Notes under the pieces: model-generated
What the model was told of the DNA's origin: nothing
Databases searched by the model: none
Seen by the model: only the letters and a program-made list of their open reading frames with translations
Shown here: positions 1 through 64,000 of the stretch, piece after piece
Numbering within the stretch: position 1 is the stretch's first letter
How the letters are laid out: every line of letters begins with the position of its first letter
Made by a program: the position numbers and the translations under genes
NCBI GenBank assembly: GCA_030272155.1
Contig: CP126200.1
Coordinates: 2,480,001-2,544,000, forward strand
Direction: 5' to 3'
Source: Tetradesmus obliquus
Taxonomy: Eukaryota > Chlorophyta > Chlorophyceae > Sphaeropleales > Scenedesmaceae
DNA: 64,000 nucleotides

Positions 1-1916
1 TTGGCTGTATCTCACTTGCACAGGCTGGAGGTGGTTGATGGTTGTGCCGGCACTTTGTACCATGCTCCCACTTACAAGTGAGACCCTGCATTTTCATACT
101 ATGCTGTTCATATGCACGAGGAGGATGGTGCAGCAGCCATGCAAGACAAGCTTGTGATGGCATGCAGTGGCTCAGAGGCCTGGTTCATGCGATACAGCAA
201 CATGTCGGCTTCCGTGAGGGAAGAGTAGCACATGCACTGCAAGTGTGCACCGCTGCTGCATGCCGCCTGCTGCACAAGCAGTGCAGGACGTTTAAATTTT
301 CATTTGGGGTGCACTTACATATATGCATGCTTCAGTGCTGGATAGCACGTGGAGTGTGCCGTGGGTGCACCTGGTGTGTGTCTGTCACCAGCAAGGGGTA
401 TGTGTCAGTGCGTGTGGAGTGCAGGGGGCTTTGGGGGCGTGTGCGTCAGTACCGCATGCGATAATTGTTCATAGGCTGGCAGCTGCTGCAGCTGCTGGCA
501 CATTCAAGTGCCTCACCAATTGCAGTGCAGCACCGTGCTGCACAGCTGGCAGCTGTGTACTGCTGCTGCTGCAGCAGCACATATGCTGTACATGTACAGC
601 GGTTCAGAGGCACCTCCTAGGCCTGCCTTTTAGCGTGTGCTGTGTGTGTTTGTGAGCAAGCAGGCAGCACCATGTAATATGGCTTGATCAGGCCCATCGT
701 GTCATATAACATGTACTTTGGAGAGCCTCACGAACTGCAGTGCAGCCTATAGGCTGCAAGCAGCTAGTTGTCTGCTGCACAGGTGATCGTCAGCTGGAAG
801 TTCCAGCTGTCTGCAATGCACCTGGAGCGGTGGAGGCTCCTTGTCAATATTTAAGCAACTGAGGTCAGTAACTCAAGGTAACACCAGGGCATTGCAACAG
901 TACTCCTTTGGCAAAAGGCGTTCTGCCTCGGCAGGGCTGCCTGCTGCTGCCTCACCGCAGCTGCCCAGTACACGCACTGCAGACTTCGGTGTGCATTTTA
1001 AATAGATATCTGTAGTTGTCGTTATAGTATTCAATTCATACGCAAATCGCACACACTGTCGAATATGCGTTCACAGATGTTTCACCACGGAGGGGTGAGG
1101 GGCAGAAGGAACAGGTTCGTGGGGACGGCCGCGAACTCCTGAAAGGCAGCGACAAAACAGCTTTTTGTATACGTTAAACACTATAATCAACCGCAAAACG
1201 GTATTGGGAGCGAAACAAAGACGGTGACAGCAGTTCACGCAGATGTTCACCAAACTTGTGAACCTCACAACCCTTGATGAACTATTTGCGACGGCTTTGT
1301 GAAGTCCCTGTCGCCAGAGTGGTATGCATACCTAGTCATGCCACCGGTGTTGATATTTTCACCTGGTGTATCAGGACACCAGGCCGGCAGCGCTTGACCC
1401 GCCATCATGGCATGCGTGTGACTCAAAGCTGCTTGGGAGGACTGGAAGCTGGGAAGGTCGAGCCAGGTTGCCCACAGGTGCACAACGGGTGCCCACTAAC
1501 GGCACCTACCTCACACATAAATACTGTAAAAACAGTGTAGTTGCATCATCTCCAAAGGAGGATTGATCGTGACACATGTGGGGTGTGAAGAGTTGGCGAA
1601 AAGCACCATGAGATGCGTGGGTCTGGGTGGGGGAGGCTTCAACCAGTGCACGTCAGACGCATCAAACTAAGACTAATATATTAACACGTTCTACATATTG
1701 TTTATTTCATGCACGACCAGAATTCTCAAGCGTGTGCACCCTTCAGCAGGCCCTACTGGACGCTCTGGGATGTTCCCCGACTTACAACTCGTCAACATAC
1801 AGTTTAGTGTACATTTAAGTTACTAACATCACTATGTGTAGACGGTCGTGTTTTCTGGACAGAGCCCCTGACCGGGTGGTGGTGCTGAGTGCATCGGGAG
1901 CAGACTACCGCAGTTG
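1..1916. other. No recognisable gene; low-complexity flank
   Basis: Open frames here (for example 42-464 and 323-655 on the plus strand) are short, Cys/His-rich by composition and resemble no family I know. They lack the splice-phase pattern seen in the neighbouring gene. The stretch includes CTG/CAG-rich patches and an AT-richer part around 1000-1070 and 1660-1700. It may hold the promoter and 5' leader of the Cys-rich gene that starts at 1917, or the end of an upstream gene outside the window. I see no tRNA and no clear repeat. Confidence 0.5.
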
Positions 1917-2858
1917 ATGCTGAATCAAATCCAGTGGACCCTTCTTGTAGCACTCGCTGGCGTCATCTGCCTGCCTTCAACCTCAGCAACAGGTGTGGGT
2001 CTCAAACACTAGCCACTGGCCGTGCAGTTTTTGCTGCGCCCACGTGCGTATGCTCCGCACTGTACGCTGAGATGCAACCAATTATCGACAATCTTCTGCA
2101 TGATGCAGCCACTGCGCCGTGCCTGTGGTGTAGCTGTAGCAGCTTATGCAGCACCGCAGCGGCGGCAGCAGCAGGACAGCTAAAGAACAGCAAGCAGAGC
2201 TGCTGCTGGTGAAACTGGCCTCATTGACTTTGATACCACATCTGCCATGTCATTGTACGGTTTCTTGCATTTAGTATCACGGAGGGAGCTCGCACAAGCT
2301 TCGGGGGCTTGCGCAGGCCTGCTGGCCTGCGCACCAGGCGCATGCATCAGTTCCCGCAGGGGGCCGCAGTGCACGCAGTGCCTGCCTGGCTTTGTGCCAG
2401 CACCCAACCGCACACGATGTGGTAGGTGGATGACAAGTCAAACAGAAGCAGCAGCAACAGATACTGCAGCAGCAGCAGCAGCAGGGCAGCAGTTGGGCAG
2501 CATGTCAGCACAATGTGCGAGCAGATAGCTTTCCAGCGCCTCACAGAGTGCGGTGCAGCACGTAGCTACGATGTATTTATCACAAGTTCAAAAAGCACTG
2601 CGGTGCACCAGCAGCAGTGAGGCATGGCGAGGCTGACATTCAGCAGCAGCAGCAGCAGCAGCAGCAGCATTGCGGCAGGGCGAGGCTGGCACGCAGCGCA
2701 GCAGCAGCAGGCTGCAAGGCTTGCTAGCAGCAGGTCGCACAGCCAAGTTACCAATTCCGCAGCGTCCTAGTGTGCAGCTGCATGGTCGTGCTTAAAGCTG
2801 GCAGGGGCGGCTCAAGCTAGCGGCAACTGCGCGCCATGGAGCGACAACACAGCCCAAA

Positions 2859-2920
<62 letters not shown>

Positions 2921-3456
2921 ATGTTCTGTAGGCTGCCCTGCAGGCACCTACCTGCTGTCACCTGGCTCAGGCTGCGGGCCATGCCCCATGAACAGCTTCT
3001 GCAGGCCAGCAGCAAACACCCCACAGCCTTGCCCTGGTGTGCTGGTGACAGCTAGGACAGGTGTCAGGTCGCTGGCGGGATGCGGTGAGCAGGCCAGCCA
3101 GCCGCACAGCAGCAGCTGGGCGCGTGGTTGTTGCTCTGGCATGCGCTTGCGCTGATGCACCACAGCAGAAGGAGCAGCTGTTGCTGATGGTGTGCCCGCA
3201 TACGCCGCATACGAACAGCAGCGGCAGCAGCAGCAGCTGATGCAGTGACTGCTGATAATACCTTGCACATGTGCAGCAGCAGCAGCAGCCGTAGCAGCTG
3301 CCATTATCTGCTGCACAGCAATTTCCATCATATTGCGCCTTTGCGCCTGCAACACTTTGCCCTGCAATCAAAAACACAGCTGCAGGTTTAACGTCTAGGC
3401 AGACACTGCTGTGGCACAGCAGTTCATGAACAGCTGCTGCTGCTGCCGCCGCCGCC

Positions 3457-3518
<62 letters not shown>

Positions 3519-4757
3519 AGTGAACCCGCCTGGCTTCAGGTATGTGCCAGGCTCAGCACAGCCCTCGGCGCGTCCCTGCGAGATCAACACCTTCTCGCTA
3601 GGCCTGGCTGGCCAGACCAGCTGCACACCCTGCCCAGCAGGCACTGCCACAGACCCTGAGGCACCACTTGGGGAGCAGACAAACTCAAGCTCGTGCAGTG
3701 AGTGGAGCTGCATGGTGGATTAGGAATAGTTTAAACTCTTTTAAAAATTATACTTTATAATTGATTCACCAGTTCGCAAGGTGGTTTGCGAAGCATGGAG
3801 CTGCCCGCAGTGGCTGCTGGTATCCAGCAGCTTTGAGCCATGGAAGGAGGCATCGCAGCGAGACATCAGGCAGCTGCTGCAGCTTCAGAGTGTTTGCAAA
3901 AGGCACAAGCAACGTGCTGCTGCTGCTGCTGCCTGCTGCTGTCTGGTTGCTTGCTGCAGGGGCGCCGCCGGGCTTTTTCTTTACTGGTGATGGCGTGTAC
4001 CCTTGTGCTGCTGGCAGCTTCAAGGCAGGATACACAGGACACAACGTTAGGTGCACCACCTGCAAAGCAGCAGGGCGGCTGGGCTTCACGACTGCTGCTG
4101 CAATGGCAACTTCAGAGCTCAGTTGCACTGGTGAGTACCAATGAATGAATAATTGAGCTACGCGTGGTGTGTTCAAACTTGACACCTGCGTAATTTAAGG
4201 AAGGGGGCGTGTGTGGCGATGAGGATACCTCATGCGCCTCCACGCCTACCATAGTAGCACAGCTGTGGACAAGCACCACATTGGGTGTAGGAGCATGCAT
4301 TGCTGTGTGTCAACAGTGGTGCAAGAACCCAAGTAACTCTCCCCTCTCATTGATGTGCAGCCTCAGCAGTTCCGGTTGTGCAGGGGCATGTTGCTTGCAA
4401 ATCATCGCCGCTGTGGTATTGTTGTCATTGCAATAACACTTGCGTAACGCGTAACACTTCACCATCAGATGCCTCCCCACCTGCCTCAAACATCCGTTGC
4501 TGCTGCATGATGTGCCGCTCACTGCCTGCAGCGCTCAAGCCAGGCTATGCACCAGTGATAAGAGGCGTCACGCAGCTCGCCAGCGTCTCTGTTACCTCTA
4601 TATCACTGGGGTCCCTCACAGCCCGGCTGTGCCCGCATGACCACTGGTGTCCGGGCGGGGAAGCGGCAGGGCAAGGCTACGCTAGGCCATGCCCAGATGG
4701 CACGATGACACAAGACACAGGAGCCACGAGCCCAGAGCAATGCGGTGAGCCTTGGTG

Positions 4758-4799
<42 letters not shown>

Positions 4800-5934
4800 C
4801 AGATGCTGGCAGTGTGGGCTGGGCCCTGCAAGCTGCAGCTGTTGCAGCGCAAACCTTGGCGGGATACAGTTCCCAGCCTCTGCCTGCCGTTTACCAGCTC
4901 CACGAGACTGCTGTCAGCAGTAGAACAGCAGCCGTGTGATAAGGCGTGACATCTTCGCCTGTATGTGCCTGAACCTGCGGACTGTGCTGTGTTCTCGCAG
5001 TGGCTCCGCCCGGCTATCGCTTCGACGCCACCACTGAGACAGCAGTTGAATGCAACAACGGCTTCTTCAGCAGCGGATGGGACAGGGCTGAATCCTGCAC
5101 ACCCTGCGGGGTCAACCCTGCAGCAAGCGATGATGCTGTCGGCTGGCACTCAGAGGGCATGCTGCGGCTGCCTGTGAGGGACCCCAACAACGGCTTGCCT
5201 ATGCGCTGGCTCTCTGTGCGCGGCAATGCAACCAGCTGCTGTGAGTTGGATGCTGTTGATACACGACACGTGTACTGCTGCCACATGTGTGCATACTGTC
5301 AGCGCACTTGTGCTGCTGCTGTCAATGCACTTGTACTGCTGCTGTTATTCTACAGTAAGTGTGCTACACCATACTGGCAGGTGCATGCTTGCTTTGTCAG
5401 CCCCTCCCTGTCTCATGGGTGCTTCCTCACAGTGGTCCTGGTTTTGCTGTGTCCATGAGTCCTCTCATATTATATTATTATTTATTGGTTTGACGGTGTG
5501 CCATGGCTGCCCTGCCCTGCTTGCAGTTATTCGCAGGGGCATGGGCATACTGATCTCCACAAACGGCGGCTTGAGAGCTGTTGCCTGCCCAGCAAACTTC
5601 CACGGTGCGCATGCGACTGACCCAGCCAGGGCATTGTGACAGATGCAACAGGAGCACCTACCTGTTGAAACATGCAGCGGCAAGCGCGGACTGTTCACAG
5701 CATGATGGGCACAGGCGGTGACAGGATTGCACCTCAAAACAAGCTCCTTGCTGCTTTCCTGTGGCAGTGCCGCTGGCAGCAACAAATGAGTGTAGTAACC
5801 TCGGCATCATGGCTACTTGATCACCGTGCTGAGCATCATTACGTGCTACATTAGGTCGGCAGCTTGCAGTACTTGCAGCACACATACATTATGCATGGCC
5901 CTCACTCCCTTAAAACAGCATGACAGCTGACTGC

Positions 5935-5987
<53 letters not shown>

Positions 5988-8900
5988 AGGCACCCCAGAG
6001 GAGAAGCGATTCGGGCTCAGGCTTCTGAGCTGCACTGCCTGCCCTGTTGGACAAGGTGGGCAGGGGGTGTTGCTAGGTAGAGTGGCCGGCAAATTCTGCA
6101 GCAGCAGTCGTTATGGCGCCTAGGACTCAAGACGACTGTCAGCACAAGAGCTGCACACCTCGTCTGCCCTGCCTGCTGTCAGCTATTCTTGGCAGTCATC
6201 TGATCAGCTTTTCAACTGTTCGTCTCTGCTACAAGCATGTGACTGTGCTACAAATGTGTATGATTTTGGCCTGCTCCTGGCTGCTGCAGTGACAAGCTGT
6301 GAAGGAGTCAGCAACCAAGCTGCTTGCGAAGCAAACCTGTCACAGTACCGAGCAACCTACACGGACCTGCCAGCTGGCCCAGTGGCCGCATACTTTGACC
6401 GGAGGGCGTGTGTGCACCTGCCTGGCTTTGCATGGGTGACAGCATCCAGCAGCAACCGGTCTTTTGTGACGTCTGGGAAGTGCCCGGATGGGTGGTATAG
6501 CTCAGGTGCGTGTTAAAACGAGCGTCACTGCTTAGTATGTTGGATGTGTCAAACATCCTGTGTATGGAAGCAACCAGAGTATTGCAGTCGCTGCTTGTTG
6601 CTTCTGCACCGTGTTTGACAGTTGCTAGAGGGCATGTCTCTGGCTGTTTGCTTGCATTTACTGGTTGCAGTTCCCTGCGCAAGTAGCTTGCCAAAACTCT
6701 TGCCTGTGGTGCAGAACACATGGCGCAGTGCTATGCGTTGCAGCGCTTTTGGCTTGATATTACCATAATGTGGCTGCTGCTGCTGTTGCTGCTGTTTCGC
6801 AGGAGGCACCAATGGCACCTGCACCGCCTGCCCTGACAACCTAATGACGGGCACGGAAGGGGCAGCAGCGCAGGCCGAGTGCGGTGAGTGCTGTGGCTGA
6901 CATGCCTGCTTGCCATCCCACTGCCTATCCTTTTTGTTCTTCAGGCGTGTTTAGTATGTTCTGCCTGTCCTGCAACTCATGTCTGGCATCAGCAACACAA
7001 TTCCCAAGTCACTGTCTTGGCATGCATTGTAGCAGCACTATTCCGCCCATTTGGCGCAATGGCCAGCTTCATCAGATTGCAGCAAGTGCAAAAGGCTTTT
7101 TAACTCGTATAAGTTAGATCAGCTGCTGCAGCTCCTATATTCAACCATCTTCATTGCTGTGTTGCTTGCAGTCGCCCAGCCCGGCTTTAGCTATGTGAGC
7201 TCTTCTGTAGCAGGGGTGACATGCCCAGATGGTACGTTTGCAGAGGGGTACAGCATCAGGAGCAGCTGCACAGCCTGCGGCGCTGGCACAGGCTGGCGGT
7301 CAACGCCAATGTTTGACTTGGTCAAACCTAATCCGATAACCGGAGCGTTGCGAACCATCAAAGTCCGCGGAAACTCTTCATCGTGCTGTGAGTGCTGCCA
7401 AGCGGAGGTTTCGGCAGCAGCACCTAAGTTGCGATCAGGCATATGTGAGGTACACAAGGGTATGTCGCGTTCTGCATTGACCTGTTGACCTTCCAGCATT
7501 GACCTATGCATGCTGGTGTTGCTGTTTCAAATGAATTCTGGCACACTGACCAGCTTCCTTGCTTCCTTCTGCTACAATGTATGTGTTGCATGCCAAACAG
7601 GGGTACCGCCCGGAGTGGGCACTTACAGCAACAGCGGTGTTATAACAGTTGAAGTGTGCAACAGCACTTCATATGACGCCAGCAACAGCATTGCATGGGG
7701 ATTACAGCCACGCCCCTGCACCCGCTGTCCCACCAACATGGTCACGAGCTGCAGCTCAGTTGCCAACGCAACCCAAAGAGCTGCATGCGAAGCAGACTTG
7801 GCACTGTACAGAAATGCCGTATCAGGCGGTTTTGTCAGCAGATCAGCGTGCAAAACCCTCCCAGGGTTTGGCTGGTCTGGCGGGGCTGCTGCCGTGCTGT
7901 GTGGAATTGGATCTTTCAGCACTGGCGGCCACAACAGCAGCTGCACGTCATGCAACAACGAGCCGGCAAACTTTCTGCAGACTGCGGGAATGACGGCAGC
8001 GGCCCAGTGCCTCAATTGTGGCAGCTTTGGGCTTGTCCTGGCGGCTGATGTATCAACGTGTGGTGAGCAACCGCAAAAAAATCATCTGCAGCGTGGCGTA
8101 GCAAAATGTTGCGCCCTGCCGCCGCTATGCATCGCTGCAAACATTTCCTGCGCATGCAATTTGCCTGCAACAGCAAGTCCTTCAACGTGCGCTGTGTCTG
8201 ACTGACGAGCTGGACTGTTGGCTGCTGCTGCTGCTGTTGCTGTTGCTGCTGCTGCTGGGATGCTTTGGCAGAGCTGCCTGTGGGGAGCGTCGGCACAAGT
8301 AACGGTGGCACAACCACCCACCTCACAGCAGTCAATGTGAGCACCCTGACAGGCATAACAGACTGTCCTGACAGCTACTACTGCCCTGGGGGCAGCCCTG
8401 TTGGGGCTGGAGTGCCTCAGGCGTGCCCTGCAGGCATCGCTGTGCAGGCACCGCCTGGCACCTCAAGAAGCGCTTGCAACTGTGAGTCTTGAGCTACAAC
8501 ATGAGTTGTGCATGCGCTACACAATTGTGGTATAAAGCCAGGCAGACACACCAACTACGGTGTGGTGCAGCTGCCCCTGAGCTGCTTCTTCTGCTTTGCA
8601 GGCGAACTGGGTTTTTTCCGCATGCAGCTGTCCTGCTGAGTCCCCACTGTATTGCGCCCCACAGACTTGCTCATGTTCAACTGCTGCAGCAGCACGGTTT
8701 CGCCCCTACCAAGCTGTGTAACCACTGCTGCTGCTGCCCCTGCTCCTGCTTTGCCGTATTGCATGCACCCTTTCACTGCTCTTCGTATCATCTGCAGTGA
8801 TCCAAGCCGGCCGCGCTCCCGTGAACGCCATAGCTGCGCTACTGAGCGGCACAAGCTACAGCATCCTGCAAGTTGCAGCAACTGTGGCTTGCCCAGTGGG

Positions 8901-11426
8901 ATGGGCTTGTCCTGGTGGCACCATCCCAAGCAGTGCAACCCCTGTGGCATGTCCATATGCACCTGAGCTTACCACTGCGGGCACAGGCTCCACCAGCCTC
9001 CTACAATGCGACAGTGAGTGCACCAGATGCGCCAGAGAAAAGCGTGCTGCATGTAATCACTGAAGCCAGCGGGGATGAGGCATAGCATGCAAGGCGTGGT
9101 GGAAAGGGTCCTGCTATGGCCCGTTTCCATATGTGGTGTTGTTTTGGTCTGCCTCCATCCAGTTCTGTCGCTGTGTCTTGCCGTCCAGATTTGCTAGTGT
9201 TGCTGCCATCTAAGATCGCCACTGCCTGTTATTTAGTTACATGACGTCTGTCCTTTGTTGTCTGCAGCCATCCAGGCAACGCGTTGCGCACCTGTGGGCT
9301 CGTCCGGGCCCATCGCCACAGCCATTGCATGTGTGTCTCCATCTGCACTCCACTGCCTGCTTACAATCCTTGCTGCCCTTGTCTGTTTCCATCTATTGCT
9401 GCGCCTGCCCACAGCCATACAGGCAGGGTACACACCTGTTGGATCGTCAGGGCCCATCCTGACAGCCATTCTGCCATCCGATGTTGGTGTTAACAATGTT
9501 GTTGCCATCTAAGAGTGTCCCTGCCTGTTGTCTCACAATGTGTTCAATATCTGCAGCCATCCAGGCAGGGTACACGCCTGTGGGCTCATCTGGGTCAATC
9601 CAGACAGCCATTGCATGTGTGTCAATATCTGCACTCCACTGTCTGCTTACAGACCTCACTGCCCTTGTCTATTTCCAACTGTTGCTGCGCCTGCCCACAG
9701 CCATACAGGCAGGATACACGCCTGTTGGCTCATCTGGGCCCATCCTGACAGCCATTGCCACTGTAGCAGGCATCACAGGGACTGCGGCGTGCCCACAGGA
9801 CTTCTACTGCCAGGTGCGTGGTGCATTGTGTTTGTTGTGCATATGCAGGGAATGCTGCGGGTTGTGTGTGCTGTGCCTGTACTACAGGCCTACAGTGTAG
9901 GCAACTGAGCGTCACAGAACATGTGCAGACGGAAGTAATGAGTGTTTGCAGCTGCCCCCAATGTTGCTGTGCTCAGCGTTGCACGATATAAGCCGGCCAG
10001 TCACGCCACACACATCAACTCTGGTCAACGTTAGGGCTCTAGGCATACTTCCTCCTTGCATGTCAGCCTGCAGCAAGAGCCTGTGGACGTGAGTCTGAAG
10101 CAAACCGCTCCTAACTTGTTGTATGCATCTGCCTGCCGGAACATCTTCTTTTGTTGCACAGGGTGGCGTGGTAACTGGCAGCGCTACTGCCGTCTAAGTT
10201 GATGTTTGTATGTGCCTGCCGCGGCGTGTTTGCTGCAGGGTGGCGTGGTGACTGGCAGCCCTACTGCTGGCCCTGGCATTCCAGTACTTTGCCCGGGTGG
10301 CACAGGCACTGCTGGAGCTTCTGCAGCAAACACCGCGGAAAACAACTGCCGTGAGTGTAGTTTTTGCAGATACCTGTACTGCTGTTGGACAAAATCAAGC
10401 TTAGGCAGTAGCCAAGAGGTGTGAATGCCTCCTGCTGGCTGTTAGTGTGGTGGTGCCCGCCTGCTGCTATGTGCAGCAGTGACTCCTTTGTGTTGATGTA
10501 TCTGCTGTTGAATACATCTTGTCTATGCAGAGGCGCCGCCAGGCTATGCCTATGTGCCAGGCTCGGCACCATCTGCTGCAGCCTTTTTTGCTGATTGTCT
10601 TGACAAATCCTTACTGATGTGGCTGCTGTGCGACACAATGGTATGATTGCAGAAAACACAGCCAGGCTATGTCTATGTGCCAGGCTCGCCACCATCAGCA
10701 GCAGCCTTTTTGTCAACTGTTTTGACAAATCCTTACTGATGTGGCTGCTGTGCGACACAAATGTATGATTGCAGAGACACCGCCAGGCTATGCCTATGCG
10801 CCAGGCTCACCACCATCAGCAGCATACCCTTTTGTCGGTTGCTTTGACACATCCTCATTGATGTGTCTTCTGTGCCACACATATGTATGACTGCAGAGGC
10901 ACCACCAGGCTATGCCTATGTGCCAGGCTCGCCACCATCTGCTGCAGCCTGCCCTCAAGGGCAGTACAAGGCCGGTTACAACAAGCTGATGTCATGTGAC
11001 ACGTGCTCAGCGGGCCTGACAACCAGCAGCACAGGGTCAACCAGGGCGGATGACTGCAAGAGTAAGCCCTAAGGGACGAACACACGAGTAGTGTACATGT
11101 GGAGTGTTGATGGGATTATGTAATTGCAGCAGCATGCATTGTGGTCACTGGCAGTGTGCTGCACAAAAGACATGGTGTGCAGCATATGAACCGGAGCTTT
11201 CTATAGCATTCAGGAGGGTGAAGCCTTGTCAAACTAGTCATAAACATGTACAGCAGCATGCTCCACAGCACAAGCAGCACCATGCAGCAGGCCTGCAAGC
11301 GTGCCGATGTCGATCGTCGGTTCCTTGCCTCACCTGCTGCCTCTGGTATCACCTGCTGCTACCGCGCCCAGTCATTGCTGCTGGCTTGGCGCCTGTTATT
11401 GCGAGTGTCATCCAGTCTTCCCCAGT

Positions 11427-11466
<40 letters not shown>

Positions 11467-14400
11467 TGCAGTCATCGCTGCTGGCTTGGCGCCTGCCATT
11501 GCAAGTGTCATCCAGTCCTTCCCAGTTGCTGATGCTGCTGCTGCTGCTGCTGCTGCCGCTGCTGCTGCCGCTGCTGCTGCCGCCGCCTGCAGTCATTGCT
11601 GCTGGCTTGGCGCCTGTCATTGCAAGTGTCATCCAGTCCTCCCCAGTTGCTGATGCTGCTGTGAGCACAGTGACAACCACTCAGTGCCCTGCTGGCAGCA
11701 TCTGCATTGGTGGAGACATCACTACAGCCGCCGGCATACCCGTTGCCTGCAGTAGCTTGGTGGTTGGCCTGACAAGTGCAGCAGGCAGCGACAGTGCTGA
11801 CGATTGCAATCGTGAGTGCATTCACCAGCAACGGTGATCTTCTGCCACACCTGCTATACACCACAGGGCACATATCTCAGTTTGTAGGGCGTGTAGTGAT
11901 GATCTGCATGTTGGACCTTACTAATATCAGGTCATCTTGTTGTCTAAAACGCCTGCAGTTCTTACTTCACACACCAAAGTTAAGAAACAAGAAGTTCAGG
12001 TTTAACAGCTACTGAGTCAGTAAGCCTTTGTGGTGTGAGAGGGCTCACGTGTTATTGTTTCATGTGTTGGTGTTTGCAGTTACGCAGCCTGGGTATGGCT
12101 ACAGTGCTGGTCCGCCCGTCACTGCCACCCTGTGTGCTGCTGGCACCTTCAATGCTGGCAGCAACCAGCTGGCCTGCCAGAGCTGCCCCACCGGCTTCAC
12201 CACCAGCGGCGCGGGTGCAACCAGCAGTGCAGACTGCACCCGTGAGTGACGTGGTACCGTGCCGGTGTGTCTTATGCACATACGTTTGAAACGTTTTTTC
12301 GATTGGTAAGCATTGCGGTTCTAGGCAAATGCACGCATTTGCCTTGCAATGTCATGAGCATCATTTGGAGGTGACAGCCGGTACTGGCACAGACAACGAG
12401 TTTTTAAGCTTTGACAAACAAGCTTTGCTGCTTGTGTGTCTGCAGTGGCTGCCCCTGGGTACGGGTATAGTGCTGGCCCGCCTATTACAACCACTCAGTG
12501 TGCTGCTGGCACCTTCAATGCTGGCAGCAACCAGCTGGCCTGCCAGGCCTGCCCAACCGGCTTCACCACCAGCGGCGCGGGAGCAACCAGCAGTGCAGAC
12601 TGCACCCGTGAGTAGCGCGCAGCCTGTGTCTTATGTGTCTGCTGTACTGGACTGTTTTCTGCATCTTGTACGAAGCGTATGTACTACATTGCGAGGCCGT
12701 TGTGCAGCATCTGCTTTGCCAGGTTGTGCACATCATTGCACATTATTGCACGGCCAAGGTTTGGGCATGGTTCGACCTCCCACGCTTGCTGCTTGTGTGT
12801 CTGCAGTTGCGGCCGCTGGTTATGGCTACAGTGCTGGTCCGCCAGTCACTGCCACCCAGTGCGCTGCTGGCACCTACAATGCTGGCAGCAACCAGCTGGC
12901 CTGCCAGGCCTGCCCAGCTGGCTTCACCACCAGCGGCGCGGGAGCAACCAGCAGTGCAGACTGCACCCGTGAGTAGCGCACAGCCTGTATCTTATGTGTC
13001 TGCTGTACTGGACTGTTTTCTGCATCTTGTCCGAAGCGTATGTACTACATTGCGAGGCCGTTGTGCAGCATCTGCTTTGCCAGGCCATGCCCATCGCCGC
13101 ACCTGATCGCACGCCCAAGGTTTGGGGATGGTTCGACCACCCATGCTTGCTGCTTGTGTGTCTGCAGTTGCCGCACCTGGGTATGGCTACAGTGCTGGTC
13201 CACCCGTCACTGCCACTCAGTGCGCTGCTGGCACCTACAATGCCGGCAGCAACCAGCTGGCCTGCCAGGCCTGCCCAGCTGGCTTCACCACCAGTGGCGC
13301 AGGAGCAACCAGCAGTGCAGACTGCACACGTGAGTAGCACACTATTGCGCCTTGTGTGCTGCTTTTTTACTTGTAGGCCTTCATTCAATGCAGCCGCATT
13401 ACGTTCCTAGGCAAATGCACGCATCTGCGCCTTGGTATCATGAACATCACCTCGTGGTGACATTCGGTGACACCAAATTCAAGGTTATCTTGTGCATCGA
13501 CAAACATGTTTTGCCGCCTATGTGTCTGCAGTGGCCGCACCTGGGTATGGCTACAGTGCTGGCCCGCCCGTCACTGCCACTCAGTGCGCTGCTGGCACCT
13601 ACAATGCTGGCAGCAACCAGCTGGCCTGCCAGGCCTGCCCAGCTGGCTTCACCACCAGCGGCGCGGGAGCAACCAGCAGTGCAGACTGCACACGTAAGTA
13701 GCACGCATCCCGCGCCTTGTGTGTCTGCTGCTTTTTCTTGTCGGGATTTTTCATTGGATGCATCAGCATTGCGTTTCTAGACGAATGCACGCATCTCTGC
13801 CTTAATATCATGAACATCACCCCGTGGTAACGGCCGGTGGCAACAAAAGCAAGGTTCTTTTGTGCCTTGAACAATCACGCTTTTCCTGTGTGTCTGCAGT
13901 CGCTGCCGCTGGCTATGGCTACAGTGCTGGCCCGCCTGTCACTGCCACTCAGTGCACTGCTGGCACCTACAATGCTGGCAGCAACCAGCTGGCCTGCCAG
14001 GCCTGCCCAGCTGGCTTCACCACCAGCGGCGCGGGAGCAACCAGCAGTGCAGACTGCACCCGTGAGTAACACGCAACCTGTGCGTTGTGTGTCTGATGTA
14101 GCAGCTTGTTTTGTGGATCGCGCACAATGCATATGCCTCAAATTACAAAGTGTGTGCAGCATCATGCTTTCCCAGGTCATGCACAACACACCACATGATT
14201 GCGCGTCCATGGATTCTGCGCTTTGAACAACATACTTGTTGCTGTTGTGTCTGCAGTCGCTGCCGCTGGCTATGGCTACAGTGCGGGTCCGCCTGTCACT
14301 GCCACCCTGTGCGCTGCTGGCACCTACAACGCTGGCAGCAACCAGCTGGCCTGCCAGGCCTGCAGCACAGGTTTGACAACAATAAGCGCTGGAGCAACAA

Positions 14401-16958
14401 GTATCGCAGCTTGCAACAGTAAGTTCCTAGGGACGTGCATGCTGCACCCGTTGCTGGGCTTCAGTACACTACAGGACACAACTGCAGAACACATACATGC
14501 ATGAGCACTGGAGTACCAGCGTGCATACATACGCAGGCATTATGCCAAGCAGCACAATGCACCATACCGCAGTTGTTCCACCAACCGTTTGAGCATCCCT
14601 GCTGCGCTGCTTGCTGCTCATGTGTGTGCAGGCACACTGCCTGGGTACGGCTATGTTGCTGGTTCTCCGGCCACTGCCACCCAGTGCCTTGCTGGCACCT
14701 ACAATGCTGGCGGCAATCAGCTGTCTTGCCAGAGCTGCAGCAACGGCCTCACCACGCAGTCTGCTGGGGCATCTTTCTGCAGTGAGTGGCCTTGGAAGTT
14801 GATTGCACGCTGGACGTGGTCTTTGCAACATTTGCCATGTCATGTGGCGGCGGCAGCAGTTGTCATTTTGGCGCTGCTGTAAAGAGTCCTAGCGTGAGCT
14901 TGGTGTGTTCTGTGTCAGAGGTTCAAGTCCAACCTGCACCCTTTATGACTCTCTGTCCAAGTACATACACTCCTGTTTCTCACCATCACAACATCTTTGC
15001 ATGCAACATCTACTGCGTGCTGCCTTGGCATACCAAATCTTGAGCAGCACATGCAGCCGTTGAGTGCGAGTCCTGCACACAACTGCCAGCAGCGATTCCC
15101 AATATTTGCCTGCTTGGGGTTTCAATTTATGCATGCCTGCTGCTCCACTGCCACGCGTCTGCTGCACGCAGGTGCGCCGCCAGGTTACTACTACAGCAGT
15201 GCAAGCGGCGGCAGCGCTGTCGCCTGCACAAGCGGCACTTATCAAAGCGGCTATACCTCAACGCCTGCAAGCGCATGCACAAGCTGCCCATCAGACACAC
15301 AGTCCTACGCACCACGCACGAGCTCCTCAGACTGCTGTGAGTCATAATGCGGGAGACTAGCAGTGAAACTGTGAGCATCAGCAGAAGTAGCTGTCGCTGG
15401 GTGTTGCCCTGCTGACATCCAGGGCAACGAACCCTGAAAGCGTGTGGTGTGCACTGCTGCGTGATGTTGATGTGTATGTGCTGCATTGGCAACAGCTTGG
15501 AAACGTTGGTTGACAGCAATGCATGTGTGGTGCTGCCACAGCATGATTCTGGTGTCAGCTGCAAGGCACCTTGCTGACGCTGTTGGCCGGCACACTCAAC
15601 CTGCAGCATTACTGCATGTAAGCAAAACTCTGATCTGCAAGAGATGGGCATCAAGCGGTCTGGTGCGTCTTCCTGCGTTACTGAACCTGTTGCCAATGCT
15701 GCCGTGGCTGCGTTTGCTGCTTCCTCTGCAGACACGCCAACTGCTGTGGCAGTGCAAGCCGTGTCTGCCAACATCTACACTTCATCTACCGGCGATGCTA
15801 CCATCTGGCAGGATCGGTCTTATGCTGGCTCTTGGAGCTCTGTTGTGGTTGATGCTTCCGGCAAATACATGGCAGCAGCACGCTCAAGCGGCCAGATATG
15901 GTACAGCCAGGACAAGGGCGCAACCTGGACCGCTATTGCCAACAGCGGGTCACGCAACTGGGTGAGTGTGCATGAGCACCAGCAGCAGCGTATGTTGATG
16001 CATGGTGATGGGCTGTTTTGTGCTCAAAGGCAACCAGGTTGTAGGCGTCCTTCAGCTGCAGATGTCTTGTCTCTTTGCTGTTGGACTGTGCTACCCGCTT
16101 GCGCAGCATGCTGCATGGCAGCACGTAGCCCAGCCAGATCTCAGCGAAGCCAGGGCTTGTACACTATCCTTTGTCTCCTTGTCTCTGCTGGTGTGCTGTG
16201 TGCACCTGTAGGTTCACCTTGCGATGGACAATACCGGCACCGAGATCTTTGGCGTTGCCTCAAGCAGCAATGCAGCTGTCTTCATGGGAACAACATCGGA
16301 CCGATCCACCTGGACCTGGTCTGACATATCTGGAGGCAGCATCCCTGTTGCTAACACCTGGTCATCGATCGCATCAAACGGCGATGGAACCAAGCTGCTG
16401 GCTTGCAAAACCGGCTCAGGAGCTGGCTTGTTTGTGGGCACATTCAGTGGTAGCAGCTGGTCATGGGCGACTGCCAGCCCTACCGGCGACTGGCAGAGCG
16501 TTGCGGTAAATGATGCGGGCACTGGCATGTTTGCGGCAGCGCTGAATTCGTCGATCCGAGTCTCATTAGACTCTGGGGCAACTTGGGGCACCACTGGGAG
16601 CTCCAGTAATTTCAGGAGTATCGCTACTGATGGAGCCGGCAGTCAGCTACTCGCTGTGCGCGCAGATCTGGTGACCGCCGGCAACGGCGTGCTGCTCAAG
16701 GGGACGTTCTCAGGTGGTAGCTACAGCTGGGCGCAGATCACAAATGCTGCACTGCCGCTGCTGGGCAACTTCTGGGCTGTGGCATCATCCAGGGATGGCA
16801 ACACGCTCCTCGCTACAAAGTCTAGCACTTTGCTGCCTCCGGTGGCTGGAGACATCCGTGTGTCTACTGATGCTGGGTCGACTTGGTCAGTGGCAGACAC
16901 CTCAGCCTTGCTGGGGCTGCTGCAAGGGGACTGGACAGATGTGGCAGTTGCAGGATGA
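1917..16958 (+). CDS. Secreted GCC2/GCC3-type Cys-rich modular protein with Asp-box domain
   Basis: Predicted extracellular or cell-wall protein of unknown ligand. Exon 1 (1917-1992) encodes a signal peptide (MLNQIQWTLLVALAGVICL...) and ends in phase 1. It is followed by Cys-rich modules with the GCC2/GCC3 (ephrin-receptor-like) pattern PGY..G....C..GT......C..C..G..T...G.....DC. Supported exons: 2316-2421, 2932-3084, 3521-3697, 3960-4130, 4532-4744, 5001-5240, about 5526-5602, about 5988-6054, 6290-6505, 6803-6883, 7172-7387, 7601-8062, 8272-8481, 8798-9013, 9701-9813, 10239-10350, 10897-11061, 11593-11811, eight exons in 12080-14781, and 15172-15336. Two exons, 15732-15961 and 16212-16958, add a non-Cys domain with three perfect Asp-boxes (SQDKGATW, SLDSGATW, STDAGSTW), as in sialidase/BNR or Ycf48-like propellers. 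Most module exons start and end in phase 1. The frame stops at 16958, but further exons to 19409 are possible. Individual exon ends are uncertain; the module family is not. Confidence 0.75.
3461..3520 (+). repeat. (CTG)n tract ending at a splice acceptor
   Basis: About 18 CTG/GCT triplets run without interruption into the acceptor CAG of the module exon that begins at 3521. The tract occupies the place of a polypyrimidine tract. Similar sense-strand CTG runs lie at 2861-2920 (just before the acceptor of exon 2932), 5938-5987 (acceptor of exon 5988), 8222-8257, 11423-11466, 21000-21032 (VPS41 exon 4 acceptor) and 35104-35163 (second Cys-rich gene). Confidence 0.85.
4137..4263 (+). repeat. Dispersed ~125 bp element, copy A
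   Basis: This intronic segment matches the reverse complement of 39262-39390 over about 125 bp at roughly 80% identity by eye. Shared blocks include atgaatgaat at the start, gcgtggtgtgttca, and gaggatacctcatgcgcctc. It lies in an intron of the first Cys-rich gene, and the other copy lies in an intron of the second. No open frame or obvious terminal inverted repeat was seen, so a SINE- or MITE-like element is possible but unproven. Confidence 0.7.
5938..5987 (+). repeat. (CTG)n tract ending at a splice acceptor
   Basis: Sixteen or so CTG triplets end in CAG, followed directly by the Cys-module exon GTPEEKRFGLRLLSCTACPVGQ. This is the same arrangement as at 3461-3520. Confidence 0.8.
9268..9813 (+). 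repeat. Four tandem copies of an exon head, last one intact
   Basis: Acceptor plus exon start encoding IQAGYTPVGSSGPI.TAI is repeated with starts at 9268, 9415, 9557 and 9701, each after a CAG. Only the copy at 9701 continues into a module body (ATVAGITGTAACPQDFYCQ) and reaches a donor at 9813/9814. The three earlier copies therefore sit in the intron between exons 8798-9013 and 9701-9813 unless they are used as alternative exons. Confidence 0.8.
10531..11061 (+). repeat. Four tandem copies of an exon head, last one intact
   Basis: The sequence encoding PPGYAYVPGSPPSAA, preceded by ATTGCAG- or ATGCAG-like acceptors, starts at 10531, 10653, 10775 and 10897, a period of exactly 122 bp. The last copy continues through CPQGQYKAGYNKLMSCDTC to a phase-1 donor after 11061. 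The upstream copies break down after about 45 bp of exon-like sequence. Confidence 0.85.
11372..11811 (+). repeat. Three tandem copies of an exon head with CTG tracts, last one intact
   Basis: Copies encoding IAAGLAPVIASVIQSSPVA start after CAG at 11372, 11472 and 11593. They are separated by (CTG)n or (CTG/CCG)n tracts that look like expansions of the acceptor region. The last copy continues through TQCPAGSICIGGDITTAAG to a phase-1 donor at 11811/11812. Confidence 0.85.
12080..14781 (+). repeat. Eight-copy tandem exon array, ~360 bp unit
   Basis: Exons start at 12080, 12446, 12807, 13168, 13532, 13900, 14257 and 14632, so the spacing is 357-375 bp. The first seven are exactly 162 nt (54 codons, phase 1 to phase 1) and encode GYGYSAGPPVTAT.CAAGTY followed by NAGSNQLACQACPAGFTTSG. 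The eighth is diverged and 150 nt. Flanking introns are also conserved, especially 12612-12720 against 12973-13085, so the unit of duplication is exon plus intron and the array is young. Each copy adds one GCC2/GCC3 module in frame. Confidence 0.95.
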
Positions 16959-17283
16959 GCGCACCTCAGCGCTGGCGGCACTCGCTGCAGCGTGTGGTGT
17001 GTGCTGTTTTGCTGCTTCCGCACATATTGACGTGTCTGTGTGTGCAGGGCAGAAGCTGCAAGGTTCCTGCAAGGTTCTGTGAGAGGCCCCAGAAGTGCCT
17101 GCAACTGGAGCGTGAAGTTCTGTTGCTGTAGGTTCTGCAATTGCATTTACAGGTGCAGACTCAACGAACCCAGTTCAGCGTTCACCAAATCCGCGTATGC
17201 TGCACTCAACATCCGCTGCATGATGCATGGCAGTCGAGTGTTTCATACATGCTGCACAGTGTGGTCGAAACGAAGTTGCTGTT

Positions 17284-19409
17284 TTGTGCAGGCAGCATAC
17301 GAGCTGGTGCAGGGGCTGGTGCCTGTTCACGCACAGCAATTGGCTGCGCAACAGGTGTATATCCATGGGTTGCAACCACACCAACTGCTGGCATGCTGCC
17401 ATGCGTGGTTGTGCAAATCAGCTGACTGCGTGGTGTGTTCTGCAACAAATGCATCACCATCCTTGCTGATGCACAGTTTTAGCTTGATCCACTATTGCGG
17501 GCACATTTGCTTATGCTCATGTGATGGCTTGATACAGCTGCAGTGTCATGCTGCTGGGCAGCCTGTCACTGTGGCAGCAGTGCTGGGGATTGGTTTGTAT
17601 TACAGGTGCAGGAGTCTAGGGTTCAGTTTACCCAAGCCCTACACCCAAAGGCAGGATTTATGGCCAACTGACAGCAGTACATGCGGAGCTGATGTGCATT
17701 GGATGGTGCATTCAGGTGATCTGCTGCATTTAGACAGTAGTCGCGGCATCGGTTGGCATGATCATGCAGTGCTCTGGCCATCAGCACAAGCAGGAGGATA
17801 TGGCACCCCTGTCCCTGCACACCCTCACATCGTCACGCATTTCAAAAGCAACTGCACGTCACCTCATGTGGTTTACAAGGGCCGTGTTGCCAGCCCTTTT
17901 TCATCCCGGCCAGAAGCGGCACTGCCACAATCAAATGACTGTCGTGTTGACATTGTCTGGGGATTCCCCCTAGGGCCCCTGCTGGGCAAGGGGCCCCGAG
18001 CTTGCTAATGTTGTGGTGCCAGCAGCAGAACCCAGTCTCTTTATGGGCTTCCTTCTTTTCATGTGTTACGTTGTGCAGAAGGGATCATCGCCTTTTGGTC
18101 TTCTGGCAGCAGTGTTACTGCCAGCATCCCTCTTGACACGCTAAATTCCTGTACATGTTCCTGCGCAACTCACACCTAGGCTTGAGATCCTTCATGCACA
18201 CTATGATTTGTTTCGCTTGCGGCAGTGAGCCAGCTTGCGAAGCTGGCGACTGCAAGCACAGGTATTGCTCGTTGATGCCATCAATCCTGCGGCAGTCTCA
18301 CCATCACCGTCCTCATCAGCAGCCTGCTGTTGTTCAGTAGCATACCACAGCTGGCTCCATTGCAGAGCAGATACCACAGCTGGCTCCAATGCAGAGCAGA
18401 AGCTGTGATGTGCAACGTGCTGCATTAAGCGCCTGTTGCATTTATACATTTTTTGCTTGGTAGACGGGTAGAACTTAGCGAGGTGGGTTTGTCGTCCTCC
18501 TTTCATCAGCAGCATTGCTTGGCAGTGTGTTGTCAAGAGTCCGTGCATCAGGCAGCTGAGGTCTCCGCACAGCAGAAGCTGGCAGCCTGTCAGCTGCTGT
18601 CACACTGTGCTGCTACATTTGAGAGTGATTTGATTTCATCAAGCCTGCACAGCAGGCAATGTTGAGCAGGTTTGGTTGTGCAGCTGCAACACAGACCGCA
18701 GCCAGTGGCTGCGCAAGCAACTGCGCAGCGGCACCATGCAAGAGGCCAGTTCATGCGCAATGCCAGCTTTAGGCGTGCTGCCAGCTTTTGGATTTGCTGC
18801 AGCACAAGCACCAGCAGGTTGGACCTTCTGTACGGATGGTCTGCTGTCATGCCTTGACAAGGTTTGGATTACTACGTTGTTGCTGGCAGGTGTACTGCAT
18901 GGAATGCAGCCTGAGCTTACTACTCTGCCACAGGCAGTGTTGCGGCGACTGCCAACGACAGTTTCTTTTGCGGAGGTAACAAAAGCAACCAGCTGACAGT
19001 AGCCGGCTGGCATTTCAAGTGTGGTGGATGGTTCAGCAGATCATTGGGAGGTTTTTGCCACTGGCTGAGCCTGGCTGAGCCAAGGATGCTGGCCCACGCG
19101 TACTTTACCATGACCGGCAGTGCTCAGCTACTATATTTGCATCGAGCTGGCAAGGAAAGTGTATCGTACGGTACTGCGACAGATGGGGCACGGCCACCTG
19201 TCCAGTGGGCGTCACTGCTGCCAGCAGTGCTGCCTTGCTGCACTTGCAAGCACTTGCTTCTGTCAGGCTTGGAGAGCGTAGTGCCAGCCAAGTCTGTCTT
19301 GCACCACCGTGATGAGATGTTCAATGACTGTGCCTGTACAACCAGAGGAAGTGGCGGTTGTGCCAGCAAGTTGAAGTTCCTCGTGTTACCCGCACCTCCA
19401 AAGCCCTAG
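17284..19409 (+). CDS. Candidate 3' exons of the first Cys-rich gene (uncertain)
   Basis: Weakly supported. Phase-1 acceptors precede GSIRAGAGAGACSRTAIGCAT (17292 onward) and GSVAATANDSFFCGGNKSN (from about 18934). The latter frame stays open through a Cys-containing stretch (HFKCGGWFSRSLGGFCHW, CCTCKHLL, NDCACTTRGSGGC) to a TAG at 19407-19409. A TGTAA poly(A)-type signal lies 58 bp beyond. This fits a Cys-rich C-terminal region spliced on before the stop at 16958, or a separate small gene. I recognise no family, and between the islands the sequence looks intronic. A 29 bp tandem duplication lies at about 18340-18397 and a GC-rich hairpin at about 17970-17997. Confidence 0.25.
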
Positions 19410-19466
19410 CAGTTAAACGATCACCGAAACGGGCAGGTTGCAACCGTAAAAATCTACTCTGAAGCG

Positions 19467-19471
19467 TGTAA
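19467..19471 (+). terminator. TGTAA poly(A) signal
   Basis: TGTAA lies 58 bp after the stop at 19409 and before the first VPS41 codons. It is the usual chlorophyte polyadenylation signal, so it suggests that a plus-strand transcript ends here. The pentamer is short, so chance occurrence is possible. Confidence 0.4.
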
Positions 19472-19530
19472 TATGCTGTATATTTGAAATTGCAGGCGTC
19501 GTGGACAAACAGGTAGCGCTTCGTGCGTAG

Positions 19531-20994
19531 TTGCGTTCACCAGTGCTCTTTCACGAAGCATATCCAGCATGGATGAACGCTATTGACGTCAAAGCTATGC
19601 CGGATGCATCTGACCCTAGTGACGGCGCTGTGCAAGGCGAGGCAGAAGCGACACAGGCCACTACGGCTCCTGCACCAACAGCAGCAGCAGGAGCAGATGA
19701 TCTGGAGCCGCAGCTCAAATACGAGCGCCTAGGAGCAGATGTTAAAAGCATTTTAAAAGATGCCTCCGCAACTGCACTGTGCCTGTCTGAGAAGGTGCTT
19801 GCACTGGGCACCAGTGCTGGCAACATACACATACTAGACTACTCAGGCAATGAGGTAGGGCCACGCCCGGATGTGGCTTACAGCAGCACCCGCAACAGAG
19901 CTGAGGATTATGGAATTTCACTGTCTGAACACATCAATCCAGCACAGTGGCTGCGCGGCTCGCAGCAGCAGCAGCAGCAGCAGTGCGCTTCAGTTTGCTC
20001 TGCATGTTGTATCGCTGTGTTTCGATGCCTGCTCCAGCAACAGCAATCCCCAACTATGTCTTTCGTCACATTACAAAACGCGCGAGTCAAGCCAGCTCAC
20101 AGTTCGTATCTCATCCGCCTGATGTGCGCTGCTGCTGCAGGTGAAGCGCTTCGCCCTGCACAGCCAGCCAGTGCGCCACATCAGCTTTGATGACAAGGCG
20201 GAGTATGTGGCCAGCTGCTGCGGGGAGAACTACGTCTCGGTGAGCAGCAGCAGCAGTACCGATTTTAGGGCACAACTGCACTACGTATTGGTGCACCAAG
20301 TTCCCAGTTGAGCTGCGGTAGCAGCAACAGTGGCAGCAGCACCAGCAGGAGGAGCAGGAGGAGCAGCAGCAGCAGGAGCAGCAGCAGCAGCAGCAGCTCA
20401 GACCATAGTACACAGGCGCACTTCTAGCAATGCAAGCAGTGCAGCCCTTTCCTTGCTCTGGAAGGGCAGCACCGGCAGCACTGGCAGCAGCAAAAGGCTG
20501 CAAATGCGAGGTGTGGTGGGTAAAATGCTGCTGCTGGATGCCTTGCCTTGCTGTGTTCAGTGTGTGCTGTTGTGTGCTGCTGCAGGTCAGCGGGCTGTAC
20601 GCTGATGAGACAAACAAGTACACCTTCAAGCGGCCTATTACGGTGAGGACAGCAGCAGCGGGAGCAGCAGCAGCAGCAGCAGCAATAGCAGCAGAGCGGC
20701 GGAGGCAGGGGCTTGTCTGCACTGTGAGGCTCACTTCCTGCAGCAGCACAAGCAAATCAGATGGCACGCACACTCACTCACAACGCGCAGAGGGCTGAGG
20801 TGCCTGTCAGCAGTTGCGATCGAGTTACCAGCAGCAGCACGAGCACCAGCAGCAGCAGCAGCAATGCTCGCCATGCTGGCTGCCTGACCATACCGCAAAT
20901 GGTCTCCTATTCAAACGACAGCCGTAGAGGTTGCTGCATGTTCAGCAACCTGGCCTTTCCCGCCCCTGCTGCTTGATCTGGCTGCTGCACCTGG

Positions 20995-21037
<43 letters not shown>

Positions 21038-24000
21038 TCGTAGCGCTGGACCCCCGCTATGCGTCGCGCAAGACGCACGAGTTTGTGACGGGCGATGTGC
21101 GCGGGCGGCTGAAGCTCAGCTCTCAAGTAGGTGTTGAAAGGCAGCACTTTCGGGCCTGCTTGCATGGCTGCATGCATGTGTGGAGCACCGGTGTGAGCTC
21201 GAGAGAGTGTCTTGTTGAGTTTGATCGTGTTGCTGGTGTGCGAAGCGACTGCTCGGGCATGCTGTGCGTGCTGGTTCATGGTCTGATCAGTGCGTCAAGC
21301 CAGCAGCAGCCAAGGCTTGCTTCAGCTCACATGCACATGCCAAGGGCACGCAGCTCCCAGGCCAGGGTGGATGGGTCTAGCTGCGTGTATGCTACGTATG
21401 CGAACGTGCTTCAAGCACGCAAGGATACATAGGCGCCCACAGTCCTACGCGCCAATGTCTTGTCCGTCCGTCACTTGAGTAAGACAGACATTACTACGCT
21501 GCTGCTGCTGCTGCTGCTGCATTAGGGCTGGCTGGGGCGCAATGACATGGTGCTGCACCAGGCCAGTCCTGCAGCACAATGCGTGACTCTCACTGCTGCT
21601 GCTGTGATGTTACTTCTGCAGGGCTGGCTGGGGCGCAATGACACGGTGCTGCACCAGGGCGAGGGGCCCATTCGTGCAGTGGCGTGGCATGGACCCATCC
21701 TGGTGTGGGCCAGCGACGTGGGTGTCAAGGTGCGGCGCAGTGTACGCAGCATGTGGTCGATTTACGGAGTTTCTGTATCTGTATGTGAACCGTCTGCTGT
21801 GAGCTGCGTTCAGTGCAGCAACCCACCATTGCATAGTGGTTTCGTCACATGGGCAGCATGGCAACTGTACCAGCACAGCCGCTGAAGGTTCCAAAGCCCC
21901 AGATTCCTCTCTGTCACCACCAGTATGTGTCCTCGCAGTTTCCACTCTCCACCCTGACCTTTAAACCATCCAACCATCTGAATCTGTTGTTTATCTCTGC
22001 TTAAACTTGCCTCAACAACCCTGTCCGGTGGTGTCTGCTTTCACTCGTTGTGCATTTCCTCCCTGCTTGTGCAGGTGTACGACACCAACCAGCACCAGAT
22101 GTTTGGCAGCATCCCGCGCCCGCGTGGCGGCCGCTTCCCTGAGTGCTGCGAGTGCCGGCTGTACCTGCACCAGGGCGAGGACCTCTTCGTGGCCTGGCCA
22201 GACTGCATCCAGGTGCGGTAAAAAATAAAATCACTACGTTTTGCTATGTTCAACAGTGTAACTTGTTCGTGGCCTGGCCAGACTGCATCCAGGTGTGGCC
22301 TTTTTTCATCACCAATACCTGCACTTTTGTGCTACTGGACAAGCACCTTGCACACCTGCACTAGGGCGAGGGCTTGTGCGTGGCCTGGCTAGACTGCATC
22401 CAGGTGCGGGGTGCGGCTAGCCAGTTGTACTGCCCTGATCTGTGTCACACAATCGGCATCAACCATCTCGCAAGACACCAACATGATGTGTGTTTTGAGG
22501 TGAGGTGGTGTGTGGAGTTACGCACGTCACACAACTCCCAGCACCCTTGGTGATGTATGTGCTGCTGTTGCTGTCAACGGGCAGCCTCACCTGCCTGTCC
22601 ATCTATGCCGTACTCGTCTGCTTGCTTGCTTGTGCGATTGCTGGCTGGCTTGCCAAGGTGCTGTAGGATTCATTGATATTTTGATTTATGATATTATGCT
22701 AAAATATAGAATTATAAATCTAAGAATGTGTTTAATGGCTTTTTGCGCGCCACCAGTGCTGCCGGCACCGACACGGTGTCTGCTGTAGTCTGGCCAGCTC
22801 AAGCTCAGCATGCCCTGTCTGTCACCTCTGCTTGCTGGCTGTTGCCGGCCAGGTGGCCAAGGTGCTGAGCGCCACCGACCCGGTGTCTGGTGCTACCTCG
22901 CCAGCTTGTGTTCTGCCTGCTCTGCCTGTCACCTCTGCTTCTCTGCTGTTGCCGGCCAGCACCTAACCTGCCTGCTGTGCCTGCTGTCTCTCCGTGCTGC
23001 TTGTCTTACATGCCGGCCAGGTGGCCAAGGTGCTGAGCGCCACCGACCCGGTGTCTGGCCAGCGCCAACATGCCTGCTTTTAAAACTCAGTTGCCTGCTG
23101 CCACTGCCTGCCTGCTTACTTGTTGCCGGTCAGGTGGCCAAGGTGCTGAGCGCCACTGACCCGGTGTCTGGTGCGATGCAGCGGCGGCTGAAGGTCACCA
23201 GCAGCATACCGGCAGACTTCTTCTGCCTGGTGAGGCGCGGCATGCAATGCGACACAGCAGTATAGTGCTGTGCAATGCGTGAATTGCAGTTTGGTATAGT
23301 TTACTGTCAAGACTGAACCTGGCCCCAGTCACTAGCACAGCTCGCCTGCCTGCTGACTTCTGCCTGGTGGGGCTATGGAGGCATGCAGCTCGCAAAGCAC
23401 AGCAGGCAGCACAGCGCACACGGCACAGCGCAGCACACACCGCGTAGCGCACATCTCGTAGCACGGCACACAGCACAACAGACTTTTTCTGCCTGGTGAG
23501 GCGCGGCATGCAGCACAGCAGTATAGTACATGGCATGCCCTGCATGTGCTGTGCGGTGTGCTGTGCGGTGTGCTACGTGATGTGCACTGTACAGTGCAAT
23601 AAGCAAGCAGCGCGCACAGCACAGCGCAACTCTCATCGCGTAGTGCACAACACGCAGCACAGTGCACAGCACACAACACAGCACATAAATTGGGGATGAC
23701 ATGTAGCAGCTGCACCCGCAGTGCATATGATACATCACGCAACACAACGCACATGGCTTGCGATGCCTACTTGATACACTGCATAACATGCAGCATGACT
23801 CAGCACAGCACACAACACGCCTACCGCATGACTCCGCACATCAAACAGCATGGCACACAGCATGACTTAGCGCCGCGCAAAACATGGCGCACAGCATGAC
23901 TCAGCACAGCGCGTAGCATTGCTCAGCACAGCACACAGCACGGCGCACAGCATGACTCAGCGCAGCGCACAGCATCACTCAGCACAGCGCACAGCACAGC

Positions 24001-25531
24001 GCACAGCGTTACTCAGCACAGCGCATGGCACAGCGCATAGCACAGCGCATAGCATTACTCCGCACATCGCACAGCATAGCGCACAGCATGACAGAGCACA
24101 GCGCACAACATGGCGCACAGCATGGCACACATCATGCACACAGCATGGCGCACAGCACGCCACAGAGCATGACGCACAGCATGACACAGCAGCATGGTGC
24201 ACAGCATGGCACAAATTTTGGCGCACGCATGACACTCGAGTTTCACCTGTCTCCTGCAGGGTGCTGTGCCCCATGGTGATGACTTGGCAGTGCTGGCGTA
24301 TGTAACAGACCAGGACCCTGACCGGGAGCAAGTGGGGCTCACAGGGGAGCCTGATGCAGCAGCAGCAGCAGTAGCAGCAGCGGTTGATGGCGGGGAAAGC
24401 AGCCCAACCGCATCAGCGGATGGAGAAGCAGGTGCAGTTGCAGTGGCAGGAGAGGAGCAGCAGCAGCCAAAAGAGCAGCAACCGGCAGGGCATGAGCTTG
24501 AGGCCGGAAGCACTGCAAATGTAGATGGCGCCGCATTGGAGCAGCAGCAGAAGCCTGAACCAGGCGAAGGTGATAGTGCCGCCGCTGCTGCAGCTGCTGC
24601 TGCTGCTGCTGCTCCGATCAACATTCCGCAGCCAGTGCGGCGGCCGCAGCGGGCAGCCAATGCCATTGTGCACTCACCTGGAGGGCCTAGCCTGCTGGAA
24701 GCTGCTGCTGCAGCAGCTGTTGCTGCTGCCACTGCTGCTGCTGCGGCAGACACTGCTGCCGCTGATGCAAACAGCACGGCAGCAGCAGCAGCAGCAGCAG
24801 GGGACGGCAGCAGCAGCAGCCCTTCACGTACAGCCAGCGGAAAGACCCCTCCTGTGGTCTCCTATGCAGCGTCCAGCAGGCGGGGTTCTGCAGGGCATGA
24901 GGTCCAGGGTTCTGCAGCTGGTGGTGCCGGGGTTCAGGGTTCAGCTGAGCTGCCGCCCAGGCCTGCCAGCTGGGGCAAGTCCATGTCTTTCATGTCCAGG
25001 GCATCTGACACATCAACAGCAGATGTCACACAAGAAGGTGCGTGATTAAGCAGTCGGCCTCAGCAACTGTGGCGAGCAGAGGGTTTTGGCATCTGCATGC
25101 AAATTTGTGCCATGCAGCAGACATGTGCCTGTATGTGCAATCCCTTGCGTTCGTGCACCCTCTTCTGCAATCTGAAGGTCTGCATTTCCACCTCACCAGT
25201 TGCTGCTGTTGCTGTGGTGGTGCATGCAGCGTACATCCCTCCGGGTGCACCCCTGCGACCTGAGCTGCGCATCCTGTCCCTGCGAAACCCCAGCGGTTCA
25301 GCGGCCCACAGCCACCCTGAACCCTCGTCATCGTTATCGGGTGCTACTCAGGGCTTACTTTCACACCCTGCCAGCTGCTGCTTTGAAAAGGCGTCAGATG
25401 CTCTCAGTGTGGCAGGGTACCAGCAGTACCTGCCAAAGGACTATGTGCTGGTGCCTTCATATGGTCATGAGCTCGCCCTGCCATCAGCAGCAGCGAGCGA
25501 TGCGCGGCGGCGCATGCGGCAGCAGCAGAAG

Positions 25532-25576
<45 letters not shown>

Positions 25577-28500
25577 AGCGGCAGTGCAGCAGCTGATGGC
25601 AGCGGTGAGGCAGCAGTAGCAGCAGGTGGTGCAGCAGCTGCTGATGAGAGCAGCAGCATTGTAGCACAAAAAGCTGATGCAGAAGCAGCAGCGACAGCAG
25701 GAGCAGCAGCGGATGCTGCGGCTGCTGGTGGCGGTGACGGTGACGGTGAACCTCTGGTTGAAGACTTTGGGGAGTTCATGTACTTCATAGTGTCACCCAA
25801 GGTGAGCTCCGCTGTGAATTTACTTCCTCACCCAGAGTTCACATCTCAACTTCTCCATTAGTCCCTCTGCTGCACACCAACATGGATGGGATTCCATGGT
25901 GGTGTGCCTCTTGCCCTATCAGCAGCAACTGCGCCACCTGCTGTCTGCTAGGAACAGGTTAGGCAAAGGTTCTCTCTGTTTCTTGTGTGCCTGTTCACTG
26001 CTGTTGTATCCGCGCATGGCATCCAGCAGACACACCATGTGTCACTGCACGCACACTCTGTCACTTCCCAGCCTGTCATTTGTTATTTATCGCAGGACAT
26101 CGTCATCGGCTGCCACCGTGACACCGAGGACCGCATCAGCTGGCTGCTGGGGGCGGGGCGCTTTGAGGCAGCGCTGGCTCTGGCAGAGGCAGACAGCAGC
26201 CTACCGCGCGCTGTGTTTGAAACCGTGGTGCAGGTGTGTGGTGCATCACGCAACTTGCATATGATTAGTGTGCCTACTACAGTAGCTGCTTTGTGATCAG
26301 CTGAACAGTGAACCTACACAAGACATCGCAGTGATGGCACTTATACAAGCGGCTCGGGAGGAAAAGTGTTCGGTCCACAGCATGCTACGCTGTACTGGGT
26401 TGCAGTGTGTGCATTGTCCGCAGGCAGGCTTTGGGCAGCGCTGGCTCTGGCACAGGCAGACAGCAGCCTGCATCGCGCTGTGTTTGATACCGTGGTGCAG
26501 GTGCGCTGTGTGTGCTGCATTCTTATGATCGCATCATCACACATAGCGTAGGGAGAAAGGCTTGGTGCGAAAGTCTGTTCTTGTGTAGGTGTGGCCGAGT
26601 GTTACTCAGAGTGTTACGGCTCGACACAGCATGTCGCGCTGCCGGCAGTTGAGCAAGATCATGCAGCCATTGGTGTTATGCATGTTGCTTGAGCTGTGCT
26701 GCTTCTGCTGGTGCCTGCCTTGCTTCCACCCTGCTGCTGACTCTCCTACTGTGACCACTGCTGCTGCTGCTGGTGGTGGTGGTGCTGGGGCCTGCAGGCA
26801 TACCTGGAGTACCTCACGGCTGCCGGCAAGTGGTCTGCTGCTGCTGACAGCCTGCCGCAGCTGCTGAAGGACCAGGGGGCCCTCTGGGAGCGCTGGCTCT
26901 ACGTGTTTGCTCAGGTGGAGCTTGCCTGTGCTCTGTGTTTTGTGTGTTGCTGCTGCTGAATGCTATGGTGTGCAACCCAGCTGACACATAGTTGACATGC
27001 TGTCTGTGGCACCAACCTACAAGCTGATCCATGTGGCTGTAATCTGTTATTCTTCTTCTCATGCCAGCATCAGCTTGTCAACTCCTGCTGCTCAGCTCCT
27101 ACTTCTTGTGCACTGATCAGGATATGTGTGCGTTGGTTGCTGCAATGCTCCTGCTGGTATCTGCAGGCGCGGCAGCTGCCGCTGCTTGCCCCGGTGCTAC
27201 CCACCAAGCGGCCCACGCTGCACAGCCACTGCTACGACCTGGTCCTGCAGGTAGGCGCAGGGCATGTAGCATGACAGTTTGCTTTGGTTTTGGCCTTGGA
27301 TTTGAACTATAGAATTTTGTTGCTGCCCACCAAGCGGCCCACGTCGCACAGCCACTGCTACGACCTGGTCCTGCAGGTAGGCGCAAGGCATGTGGTGTGA
27401 CATTTTGCGTTGGTTTGGCCCATAGAATTGGAGATATAGAATGTTGTTGCTGTCCACCACGCCGCTCACACTGCACAGCCACTGCTACAACTTGGTCCTG
27501 CAGGTAAGCTCAGGGCATCTAGCATGACAGGAAGCTTTGTTTTGGGCCTTAAAATGATTAATATAGAGTTTGGGATGCTGCCCACCAAGCGGCCCACGCT
27601 GCACAGCCACTGCTACGACCTGGTCCTGCAGGTAGGCCCACGGCATGTAGCATGACAGTTTGCTTTGGTTTTGGCCTTGGATTCGAGATACAAATATTGT
27701 TGCTGCCCACCACGCCGCTCACACTGCATAGCTTCTGCAGATCTGCTACGACTTGGTGTTGCAGGTGAGGGCGGCACACCACACGTTGCATGACGGGCGT
27801 AACACGGTTTGGCTCGTCACCATGCCTGTTGTCCAGCTGTGCAATGCCTGGTTTGGAAGTTGGTGATGTTGCTAAGGTGCTGCTGGTGGACCATTTGCAC
27901 CATGCCCTGCTGCTTCTTCCCCTCAGGATAACCCATCTTACAAAAGATGCTGCTGCTGCTGCTGTGCTGTTTGGCTGTTTGTACTGTATCCCGCAGGCGC
28001 TGCTGGTGGACCCTGCGCACCACGGGCTGCTGCTGAGCCTGGTCAGTGCCTGGCCGGCCAGCTGCTTCCACCCCACAGCTCTCATTGACGCCATCGCACA
28101 GCGCATGCAGAGGTGAGCGGCAGCTTGCTGCGCCTGGGCTTGTGTGCTGTGGTGGAAGCTGGGATAGCCAGCAGGGTTGATGCAGGTGCAGCGGTTGCTG
28201 CCGCCACTGTGCAGGGCACACAAAGGTTGAGGAGACAGACTCTGCTGTGTCTGCAAGTCAGTTCTGGATGGGGCAGGGCTCTGGCTTAAATTGCTGCAAC
28301 TGACGCATGCACAGTTGACTTTCCAAGCACGTGGTTGCTGCTTTTGTATGCGAATGGCGCAAATGAGTTCATGTGTCCTTCCAGTTGACTAGTTCTGCCT
28401 GTGTGTGCACACGTGCTGGGTGCAGGCCTGGAGGCGACAGCCGTGAGCTGTGGCAGGCGCTGGCTGTGCAAGGGCCAGGGTCGCAAAACGATGTATCATT

Positions 28501-31500
28501 GACAACATCTTTAGCATGTACCTTCGTTGTGCTGCAGGCCTGGTGGTGACAGCCGTGAGCTGTGGCAGGCGCTGGCTGTGCTGTACAAGGGCCAGGGCCG
28601 CAAAACGATTTGTCAATGACGACATATTTTTGCATGTACCTTCGTTGTGCTGCAGGCCTGGAGGCGACAGCCGGGAGCTGTGGCAGGCATTAGCTGTGCT
28701 GTACAGGGGCCAGGGCCGGCCTGACCTGAGCCTGGCAGTGTACCTGCAGCTGCAGCTGCCGTCAGTGTTTGACTTCATCCAGGTGGGGTTTGGTGAGGTT
28801 TGACTGCGCTTTGACTGGTGCGGCGGCAGCTGATAACCCTCAACTCCTGCAAACCGAGTAATTGAACAGGTTTTGTCGTGCATGGAAACTGCTGACACGA
28901 GCGCCGGTGGCTGGCCGTGCTTGTTGTGCATGAAGGAACCTGCCATATGAACACAAGCAGTGCACCTCAGCATGATGGCAATGCCGCGCCGGGGTGCTGC
29001 TGTGTGTGCAGGAGCACAGCCTGCTGTCTTATTTGGATGAGAAGGCGTACCTGTTGATGGCCATAGATGAGGGCAAGGCGCTGGAGCTGCTTGGTGCACA
29101 CCTCGACACGCTGCCGCCAGGTGCGTGCAATTGTGGGCATGTCTTGATTATAAAAGTGCTCAAAAGCATATCTGTTGGTGCAAGTGATACGCACTGACAT
29201 GCTAGCTGTTCATGTTGGGGCTAACCTTAACGCTGTTGCCGGCACACCTTGGCACGCTGCTGCTGCGGTGTACAGTGAGGTTCCCTCATGATGACCACCT
29301 TGTATGCACAGGTAGCACTTCAGCATACTGTGGATGCTCGCCACTGGTGCCGTGCTCCTGCTGCTGCTGCTGCTGCTGCTGCGGCAGCATCAACTCTGCC
29401 TTCAAAACACATGTTCACACTCATGTTTTGAGTGCTGGCTTGGAGGTAAGTGCACCTCTGCAGCTGGTGTACATGTTGATTTTCTTACCCATCTACAACC
29501 GCTTTGTTTTGCCTGCAGCTGCTGTGGTGCCTGGCTTGCTGGATGCCATGGCAGTGGCTGAGGGGGACGGCGATGCGGAACGGCACGAGACGTGGCGGCG
29601 CCGCCTGTTCAACTACCTCGACAAAGTGTTTACGGTAAGAGAGCTCAACAGTCGTGTGCAGTGCTTCTTAGCGGCTGGCATACATGGGCATGGACACAGC
29701 AGCAACTACTTGCCAGAAAGGGACAGGCCGTGCAGATCTCAGCCCCACACCACCTGGCATGCGTTGCACGCAAAGCGACTGCAGGCAGGTTTGTGAAGCA
29801 AGATGCTGCTGATCAGGTGCATGGCGTGCGTAATCATTGTTGCAGGTTGAGCCGTCTGCTGCTGGCGAGTACGCGGAGCTGTGCGTGCACCTGTACGCAG
29901 ACTTCTGTCCCGCGCGGCTGATGGACTTCCTGCAGGGCAGCCAGAGCTACCCGTTGGAAGCAGCTCTGGAAGTTGCGGAGCAGCGAGGCATGGTTGATGA
30001 ACAGGTGAGGGGTAGACAAGACCTAGGCATGTTTAGCAGCAGAGCAGCAGATGCCTGCAAGGGAATATGGCTGACAGCTCATGGACTTTAAGCAAGGCAG
30101 CCAGAGCTACACGCTGGAGGCGGCTTTGGATGTGGCTCAGCAACGGAGCATGGTGAACGAGCATATTAGGGGTTTTCATATGCTGTTATATTGTCATGAC
30201 GTCCATCAAGGCAGCCAGAGCTATCGCCTGGCGGCTGTACTGGAGGTGGCTGAGCAGCGGGACACCATGAATGAGCAGGTGAGGCCGTGCATGTGTTGTC
30301 TTGCATTTGTATTGCTGCATGTGTGGTTGTGTGAGGCAGCCAGAGCTACCACTGTTATGCCTGCATGACATCTGCTGTTGCTGCAAACGCCTGCAGGTGT
30401 ACATCGCAGCCGCATGGGCAACAGCCGCGCCGCATTGACTGCTGCCAATCCACGCTGCAGCTCAGGGCCAATCAAAAGAAACCTTCTGGTCTCTGCCCTA
30501 TCCTGCAGGTGTACATCTTCAGCCGAATGGGCAACAGCCGCGCCGCGCGGATCGCCTCTGCCCCAAGTCGCAGCGCAGGGATCAATGAAAAGAAACCTGC
30601 TGCGTTCTGCCCTGTCCTGCAGGTGTACATCCTCAGCCACATGGGCAACAGCCGCGCAGTGCTGGCACTGATCATCTGCAAGTCAGCGGTCGAGCAAACA
30701 AACCTGCTGCCTCCTGCTGCAGTACCCACCTAAAACTATCTTATTCATCTGCTGCGTGCACACCTGCAGGTTTACATCCTCAGCCGCATGGGCAACAGCC
30801 GCGCAGCGCTGGCGCTGATCATCTGCAAGTCAGCGCTCGAGCGAACAAACCCGTTGCCTCCTGCTGCTGCAGTACACAACTAAAACTATCTGATTCATCT
30901 GCTGCGTGCACACCTGCAGGTGTATATCCTCAGGCGTACGGGCAACAGCCGCGATGCATTACTCGCTGCCACTCCCAATCTGCAGCTCAGGGGTCGCTCA
31001 CCTCCTGCTTTCTGCCCTATCCTGCAGAGTTACATCCTCAGCCTCATGGGCAACAGCCGCGCAGCGCTGGCGCTGATCATCTGCAAGTCAGCGGTCGAGC
31101 AAACAAACCCGTTGCCTCCTGCTGCAGCGCCCACCTACAAGTATCTGATTCATCTGCTGCGTGCACACCTGCAGGTGTATATCCTCAGCCGCATGGGCAA
31201 CAGCCGCGCAGCGCTGGCGCTGATCATCGAGCGCTTGCAGGACATCCCGCGGGCCATTGAGTTTGTGCGGCTGCAGCGTGACGAGGAGCTTGTTGAAGAG
31301 CTGATTGATTGGGCCTTGCGCAGCGCAGACACCACAGGTGCGACTGCAGCCATATGAGGGGGCGGTTGGCTTCATTGCTTGATGTCATGACAATTGAGGT
31401 TGTGAATGCGGTGTTGGCTGCAGCGCGGTGAACAGCTTGAAGAGTAGCCGGTCAAACGCAACGCTGCCATGCTGTTGCTGCACAGCAGTAGCAATTCATC

Positions 31501-31926
31501 ATGCTGCAAGCGCCTCCCTATGTAATCCTTGTCTCTCGTGCCATTTGAAACTGCAGGCCAGCTGCTGGACCACATCGGCGGCAACATCAACCCGCTGCGG
31601 GTCATTCAAAAGATCCCAGAAGGCATGTCCATCAACAGCTTGAGGGACCGGCTGCGCCACATCATCGCTGATTTCCGCACACAAACAAGCTTGCGGGAAG
31701 GCTGCAACGCAATCCTGCGCAGCGACTGCCTGAAGCTGGTCAACAAGCTGCAGGCAGAAGTCAAACGCGCCATGCCGGTGGTGTGGCTGCAGCGGGTCGG
31801 GGCACATGGAATGGGGCCTGCAGGCGCGCACTTGGCAGCAGCGGCAGCAGATGCAGCAGCAGAGCAGCAAGCTGCACCGGCTACAACAGGCAGCAGCTGG
31901 AGGAGCAGAGACACTGCTGCTGATGC

Positions 31927-31960
<34 letters not shown>

Positions 31961-32818
31961 GGCCGTGTGACAGGAGGTGGTGCCAGCAGTGCAGCAGGAG
32001 CAGCGCCACGCAGCACAGCAGGCAGTGCAGAAGGCAGCCCCAGTAAGCAGCAGCGGGCTGCAGTACGGTCTGCTGCAAGCTTCCTGCCGCCTGCTGCAGC
32101 AGCAAGCAGAGGCCCACAGTGGCTGAAGTACAACTGCAGCAGCGGGCAAGCGATGGCTGTGGTCAGCAGTCAAGATGTGCCTGCTGCTGCTGTGCTGGAG
32201 GCTGCAGGAGCAGCCGGCAGCAGCAGGAGTGCATCTCCACTGCCTTGGGTGAGTTGGCTGATGGCTTCTGGCTGGCTGGTGCTGTCTGCTGGGACGTGTG
32301 AGCCATAATTCACATCTGTGCGTTTGCTGGATGTGTGTGTCGCTTGCAGGACATGTACTGAGGCGCGCTGTCCCAGCAAGGAATGCTTTGCAGTCCATGT
32401 TGCTGCCACAGTGCTTGCTGTTGATTAGATAGCCTGTCCTGCAAGCTGTAGAACCGCTGCAAGACATCAATCTGGTGCTGCCTCCAGACAAACATGTGTG
32501 CGCCTTGCTGCTCCAAACCGCCATACGAGATTCGCTGATCTTGAGAAGAATGTGTGCATCGTGCATCCTTGCTGTCTCTTGCAGGGAGGCGCTGGTGTGC
32601 CAGCTGCAGCAGAGCATCTTGCCCACCAGCCAGTGCGTGTCTGGATTGGCAGCACACATACAGCAGCTGAGTCATCACTGCTGCTGGCGGGCGATGTAGC
32701 AGCAGGTGGCTTGCAGGAAAGGCTGGGCGCCAGCCCAGCTGGCAGCCGCAGGTCTAGTAAGCAGCACAGGCAGCGAGCAGCACCCCAGCCAGCGTTGGCG
32801 AGCCTTGTGGCAGCTTAA
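19531..32818 (+). CDS. VPS41: VPS41, HOPS complex subunit (RING domain absent)
   Basis: HOPS tethering subunit for late endosome/vacuole fusion. The N-terminal WD40-type propeller is clear: LEPQLKYERLGADVKSIL, ALGTSAGNIHILDYSGNE, VVALDPRYASRKTHEFVTG, GWLGRNDTVLHQGEGPIRAV. It is followed by clathrin-heavy-chain-like helices (LRVIQKIPEGMSINSLRDRL, LREGCNAILRSDCLKLVNKL). Exons: 19531-19854, 20141-20239, 20586-20642, 21037-21126, 21622-21729, 22074-22212, 23134-23229, 24260-25037, 25230-25801, 26096-26233, 26798-26914, 27167-27250, 27997-28112, 28655-28782, 29012-29120, 29519-29634, 29846-30004, 31175-31337, 31557-32248, 32585-32818. An internal ATG at 19597 (MPDASDPS) is an alternative start. 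Exon 8 carries about 220 residues of Ala/Gln/Glu-rich insert and exon 9 a poly-Gln run. Where plant and animal VPS41 have a C-terminal RING, this model has Ala/Gln/Ser-rich sequence. Confidence 0.9.
22853..23229 (+). repeat. VPS41 exon 7 head in three tandem copies
   Basis: Acceptor plus VAKVLSATDPVSG starts at 22853, 23021 and 23134. Only the last copy continues (AMQRRLKVTSSIPADFFCL) to the donor at 23229/23230. A more decayed copy may lie at about 22755-22790. Upstream, copies of the exon 6 tail (FVAWPDCIQ plus donor) lie at about 22262-22296 and 22372-22406, after the intact exon 6 end at 22212. Confidence 0.85.
23390..24240 (+). repeat. Degenerate AGCACAGC-type satellite in VPS41 intron
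   Basis: About 850 bp of the intron between exons 7 and 8 consist of imperfect repeats built from cacagc, gcgcacagcatgac and cagcatgactcagc. The sense strand is poor in T. No fixed period is obvious by eye; units of about 9-16 bp are interleaved. It ends just before the acceptor region of exon 8. Confidence 0.85.
27167..27765 (+). repeat. VPS41 exon 12 followed by four copies of its tail and donor
   Basis: The intact exon is 27167-27250 (ARQLPLLAPVLPTKRPTLHS... to LVLQ). Copies of the tail (RPTLHSHCYDLVLQ) plus the GTAGG donor follow, ending at about 27375, 27502, 27630 and 27765. The flanking intron text gcatgtagcatgacagtttgctttgg is also repeated, giving units of about 125 bp. The copies lie downstream, inside the intron. 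Confidence 0.9.
28425..28782 (+). repeat. VPS41 exon 14 head in three tandem copies
   Basis: GTGCAG- or GCTGCAG-preceded copies of the sequence encoding GGDSRELWQALAVLY start at 28425, 28539 and 28655 (period about 115 bp). Only the third continues through PDLSLAVYLQLQLPSVFDF to the donor at 28782/28783. Confidence 0.9.
29846..30279 (+). repeat. VPS41 exon 17 followed by two copies of its tail
   Basis: The intact exon 17 (29846-30004) ends QGSQSYPLEAALEVAEQR...DEQ before its donor. Diverged tail copies with their own GT follow at about 30082-30169 (QGSQSYTLEAALDVAQQR) and 30207-30279 (QGSQSYRLAAVLEVAEQRD). Confidence 0.9.
30397..31337 (+). repeat. VPS41 exon 18 head in seven tandem copies
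   Basis: CTGCAG acceptors followed by VYILSRMGNSRAALALI-type sequence start at 30397, 30509, 30623, 30770, 30920, 31028 and 31175 (spacing 108-150 bp). Only the last continues into IERLQDIPRAIEFVRLQRD and a proper donor after 31337. The six upstream copies decay after 40-70 bp. Copies four and seven share almost identical flanking intron sequence (gattcatctgctgcgtgc), so duplication was recent and stepwise. Confidence 0.95.
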
Positions 32819-33767
32819 TGAGATGGTCATGCAGCAGCAGCTGCTGCTGCTGCAGGTCTAAAACAGCAGCCGCAGCTTGAGCAGCTAGTGTGCCTTGTAG
32901 TGCCTCGCTGAGCTGTCCGACAGCAGAGTCTGATGTTGGGCGTAGTGACGAACAATCGGCCAAAACTGCACCCACCACACCTCTTACGGAAGGTTTCCAT
33001 GCATTGAATCACATCTATAATTTGTATCGAGCAGTCTGTCACATCCTCTGTGCTTTCGTTCCTTCTTTCGCCCTGAAGGTCAACAGCGAGGTCGTAAGGA
33101 GAGCAGCGGTAGCTTTACGAACGGACTGTGCTACATTTCACCATAGTATCCGTACCACGATACAAAATCAAGATACAATAACATTATCTTCACAGGGGCA
33201 CAGGATCTACAATCCGCTTTTACCGAGTCTTGTTCGCACAGTGAATTCATCCAATCAGCCAACGATGACCCCCAGCAAAGCACAGCAACTGCTGCAGTCA
33301 GTCACATCAACAACTCATTCAACACCTTCATACCCGTATCTGCAGTGCAGGTTCCGGCAGAGCTTTCCATGGACTCGATAATACTTCGGTGTGGCGTAAC
33401 ACGGTTGTTGCGGCGAACAAAATGCCCTTGCATCTGCCCTGTTGTATGCTGCTTAAAGCACATACGCGGCAGTTCAATCATCCCTTAGCACCAGTTGGTA
33501 TTCTGATGTTCCGGGCCTGGGTTCGAAAGCACCTTTTGGGGTGTGCTGCCATTAGTTGCATATCGGAGGCCTGCTACGGCGCACTGCCGATCAGAAAACA
33601 AGGAAGTCGTGTTTAAACAAAAGAGCAGGTTTCAAGGCTTGGAGCCTCACCTCATCGCGTTGTGGCCTCTGAGCGGGTACCAGCGTGGTATTGACCTGCG
33701 CAAGATGTGCTCCTTGCATGCAGTACACTATATACGTGATTTAATCTATATCCGCCATCTGCAGGTC
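32819..33767. other. Intergenic stretch, no gene seen
   Basis: The open frame 32890-33381 has ordinary composition and no recognisable domain. This region must hold the 3' end of VPS41 and the promoter of the next Cys-rich gene. It is poorer in CTG/CAG than its surroundings. The last bases before the ATG at 33768 (CTGCAGGTC) look like a splice acceptor, so a 5' UTR intron is possible. Confidence 0.4.
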
Positions 33768-35017
33768 ATGGCTGTTCGTACGACGATCTCGGCTTGTCTG
33801 CTTCTGCTGCTGCTGAGCGGCATCGCCAGCGTGGACGCACGGTCAGCAGCGTTTCAAAGAAATGTGGCAGCTGAGAGACTTCTGGATGTCGATGGTGACG
33901 TGGTGTCATCAGCAGCGGTGCCTGCTTCCTGCAACCCTGCGGCCAACAGCAGTACCCTCACCACAACAGGCTGCAGTGCTGGCTGCCAGTCCTGCAAGAA
34001 GCAGCTCAACTCGTCTCGAACCAAGGACTGTGTGTGCTGCAAGGCGGGCTACGTGCCTTCAAAGACCAGCAACGCAACCTGTACTGCCTGCCCTCTGGGC
34101 ACGACAGCTCGCCTGGCAGGCAGCACCAGCTGCAGCAACTGCACGAGGGGCCTGACCACCAGCAGCAAGGCTGCCACCGAATGCAATGATGAGCATTAAC
34201 ATGGGATGCTATTTGCACAGTGACACGGCATGTGCTGGGTTTTCAACGTTACACAAGCAGACTGTGCCTAATCGGTGCGCTGCCGCAAGCTTCTTGGCTG
34301 CATCGGCAATGCCATTTGGCGGAGTACTATTTGTAGCAGCTGCAAGGCACTGTCAAGCGTGGTTGTAGCTTGCGCCTGTGGCAACTGGACCGCCACTTGA
34401 AATATATGGTACAATATCATCACAATGTGCCTTCTCACACGGTGAACCAGCTACTAGTCGTCTGCTTTCATGCTGCGTCTGCAGTGGGACTGCGCCGCAT
34501 TCACACCACGCTGCTCTTTTGCTGCTGCCTCTGCTGCTGCCGCTGCTTCCATTGCTGCTGCTGTTCCTCAGCCTGCCCTGCTGGCAGGGAACTTGCGCTG
34601 GTTGCCATACCAGGCCGCAACGCCACCCTGCCAGTCTGCAGGGCTTGCCGCACAGGCTTCATCTCTGCAGGAGGCCTGCTGACAGCCAAGCCCACCTGCA
34701 GTGCCTGCAGCAGCAACATGACCACGCTGGGAACCAACAGAGTCCGCTGCAACGGTGCGCTGCGCACTTGCGTCGTGTAGCTAGTAGGAAGCATATCTCC
34801 GGGCAGGCTGTATTGATCTATATATCTCAATACTAGATGCCCGACCAGCAAGATCGTTGCTGTTGCTAGAACATGATCATGATGATGTTGGACAGGGTTG
34901 ATGAAATGACACACTGTGCGAAATGTTCGCTGCCTAGGTCTTAAGATGCATCGCCTGCTGCTGCTGCTGCTGATGCTGATGCTGATGCTGCTGACGCTGC
35001 TGCTTTTGCTGCTGCTT

Positions 35018-35050
<33 letters not shown>

Positions 35051-35102
35051 AGCAAATCACCAGTGTGTTGAATACGCCGTAGTCTCCCTCGCCAATGCTA
35101 CA

Positions 35103-35164
<62 letters not shown>

Positions 35165-38100
35165 ACATTTCAGGCTGCCAGCCTGGCTATGGAGGGCCCT
35201 CCTGTGACATTTGCGAGCCTGGCTTCTGGTCCCGTGGGGGGCCAGCCACCAACGCTACCGCGTGCCGTGCTTGCCCTGATGGCACAGTCACGCTGGGCGA
35301 CGGAACAGCAGCACAGGCCGACTGTTTGAACACAACAGTTGGTGGGTGGCACAACTTCAGCCGTGCGCCAGCGCTGCCGTGCCATGCAGGATGTTCTGTG
35401 CTGTTTGCTGGTGCAGATGTATTGACAGTATGTGTTGAGCATCCTGCAGCATGTGGCGTGCTGATCAAGCAACACATTTATGTGATGTTGCAGCTGCTGC
35501 TGCACCACGTAATGGCAGCAGCAGCAAGCAGCAGCAGCATTACAGACAACACAGCCGGATACCAGCAATGATGAGCCAAGATTGAAACACAGAGATTGTA
35601 TGCTGATTCCTGTGCTGCTGCTGTTGCTGCCACTGCTGCTGCTGTTGCATCTGCAATGCAGCCCCAAACACCACATATGAAATCGACATCACAACAACCG
35701 CAGAGTTTTCGCTGGAGGGGGCCACCTGTAGCAGTGGCTTGAGTGATGCACTGATTGCAGCGTATGACGAAGCAAAGCAGAAAGCAGCAGCCAATGAGGG
35801 GCTGAGGCTGAACATGACGACGTATGTTATCAACTGCACAGAGGTGAGCATTGTGCAGCTCTGTTGTTCCGTGCAGGAGTCATAATAGTGGCTACATTTG
35901 TCAGCTGCTGCACTATCTTTGCTCTGGTTCCATGCTGCTGGCCTGCAGAAGCTCTGCATGCCACAGGCTGCTGTGGCTTGCCCAAGCTGTGATGACCCCT
36001 TTTGGAAATTGCTTCATTTTGTGGTTGCAGAGGATTACTGGTTCATCATCAAATGCTAGTGGCTTCATGGTCAAAGTGGCTGCCTTGCAACACATTGGGT
36101 CAACCCTCTCATTGTGTGACTCTTGCTTGCACTCAGAGCACCGACTGTGCTGCTGCGGCTGCTTACGAGGTGCCCATACTGCCTTGCACTGCAGGTTGCA
36201 GGCAACAGCAGCCGCCGCATGCTGAAGGCGGCTAGCGGCGGCGCTGCACCAATGGTTCTCCCTAGCAGAAGTGACTTTTTCGTAGAGTCCGTCATATTCA
36301 GCGCTATGACACAAGGTGCAGATAAGGATAACAACTGATGGTGGTTGCCCTTGGTGACGTCATCTCGCCCAAACTTTGGGAGTCGCATTCCATCCCGCCG
36401 GCGCTTGAAGAGAGCGGCGCAAGGCATGGCACAAAGCTGGGAGTATGCTGCAACGAAGCAAATGAGCTCCAGCTCCCTAAAGGCCGTGGGGAATGAGATT
36501 ACAGTAATATCTGCAGGTATGCATAGCTGGACAGGGGCAGCAGCAGCAGAGCCGCGCCGCATTGACAATTCACACAACCTGCAGCAACAGCCTGGACTAA
36601 CACAACGCCTGCAACAAGTGTGCATGCTTGTTGTGTTGTGCCTCTGCAGAGCAGCTCAGCTGCTGAACAGTGGCCATCGGTGTGTTGATGACTGCTCCGC
36701 ATCTGCTGTTCGGGCGGCAAACAGCTGCCATTCCAACAACATCCGCTGCTGCACGACTTGTTTGTATGCAGGTGTGTCCAAGTTTGTGCTGATTGACCCC
36801 GGCGTGGCACCCATTGTCACCACAAAAGGTACGTGAGCCCTGTCAGGTTCATTGCTGATTTTCTTGAAAAGGCTTGGGGTGTGCGTAATGCTTGCACACA
36901 TGATGGTGTAGTCCCTTCTGTTTCCGCTCCATTGGGGCGCGGGGCCGATGGCGTTGATGCTATGGCATGATTGGTAACATGATGATGATGGTGGGCCCTG
37001 TTTGATATGCTGGGGTTCGGTGTGCCCATCGCAGTGCAGCATTTGCCCACAGTAATGCAGTGATTCTGCTGAAATGCATGGAAGTGCAGCGTAGCGAAGT
37101 ATTAGAGCATGCTGAAGGGTGTGGTAATGCAGCTGCCTGTGTCAATGCTGCGGCATGGCACCGTGCCATGACCGACCAACGCAGCGATTGCTGCTGCTGC
37201 TGCTGCTGCTGCCATGTTGCTGCTGCCCTTCACGGTGTGCTACAAACAATTGTGGTGGACACTGCTTGCTTGTTTGGTGGCACTATCAGCGCAAAGTGCA
37301 CGAAGGACGCAAGGGGCCTCGGCGTTTGGACAGACATCGCGGGGTTCTGCAAGGCGGAACCTCCTGTTCAGTGCATGTCTGCACCAGCCAGGGAAAGTGT
37401 GACCACTTTTGGGGGATCGCAATTCTATCCAGAGCCCTGGATAGCAAAATGCACGAACACGACAGAGAATGCAACATGCACTGTGGTGGACGCTGCTTGC
37501 TCATCGGGCGGCACCATCAGCGCAAAGTGTGTCAAGGGCGTAACTGGTGCTGGAGTGTGGGCAGACATCCAAGGAGCTTGCCAGGCACCGCCCTGTGAGC
37601 ACCTATTCAGCTACAGCTGGTCCCACAGCTGCGTCTGCAAAACGCCTGCAGTATGCAGCAGCAGCAGCGCCGGCAGGATTGTTGCGACTGTGTCAGTTTG
37701 TGGTTTTAATTGAAACCCTATCACTCAAGCTGCTGATGCATGACAAGCTCATAACAAAGCCTAACTAATAATAAATACTAAACAAGCTCATCACAAAGCC
37801 TAAATTATTAGTAAATAATAAACTGGCACGGACTGCCACAACGCACACGCAGCATAGCACATGCGTATTTCAGGTGTCAGGTGGGGTCTGCTGCAAGGTA
37901 GGCATATGTTGTACCTGCTGCGTGCGATGTTGCTGCAAGTGTACACCCTTCGATTTGTGTGCCGTCTGTTGCCTGCCTATGCCTGCTGCGGCACACTTCC
38001 ATGCAGCTTCCTTCTGTGGTAATACACCCATGCCTTCCGGTCCTTCCGCAACTGCTGGATGGACCACCAATGGGGGACCCCTGGACGCTGCTGCTTGGGT

Positions 38101-40300
38101 TGTTGCATGCGGCCAGGCAGTGAATGGCCATACCTGCACCACTGCTGCTTGTGGCGGGACCTTTACTGGCATGTTGTCAAGCTACCTGCCAGGTGAGACA
38201 GCAGCATTGCTGGTGCTGGCATGTGGCTGTACACAGTTGAGGAGAAAGCGCCACAGAATTGCGCCTGACGGGTTGAAACAAATCTACTGTAGCCCTGTGC
38301 AATGTGCTAAGCTAAGATGGCCCTTGTCGTCCTGCAGCAGCAGAATGGTTAGGTGCATACCACCCCTTCAAGGCATGAGTAGTACTCAGAGCATCGGCAG
38401 CCTGGGTGTCTGCAGTACAGATAGCTGATAGCGCTCACACTGCGCTAGGCCAGGCGTATCAAGGGGCCTGCTGTCGTCGACTCTGCTGTGCGTCATGAGA
38501 GAGAGTGTGTGTGTGCAATACTTCAAGCAGTGTGGCTGCTGCCGCATCGCATGACGGCTGATGGCGCTGCTGATGCTGCTGACATGCTTGTATGCATGCT
38601 GTGCAGCCAGACGGGCAGTGGGATCAGCTCAGCGGCACCTGCACTGGTTAGCAAGCTGTTGATGCTGCTGCTGCTGCTGATGCTGCTGATGCTGTCACCG
38701 CTGCTGCTGCTGCTGCTGCTGCTGCCGTTTGTGTGCTGTGCAGCCAGACGGGCAGTGGGGTCAGCTCAGCGGCACCTGCTTCCCAGGTGAGCGAGGCACT
38801 GGGGGCTGCAGGCAGGCGCTGCGGTCGCTGCAAACATGCCCAGCAAGCAATACACATACAGTACAGTTGGTGTTTGGAACAAGTAGTTGTCAGGTGTTAG
38901 CGCTAGCAGCTGCGCAGAATTTGCATGCAGTGAAATGAGGTTGGCGCAGTTTCAGTATCAGTGCACGTGTGGGCTGGGGATGGGTCACAGCAAATTTGCC
39001 TCAAAGCGCGCCCACTGGGCCAGTGTATACTCAGCTTCAGTTGCCCCACTTTTATAATCAGGTTGCTGGCAGTGCTGTACATTGAAAGCCTTGCTGTCAT
39101 GCTTCAGTCAACCACTGCCTGGCCACTGACAAGTCTCTGGGTTGTTGCGTATCCTCATGCCGCTGTGCAAGCCATCAATTAGATGCCATCCAATAGCATA
39201 GCATATACATCACACCCAAGCAGCACAACCATAACTGGTCGCTGCTGCAACATGTAGTTGCTGTGATGGTAGGAGGTGTGGAGGCGCATGAGGTATCCTC
39301 ACCACCACACACATCCCCTTCCTTTAACTTACACGAATGTTAAGTGTGAACACACCACGCGCAGCTCACTCATTCATTCATGGTTGCTGCTGCAATGCAT
39401 TTGCCGCAGGCACCTGCAGCTTCTCAGCAATCAGTGTGCCTGCTTCTGGCGGGGCGTCCTTTGATAACGCTGCATGGCTGATTGCCTGTGGCTCCACAGC
39501 ACACGGCAGCTGGTGTACATCCTCCACGGCCTGCTCTGGTGGCACAGGGACCATCACTGCACAGTGTGTGAAAGAACAGGCTCCTGGGCGAACGTGGAAG
39601 GCGCGTGCACTGCAGTGCCGCCAGCTGGCGGTGGTGGCAGTGGCAGTGGAGGTGGCAGTGGAGGTGGGGGCGGAAGCACCCCAACTGGTAAGGGGTGTTG
39701 TTCAGCTGCAGCAGCGTGTTGTAGTGTACTCGCTTGTGTAGTGGCATGTTTGCGACTAGTGACCTGGCAACTGTGCTTGATGCTGCAGCTGCATGATGTG
39801 CATCAGACATAATGGTGCCTGACATGCCATGGCCAGGTGACTGGGTTTTATCGGCTGGGAAACAGCTGCATTTAGTGGCGGTGGCAACAAACATCATGTT
39901 GTGATTTGCTGTCTAATATTTTCTCGCACTGTATCTGGCTCTACGTAGGCACAGGTTGTCAGGTAGATAACCATGTGTCATCTGCGTCTTGCGACTCCCG
40001 TAGCTGCATGCACTGATCAGCCAGCATGGTTCCACAAATTTACTTTTAATACGCTGCACCTGCCCTGCTGCCCTGGCACCACCCGCTGCCCTGCTGCTAC
40101 TTGCAGGACCATGCGCAAACACTTCCGGCATGCAGAGCATTATAAACTTGGACGCAGCAAAGTGGATACAAGCATGTGCTAACACAGCACTGGAGAAAGT
40201 CTGCTATTCCCAAGCCGTGTGCAGCACTGGTACTACTGGATATGCCTCTGCGTTCTGCACAGCATCTGGCTGGACATATGCATCCGGCATCTGCAAGTAG
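33768..40300 (+). CDS. Second secreted Cys-rich modular protein with novel C-terminal repeat
   Basis: The start MAVRTTISACLLLLLLSGIA is a clear signal peptide. Exon 1 (33768 to about 34187) carries a GCC2/GCC3-like module (CTACPLGTTARLAGSTSCSN). Further exons: 34572-34754, 35174-35341 (GCQPGYGGPSCDICEPGF), 35662-35843, 36195-36315 (VAGNSSRRMLKAASGG), about 36424-36516, 36772-36828 (VSKFVLIDPGVAPIVTTK), about 37190-37594, 38007-38192, about 38741-38792, 39410-39687 and 40107-40300. The last ends in TAG at 40298-40300. The C-terminal half repeats a Cys domain: DAAAWVVACG..., DNAAWLIACGS..., DAAKWIQACAN..., then CSSGGTISAKCVKG, G.WADIQGAC. Most junctions are phase 1. Problems: exon 1 has no canonical donor, the exon before 39410 is unclear in phase, and exon 39410-39687 needs a frame shift. 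Probably cell-surface or matrix; the function is unknown. Confidence 0.6.
35104..35163 (+). repeat. (CTG)20 tract before an acceptor
   Basis: An uninterrupted run of about twenty CTG triplets lies ten bases before the acceptor CAG at 35173. A second, interrupted CTG/CTT tract lies at 34958-35051 in the same intron. Confidence 0.9.
37741..37823 (+). repeat. AT-rich tandem duplication in intron
   Basis: Two imperfect copies of a unit of about 45 bp share acaagctcat.acaaagccta and the AT-rich tail taataataaata. The AT content is far above the surrounding DNA. It lies between exons 37190-37594 and 38007-38192 of the second Cys-rich gene. Confidence 0.75.
39262..39390 (-). repeat. Dispersed ~125 bp element, copy B (inverted)
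   Basis: This is the reverse-complement counterpart of 4137-4263. It lies just before the acceptor of the exon that starts at 39410, so the element borders a splice acceptor here. The orientation is opposite to copy A relative to the host gene. Confidence 0.7.
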
Positions 40301-42146
40301 CTGCGTGTAATGGCGGCTCATATATCTTGATCAGTCAAGCTGGCATGCTCAGAGGCTTTGGAGGGTGCCTGCATGGAAGGTTCATGTGCACAGGCCAATT
40401 CCACTTCTTTTTCCAAAAGAGGTTGTTATGCTGCATCCTATGAGGAAGTGCACCGGAGTCTGTAGGGCGTTGCTGTCTGTTTCCAGATGCGTCAGGTCCA
40501 AAAGATTGTAGAACGATGTGGTATCAGGTCATGGCGATCTGTTACAGTGTGCATCAGGCACAGAGATCTCGTACAGTATGGCACTATCTTTGAAGATCCG
40601 TCTACTGTGTGGCGTTGCGGTTGAAGACCCTGTATTGTGTGGCATCAGGTTTGTATATGTGTTTCAGAGTGAACCCACCCCAGCATCATATCAGGTGATC
40701 ACATACCCTCCAGATCCAAAGGCACTAATCAGCTTTGCCGGTCCGCTGCCATTCCCGTTGGTCCAATGACTACACATGGCATCCCAGCCCAGCACAGTTG
40801 ACTGGCAATGTCGCCAGGCACAAGTGCAATCATATGCCATCATTTCGCCGTATGCGTATAGTATTAGTGACACTGTGTCTTCCTTAGCTTATGGTGACAG
40901 GCAGCTGGCTGAGTTGCTGCAGCAGTTGGCTGCAGCTGCACAACTGGCTATGTTATGAGGGTTGGTGCATTGATGTGTTACAGATGTCCATGGCCGGGGT
41001 ATGCCTGCCTGTAGTATAAGGAACTCTGTGTCTTCCTTAGCTGCAGTTACGATGGTGGTGACAGGCAGCTGGCTCAGATGCTGCAGTGGCTGGCTAGTCA
41101 GTCTATAGACGTAGCTACATAGACGTAGCTAGCTACTGTAGCTACACAACTGGCTTTGCTTTGATGGCTGTTACGTTGATTATATCAGTATCACTGATAG
41201 CATGGCTGGCGTACGCCTGCCATGATTGTTGCTAGCAGTGGCTATTGTATGATCGGTGACTGAGAATTGAAAGCATCATTTGCCGGCACTAGCCTACAGC
41301 ATTCAGCTGGGCTAAGCAGCTTCTGATACACATGGGGTGACTTGCAATTTGCCTAAAATGTATCACACACACCCAACTTGCTGAGCAATGTTGAGCCTAG
41401 TGACGGCATTGTAGTGAGAGTGTTGTTGCTTTGTACTGCACTCGGGGTGGCACACCCCTGCTGTGACACATGCGCTGCTCTATGCCTGCCTGTGGCTGGA
41501 CACGCTCGTAGTGCATCATGTTGAGTGTTGATTTGTAGCTTGTATGCTTGTGGCACGTTTGTTCCCCAACGCAGCCACCTTGGGTTCCACGTACGCTTAT
41601 CTGGGTACACCCCTACATGCACATCTGCCATCCGCTTGCTGGTGACGTGGTTCAAAACCCTGTGCTTACAGTTGCCAGAGGCAGGCGAGTTCAGTTCAGT
41701 CATGCGCACGCATGCTGGGTTTCTGTTGTGAGTGTTCGTGTGCCAGATGCACACTTTGGAGTTTACACACACGGGTGACCTCGCCCGTTTGGGGAGCCTA
41801 TCATCGTCATATGACAGGCTCATTGCAATCTCACTGGCAACTGCCTGCTGAGCTGCAGCCTCCAGCAGTGCCCTGTCTGTTACTGCAGCGTCCGCAGCCC
41901 AGATCAGTACGAAATGCCACAACCATGTCATGACGGCAGCAGCTGACACAGCCAACTGGCTGAATGGCTCATGCAACATACACATGAACTCAATGGCATC
42001 ATCACAAGTGTCCTGCCAGATGCTGCTACTCACACGGCATTCAAGATGCAAACATCGATACACTACGATACAGCAGTCCTTTGCAGATCAGAGAAGCCCT
42101 GCAGATCACAGAAGCACTCCGCTCAGCCACCCACATTTGCCAGCTG
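40301..42146. other. Convergent intergenic region between Cys-rich gene and NAT10
   Basis: The plus-strand gene ends at 40300 and NAT10 ends at 42147 on the minus strand, so this is shared 3' space. TGTAA lies at 40306-40310 on the plus strand. On the minus strand TGTAA occurs at 41763-41767 and 41666-41670, about 380 and 480 bp after the NAT10 stop, both plausible poly(A) signals. 40500-40660 contains loose repeats around gatc...tgtggcatcagg. 40890-41095 holds two copies of ggtgacaggcagctggct. 41093-41147 is rich in the self-complementary word gtagctac. The open frame 41353-42063 (minus) has no recognisable domain. Confidence 0.45.
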
Positions 42147-45100
42147 TCACTTGTTCTTGAACTTCTTGGGGTTGCCTCCCTGCTGCTTCTGCTTGTGCTT
42201 CTTGCTGCTGTCTTTGCCTCCATCCTTGCTGCTGCTGCCGATCTGCTTGCTGCTGCTCTGCTTGCCGCTGTCTGGCGTCTTGCTGCTCTTCACACTGACC
42301 ATGCCGCCGCTCGCCAGCGCACCGCTTGCTGCTGCCTTTGCAAAGTCCTCGTCCGCGCCTGCAACAGCATCAGACACAACAGAATGCAAAAAAGTCGTGT
42401 TTTGTGACAACCATACACCGGCATATGCAGCATTACTGAAAAAACAATTGCAGATTGTTCTGCCGACCTGATAAAGACAATTTCCAACCAACCAGAGGTG
42501 CAGTATCAACAGATACTGGCGTATCAGTCGGTTGTGCCTATGCAAGCGGCGAAACAGCTCCTGCCCAAACCAGCTACACGTTCCATACCATCGCTTTCTA
42601 GCGTGTGCAGATGCAGCCACGCTCACGCATGATTAGGCCATCCAACATACTATCTCACTCCTGCCGCACCTGTGATGGCAAACTGCTGCAGGTCCTCAGG
42701 CCTGAACTGCTGCCGCATCTTCTCCCGCTCAACCGCTGCTGCTGCCTCCAGCTCATCGTCCAAGCTGATATCAACACCCTCTCCCAGCAGCGGTGCCCCG
42801 CTGGCTGCTGCATCTGCAGCAGTTGCTGCGGTGGCTGCTGCTGCTGTGAGGCGTGCAGGCCGCGGCAGCTGCCGCTCGACTTGAGCCTCCTTGACTGCCC
42901 GCAGGTGGCCGTGCAGCTTGCGGATGGCCTTGTTGAACAGCGCCAGCACCTGGATATAACATGTGTTTGACCAGCACATAAATGCAGCAGTCAACACCAG
43001 TCAGACTCAAGCAAACAGACAAATGTTGGCAGCGAGATTGCACACAGTCAGGCAGTATGAGTGCTGATACTTCATGCTGCATGAGACACCGCAGACTGGT
43101 TTGGTCAAGGTATGGTCAATGTAACGGTACAAGTAACAGTTCAAATCACCTGATTGCTGGGCAGCCCCAGCTCCTTGTCTCGGCCACCTCGCGCTGCTGC
43201 AGGCCCAAGCACAGCAGGATGGCTGCAACCTGCCTTGGTCAAACAATTATCAAAATAACAGTCAAAGCAACAGTCTGTCTCACCTGGTTGCTGGGCAGCC
43301 CCAGCTCCTTGTCTATTTCCGCCACCTCGCGCTGCTGCAGGCCCAGGCACAGCAGGATGGCTGCCTGGCCGTAGCTGAGCGTTGCCGGCAGCTGCCCTGA
43401 CAGGTAGAGCCGCGTGAGGCTGGGCAGCAGGTCTAGGATGAGGTGGTAGTCAACCAGGTTGCTGCTGTAGGCCTGCAGGAATCACCAAACAATATGCGCA
43501 GCAGGTTTAGATGGGCAGCAGGTCCAGGATGAGGTGGTAGTCAACCAGGTTGCTGCTGTAGGCCTGCAGGAAATGATGACACACGCAGCTAAGCAGCTAG
43601 AGACGGCAAGAAGAAGCTTTGCACAGATGATCACAAGCAGCGAGCGCGACACAAGCGGGACACCAACACAGTTCCCTCCTTACAAACAAAAGTCACTAAA
43701 ACCGTGATTCGCCCACCTGCAGGCGCCTGAGGTCATACGGGCTCATCTGCCGCCCATCGCCGCGCGTCACCACCAGCCCCTGCTGCACTCCTGCAGCCCC
43801 ATCTGCCTCACTGAACTGCAGCTTAGGGTTCAAGATAGACAGCGCCAGCGCCGGCGCCATGCCCCTGAATGCCCCGCCAAGCAGCGACATGAAGCGCGCT
43901 TTAAAATCTGTTACAAACGGCTCCAGCCAGGCAGTGCCAGCGACCTCAGGGTGCTGCAGGGCTTGCAGCATCACGCAGGTGTGCTCGCCGGTGACGTCGC
44001 TGGCTGACTGGCGGATGTAGGCTGGCGCGTAGCCGGCGCGCTGCCAGAAGTTGAAGAGTTGCTGCGTGAGGCCGAAGGAGACACCCAGGTAGTGCAGCCG
44101 GATGGGCTTCCTGCAAGCAGGCAGGTGCAGGGAAGAGTGAGAACCGCTCCGCTGCAACCTGAAGTACAGCACCTAGATGACCTTAGATGAAGCACATGGA
44201 AAACACAGCAGGAGCATTGTCTTGTTCTCAGCAGCACAAATTTCACCGGCCAAATCAAGAGTGAACCAATGCGCCTGTGCAGCAGCCATTGCCTTGAATC
44301 ACACCCACCTTTCGCTGATGTTGACCATTAGCGGCGGCAGGCCCTGCCTCGGCTTGACCTGCTCACTCATCAGCAGCGAGTCTCCGCCAGCTGCTGCATC
44401 GCCTGCGCCTGCTGCTGCTGCAGCTGCGCCGCCATGCTGCTGCTCGTATGGATCCTCCATGGTATCATCGTCATCATCCAGCTTGAGCAGCTCGCCCTGG
44501 AAGTAGCGCTTCAGCTGCTCCACAGCCCTGCATGGATCAGCGCACCAGCAGTGCATTCAGGACGTTTGGCACAGTTCTGGCTGGTGCACGAACACAATGC
44601 TGGATCCTACAGCTGAACATCTGCGGCTGCACGGATGGCACGCTCGCCACCAACTGGCTTCATCCAGACATTCGCCGACCTGTCCGACTTGCAATCGCAG
44701 GCAGTACACAGACTTGTTATCGCAAGCAATTAAAGGCATGCCGAGGTGGCTGCATGCCGTGTTGCTTGAATGTCAACTGAGGGAACAGCTAAGAAACATG
44801 CGGGCCGCACCTGCTGCCGTAGCCTGTGCCGCTGAGCTCAGGGTGCACTGCAATGCGCACTACGCGCGCCCCAGACAGCGCAGGGAAGTCCGGGTCCTGC
44901 AAACGTGGCAGGCAGCGCCCACACATGCACGGATGCGTGAGGGTTCAGGGATGTTCCGGCAAAGGAAACCATACGCCGAAACCCTCTGATGCAGCTGCAA
45001 CTTTGGCTGTGTAAGGCAAACAATAGCTCTGAGGAAGAGCTGACTGCAGGGCAGAAACATGCGATGTGCAAGGCAAACTCACGCAGTAAAACATGTGTCA

Positions 45101-48100
45101 AGGCTGGCCGTGACAACTGCTGCACGTGCTGACATGTACAACAACTGCCAGGCAGGCTTCGTACCTGGTACTGCTGCCCGATGGTCCACGGGATGAGGTC
45201 GCCCTGCGGCAGCTCTCCCCGTGCCAGGCTGCTGGCTGCGAGCTTGGCGTTGACAGCGCCCTCCAGCGCCACCTGGCGGCAACAACAGTTACAACAATGA
45301 AGTACACCCCACACGCCGCTGATGAATGTTTGGTGTGAATTGCCAGAGAGCCTGCAAAGCACCAGCTACGCCAACTATGTAGCTCTGCAATAATGTGTAA
45401 TTAGAGCCTGACAGCGACCCCTCGGTTCCAGCAAGGGCATACAGCATGACAACATCCCAAGAAGACAGCAAACCAAGCAGCAACAGCAGTAACAGCAGCC
45501 CACCTGCACCACTGCCAGCACGTCAGGCAGCGCGTTCTGCGTCTCATCCACAGGCCCCAGTAGCACGTACAGCTGGTGCGCGGGCGCGTCAGCCAGCAGC
45601 AGCAGGTCGTTGGGCGTGTTCTTGTAGTGGCTGGCCACCAGCAGCGCCTGCACCTGCAGGAGCCAAGCAAACATGACAAGAGCATATCAACCAGATTAGG
45701 TGTGAACCTGTGAGACACGTAACCAAGCGCGCAGAATATGCACGCAGTAATCGCACGCAAGCACCCAGACAAACAGCACATCAGCGGACAAGCATATGCT
45801 TGCAGGAAAGCACCAGGCTGGCCGTACCCGCTGCAGGAACGCCTCTGAGGCCTATTGGCAGCTGAAGAACGTGTCTAATACACCAAGAAGAGGTACACAA
45901 AATACGCATCAACACTCACCACACAACCCAACACAAGCATGCGCGCAGGTAAGCGCCTGGCAAACCTTACCCGTTGCATGAAGGTATCTGAGGCACTGTG
46001 GAATCTGAAGAACATGTCTCTCCACACAAAAAAGCGGCACAAACACACATCAACAAACTACACAACGACGCATAAGACTGCTTGCAGGAAATGCAAGCCG
46101 GCAAATCTTACCCGCTGCAGGAAGGCTTCTGAGGCCTTGTGGAAGCTGAACAGGGTGTCTCGCTCCACATAGAACAGCTCGCAGCTGCTGGGGTGCGGCA
46201 GCTTGGCTGGCGGGCGCGGCAGGTGGGTGGCTGCGTCCAGGCACAGCACGCTGTGCAGCCAGGACTCCACAGGGTCGCCTGGCGCGTACCTGTTGGAACA
46301 GGCGGGAAAACAGCAGCGAGCGTAAGCAGGCAACAGAAGTGTTGATGGTGGCAACAGCACGCTGTGCAGCCAGGCCTCCACAGGGCCCCCTGGCGCGTAC
46401 CTGTTTGGAAAATGGTGGGACAACAGCAAATGTAAGCAGGCAATAGAAGTGTTGATGGTGGCAGCAGCACGCTGTGCAGCTAGGACTCCACAGGGTCGCC
46501 TGGCGCGTGCCTATTTGGAAAAAGGGCGGGAAAACAGCCTCAGCAAGCATGTGTGACAGATGATGGCGATGACATCTGTCGGTGCCAGCTCTGCCAAGTG
46601 ATTCGAAGCAGTGCAAGTACGGTACACGAAGCCCAGCACAAGGCAGAGAGCCAGAGCAGAGTACGGTCAAGCTAACAGCAGCACATAGCATACGACAAGT
46701 GCTGCGGGCACGGTCAAACACAGTCAAGCCTCACCTGATGGGCTCCTCCAGGGTGACCTCCCTGAAGGTCCGGCCCCCAGCAGCACCTCCCCCACCACCA
46801 GCAGCAGCAGCAGCACCTCCAGCAGCACCGGGCTTGCTGCCTTTGCTGCCACCTGCTGCCTGCTCCCGCAGCTGCTGTATGAGCTTGAGCGACAGGCTGC
46901 GGCCGGTGCCCTCATAGCCGTTGACTGTGGAGCACAGGAACACCAGGTAGGGGCCCAGCATTGCCTGCAGGAAAAGTCAACCATGGACATAACATAGATG
47001 TAACACGTCACATGACATGTATTGTGGACTGTAAGTTGAGGTTGCTTACCGCAGACAACACGAGGGCCAGCAGGACGCTTAGCACGAAATCCGGTAGTAA
47101 ACACAAGATGCTGCCACAGTCACAGCTACTTGCTGTGGCTTGAATGGTGACATGATGATGAGTCACAGCTACTGTCATGTGCTGCCACTTGCACCGTTTG
47201 AATGTTGTTACTAACGCACCTTGACCAGCGGCAGCGGGATGGCAGCAGCCTCGTCAATCACCAGCAGCTCTGCCTGCGTCAGGCGGTTGGCGTGCTGCGG
47301 TTGGATGTACTGCACCGTCTGCAGACAAATAGAAGCATTGCAGCCGAGACAGGCAGCAGCAGTACAGGTGTATAGGTGTGGCAGTCAAAAGCAGCAGAGC
47401 ACAGGGTGAAGAGCGCGCAGCCGCAGTTTGCAAACAGAAACAGAGGCCAGAGAGTCCTATGGCGGGCAGGTTCATGTATTGCATTGAAAACAAATTGGTT
47501 TTGACCTTGATTTGACCGCCACCCACCTGGTGGTGTGCCCCGAACACATTGACACGCACCACTGCGCGGCCCAGTCCGGATTGGTGCTCCCCACCATGTG
47601 ATAATCTTTGTTTTTGAAACATGCAAAAAGGTTTGGCGTTGACCTATTGATCACCACCCACCTGACGGTGTGCCCTGAACACGTTGACGCCCACCACAGC
47701 GCGGCCCCACTCAGGGTTGGTGCTCTCCACAGGTCATCATCTCTACTCACAAATGACCAAGCAATGTTTAACCACTACCCACCTGGCGGTGTGCTCTGAA
47801 CACGTTGACGCGCACCACTGCGCGGCCCCAGTCGGGGTTGGTGCTCTCCACCAGGTCATAGTCGATGTGCTCCTGGTAGCCGCACGCGTCCAGGCCCTTG
47901 AACACAAACTCAAACAGCGTGCGCAGGTTCTCCGGAGACGGCGCGGTCACAAAGATGTTGGCGTAGCCCAGCGCGATGGCACCTGCAGGGGAGAGGGAAA
48001 CAGCAGCAAAGCAGGCCCTTGCATGCAAACTTGAACAGCGTGCACAGGTTCTCGGGGGACGGGGCGGTCACGAAGATATTGGCGTAGCCCAGCGCGATGG

Positions 48101-50500
48101 CACCTGGGGGGTGAAGGGAAGACATCAACAAATATATTATTGTCAGCTAGCAGACGGGGTAAGAGTGCAATGAGATGCTTCAACAGGCTGATGGTGTACG
48201 TGCTACAGGCCAGCATTGCGTTTAGCCATGATCAGCTGCTTCAACGTTAGCTGCATGTGCTTCCAATGTATCATAAACAGCGCCAACATGCAACTGCAGA
48301 AGTCCTGCCTGCAGCACGCTGCTGTTGCTGTAGTCGTATGCTGCTCTGCAAACAATCGACCCCTATCACTGCAGTCAAACCGCCAGTCAAACCCACCAGC
48401 CAAAACCCACAGTCACCAACTCTGCTTATCTGCAATGGCCAGCCCCAGCGCTGCAGACTTGCCCTGGCCTCTGCTGGCTGTGAGCGCCCTCCATTGCTGC
48501 TGTACTCATAAGCTGCTCAGCAACCAAGTCCACCCGGTCTATGTAGTCAAACTGCCGGTCAAACCACCAGTCAAAATCACTCTGCTCACCTGCAATGGCC
48601 AGCCCCAGCGCTGCAGACTTGCCGCGTCCTCTGCTGGCGGTGAGCGCCAGCGTGCTGCGCAGCGTCTTCTCACTGGCAGCGTCCAGGAAGGTGACCAGCG
48701 CATGCGCTTGGTCCAGCGTACGGCAGCGCGACACCTGCGCATGTGCGATTTGGCCATGAATGTTGTCAGGCAGCAGCAGGAGGCAGGAGGTGCATGGCAC
48801 GGCACCGTCCTGTTCGTTGTGTTTTGGCAGTTGCACCAGCAAAAGGCCTCAATTCAAAAGGCGTGCTGTACAGATCAGCTACAGAGACCACACAATCAGG
48901 AGCAACCCACCGGCAGCAGCAACAGCTGGGCAAGACATGATGCAACCACACAGCATGCACCCACCAGCGCCCCCGCCGGCTGCGTGTCTGTGAGGCTGTC
49001 CTTCAGGTCAGACAGCTCCGCCTGCCCTGCTGCCGAAGGATCATTAAGCAGCTTGCCATCAGGCCCCGTTGGCAGCGGCGCGATGTGCCGAATGAGGCTG
49101 CTGGTGGGCAGCACATTGAGCTCGTCGTCCATGATGAGGCAGTGAGGGTTGCTGGCAAGCGACAGCACCAGCCGCTCGTTGAAGCGGCCTGCGGCATCAG
49201 AGCGAGCCAGGCAGTGTGTGCAGATGCGTGCGTGTGCAGATTGGGTTCAGCAGATGGCCGCAGAGAGCAGGTGGCTGTTTGATGCCAATAAGGATACGCC
49301 ATTGAGAGTTGCTTGTATGCCGGGTGAGGCTGCTGCCTGTTCCTGCTGCTGCTGCTGCTGCTGCTCCCTGCTGTGACATAATCCATCCCGTGCGCACCTG
49401 TGACTGTCTGGTGTGCGTCGGTGCGCAGCCGCGCGTGCACGTCCATGGTCAGCGTGTACAGCTGCGTGAGGCTCTTCAGGTTGCTCAGCAGCATGATGAC
49501 GATGCCGCCGCCCTCCACAGTCTCCACGGTGCGCGCCAGCAGGTTGGGCGTCAGCGCCTCAAAGTCCTGCAAAGAGTTCCAAGGCTTTGATGTGAGGGTT
49601 CAAGAAACAGGGTTTGCAAGGTTTGAAGAGGACAGCAGCTGGCGAGACTTTTGGGGGGAGGGCGAGAGAGGATCCAGGCGGCTGCAAGCAGGCCCATATG
49701 TCATGCAGCTGCCCCCGCAGCATCCTGGTTCGAAGTGTATGTGACATCGCATCTGGTAGCCAACCAATACCTGACCAGCTATTGCTTCCAACAAACAACG
49801 CGCACCTGCAGCACTGCCATGCCATATGTGTTACCCAGAATGTTCTGCGTCTCATTGTAGTAGCAGTAGCGAATGCTGGTGCTGGCCACAAACAGCGCAA
49901 AGGGGTCCTCCTGCTCAGGGTCAAGCAGCCCACGCTGAGACATCTTCTTCAGCTGCTTCATGCGCTTCTTCTTGTGGCTGCAGGACGCAGTGCAGTCAAC
50001 GGCAGGGGTGTGTTATTTTGACCAAAGTTCGACTGGTGCTGGCCACAAACAGCGCAAAGGGGTCCTCCTGCTCAGGGTTAAACAGGCCCCGCTGAGACAT
50101 CTTCTTGAGGTGCTTGATGCGCTTCTTCTTGTGGCTGCAGGAAGCAGTAGCAGTGCAGTCAACGGCAGGGGTGTGTTAGTTTGACCACAGTGTGACTGGT
50201 GCTGGCCACATACAGCGCAAAGGGCTTCTTCTTGTGGCTGCACAAAGCAGCGCGGTCAATGGCAGCGGAGTGTTGTGTTGATTTGACCGGAGTTTGACTG
50301 GTGTTGGAGTGGCCTGATCGTTGAATTAAATGATGCGAGATGTTGGTGTTCACTTGCTACGAGTGTTCAGTTTGATGTATTGGGCGAAGATGCAGCAGTC
50401 CATAGGGCAGCTGCTCGTGTCCGTGACAGTGTGCTACATTGTTGACAGAGCTGATTGCCTCGACAACTCCTGCTGTTGGCGCCGTTCGTGCCATATTATA

Positions 50501-50541
<41 letters not shown>

Positions 50542-51108
50542 TGTCGCTTTCATACAAGAGCAAGTTTCAATGCGTGGTTTTGATGTAGTGCAGACAACAG
50601 CAGATTTTTGCTGACAAAAACAGAGCGCTTGCAGCTGAACAGCTGCTGACAGTGATCCTGCACTGCCCACCTTCACCTCTGCTGCCAGCATGTCAGCTAC
50701 TGTTCAAACCGTGTCACGGCTGCCTTGTCGTCACTGTGTCAGGCAAGTACCACTGACACTGGCATCGCCAGCTGCCTGCCATGCTACCATCACAGCACCT
50801 ATGTGATTCAATACTTCTGTACAACACTATTCTGACTGTCAATCATGTCAAACGATACCAGGCTGCAAGCAGCAGCGGTGGCAGCAGCAGCAGCGTCAGT
50901 TGCCAGCCCACCTGCTGAGTGCCAGGTCCTTTTTGTAGCACCACAGCACGCTGGGCCTCGCCTTCACTGAAGCCTTGCTGAGCATATAGTGCAGGTTGAC
51001 GACCTGGTCCCTGCCTTTGTCTCCAATGAGCACAAACATAGCCCTCTGGCGGAGCTTGACACAATTCTCCACCAGAGTGCGGATCCTGGAGTCCACCTTC
51101 TTCCTCAT
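42147..51108 (-). CDS. NAT10: NAT10/Kre33 RNA cytidine acetyltransferase
   Basis: Nucleolar ATP-dependent enzyme making N4-acetylcytidine in 18S rRNA and, with an adaptor, tRNA; needed for small-subunit assembly. The ATG at 51108 starts MRKKVDSRIRTLVENCVKL, matching the family start. Exons (minus): 51108-50912, 49977-49806, 49566-49398, 49188-48965, 48734-48590, 47982-47783, 47318-47220, 46964-46735, 46289-46112, 45653-45504, 45272-45165, 44896-44811, 44527-44309, 44110-43717, 43472-43284, 42949-42670, 42358-42147. Motifs: helicase P-loop TASRGRGKSAALGLAIAG (exon 5), Walker-B-like LLVIDEAAAIPLPLVK (exon 7), GNAT core VVRIAVHPELSGTGYGS (exon 12), C-terminal LLCLGLQQREVAEIDKEL. Low-complexity inserts sit in exons 8 and 13 (a run of Asp then Gly/Ala) and the tail is Lys/Ser-rich, as in other family members. 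All core blocks are present and in order. It is divergent from the hydrolase gene at 51529. Confidence 0.96.
43147..43571 (-). repeat. NAT10 exon 15 flanked by junction copies on both sides
   Basis: The intact exon is 43472-43284. A copy of its acceptor and head (AYSSNLVDYHLILDLLP) lies upstream in the gene at about 43571-43511. A copy of its tail plus donor (ELGLPSNQ) lies downstream at about 43222-43147. Both ends of one exon have been duplicated independently. Confidence 0.85.
45785..46515 (-). repeat. NAT10 exon 9 with head and tail copies
   Basis: The intact exon 9 is 46289-46112. Two acceptor-plus-head copies (YAPGDPVESWLHSVLL type) lie upstream in the gene at about 46405-46350 and 46515-46465. 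Two tail-plus-donor copies (ASEAF/ASEAL followed by a GTAAG-like donor) lie downstream at about 46010-45950 and 45860-45795. Confidence 0.8.
47510..48110 (-). repeat. NAT10 exon 6 with head and tail copies
   Basis: The intact exon 6 is 47982-47783. A head copy (GAIALGYANIFVTAPSPENL) lies upstream in the gene at about 48106-48030. Two tail copies (STNPDWGRAVVRVNVFRAHRQ type) with donors lie downstream at about 47735-47660 and 47595-47522. Confidence 0.85.
48425..48480 (-). repeat. NAT10 exon 5 tail copy
   Basis: This copy of the end of exon 5 (RGQGKSAALGLAIA) lies downstream of the intact exon (48734-48590). It contains the P-loop segment, but with Arg to Gln in the first variable position. 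It lies within the intron before exon 6. Confidence 0.75.
50030..50250 (-). repeat. NAT10 exon 2 head in two extra copies
   Basis: The intact exon 2 is 49977-49806. Acceptor-plus-head copies (HKKKRIKHLKKMSQRGLFNPEQ) lie upstream in the gene at about 50136-50034 and, shorter, at about 50247-50193. The intron text between them (the tttgacc...cactccgctgcc type) is shared. Confidence 0.85.
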
Positions 51109-51528
51109 GGCTGCTGGTAAGATAAAACAACGTCAAAAAACGGTGCTCATCAACGAAGCTCGGCCAGGAGGTGCCTGTAATCTGGTTCCGAGCGTACTGT
51201 GGCCGCAAGCCGTAACTACTGCTGGCAGAAGTATGCAGGCACCCTCAAGCCCGTTTGAAACATTCAACCAGCACCGGCGTATACTTTTCGTGTTTTCAGA
51301 TAGGCAAGGCTGCTTGCTTTGAGGTTGTAACTGTCAGATGACAAGCCCTTGTTCAGTGTTGCTCGTTGTTCAGGCAACGGGCCTGGTCGCGATGATAGTA
51401 TTGCAGCCTAGTAAAAGTACTTGTTGTGATACCGACCTGTAGTCGCCTCCAAAGTCTGTAGTGCCAGGCACTACTACGTTTGCTTTGGCTCTGCTCCACT
51501 TCTTTTTGTGATCAAGCCACGATCTTCA
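51109..51528. promoter_or_regulatory. Bidirectional promoter region
   Basis: NAT10 starts at 51108 on the minus strand and the lumenal hydrolase at 51529 on the plus strand, leaving 420 bp that must contain both promoters and 5' UTRs. No convincing TATA box or named motif was identified. The region is less CTG/CAG-rich than the surrounding introns. Confidence 0.5.
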
Positions 51529-54380
51529 ATGCGTTTGACTGCTTCGCTGCAAAGAGGAGGCCAGACTCCTTTCCAGGCTTCTCAGACACCTCCACTGAGG
51601 CCACGTCGTTGCTCTGTGGTGACACATACGGGCAGGCGTGATACATTGCTGGCTGGACTGGTAGCAACTGGCAGCTTGCTGCTGCCTCTACACGATGCAA
51701 GCGCAGCTGCTGCCGCACCTGCAGCGCGCAAGCCCTTCTGTGCTGTTGTAGATCAAGTGGTGCGTGCGTGTGCAGTGTTGCTGCAGTGCAGCAAATGTGA
51801 TGCCCTTTCAGGGCACATGCAACATAATGCCCAGTGCAGTCAGCTCCCGAGCATATCCTGTTATGGTATACAAGCAGCGCACCATCCAGTCCTGCATGTG
51901 GCGTTGCAGCAAGCACTCTGGAGGTGACGCTCCCGCGCATGCACCTGAGCAGGCGCAGCAGCACACGTCACTTGCCTTGTGTTGTTCACATGCCTCACTG
52001 TTCAACCTGCGACCTGTTGGGCTTGTGCTGTGCAGCCAGCTTGGGCCTACAACACGCCATGGCGGGTGAGGCAGCCAGACGCTGCAGCTGATGCAGAGTG
52101 CAGCATTGCCGCTGGGAGCGCAGATGCTGCAGACGTAGTAGGCGCTGCTTGCTGCGTAATGCTTGATGCGTATTGCTGTTTAAAAGCACAATGTTCTTTA
52201 TGTGTTGGGGAATTTCAAAGCCGCAAGTGAGGCATGCAGCAGCTGCCCTTGTACGACAACTGTGCAAGCCACCAAACCTGCCAGTCAAGTGCACACCAGG
52301 CTACCACGCGCTGCAAGACAGCAGTTTCCTGCACTTTCTGGCTTTGTGCTTTGCAGGAGAACCTTGTCAGATATGCAAACCATTGACATGCCAAGTAACC
52401 TGTCCACCGCTGCAATGCTGTCTCCCGCACTTTCTTGCTGTGTGCTTTGCAGGAAGACCTTGTTAGCTATGCTGGGGGCAAGACGTGGTACCGCTTTGTC
52501 AACTACCTGCCGCCTCCCAGCGGATTTATCAACAAGCTGACTCGCAACCTGGCCAGCAACATCGCACAGGTGTGCAGCGCTGGCTTGCTTGTCACACGGC
52601 AGCTTTCATTGATGATGCACTGCAAGGGGTAGAACATAGACAGCGGTGCATGGTGGCTCCAGCAGCAGATGCGACACCAAGGTTGGCTGCAGCTCTTTGG
52701 GGCGCGACAGTCAGCACGTGGCAGACATTACAGCTGATGTTCTTTGTGTGCCTGCTGTGCGCCCATGCACTACCGGCAGCTGGTACGTGTCAGTAGCTAG
52801 TGAGCATGCTAGAGCCTGCAGCGCACCTGCTCAGCACCTGCATGGCTCCTGCCTGCCTCACCCTGCTGCTGCTTCTGAAATTGCAGGACAAGGCGCCGCT
52901 GCTGGTGCTGGCAGGTGGCTGTGGGCTGCCTGTCTCGTGCTGTGTGGCGTCAGCTCAGTGCCTGAGGTGTGCTGTGCTGTGCTGCCTGCTGCTTCTATTT
53001 GATTGGTTTGCAGGACAAGGCACCGCTGCTGGTGCTGGCAGGGGGCCCCGGGCTGCCTGTGTCATATTTGGAGCCGCTGGAGCTGATGGCTGGGGTGGGG
53101 CGCCAGGTCATCTTTTATGACCAGGTGGGTTGTAGGGTTCTGTTATAGGCGTTTTCGTTGGTTTTGCATGTATTGTTACAGTGCAGTCTAGTTTTGTTGT
53201 GCCTAAAGCAGCTGGAGGTGATGGCTGGGGTGGGGCGCCAGGTCATCTTCTACGACCAGGTGGGTCTAAGGTCTCTGTTACATCTGTGATATTGCTTCTC
53301 TGAGTGTTAGTTTTTTGTGATCTGTTTGTGTTGTACCTGGAGCTGCTGGAGGTGATGGCTGGGGTGGGGCGCCAGGTCATTTTCATGACCAGGTGGGGTA
53401 TGTTATTTCAATTTTGCGGTGTCATATTGCTGGATCTGTTGTTATTGTAGTTGGAGCCGCTGAAGCTGACGGCTGGAGCGGGGCGCCAGGTCATCTTGCA
53501 CAAGTGGGGACAGGCACTATGACATGGTACCCTGCCTTGCACTGATCGCCACGTTTTCAACTTTCCTGGTGACAGGTAGACAGCTCACTCGCATGGATAT
53601 GTGATGGGTGTCTGCTTGCAGGTCGGCTGCGGCAACACATTCCTTGCCAGCAACAGCACATGCCCGCCTGCAGACCAGCTAACCCTGGACCTCTACCTGC
53701 GTCAGATAGATGCTCTGCGCGAGGCGCTTGGACTCGAGAAGGTGCACCTGTACGGCCAAGGTATTGGCGGTATGCTGGCACTATCATATGCTGCCTCCAA
53801 GCAAGGCGCAGCAGGCGGCGTGCTTAGTGTAACAGCAGCATCCACAGCTAGCAGCTACAGCCAGTTAGTAACAGATCGGCGAGCAGCACTGAAGGGTCTA
53901 GGTGAAGCAGCTGAAGCAGCTTTACTAGCAGCAGATGACGCTGGCAGCAGCAGCAGCAAAGAGGCAGCAGGTGCGCTGCAGCAGTACACACAGCAGTATG
54001 TATGCCGCTCCCCGGCAGCAACAGCAGCATCACCAGCCGGCTGCGCCCGCTTGGCAGCGCAGCAGCGCAGCAGGCCGGTGTTTGATGCGCTAGCTGGCTG
54101 CCGTTACTTCTCTCCTGCAGGAGTTTTAGCAGGCTGGGATGCTCAGGGCTTAGGGCTTAGCAGCTTGCAGGAAACGCCTGTTCTTGTTACACGGGGCGAG
54201 TTTGACGAGGTGTCAAACGCTTCAGCGCAGCAGCTGGCAGGGCTGCTGCCAAATTGCCAGATGGCTGAGTTTGCTGGTGCTGGCAGCTACCAGCACATCG
54301 ATGCTTGGGAGCCGCACCTGACGCGTATTGAGCTGCACTTGTGCGCTGCTGAGGGCTCGCCTATCCCCAAGACAGCGTGA
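51529..54380 (+). CDS. Proline-iminopeptidase-like alpha/beta hydrolase, probable lumenal pseudoenzyme
   Basis: Exons: 51529-51759, possibly 52036-52065, 52453-52569, 53014-53124 and 53622-54380, all joined in phase 0. The N-terminus is Arg/Ser/Thr-rich, then RRDTLLAGLVATGSLLLPL and DASA. That pattern is a chloroplast transit peptide followed by a twin-arginine thylakoid-lumen signal with an AxA-type cleavage site. The fold matches the proline iminopeptidase family: VSYAGGKTWYRFV, LVLAGGPGLPVSYLEPLEL, GRQVIFYDQVGCGNT, LGLEKVHLYGQGIGGMLALS, PVLVTRGEFDEVS, GSYQHIDAWEPHL. Family members have HGGPG and GQSWGG; here these are AGGPG and GQGIGG, so the nucleophile Ser is Gly (codon 53760-53762, GGT). 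The Asp and His positions remain. Either a non-peptidase partner protein or an inactivated copy. The second exon is weakly supported. Confidence 0.8.
52340..52475 (+). repeat. Head copy upstream of hydrolase exon 52453
   Basis: ctttgtgctttgcaggagaaccttgtcagatatgc at about 52343-52377 matches the true acceptor and exon head at 52439-52473 (period 96 bp). The copy carries its own CAG acceptor but diverges after about 25 bp of exon sequence. Confidence 0.75.
52880..53505 (+). repeat. Hydrolase exon 53014-53124 with one head copy and three tail copies
   Basis: A head copy (DKAPLLVLAGGCGLPVSC) lies upstream at about 52887-52940. Three tail copies (LEVMAGVGRQVIFYDQ type, each followed by GTGGG or decayed) lie downstream at about 53208-53264, 53340-53395 and 53452-53510. 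The intact exon keeps GGPG, while the head copy reads GGCG. Confidence 0.9.
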
Positions 54381-54688
54381 TGGCATTGCTGGCAACATGT
54401 TTAGGCTAGGGAAGTGTGTGGTCGCTTTGACTGGAACACATTGGGGAGACTCTGGCCCCTCTGCCGGCATGGTGTGCATGGTGACGTTTATTTGATACCA
54501 GTGTTGTTTGGACAATTGGATGGTGGTACACACAGTCATCTGGGTTGTTGGTGCTGGCAGCTACCAGCACATTGATGCTTCGGAGCCGCACCTGACGAGT
54601 ATTGAGGTGCACTTGTGTGCTGCTGAGGGCTCGCCTATCCCCAAGACAGCGTAATAGCATTGCTGGTAGCATGTTGAGGCTTGGGGAG
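54275..54688 (+). repeat. Duplicated hydrolase 3' end beyond the stop
   Basis: 54275-54413, covering the catalytic-His segment GAGSYQHIDAWEPHLTRIEL, the stop codon and early 3' UTR, is repeated at 54550-54688, an offset of 275 bp. The second copy is about 90% identical by eye, keeps a stop in the same place (TAA instead of TGA) and is outside the coding frame. It therefore lies in the 3' UTR or beyond. Confidence 0.9.
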
Positions 54689-57565
54689 CAGCCTGCCATA
54701 GTGGCATTGCTAGTGGCATTGCTTGCCTTCAAGTTGGATGCGTGTGTGGTTGCAACCAATTGCAGCAATTGCACTGCGACATCTCGTGGGAGTTGCTTCT
54801 GTTGCACGAAATGTGCAGATTCTGTGTTTGGTGCGGTTTAACAAGGTGTCGTGTCTGCTGTCTGTTCCTGGTGTTGACCACTGGATGGTGGGCCAGTTGC
54901 AGTGTCCAGAGTTTGCAGCAGGGGCTGCAGCTGCCTAGACAGCCACACCCGCGACTGCAGGCGGTAGATGTACATGTACATGTAGCTGTTGCAGCAGTAC
55001 TCATAATACTATAGCAGTAGCACAAACTTACACATAAAGTCGGCAACCCAGGTTGCAGGCCTGTAGGTTTCCCCACAACGCAGCAGCTTGAGGGCTACAC
55101 TAGTGCCATAAGTGCCACATTTGATGGCACCACAGCAGTGCAATGGCCAGCCTCACTGCAAGTGATAACGTAATTCATTGAGGATGTCAAAACCACGTAG
55201 ACTTGGCAGTCTGACATAGCTCCTGACATAGCTCCTGAAATGCACACCTCTTCCCACAGAACCTCAACACATATTGTACATCCTCGACACAGTCGCATGC
55301 AGCGTTGCTGGACTGCTTTCATGTACTCAATGTACTCAATGACATGCAACTGACTGCATCTCTGCAGTGCAACACGTGCACCCTCTGCAACAGGACCCCA
55401 GCAGCCTATTGTACATTTGTGCAGTGAACAACCTGCACAACGTTTCAAAGAACCCCAACTGCATGTCGTCCATCTGTGCAGCGCAACACATGCACGGCAG
55501 CCTCCATGGACACCGCCCATCTATTGCACATGTGCGCAGGGACACCCGTGCACTGTTATATCCCTGCAACGCAGTGATCTGCGCAGGAACACACACCAAA
55601 CGCCACATGATCACGACCATGAGTGCGATTGATCGCGTACATACCAAACACCATACAACCCCAACAAATCGCACAGCAGCAACAGCGGCAAGGCAGTACA
55701 GCATCTTGCAGCTACAACCGCCCACACATCTGCAATCGCTGACCAGCCTAGCAAGCCCACAGGTGGCCACTGCCCTACACCTCAACATTTGAGCAAACTC
55801 ACGCAAAGCTGCTTTTTCAGCATATTTGCAGGACATGTGCACGTGAGGTGATGCCCAGGTTTGTTGGTTTGTTGCATCTTCATCGGCCTTTTCGGCTTGT
55901 GAAGTGCGTGCCCAGCTCCCAGCCAGTGCCTGCTGGCTGAAATGTTTCAACACCATCCCCAGCACAGGCGTGCCAGGCGGTGTAGTCAACCTGGTGGAAG
56001 TCCAGCCACATGCACACGGTTCAAAAACTACATGTAGGTCCAAATACACGCCCCACACGAGCAGCACCTGCAACCTGGGTACAACACCGTGCAGCATGCG
56101 GCCTCCATGAAGTAACAAAGGACAACACATTGTTTACTCCCAAGTAACCAAGAACCACAAGTCCCTAAATGCTGCGGTAAGGCCTCTGCTGACTGATGAG
56201 GTTTCAGCAGCGACCCCATTACTTGCGGCAGCAGACGCAGCCTGGTGGTGATAGAATCAGCGGCATATGCAGCCTGGTGGTTATACAGTCATCGGCACAC
56301 GCAGCTGGTGGTGACACAATCATCGGCACACGCAGCTGGTGGTGACACAATCATCGGCACACGCAGCTGGTGGTGATAAAATCAGCGGCACACGCAGTTG
56401 GTGGTGACACAATCATCGGCACACGCAGCTGGTGGGGACAAAATCATCGGCACACGCAGCTGGTGGTGATACAATCATCGGCACACGCAGCTGGTGGTGA
56501 TAAAATCAGCGGCACACGCAGCTGGTGGTGATACAGTCATCGGCACACCATTCAAAGATGCCTGCACGTCGACGCATGCTGCACATTCACCACCTTTCAA
56601 CCTGCGTCAACAACCTGCGGCAGCCACCTGCGTAACAAGATGCAGCCCAATGAAATACTCAACCACAAGTGCAGAGCAACTGTGCTCCCATCACTTGCTT
56701 TGATTGCAAAACTCCAGCAACTGCAACAGTAATTGAGGCTGCAGGCTCGCTCTATGCACCCCTGCTGCTGCTATGCACATGCAGTTGTCATTCACGAACT
56801 TAAGCCGCTGCAGAGCCCCACTGTACACATGGCACCAGTGCCCAGGCCCATAACCAGGCCAAGCCTGCTGCAGCAACTGCACAAACAGCACAGGGGTCAA
56901 TGCACGCGCCACCCCCTCTTGTGGCGCGTGCTTTACTGTCAACCTGCTTGCTGTCAGTGTGTGCCCGCACAATAACTAACTGGCTTGCCATGCCACGGTT
57001 GCAGGCGATCCATAGCAGTCATCGCAAATTGCCACGGGCAGACGAGACACAACTTGCCACTTAACGCATTGATGCACAACGGCAGCCATCAGCATGCATC
57101 ACAGCTGACCACAGTAGCAGCAGGCTGCAGCCTGTTCACTGTTGCCATTTAAAATAAGCCGCACAAACCGCCGAGCAGAAGAAAAGAAATTCTTTCAAGC
57201 TTGCCTACGTCACAGTCGCCTCACACGGGGCAAACTTGGTGCTGTCAAGTCGCGTTGAAACTGCGTTGCTCACGGGTCCGAGGGCGTCCATGCTCGCCAA
57301 ACTGCAGGTGCAACCAACACAACAGCGAGAGCAGCGGCTTAGATGTGCAGCTGTTTAACCTTGTTGGCAGCACTTGCGTTGATGTGCATAAGGGGTTGCA
57401 TGGCTACCTGGAGTAGCCCTTATGCTGCGCTAAAACAACACAGACTTGCCATGGCAATGCAATGCAGCGCAAGACAGGTACAGCGGCTGCAATGGAAGGC
57501 AAGGGGAAGTGCCAGCACTGCTAGAAGCGGCAATAACTGGTGGCGTTCAAGCAATCCACTGTCGG
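54689..57565. other. Gene-poor stretch between hydrolase and small gene
   Basis: No open frame here shows a family I recognise. 55370-55640 is rich in ACATGCAC-like words and 54950-54985 contains alternating tacatgtacatgtac. The only strong structure is the minisatellite at 56229-56549. The remainder may hold untranslated regions of the flanking genes. Confidence 0.4.
56229..56549. repeat. Minisatellite, ~31 bp unit, about ten copies
   Basis: The unit reads tcatcggcacacgcagctgg followed by tggtgacacaa, with variants tggtgataaaatcagcgg and tggggacaaaatcatcgg. Copies alternate between cacaatcatcgg and aaaatcagcgg forms, a higher-order pattern suggesting duplication of units in pairs. It lies in intergenic DNA. 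Confidence 0.95.
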
Positions 57566-58058
57566 CTACTGTGCCGCACTTGATCCCCTTGAGCGCGTTA
57601 CAGCATGGGTGCCATCAAACACATAGGAAGGCAAGCTGCCTAACATCTTGGCTCCCATCATGCGCTGCAGCTCGTGATGTGCTCGACAATCAGCCAGCAG
57701 CAGCTGTATAAACTGCAAGCTTTTGAAGTTGGTGAGTGCACCTGCATCATCTGCTCCTTTGCCCTGATAACGAGGCCACACACATCCTTTACCCTCTGCC
57801 ACATATTTGTACCCAGTGCGGAATGTGAAGTATGCAGAAACCCTCACCTGCTCCCAGCCTCTGCTTCAGCTGCTTCATGTAGGATGGCAGGCCGTGCAGC
57901 ACCTTGACCAGGCCGTGCAGCACCCTGACCAGCGTTTTAAAGCCAAGGTATACGCAGTCACCCACGTCTCTGAAGAAGTCTGGGAACAGAGAGGCAGCCA
58001 CACTGAGTAGGGCAGCGAACCAGCCTGCCATGGCCACAGGCGCACCAGTCGGGTCCAT
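57566..58058 (-). CDS. Tentative two-exon small protein
   Basis: Exon 1 (58058-57848) starts MDPTGAPVAMAGWFAALLSV and contains a hydrophobic stretch, then FPDFFRDVGDCVYLGFKTL and the near-repeat LVRVLHGLVKVLHGLPSYMK. It ends in phase 1 at a GTGAGG donor. Exon 2 (57741-57566) opens in phase 1 after GATGATGCAG, reads LTNFKSLQFIQLLLADCRAH and ends at a TAG. Matching phase and good splice sites support the join, giving about 128 residues. I recognise no family. The internal repeat VLHGLV/VLHGLP is an 18-21 bp tandem duplication. It could also be the 3' part of a longer gene whose first exons lie upstream (58100-58260). Confidence 0.4.
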
Positions 58059-59551
58059 TGCTGCTGCTGTGCCAGCACCCAGCAGGGCACTGGTCACGGC
58101 AGCGCTGCCGATTTAGCGACGGGTTGGCTCGTCGTAAGGGCACTGCGGCGCCACGACTGCGCTTGGAAGGCCTTCGCCTTGATCGGTAGTGATGGTACAC
58201 AGGCCATAACGCTCTGCAGAAGACAGTAGCAGCACAAGGGTCACGCTCGATGCCAAGCAACTGCGCCAGACATCAGACGTGGTAACACATGATACACTTG
58301 CAGGAGTAGATTGCTCCTTTTGCTGCGGATGCGCTGAGCTCCATTCCAGTCAGAAAGCGCGGGTACGCAGGTTATGCAACAACCACAGCACCATGCAAGG
58401 CGTTCAGCTCACCTGCCGTGATTTCAATCAAAGATCAACATAAAGAGAGTGTTGATGGCGTGCTGTAATGCTCAAAAGACTCACAACCTTGAGCTGGCAG
58501 GACCGTGGCAAATCGCTTTGAGGCTACAAGCTGGTCATATTTTTAATGAACTTGACAGCTTAAACTTTACTGAGCATTTGATGGTTGGCGAAAGGCAGAA
58601 CCGGGTACAATGCCAGTCCAGAATGTCATACTCCGATTGATTCCATTGAATGGGAGATTCCCTGTCCAAATGGCTTCCTCTGGCACTTTCATGCAAGGCT
58701 GCCGTATTATTTGAACTCAATGAATACGACGAACCCGTTGCTCGAGAACTGTCGTCGGTATACACGCGCTCCTGGAGTCGGAACGCTGCTTTCTGCTCTG
58801 TAGCCATGTGTAGCCTAGCGCACGCTGTCGATCCGTCAGCAGAACATTTCAAAGTTAATTCTGATGAAAAGGAGGTCGGTCGTCACGCCAGCGAAGTATC
58901 CCGTGGGATGCCACATGGTGCATGTGAAGCCATTCAGTACTCTCTGCAGAGAGTACGGCTACGTGATTACAAAACACGCACTGTGGAACGGACAGATTGC
59001 TTGATCAGATCAGCACACAATCAGCATCAACCCCGTAGCAGAGGGACACGCAGAAGTGCTCGGATTAATTAAACTGCCGTAGACTAGTCTACAGTAGACT
59101 AGGTCTCAGTCAGCGCCAGTGACTGGCGAGACCGAGTCAGCAGCAGCACCAAGCTGGGTTTGCAAGGGTCGTGGACCAGTCAAGCAGTACCGGGTAAACA
59201 AGCAAAACCATGCTGCCGGGGTCACGCACTCCTTGTGTCCAAACAGAGCCTACGAGCCTGCTGCATCCTTCATTGTCTTGAACAGTGTAGCTGCCATCAG
59301 AGCTGCTGCCGCAGTCTGTCAACACAAACCACTATGACATTGATGCTGTGACTACACGACAAACCGCCTGGCCCCACGTATAATTACACACGCACCCAAC
59401 AGCTGCTGCAGATGCTGGAGCATGAATCTGTACGATTTAATGCTGGGCGGCCGCTGTAAGCTGCACAGTAGATGCAGCCGTACAGCAGCACAGCCAGTCA
59501 AAGTGCTGCTGTGCACACTTAGCAGAGCTCAACCCAGATACTGCGCCACTA
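58059..59551. other. No recognisable gene; palindromic patch
   Basis: Open frames here (for example 58650-59072 plus) show no domain. 59079-59133 contains the palindrome tagactagtcta, a second tagactag, and ggtctc...gagacc enclosing gccagtgactggc, so it could form nested hairpins. TTACA at 59384-59388 is a minus-strand TGTAA signal about 165 bp past the stop of the EMB8-like gene. Confidence 0.45.
59384..59388 (-). terminator. TGTAA poly(A) signal for EMB8-like gene
   Basis: The minus-strand TGTAA lies about 165 bp downstream of the stop at 59552, a normal distance for an algal 3' UTR. Confidence 0.45.
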
Positions 59552-59628
59552 TCAGAACGCCCAGCGCAGCTGCGTTGTGCAAATGTCAGCTGCTGCAAGT
59601 GCTGCTGCTTCTGCCAGGACCTTCCCAA

Positions 59629-59659
<31 letters not shown>

Positions 59660-62600
59660 AGCCTGCTCAGCCTTGTCACTGCAGGCTGCAGCAGCCACCA
59701 GCTCGCTAGCAGCAGCTGCTGCAACTGCTGTGGGCGATGCCAGCTCCGCTTGCTTGGCGACATCAGTACTTGCAGCAACAGCAGCACTTGCAGCAACGTC
59801 AGGTACTGACACAACATCAGCACCAGTCACAGGCTCTGGTGTGCTGCTGTTGCTGCTGCTTCTGACCCACCGCCGCCGCAGCGACTGCTGCTGCTGCTGT
59901 TGTTGCTGCTGCTTACGGCTTGTGGGCTTGGCTTCACCAAACCACAGCTGCTCCATAGTATCAAGCGCAGGCACAGCTTGCCTGCTGCTTGAAACTGCAT
60001 CAATCTCAGCCTCGCTGCAGCTGCTGCTGCTGCTGATAGAAGAGCTTGCCGTGTAGACTGCCGTGCTGCTGCTGGCTGCTGCTGCTGCAGTGCTGCTGCT
60101 GCTGCTGCTGGTGGCAGTAACCGTCACAGCGAACCGCTGCCCACTTGCCGCCTGCTTTGTACTGCCTGCTGCTGCAACCTCCTGCTGCTCCTGCACACTG
60201 TTGCTGCTGCTGCTGCTGCCCTGCTGCTTCTGCTTCATTAGCTCGATGTGCACTGAGCTGAGCCACTCCATGACAGCAGCATCTGACCAGGGCTGCTGGA
60301 AGGGCGCCCCAGGGCCTGAAGCCCAGCCCAGGTGGCCTCCGCAAGGCGTCACTGCGACAGGAAAGCACAGGAAAGGGGCGTCAGCCACAGCAGAAGACAC
60401 AGCACCATGACGATGGTGTTGTGGCTGTGGCTGTGCTGCACATACTCAGACCTTTATATAAGTAAAGACGAGCCCCTTGCAACCATAGCATCCGGTCGAA
60501 GTTAACCCCTGCTCAAAAGCAGCTGTTGACTTCATCACGCGCGCCAGCGCGGTGGTGGCCTCAATGCCCTGCCAGCGTGCAGCGCAAGTGGGTTGGCCTG
60601 GTAGCCAACATGGCTTTACTAGGTGCATCACCCCTTCCACCAGCCTGAGCACGGTGCCCTCACCTGCCAGCATGCAGTAAGGGTTGTCCTGGATAGCATC
60701 GCAAGGAATGGCCTCTGCAGGTGCAATGGGGTCATCCAGCGCCTGGATGCAAAGCAACGGCAGCCGCACCGCAGGTATGCGCTTGGCGCTGCTGCTGCCC
60801 GCATAGTAGGCATCAACGTCCTCCCAGTCTGCGCAGAAAAGAGAAAGCAGGAGCAGGATAACGGCCGCATTTAGGTCAATCACCAGGCAATTTGACTGTA
60901 TCTGCTGCAAATGTTGGGTGCTCACTCTCCACAAAAAAACAGCCCCAGTGGCAGGGGCGCGGGTGCTGGAGCATTGTGAATTGAGTTGAACAACTAGCGT
61001 GGTTGTGAGCGATCACACCACCACGCAAAGCCCGCCCATGGGCTGGCCAGCCCACCATCAAGCCTTGCACCATCACTCCAAGCGCTACAGCTCACTGTGG
61101 GCACTGTGGGCACTACATGCGGCTGCACAAGCCCTTTCAAAACTAGGATAGCAAGTTCAACCACATCAAAGTTCATGTTAAGGTCACTCACTGAAGCTGT
61201 GCACAGTGATGGCTTCATCAAACTCGCGGATGGTGGTGCAGGTGGGCACCAGCTGCGGCTGCGCTGGCCCCGAGTGCCCCCGCCACACCAGGTGGTGCTT
61301 AGCAAAGATGCGCTTCAGGCCGGCTGCCAGGTTCCAATTGTAGATCTTGTTGAAACCCTGCGGCAACAACAGAAAGTAGTGTTGGTTTTGTAGAAGGAAC
61401 AATGAAGGTGCTTGGCAAAGATGCCCTTCAGGCCGGCTGCCAGGTTCCAGTTGTAGATCTTGCTGAAGCCCTGCGCCAGTATACAAATGATTTGATCAAT
61501 GTGTCACTAACATGTAGGAAGATTGTTGGAGCAATGACAGTAGGGACAGACTGCCGTGCAAGGGCAGGCGCACGTTGGTATGCTGCTGCAGCCCCCGTGT
61601 TACCACACCAGCATACTGCTGACAGGCCACCGCGCCCGGCGTTCAGCATAACTACAGGCAGCGAGATGTAAGCAAGACGACCAGGCATACACAGATCGCC
61701 CTGGCCAGCACGCACTGCACACCTCGTTGATCTGCTTGTTGCTGATGGTGAGGTCAAAGGGGTTGCACATGCTCACTGCCGCCTCGATGGGCGTGTCTTC
61801 CCCCTGTGAGCAGCAGCAGAACGCACAGGCGCGACAGGTCAGCGCACACACACTTCAGGCCTTGAACTTTAACAGCCCAACGCAGTAGCTGTTCTGCAGC
61901 TGAGGCAGCCATGCACCTGCTGTGCCTGTTGTGTACAGCGTCAACCAGCGCATGCCCACTCTGCCAGGGTGAGGTTGCCATGGTAGCACTGCTGCAACTG
62001 CTGCGAGTAAGCCCTAGCACTGCTGCAACTGCTGCGAGTGAGCCCTGAACTGAATAAAGGTCTTGATATTCAATGATCGTGTGCAAGGCGCACCTGCTCC
62101 CCCAGGTAGTTGACCAGGATGTTTGCGCCCAGCGACCAGCCAGCAGCAAACAGCGTGGAGTTGGGGAAGCGCTTGTGCACGTGGTCCACCACCTGAGCGG
62201 CAGCAGCACAGCACGCCACGATGCAGCACATTGAGAAGCCAATTCACATTAACCGACACCAGCAGCATGACAGCATCTGCAAAACGGCCCTGCAGGTGCA
62301 TCGCACAGGATGCCTGCGCGCTGCTTGCAAACTGGCTGTTGAGTGACGCAACTGTGTGCAGACAACTGCAGCTGGCACTACTTCAGCACCTTGCCAAACC
62401 AAATCAGTGCAAGCATCACACTGTCTAGCTTGCGCCTGCAGCATAAGGCACTGCTATCAAGCTGTTGATTGATCTTGCGCTTCCTGGCAGGCAACAGGCA
62501 GCTTGCATCTGCTGCATGCTGCCCACCTCTCGCGTGTCGCCAGTGAACGAGGCCGAGTAGAACTGCGGGGTCAGCACTGGGCTGTCTGCAGTGCCGCGGC

Positions 62601-63038
62601 TGTTGAACACTGCTGCGCGGATGCCTGCATGGCGCGCCTGCAGCACTGCATGCTGCACGTATGAGTCGCCGCTGCCACCTGTCAGGCCAGGGAACAGAAT
62701 CAGCACTGGAGCGTCTGCTGGCAAGTCCTGCGAGCAAAAAGCAGGTAAAAAACAGCAGCAGTAGCTGAAGTTGCAACATATAGGCAGCATTGAAGCAATC
62801 ACGCTTGATGCTTGCAGGATTGTCAACGTTCACTGCAGGACTAACGTATGCCAATTGTGTCCCTGCTTTCTCTGCTTTTCACATCCACAAGACTGTGACA
62901 GCAGACCAGTGAAGCAGTCGCATAGCATTGCTCTTCATCACCATAACCATATGTATGCTGCATCGCCATATCAAGCAGCATATGTACATGACGTGCATCA
63001 AATACGCTGCCAACATCGCCGCGTATTGCTGAAGCTGG

Positions 63039-63075
<37 letters not shown>

Positions 63076-63662
63076 GTCGCCGCTGCACCTGTGCAGCTGC
63101 ATCCTGCAGTGGCAGAATGCCTGCATGCTGCAGCACGCACCTTGCCAGCGTCATCATGGTGCTCCCAGTCAATTGCTACTGCTCCTCCGTCCTTTGTGAT
63201 CAGCATCTCACGCCTGTAATCCACTCCAGGAGGCTTGCGCGCCTTTGCCACCACTATGGTCTCCACATGCCCATTTGTGAGAAAAGGCGTGCACTGGTAC
63301 ACGCTGTGCAGGGTTGGGCAGCGAGACATCACTGCCGTGTTGAACGGTGTTGGGCTGTAGATGAGCTCTGGCTTCTTTGACTTGTTCTGGGCATCTAGCC
63401 AGGCTAGCACTGCTGCCAGGCCTACTGCGCCAATTGCTATGGCTGGTCCTGCCAGGGCAGCCTCTACTACGACCATCCTTCTCGTGTGAAGACCGTGGGA
63501 TGTCTGATTGAGCGAACCAAGCTGCGCAGGCACTGGTGGTCGAGGGCAGACACTGGGCTGGTGCACTAGCGGGCGCCTTACTACAGTTGCTGCCCTAGAA
63601 AAGCAAGGTCGCACAGTTCCTGCGCGAACGCGGCTGCATAGAGTTGTGGTGCATGCCCGCAT
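59552..63662 (-). CDS. EMB8/YheT/ABHD1-3-like alpha/beta hydrolase
   Basis: Membrane-associated hydrolase family, mostly lipid or ester substrates; the exact substrate is unknown. Exons (minus): 63662-63141, 62727-62527, 62192-62094, 61803-61723, 61357-61192, 60828-60664, 60351-59552; phases agree at every join checked. The N-terminus is Arg/Thr/Pro-rich (possible organelle presequence), then a hydrophobic segment AGPAIAIGAVGLAAVLAWL. Family blocks: TPFLTNGHVETI, VLILFPGLTGGSGDSYVQH, AVFNSRGTADSPVLTPQFYS, TLFAAGWSLGANILVNYLGE, PLLCIQALDDPIAPAEAIP, VTPCGGHLGWASGPGAPF. The catalytic triad is intact: Ser in GWSLG (exon 3), Asp in ALDDP (exon 6), His in GGHLGW (exon 7). After the family domain, exon 7 continues for about 220 residues of Ser/Gln/Ala-rich low complexity, longer than usual for the family. 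Confidence 0.93.
61396..61475 (-). repeat. Head copy upstream of EMB8-like exon 5
   Basis: The copy encodes FSKIYNWNLAAGLKGIFAKH, matching the intact exon 5 head (FNKIYNWNLAAGLKRIFAKH at 61357 onward) with an acceptor-like CAG. It lies upstream in the gene, in the intron before exon 5. Confidence 0.85.
63043..63078 (-). repeat. (CAG)n tract in EMB8-like intron 1
   Basis: About ten triplets read CTG on the plus strand and CAG on the gene's sense strand, so here the repeat has the opposite sense to the acceptor-linked tracts in the plus-strand genes. It lies about 65 bp inside the intron from the exon 1 donor. Confidence 0.85.
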
Positions 63663-64000
63663 GCTGGTGTGGGTGCTCTGGTAAGAGGGTGCTAACTGGC
63701 CGGCTGGCCTCGGTCGATCGACAGCAACTTTGCTCTATCGATGATTGTGCGAATCAGCAAGAATTCAATCTACTAACGAAATGTGATAGCCGGATGGGTG
63801 GGTCATCAAACCCTACTGACAAACAACTGTAACAAGCATTCTTATGCTTACACCCTTAACTGTACCACAGACATGACACCACCTCAACTGGTGTATGGCT
63901 GCGCAACAATGGCCCTACTTAAGCTCGTCACCTGCATAGCCTTGTGTGCTGCGAGTGGCTGCATGTGGGAGCAGTACATAGGAAGAGTCACAGCGCTGCT
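63663..64000. promoter_or_regulatory. Upstream region of EMB8-like gene
   Basis: This 338 bp precedes the minus-strand ATG at 63662 and presumably includes its promoter and 5' UTR. No defined motif or further gene was seen. A short palindromic patch ggtcgatcgacagc lies at about 63711-63724. Confidence 0.35.

What the first reader, a model, noticed from the sequence alone, without database searches (positions are those of the whole stretch)
9268..61475. Genome-style 'stutter' of splice junctions with strict polarity
In every confident multi-exon gene, segments of about 50-170 bp spanning an intron/exon junction are tandemly copied. Extra copies of acceptor plus exon head always lie upstream of the intact exon (VPS41 exons 7, 14, 18; NAT10 exons 2, 6, 9, 15; EMB8 exon 5; Cys-rich exons at 9701, 10897, 11593). 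Extra copies of exon tail plus donor always lie downstream (VPS41 exons 6, 10, 12, 17; NAT10 exons 5, 6, 9, 15; hydrolase exon 53014). The polarity follows from simple tandem duplication across the junction. The enrichment at junctions does not: it needs a mechanism or strong selection that tolerates copies only where splicing can discard them. The result is a reservoir of decoy splice sites and proto-exons.
Basis: seen in the sequence. Interest (0 to 1): 0.88.

Follow-up and report, generated by a model that had tools for sequence, protein, structure and literature searches.

The report
Stuttered exon ends in algal introns
In this green-alga genome many introns hold partial, apparently non-functional copies of the neighbouring exon end with its splice site, more often than chance placement explains, and they offer a natural test of how cells choose between real and decoy splice sites.

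Summary
In 344 kb from ten contigs, 65 repeat arrays span a junction, 12 are noncoding and 11 involve weak exons. "Every multi-exon gene" is too strong: at least 19 of 49 gene runs. Per available position junction arrays are 4.4 to 8.5 times as frequent as noncoding ones, and about 2.5 times among the least diverged (17 against 14, p 0.01). The excess is thus partly present at birth and partly longer survival. Copies are direct (215 pairs against 2 inverted), drift without coding constraint and mostly keep GT or AG (72 of 86). Simple tandem duplication does not cover everything: 20 of 26 two-copy events have a spacer of 31-200 nt, mostly without homology, and 15 have at most 15 intronic columns; simulated simple duplication gives 1-36% and 5-17%. 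Best reading: exon-biased short-range duplication, filtered by selection, leaving neutral decoys.

The parts
49876..50307 (-). NAT10 exon 2 (49806-49977): two extra copies of acceptor plus exon head (about 50051-50134 and 50214-50237)
48323..48648 (-). NAT10 exon 5 (48590-48734): one extra copy of exon tail plus donor; decoy donor reads ATAAGC instead of GTGAGC
47482..48132 (-). NAT10 exon 6 (47783-47982): acceptor/head copy upstream and tail/donor copies downstream
45761..46549 (-). NAT10 exon 9 (46112-46289): head copies upstream, tail copies downstream
43091..43613 (-). NAT10 exon 15 (43284-43472): head copy upstream, tail copy downstream
21498..21658 (+). VPS41 exon 5 (21622-21729): head copy upstream (CTG-rich, weak)
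22163..22409 (+). VPS41 exon 6 (22075-22212): tail plus donor, three copies, by eye with unrelated intronic sequence after each
22756..23174 (+). VPS41 exon 7 (23134-23229): acceptor/head copies upstream
23213..23557 (+). VPS41 exon 7: short tail copy downstream (17 exonic columns)
26160..26510 (+). VPS41 exon 10 (26096-26233): tail plus donor copy 268 nt downstream; the 184-nt spacer has no other match in the genome
27195..27794 (+). VPS41 exon 12 (27167-27250): tail plus donor, five copies, period about 126 (labelled e10 by mistake)
28421..28718 (+). VPS41 exon 14 (28656-28782): acceptor plus head, three copies, period about 112
29917..30284 (+). VPS41 exon 17 (29846-30004): tail copies downstream
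30367..31228 (+). VPS41 exon 18 (31175-31337): acceptor plus head, seven copies found by a pattern containing CCTGCAG; flanks of at least two types in mosaic order by eye
52862..53497 (+). Hydrolase exon 53014-53124: tail plus donor copies downstream
54271..54688 (+). Same gene, exon 54028-54340: tail plus donor copy about 274 nt downstream
61294..61478 (-). EMB8-like exon 61192-61357: acceptor plus head copy upstream in the gene, 41-nt spacer without homology
9198..9758 (+).
10493..10950 (+).
11326..11661 (+).

Best explanation
The copies are fossils of short-range direct duplications (spacing mostly about 80-300 bp). Such duplications arise somewhat more often with a breakpoint in or just beside a coding exon, plausibly by repair of breaks with long single-strand overhangs, sometimes with filler between the copies; some sites then expand into arrays. 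Selection removes those that lengthen the coding sequence. Those that cross a splice junction leave one complete exon edge and splice site, so the mRNA can stay unchanged and the extra half-exon sits inside the intron. That half-exon then evolves neutrally while its source exon stays frozen, which keeps the pair recognisable for longer than an intron-only duplication. SHOWN: presence, polarity, direct orientation, junction excess, decay without coding constraint, spacers. INFERRED: break repair, exon bias as the source of the birth excess, that splicing ignores the decoys.
For: Direct orientation: 215 direct against 2 inverted filtered pairs. Exon-only arrays rare: 3 of 54 in gene domains against 19.9 expected; their units are 126, 235 and 299, so only one is a multiple of three, and the one of 235 joins two predicted exons. 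In gene domains no array was classed as an exon-interior copy lying in an intron; outside them one array (C1:35732) pairs an exon stretch with sequence past the predicted gene end. All 17 exon ends in NAT10/VPS41 include the exon edge. Decay without coding constraint: mismatches at codon positions 1, 2, 3 are 388/2574, 372/2601, 558/2585; 22 of 126 gaps are multiples of three (pooled over overlapping pairs). Rebuilt NAT10 without decoys aligns over residues 2-1062 of 1082 with a solved RNA cytidine acetyltransferase (7mq8, human by recall; printed alignment cut near the end). Junction excess 4.4-8.5-fold overall, 2.5-fold at noncoding identity 0.80 or more. Repair of breaks with protruding ends makes tandem duplications, occasionally with inserts (PMC5730883, passages).
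Against: The 2.5-fold birth excess rests on 17 against 14 arrays (5 against 4, p 0.14, at identity 0.90 or more), with exons from my own gene finder, unchecked by RNA. It does not by itself explain why 15 of 26 two-copy homologies have at most 15 intronic columns. The exon-to-intron divergence ratio is not the neutral one: true-decoy pairs, expected 2, give 1.50; decoy-decoy pairs, expected 1, give 1.57 (only pairs where both parts are still alike: 54 of 177 and 47 of 135). The exon-interior ends show no clear motif and, by eye, no obvious microhomology. In 41 of 86 nearest decoys the alignment runs more than 60 nt past the junction, so one mechanism may not cover both classes.
Confidence: 0.55

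Rival explanations
1. Plain head-to-tail tandem duplication at uniform rate; the junction pattern is geometry plus survivorship only.
For: Units (78-299 in gene domains) are of the order of exon and intron lengths, so random placement already gives 60% junction among junction plus intron-only; among gene-domain arrays with intronic identity at or above 0.80 the split is 8 to 3 against 0.50 expected, p 0.12; multi-copy arrays such as VPS41 exon 12 look exactly like this.
Against: Observed 47 to 4; rate ratio to noncoding DNA 4.4-8.5, and 2.5 (p 0.01) at identity 0.80 or more; simulated detectability of junction and intron-only duplications is nearly equal up to t 0.14; 20 of 26 two-copy events spaced and 15 of 26 with at most 15 intronic columns, against 1-36% and 5-17% simulated.
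Confidence: 0.2
2. A splice-site-aware process makes the copies: segments bounded by the splice-site core (for example templated by RNA or limited by splicing-associated breaks) are duplicated into the adjacent intron.
For: Homology ends on the splice-site side far more often than uniform (KS p 3.8e-5 for 26 events, 7.7e-7 for the spaced ones); beyond that end there is no residual similarity as a group (combined z -0.13 over 20 events); spacers show no dispersed family apart from simple repeat (20 spacers in the sample; one of them in the whole genome).
Against: Direct orientation only; 41 of 86 nearest decoys align more than 60 nt into the intron; three of 20 spacers contain a further copy, so some spaced events are decayed arrays; single spacers do show similarity (C5:11729 z 3.8; C5:24553 z 7.3 and C1:14514 z 2.9 to the other flank); no RNA intermediate shown.
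Confidence: 0.13
3. Old tandem duplications whose exonic part is kept similar by recurrent gene conversion from the exon while introns diverge.
For: Of 80 true-decoy pairs with exon-part identity 0.9 or more, 30 have intron parts below 0.55 (background 0.48); of 51 such decoy-decoy pairs, 15. Mosaic flanks in the VPS41 exon 18 array.
Against: In 34 decoy donors without intron homology and with GT kept, +3 and +5 agree in 0.91 but +4 and +6 in only 0.65 and 0.68; conversion should reset all of them together, though constraint on the true donor afterwards would restore part of the difference. Tracts are mostly 40-120 nt.
Confidence: 0.07
4. Decoys are kept because they work: alternative or recursive splicing, or control of intron retention.
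For: 72 of 86 nearest decoys keep GT or AG; the seven VPS41 exon 18 copies all carry CCTGCAG, but the pattern that found them required it.
Against: 0.84 is close to the 0.78-0.79 at which other exon dinucleotides are kept (a smaller set); in-frame open use is possible for 7 of 86; no codon or frame constraint; some decoys carry stops or broken sites.
Confidence: 0.03
5. Assembly artefact.
For: No raw reads could be examined.
Against: Two-copy alignments are 63-96% identical; 17-contig assembly; local direct repeats in all ten contigs sampled and junction arrays in the gene domains of seven of them.
Confidence: 0.02

Closest known systems
[quoted passage not shown] abstract and Results section read)
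   Same: Tandem duplication of 3' intron end plus 5' exon head; the paper also mentions an 83-bp duplication inside the first intron.
   Different: Single case, verified by reads; the duplication made a new intron plus inserted exonic sequence. Here many sites, and the extra copies appear to stay inside the existing intron.
Rogers-type tandem duplication of an AGGT exonic segment and internal gene duplication (Gao and Lynch 2009; Hellsten 2011; seen only as cited in passages of PMC3443670 and in PMC4974935)
   Same: Intragenic direct duplication meets the splicing machinery.
   Different: Those duplicate exon interior and create an intron; here the exon edge is duplicated and, in NAT10, exon number need not change.
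Short tandem repeats enriched near intron-exon junctions in Chlamydomonas and Volvox (PMC3887541; passages and methods section read)
   Same: Tandem repeats in green-algal introns concentrate towards intron ends.
   Different: Units of 1-50 bp; here units of about 80-300 bp that include exon sequence and the splice site.
Tandem duplications from repair of breaks with protruding ends (PMC5730883; passages read)
   Same: Direct duplication of the overhang segment, occasionally with inserts.
   Different: Induced breaks in mouse cells; no link to exon ends.
Introner elements (PMC9860276; search listing only)
   Same: Genome-wide intron-shaping process in diverse eukaryotes.
   Different: Dispersed mobile families; here the two segments looked up genome-wide have only local matches and the spacers are not a family.

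Membership tests
Tandem genomic duplication (direct, adjacent copies) | Direct orientation, local | tested here: met
   215 direct against 2 inverted local pairs; the VPS41 exon 10 segment has only its local copy in 104.7 Mb
Tandem genomic duplication (direct, adjacent copies) | Copies adjacent, homology as long as spacing | tested here: inconclusive
   6 of 26 two-copy events adjacent, 20 spaced, with no spacer similarity as a group; arrays such as VPS41 exon 12 are adjacent
Intron gain by tandem duplication | Duplication creates a new spliced intron | not testable with these tools
   No RNA. NAT10 without decoys aligns over residues 2-1062 with a solved NAT10, so no new exon is required there
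Tandem exon duplication (mutually exclusive exons) | Whole exon with both splice sites duplicated and frame kept | tested here: not met
   All 17 NAT10/VPS41 cases are partial copies of one exon end; frameshifting gaps and little codon pattern overall. Possible exceptions: C5:24913 and C12:10568, where both copies are predicted exons
Introner element | Dispersed similar copies in many introns | tested here: not met
   Of 20 spacers 5 have other hits in the sample: three a further local copy, one simple CTG repeat, one a single weak hit; the one spacer looked up genome-wide has no other match
Short tandem repeat enrichment at intron ends (green algae) | Unit 1-50 bp | tested here: not met
   Units 78-299 bp in the 54 gene-domain arrays; my event search left out spacing under 60, so shorter units were not asked about

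The most novel reading that the evidence does not exclude
A duplication process that recognises, directly or through splicing intermediates, the exon edge: it copies exon ends up to just past the splice-site core and places them in the adjacent intron, making decoy splice sites in up to about one in four introns and lengthening introns genome-wide.
Probability: 0.15. Interest if true: 0.88.

Novelty: new variant of a known kind. Interest (0 to 1): 0.6.

Why it matters
Here 61 of 242 gaps between strong exons contain a junction or intron-only array, and these are longer (median 399 against 248 nt; gaps may hide weak exons, and longer introns have more room), so the process appears to build intron length. 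PMC5966456 (passages) gives Tetradesmus obliquus a mean intron of 462 nt against 230-302 in three other Sphaeropleales; if this genome is that species, which is my inference from size and GC, stutter may be one reason. Each array is a natural competition assay: near-identical exon ends, several near-identical splice sites, one correct choice. With RNA reads, splice-site choice between true copies and decoys becomes directly testable at many loci in one genome, and the decoys are raw material for new introns as in the potato case.

Tried and rejected
Rejected: introner or transposon origin; templated insertion in either orientation; a nicking motif at the exon-interior end (TGCAG 0.08 against 0.16 at random exon positions; CAGGT 0.12 against 0.07; GGTG 0.38 against 0.21; n = 26, the last not pursued). 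The first event classification (39-40 junction, 12 intron-only) was replaced because it looked only at the first unit and called several junction arrays intron-only. An apparent loss of the decoy donor G (0.79 at +1) was dropped because that call left out decoys that my gene finder had called junctions; an apparent strong conservation of decoy consensus was dropped because its filter required at least 4 intronic columns; one search repeats it without that filter and keeps the +4/+6 dip. Searches used identity measures with a high background and are not relied on; (196 junctions with copies) gave the first sign that intronic homology often ends early. For a time I held that geometry and survivorship explained everything; the comparison with noncoding DNA changed that. 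One search's extreme p-values are not used: 31 of its 40 outside arrays involve strong or weak exons that fell outside the gene domains; one search is the corrected comparison. With no complexity filter and DUST off, exon-only arrays rise from 2 to 25, which I take for simple repeats.

Searches: in nine paper searches the 10-25 results listed by each showed no title or abstract start about 80-300-bp duplications at exon ends in an algal genome; one search returned no paper. Most hits were not listed and only open-licence papers are held, so this is no proof of absence.

Not possible: protein homologue search, relatives of this genome (none held), RNA, raw reads.
Full report
SETTING. The window is G000:C10:2480001-2544000 of a 104.66-Mb, 17-contig genome. 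Light-harvesting, ClpP and P450-like translations in other contigs (names recalled) and GC of 0.51-0.60 across the window fit a green alga, possibly Tetradesmus; the species is my inference.

METHOD. No annotation exists here, so I wrote a self-trained hidden-Markov gene finder and ran it on the window plus 280 kb from nine other contigs. It over-predicts: of 705 exons only 337 pass a coding-score and length filter ('strong'), and the counts use those. NAT10 and VPS41 were curated by hand. NAT10 exons 2-17 without decoys read as one open frame, and with exon 1 align over residues 2-1062 of 1082 with a solved RNA cytidine acetyltransferase. VPS41 exons 2-19 likewise read as one open frame, but my exon 1 does not join them in frame, so that end of the model is incomplete; residues 578-764 of a 773-residue query match a solved Vps41 at E 1e-20. 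Local repeats were found by self-BLAST.

OBSERVATION. Before complexity filtering there are 325 direct and 13 inverted local pairs within 1.5 kb; after it, at spacing 60-600, 215 and 2. Of the sample's 26 two-copy junction events 24 have that polarity and 2 include both exon ends. At least 19 of 49 gene runs carry a junction array.

IS IT MORE THAN CHANCE PLACEMENT? In gene domains 54 arrays (40 more lay outside and were set aside) split into 47 junction, 4 intron-only, 3 exon-only; random placement of units as long as the spacing, on structures with the duplications collapsed, gives 20.5, 13.6 and 19.9. In the two curated genes there are 13 junction arrays and 1 intron-only (a CAC-rich minisatellite), expected junction share 0.59, p 0.007. 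Against all noncoding DNA of the sample: 65 junction, 12 noncoding, 11 weak-exon arrays; per kb of possible start positions 0.77 against 0.091, or 0.175 if weak-exon arrays count as noncoding, so a ratio of 8.5 or 4.4. Changing the complexity filter or switching DUST off leaves noncoding arrays at 10-12 and junction arrays at 66-89. Exonic halves decay more slowly, so I also asked for at least 40 noncoding columns and compared by their identity: the ratio is 3.9 at 0.65 or more (37 against 19), 2.5 at 0.80 (17 against 14, p 0.01) and 2.5 at 0.90 (5 against 4, p 0.14). The narrower gene-domain test at 0.80 is not significant (8 against 3, p 0.12). In simulation both kinds are almost equally detectable up to t 0.14, and junction copies gain after that. 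So there is a modest excess at birth and a larger one by survival.

WHAT THE COPIES ARE. Mismatches between exon and decoy are 15.1, 14.3 and 21.6% at codon positions 1-3, and 22 of 126 gaps are multiples of three: the decoy drifts without coding constraint, and the extra third-position differences fit synonymous change in the exon. If used, 60 of 86 nearest decoys would shift the frame, 19 would be in frame with a stop, 7 in frame and open. GT or AG is intact in 72 of 86, not far from the 0.78-0.79 of other exon dinucleotides.

WHAT SIMPLE TANDEM DUPLICATION DOES NOT EXPLAIN. In 20 of 26 two-copy events the copies are 31-200 nt apart, and beyond the end of homology there is no residual similarity as a group (combined z -0.13), although exonic identity is 0.92 or more in 11 of the 20. 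Single exceptions: C5:11729 (z 3.8) and, against the other flank, C5:24553 (z 7.3) and C1:14514 (z 2.9). In 15 of 26 the homology has at most 15 intronic columns; against a uniform position of the junction in the repeat KS p is 3.8e-5. Head-to-tail duplication followed by neutral decay gave 1-36% spaced and 5-17% with at most 15 intronic columns (donor junctions only, gap rate taken from aligned pairs, which misses large indels). Three of the 20 spacers contain a further copy, so some spaced events are decayed arrays. The rest may be duplications with filler, as break repair can give, with the intron-side breakpoint just outside the exon. A splice-site-aware process is not excluded. Counting the nearest decoy of each of 86 junctions, 41 alignments run more than 60 nt into the intron and 27 end within 15 nt of the junction or just short of it, so two classes seem to coexist. 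The divergence ratio of intron to exon part, 1.50 for true-decoy and 1.57 for decoy-decoy pairs where neutrality predicts 2 and 1, is unexplained.

COMPARISON. The nearest published event that I found is a potato gene in which a duplication across an intron-exon boundary made a new intron (PMC4974935). Enrichment of 1-50-bp repeats near intron ends is reported for two green algae (PMC3887541). The present case differs in unit size, in including the exon edge and in number.

VERDICT. A real and common feature of this genome, unlikely to be an artefact. Polarity follows from any duplication that leaves the exon intact; enrichment is real but smaller at birth than it looks; the copies are best read as neutral leftovers of exon-biased short-range duplication. 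The spaced class that ends at the splice site is the part worth a specialist's time.

Noticed in passing
window 12070-14755: About six tandem 361-366-bp repeats in or beside the Cys-rich gene (TNFR-like by eye), about 70-77% alike.
   Followed up: no
window 56231-56548: 31-bp minisatellite, about ten copies, 89% alike.
   Followed up: no
window 23614-24233: CAC/CAG-rich minisatellite in a VPS41 intron; the only intron-only array in the two curated genes.
   Followed up: partly
window 30367-31228: The seven VPS41 exon 18 copies have at least two kinds of intronic flank in mosaic order, as if the array had been reshuffled; in six of seven the AG is followed by GT, the form of a recursive splice site.
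   Followed up: partly
blocks C5:24913-25289 (in L020) and C12:10568-10774 (in L027), positions counted from the start of each joined block: Both copies are predicted exons with intact splice sites; in the first all 8 mismatches fall on third codon positions, so it may be a functional duplicated exon.
   Followed up: no
block C9:15325-15563 (in L025): A purely intronic array, period 78, 97% alike: a rare, little diverged intron-only case.
   Followed up: no
sample-wide: Predicted donors are mostly CAG|GTG with G common at +5 (G at +3 in 0.82-0.83), not GTAAGT; acceptors CTGCAG|. The tables come from my own gene finder.
   Followed up: no
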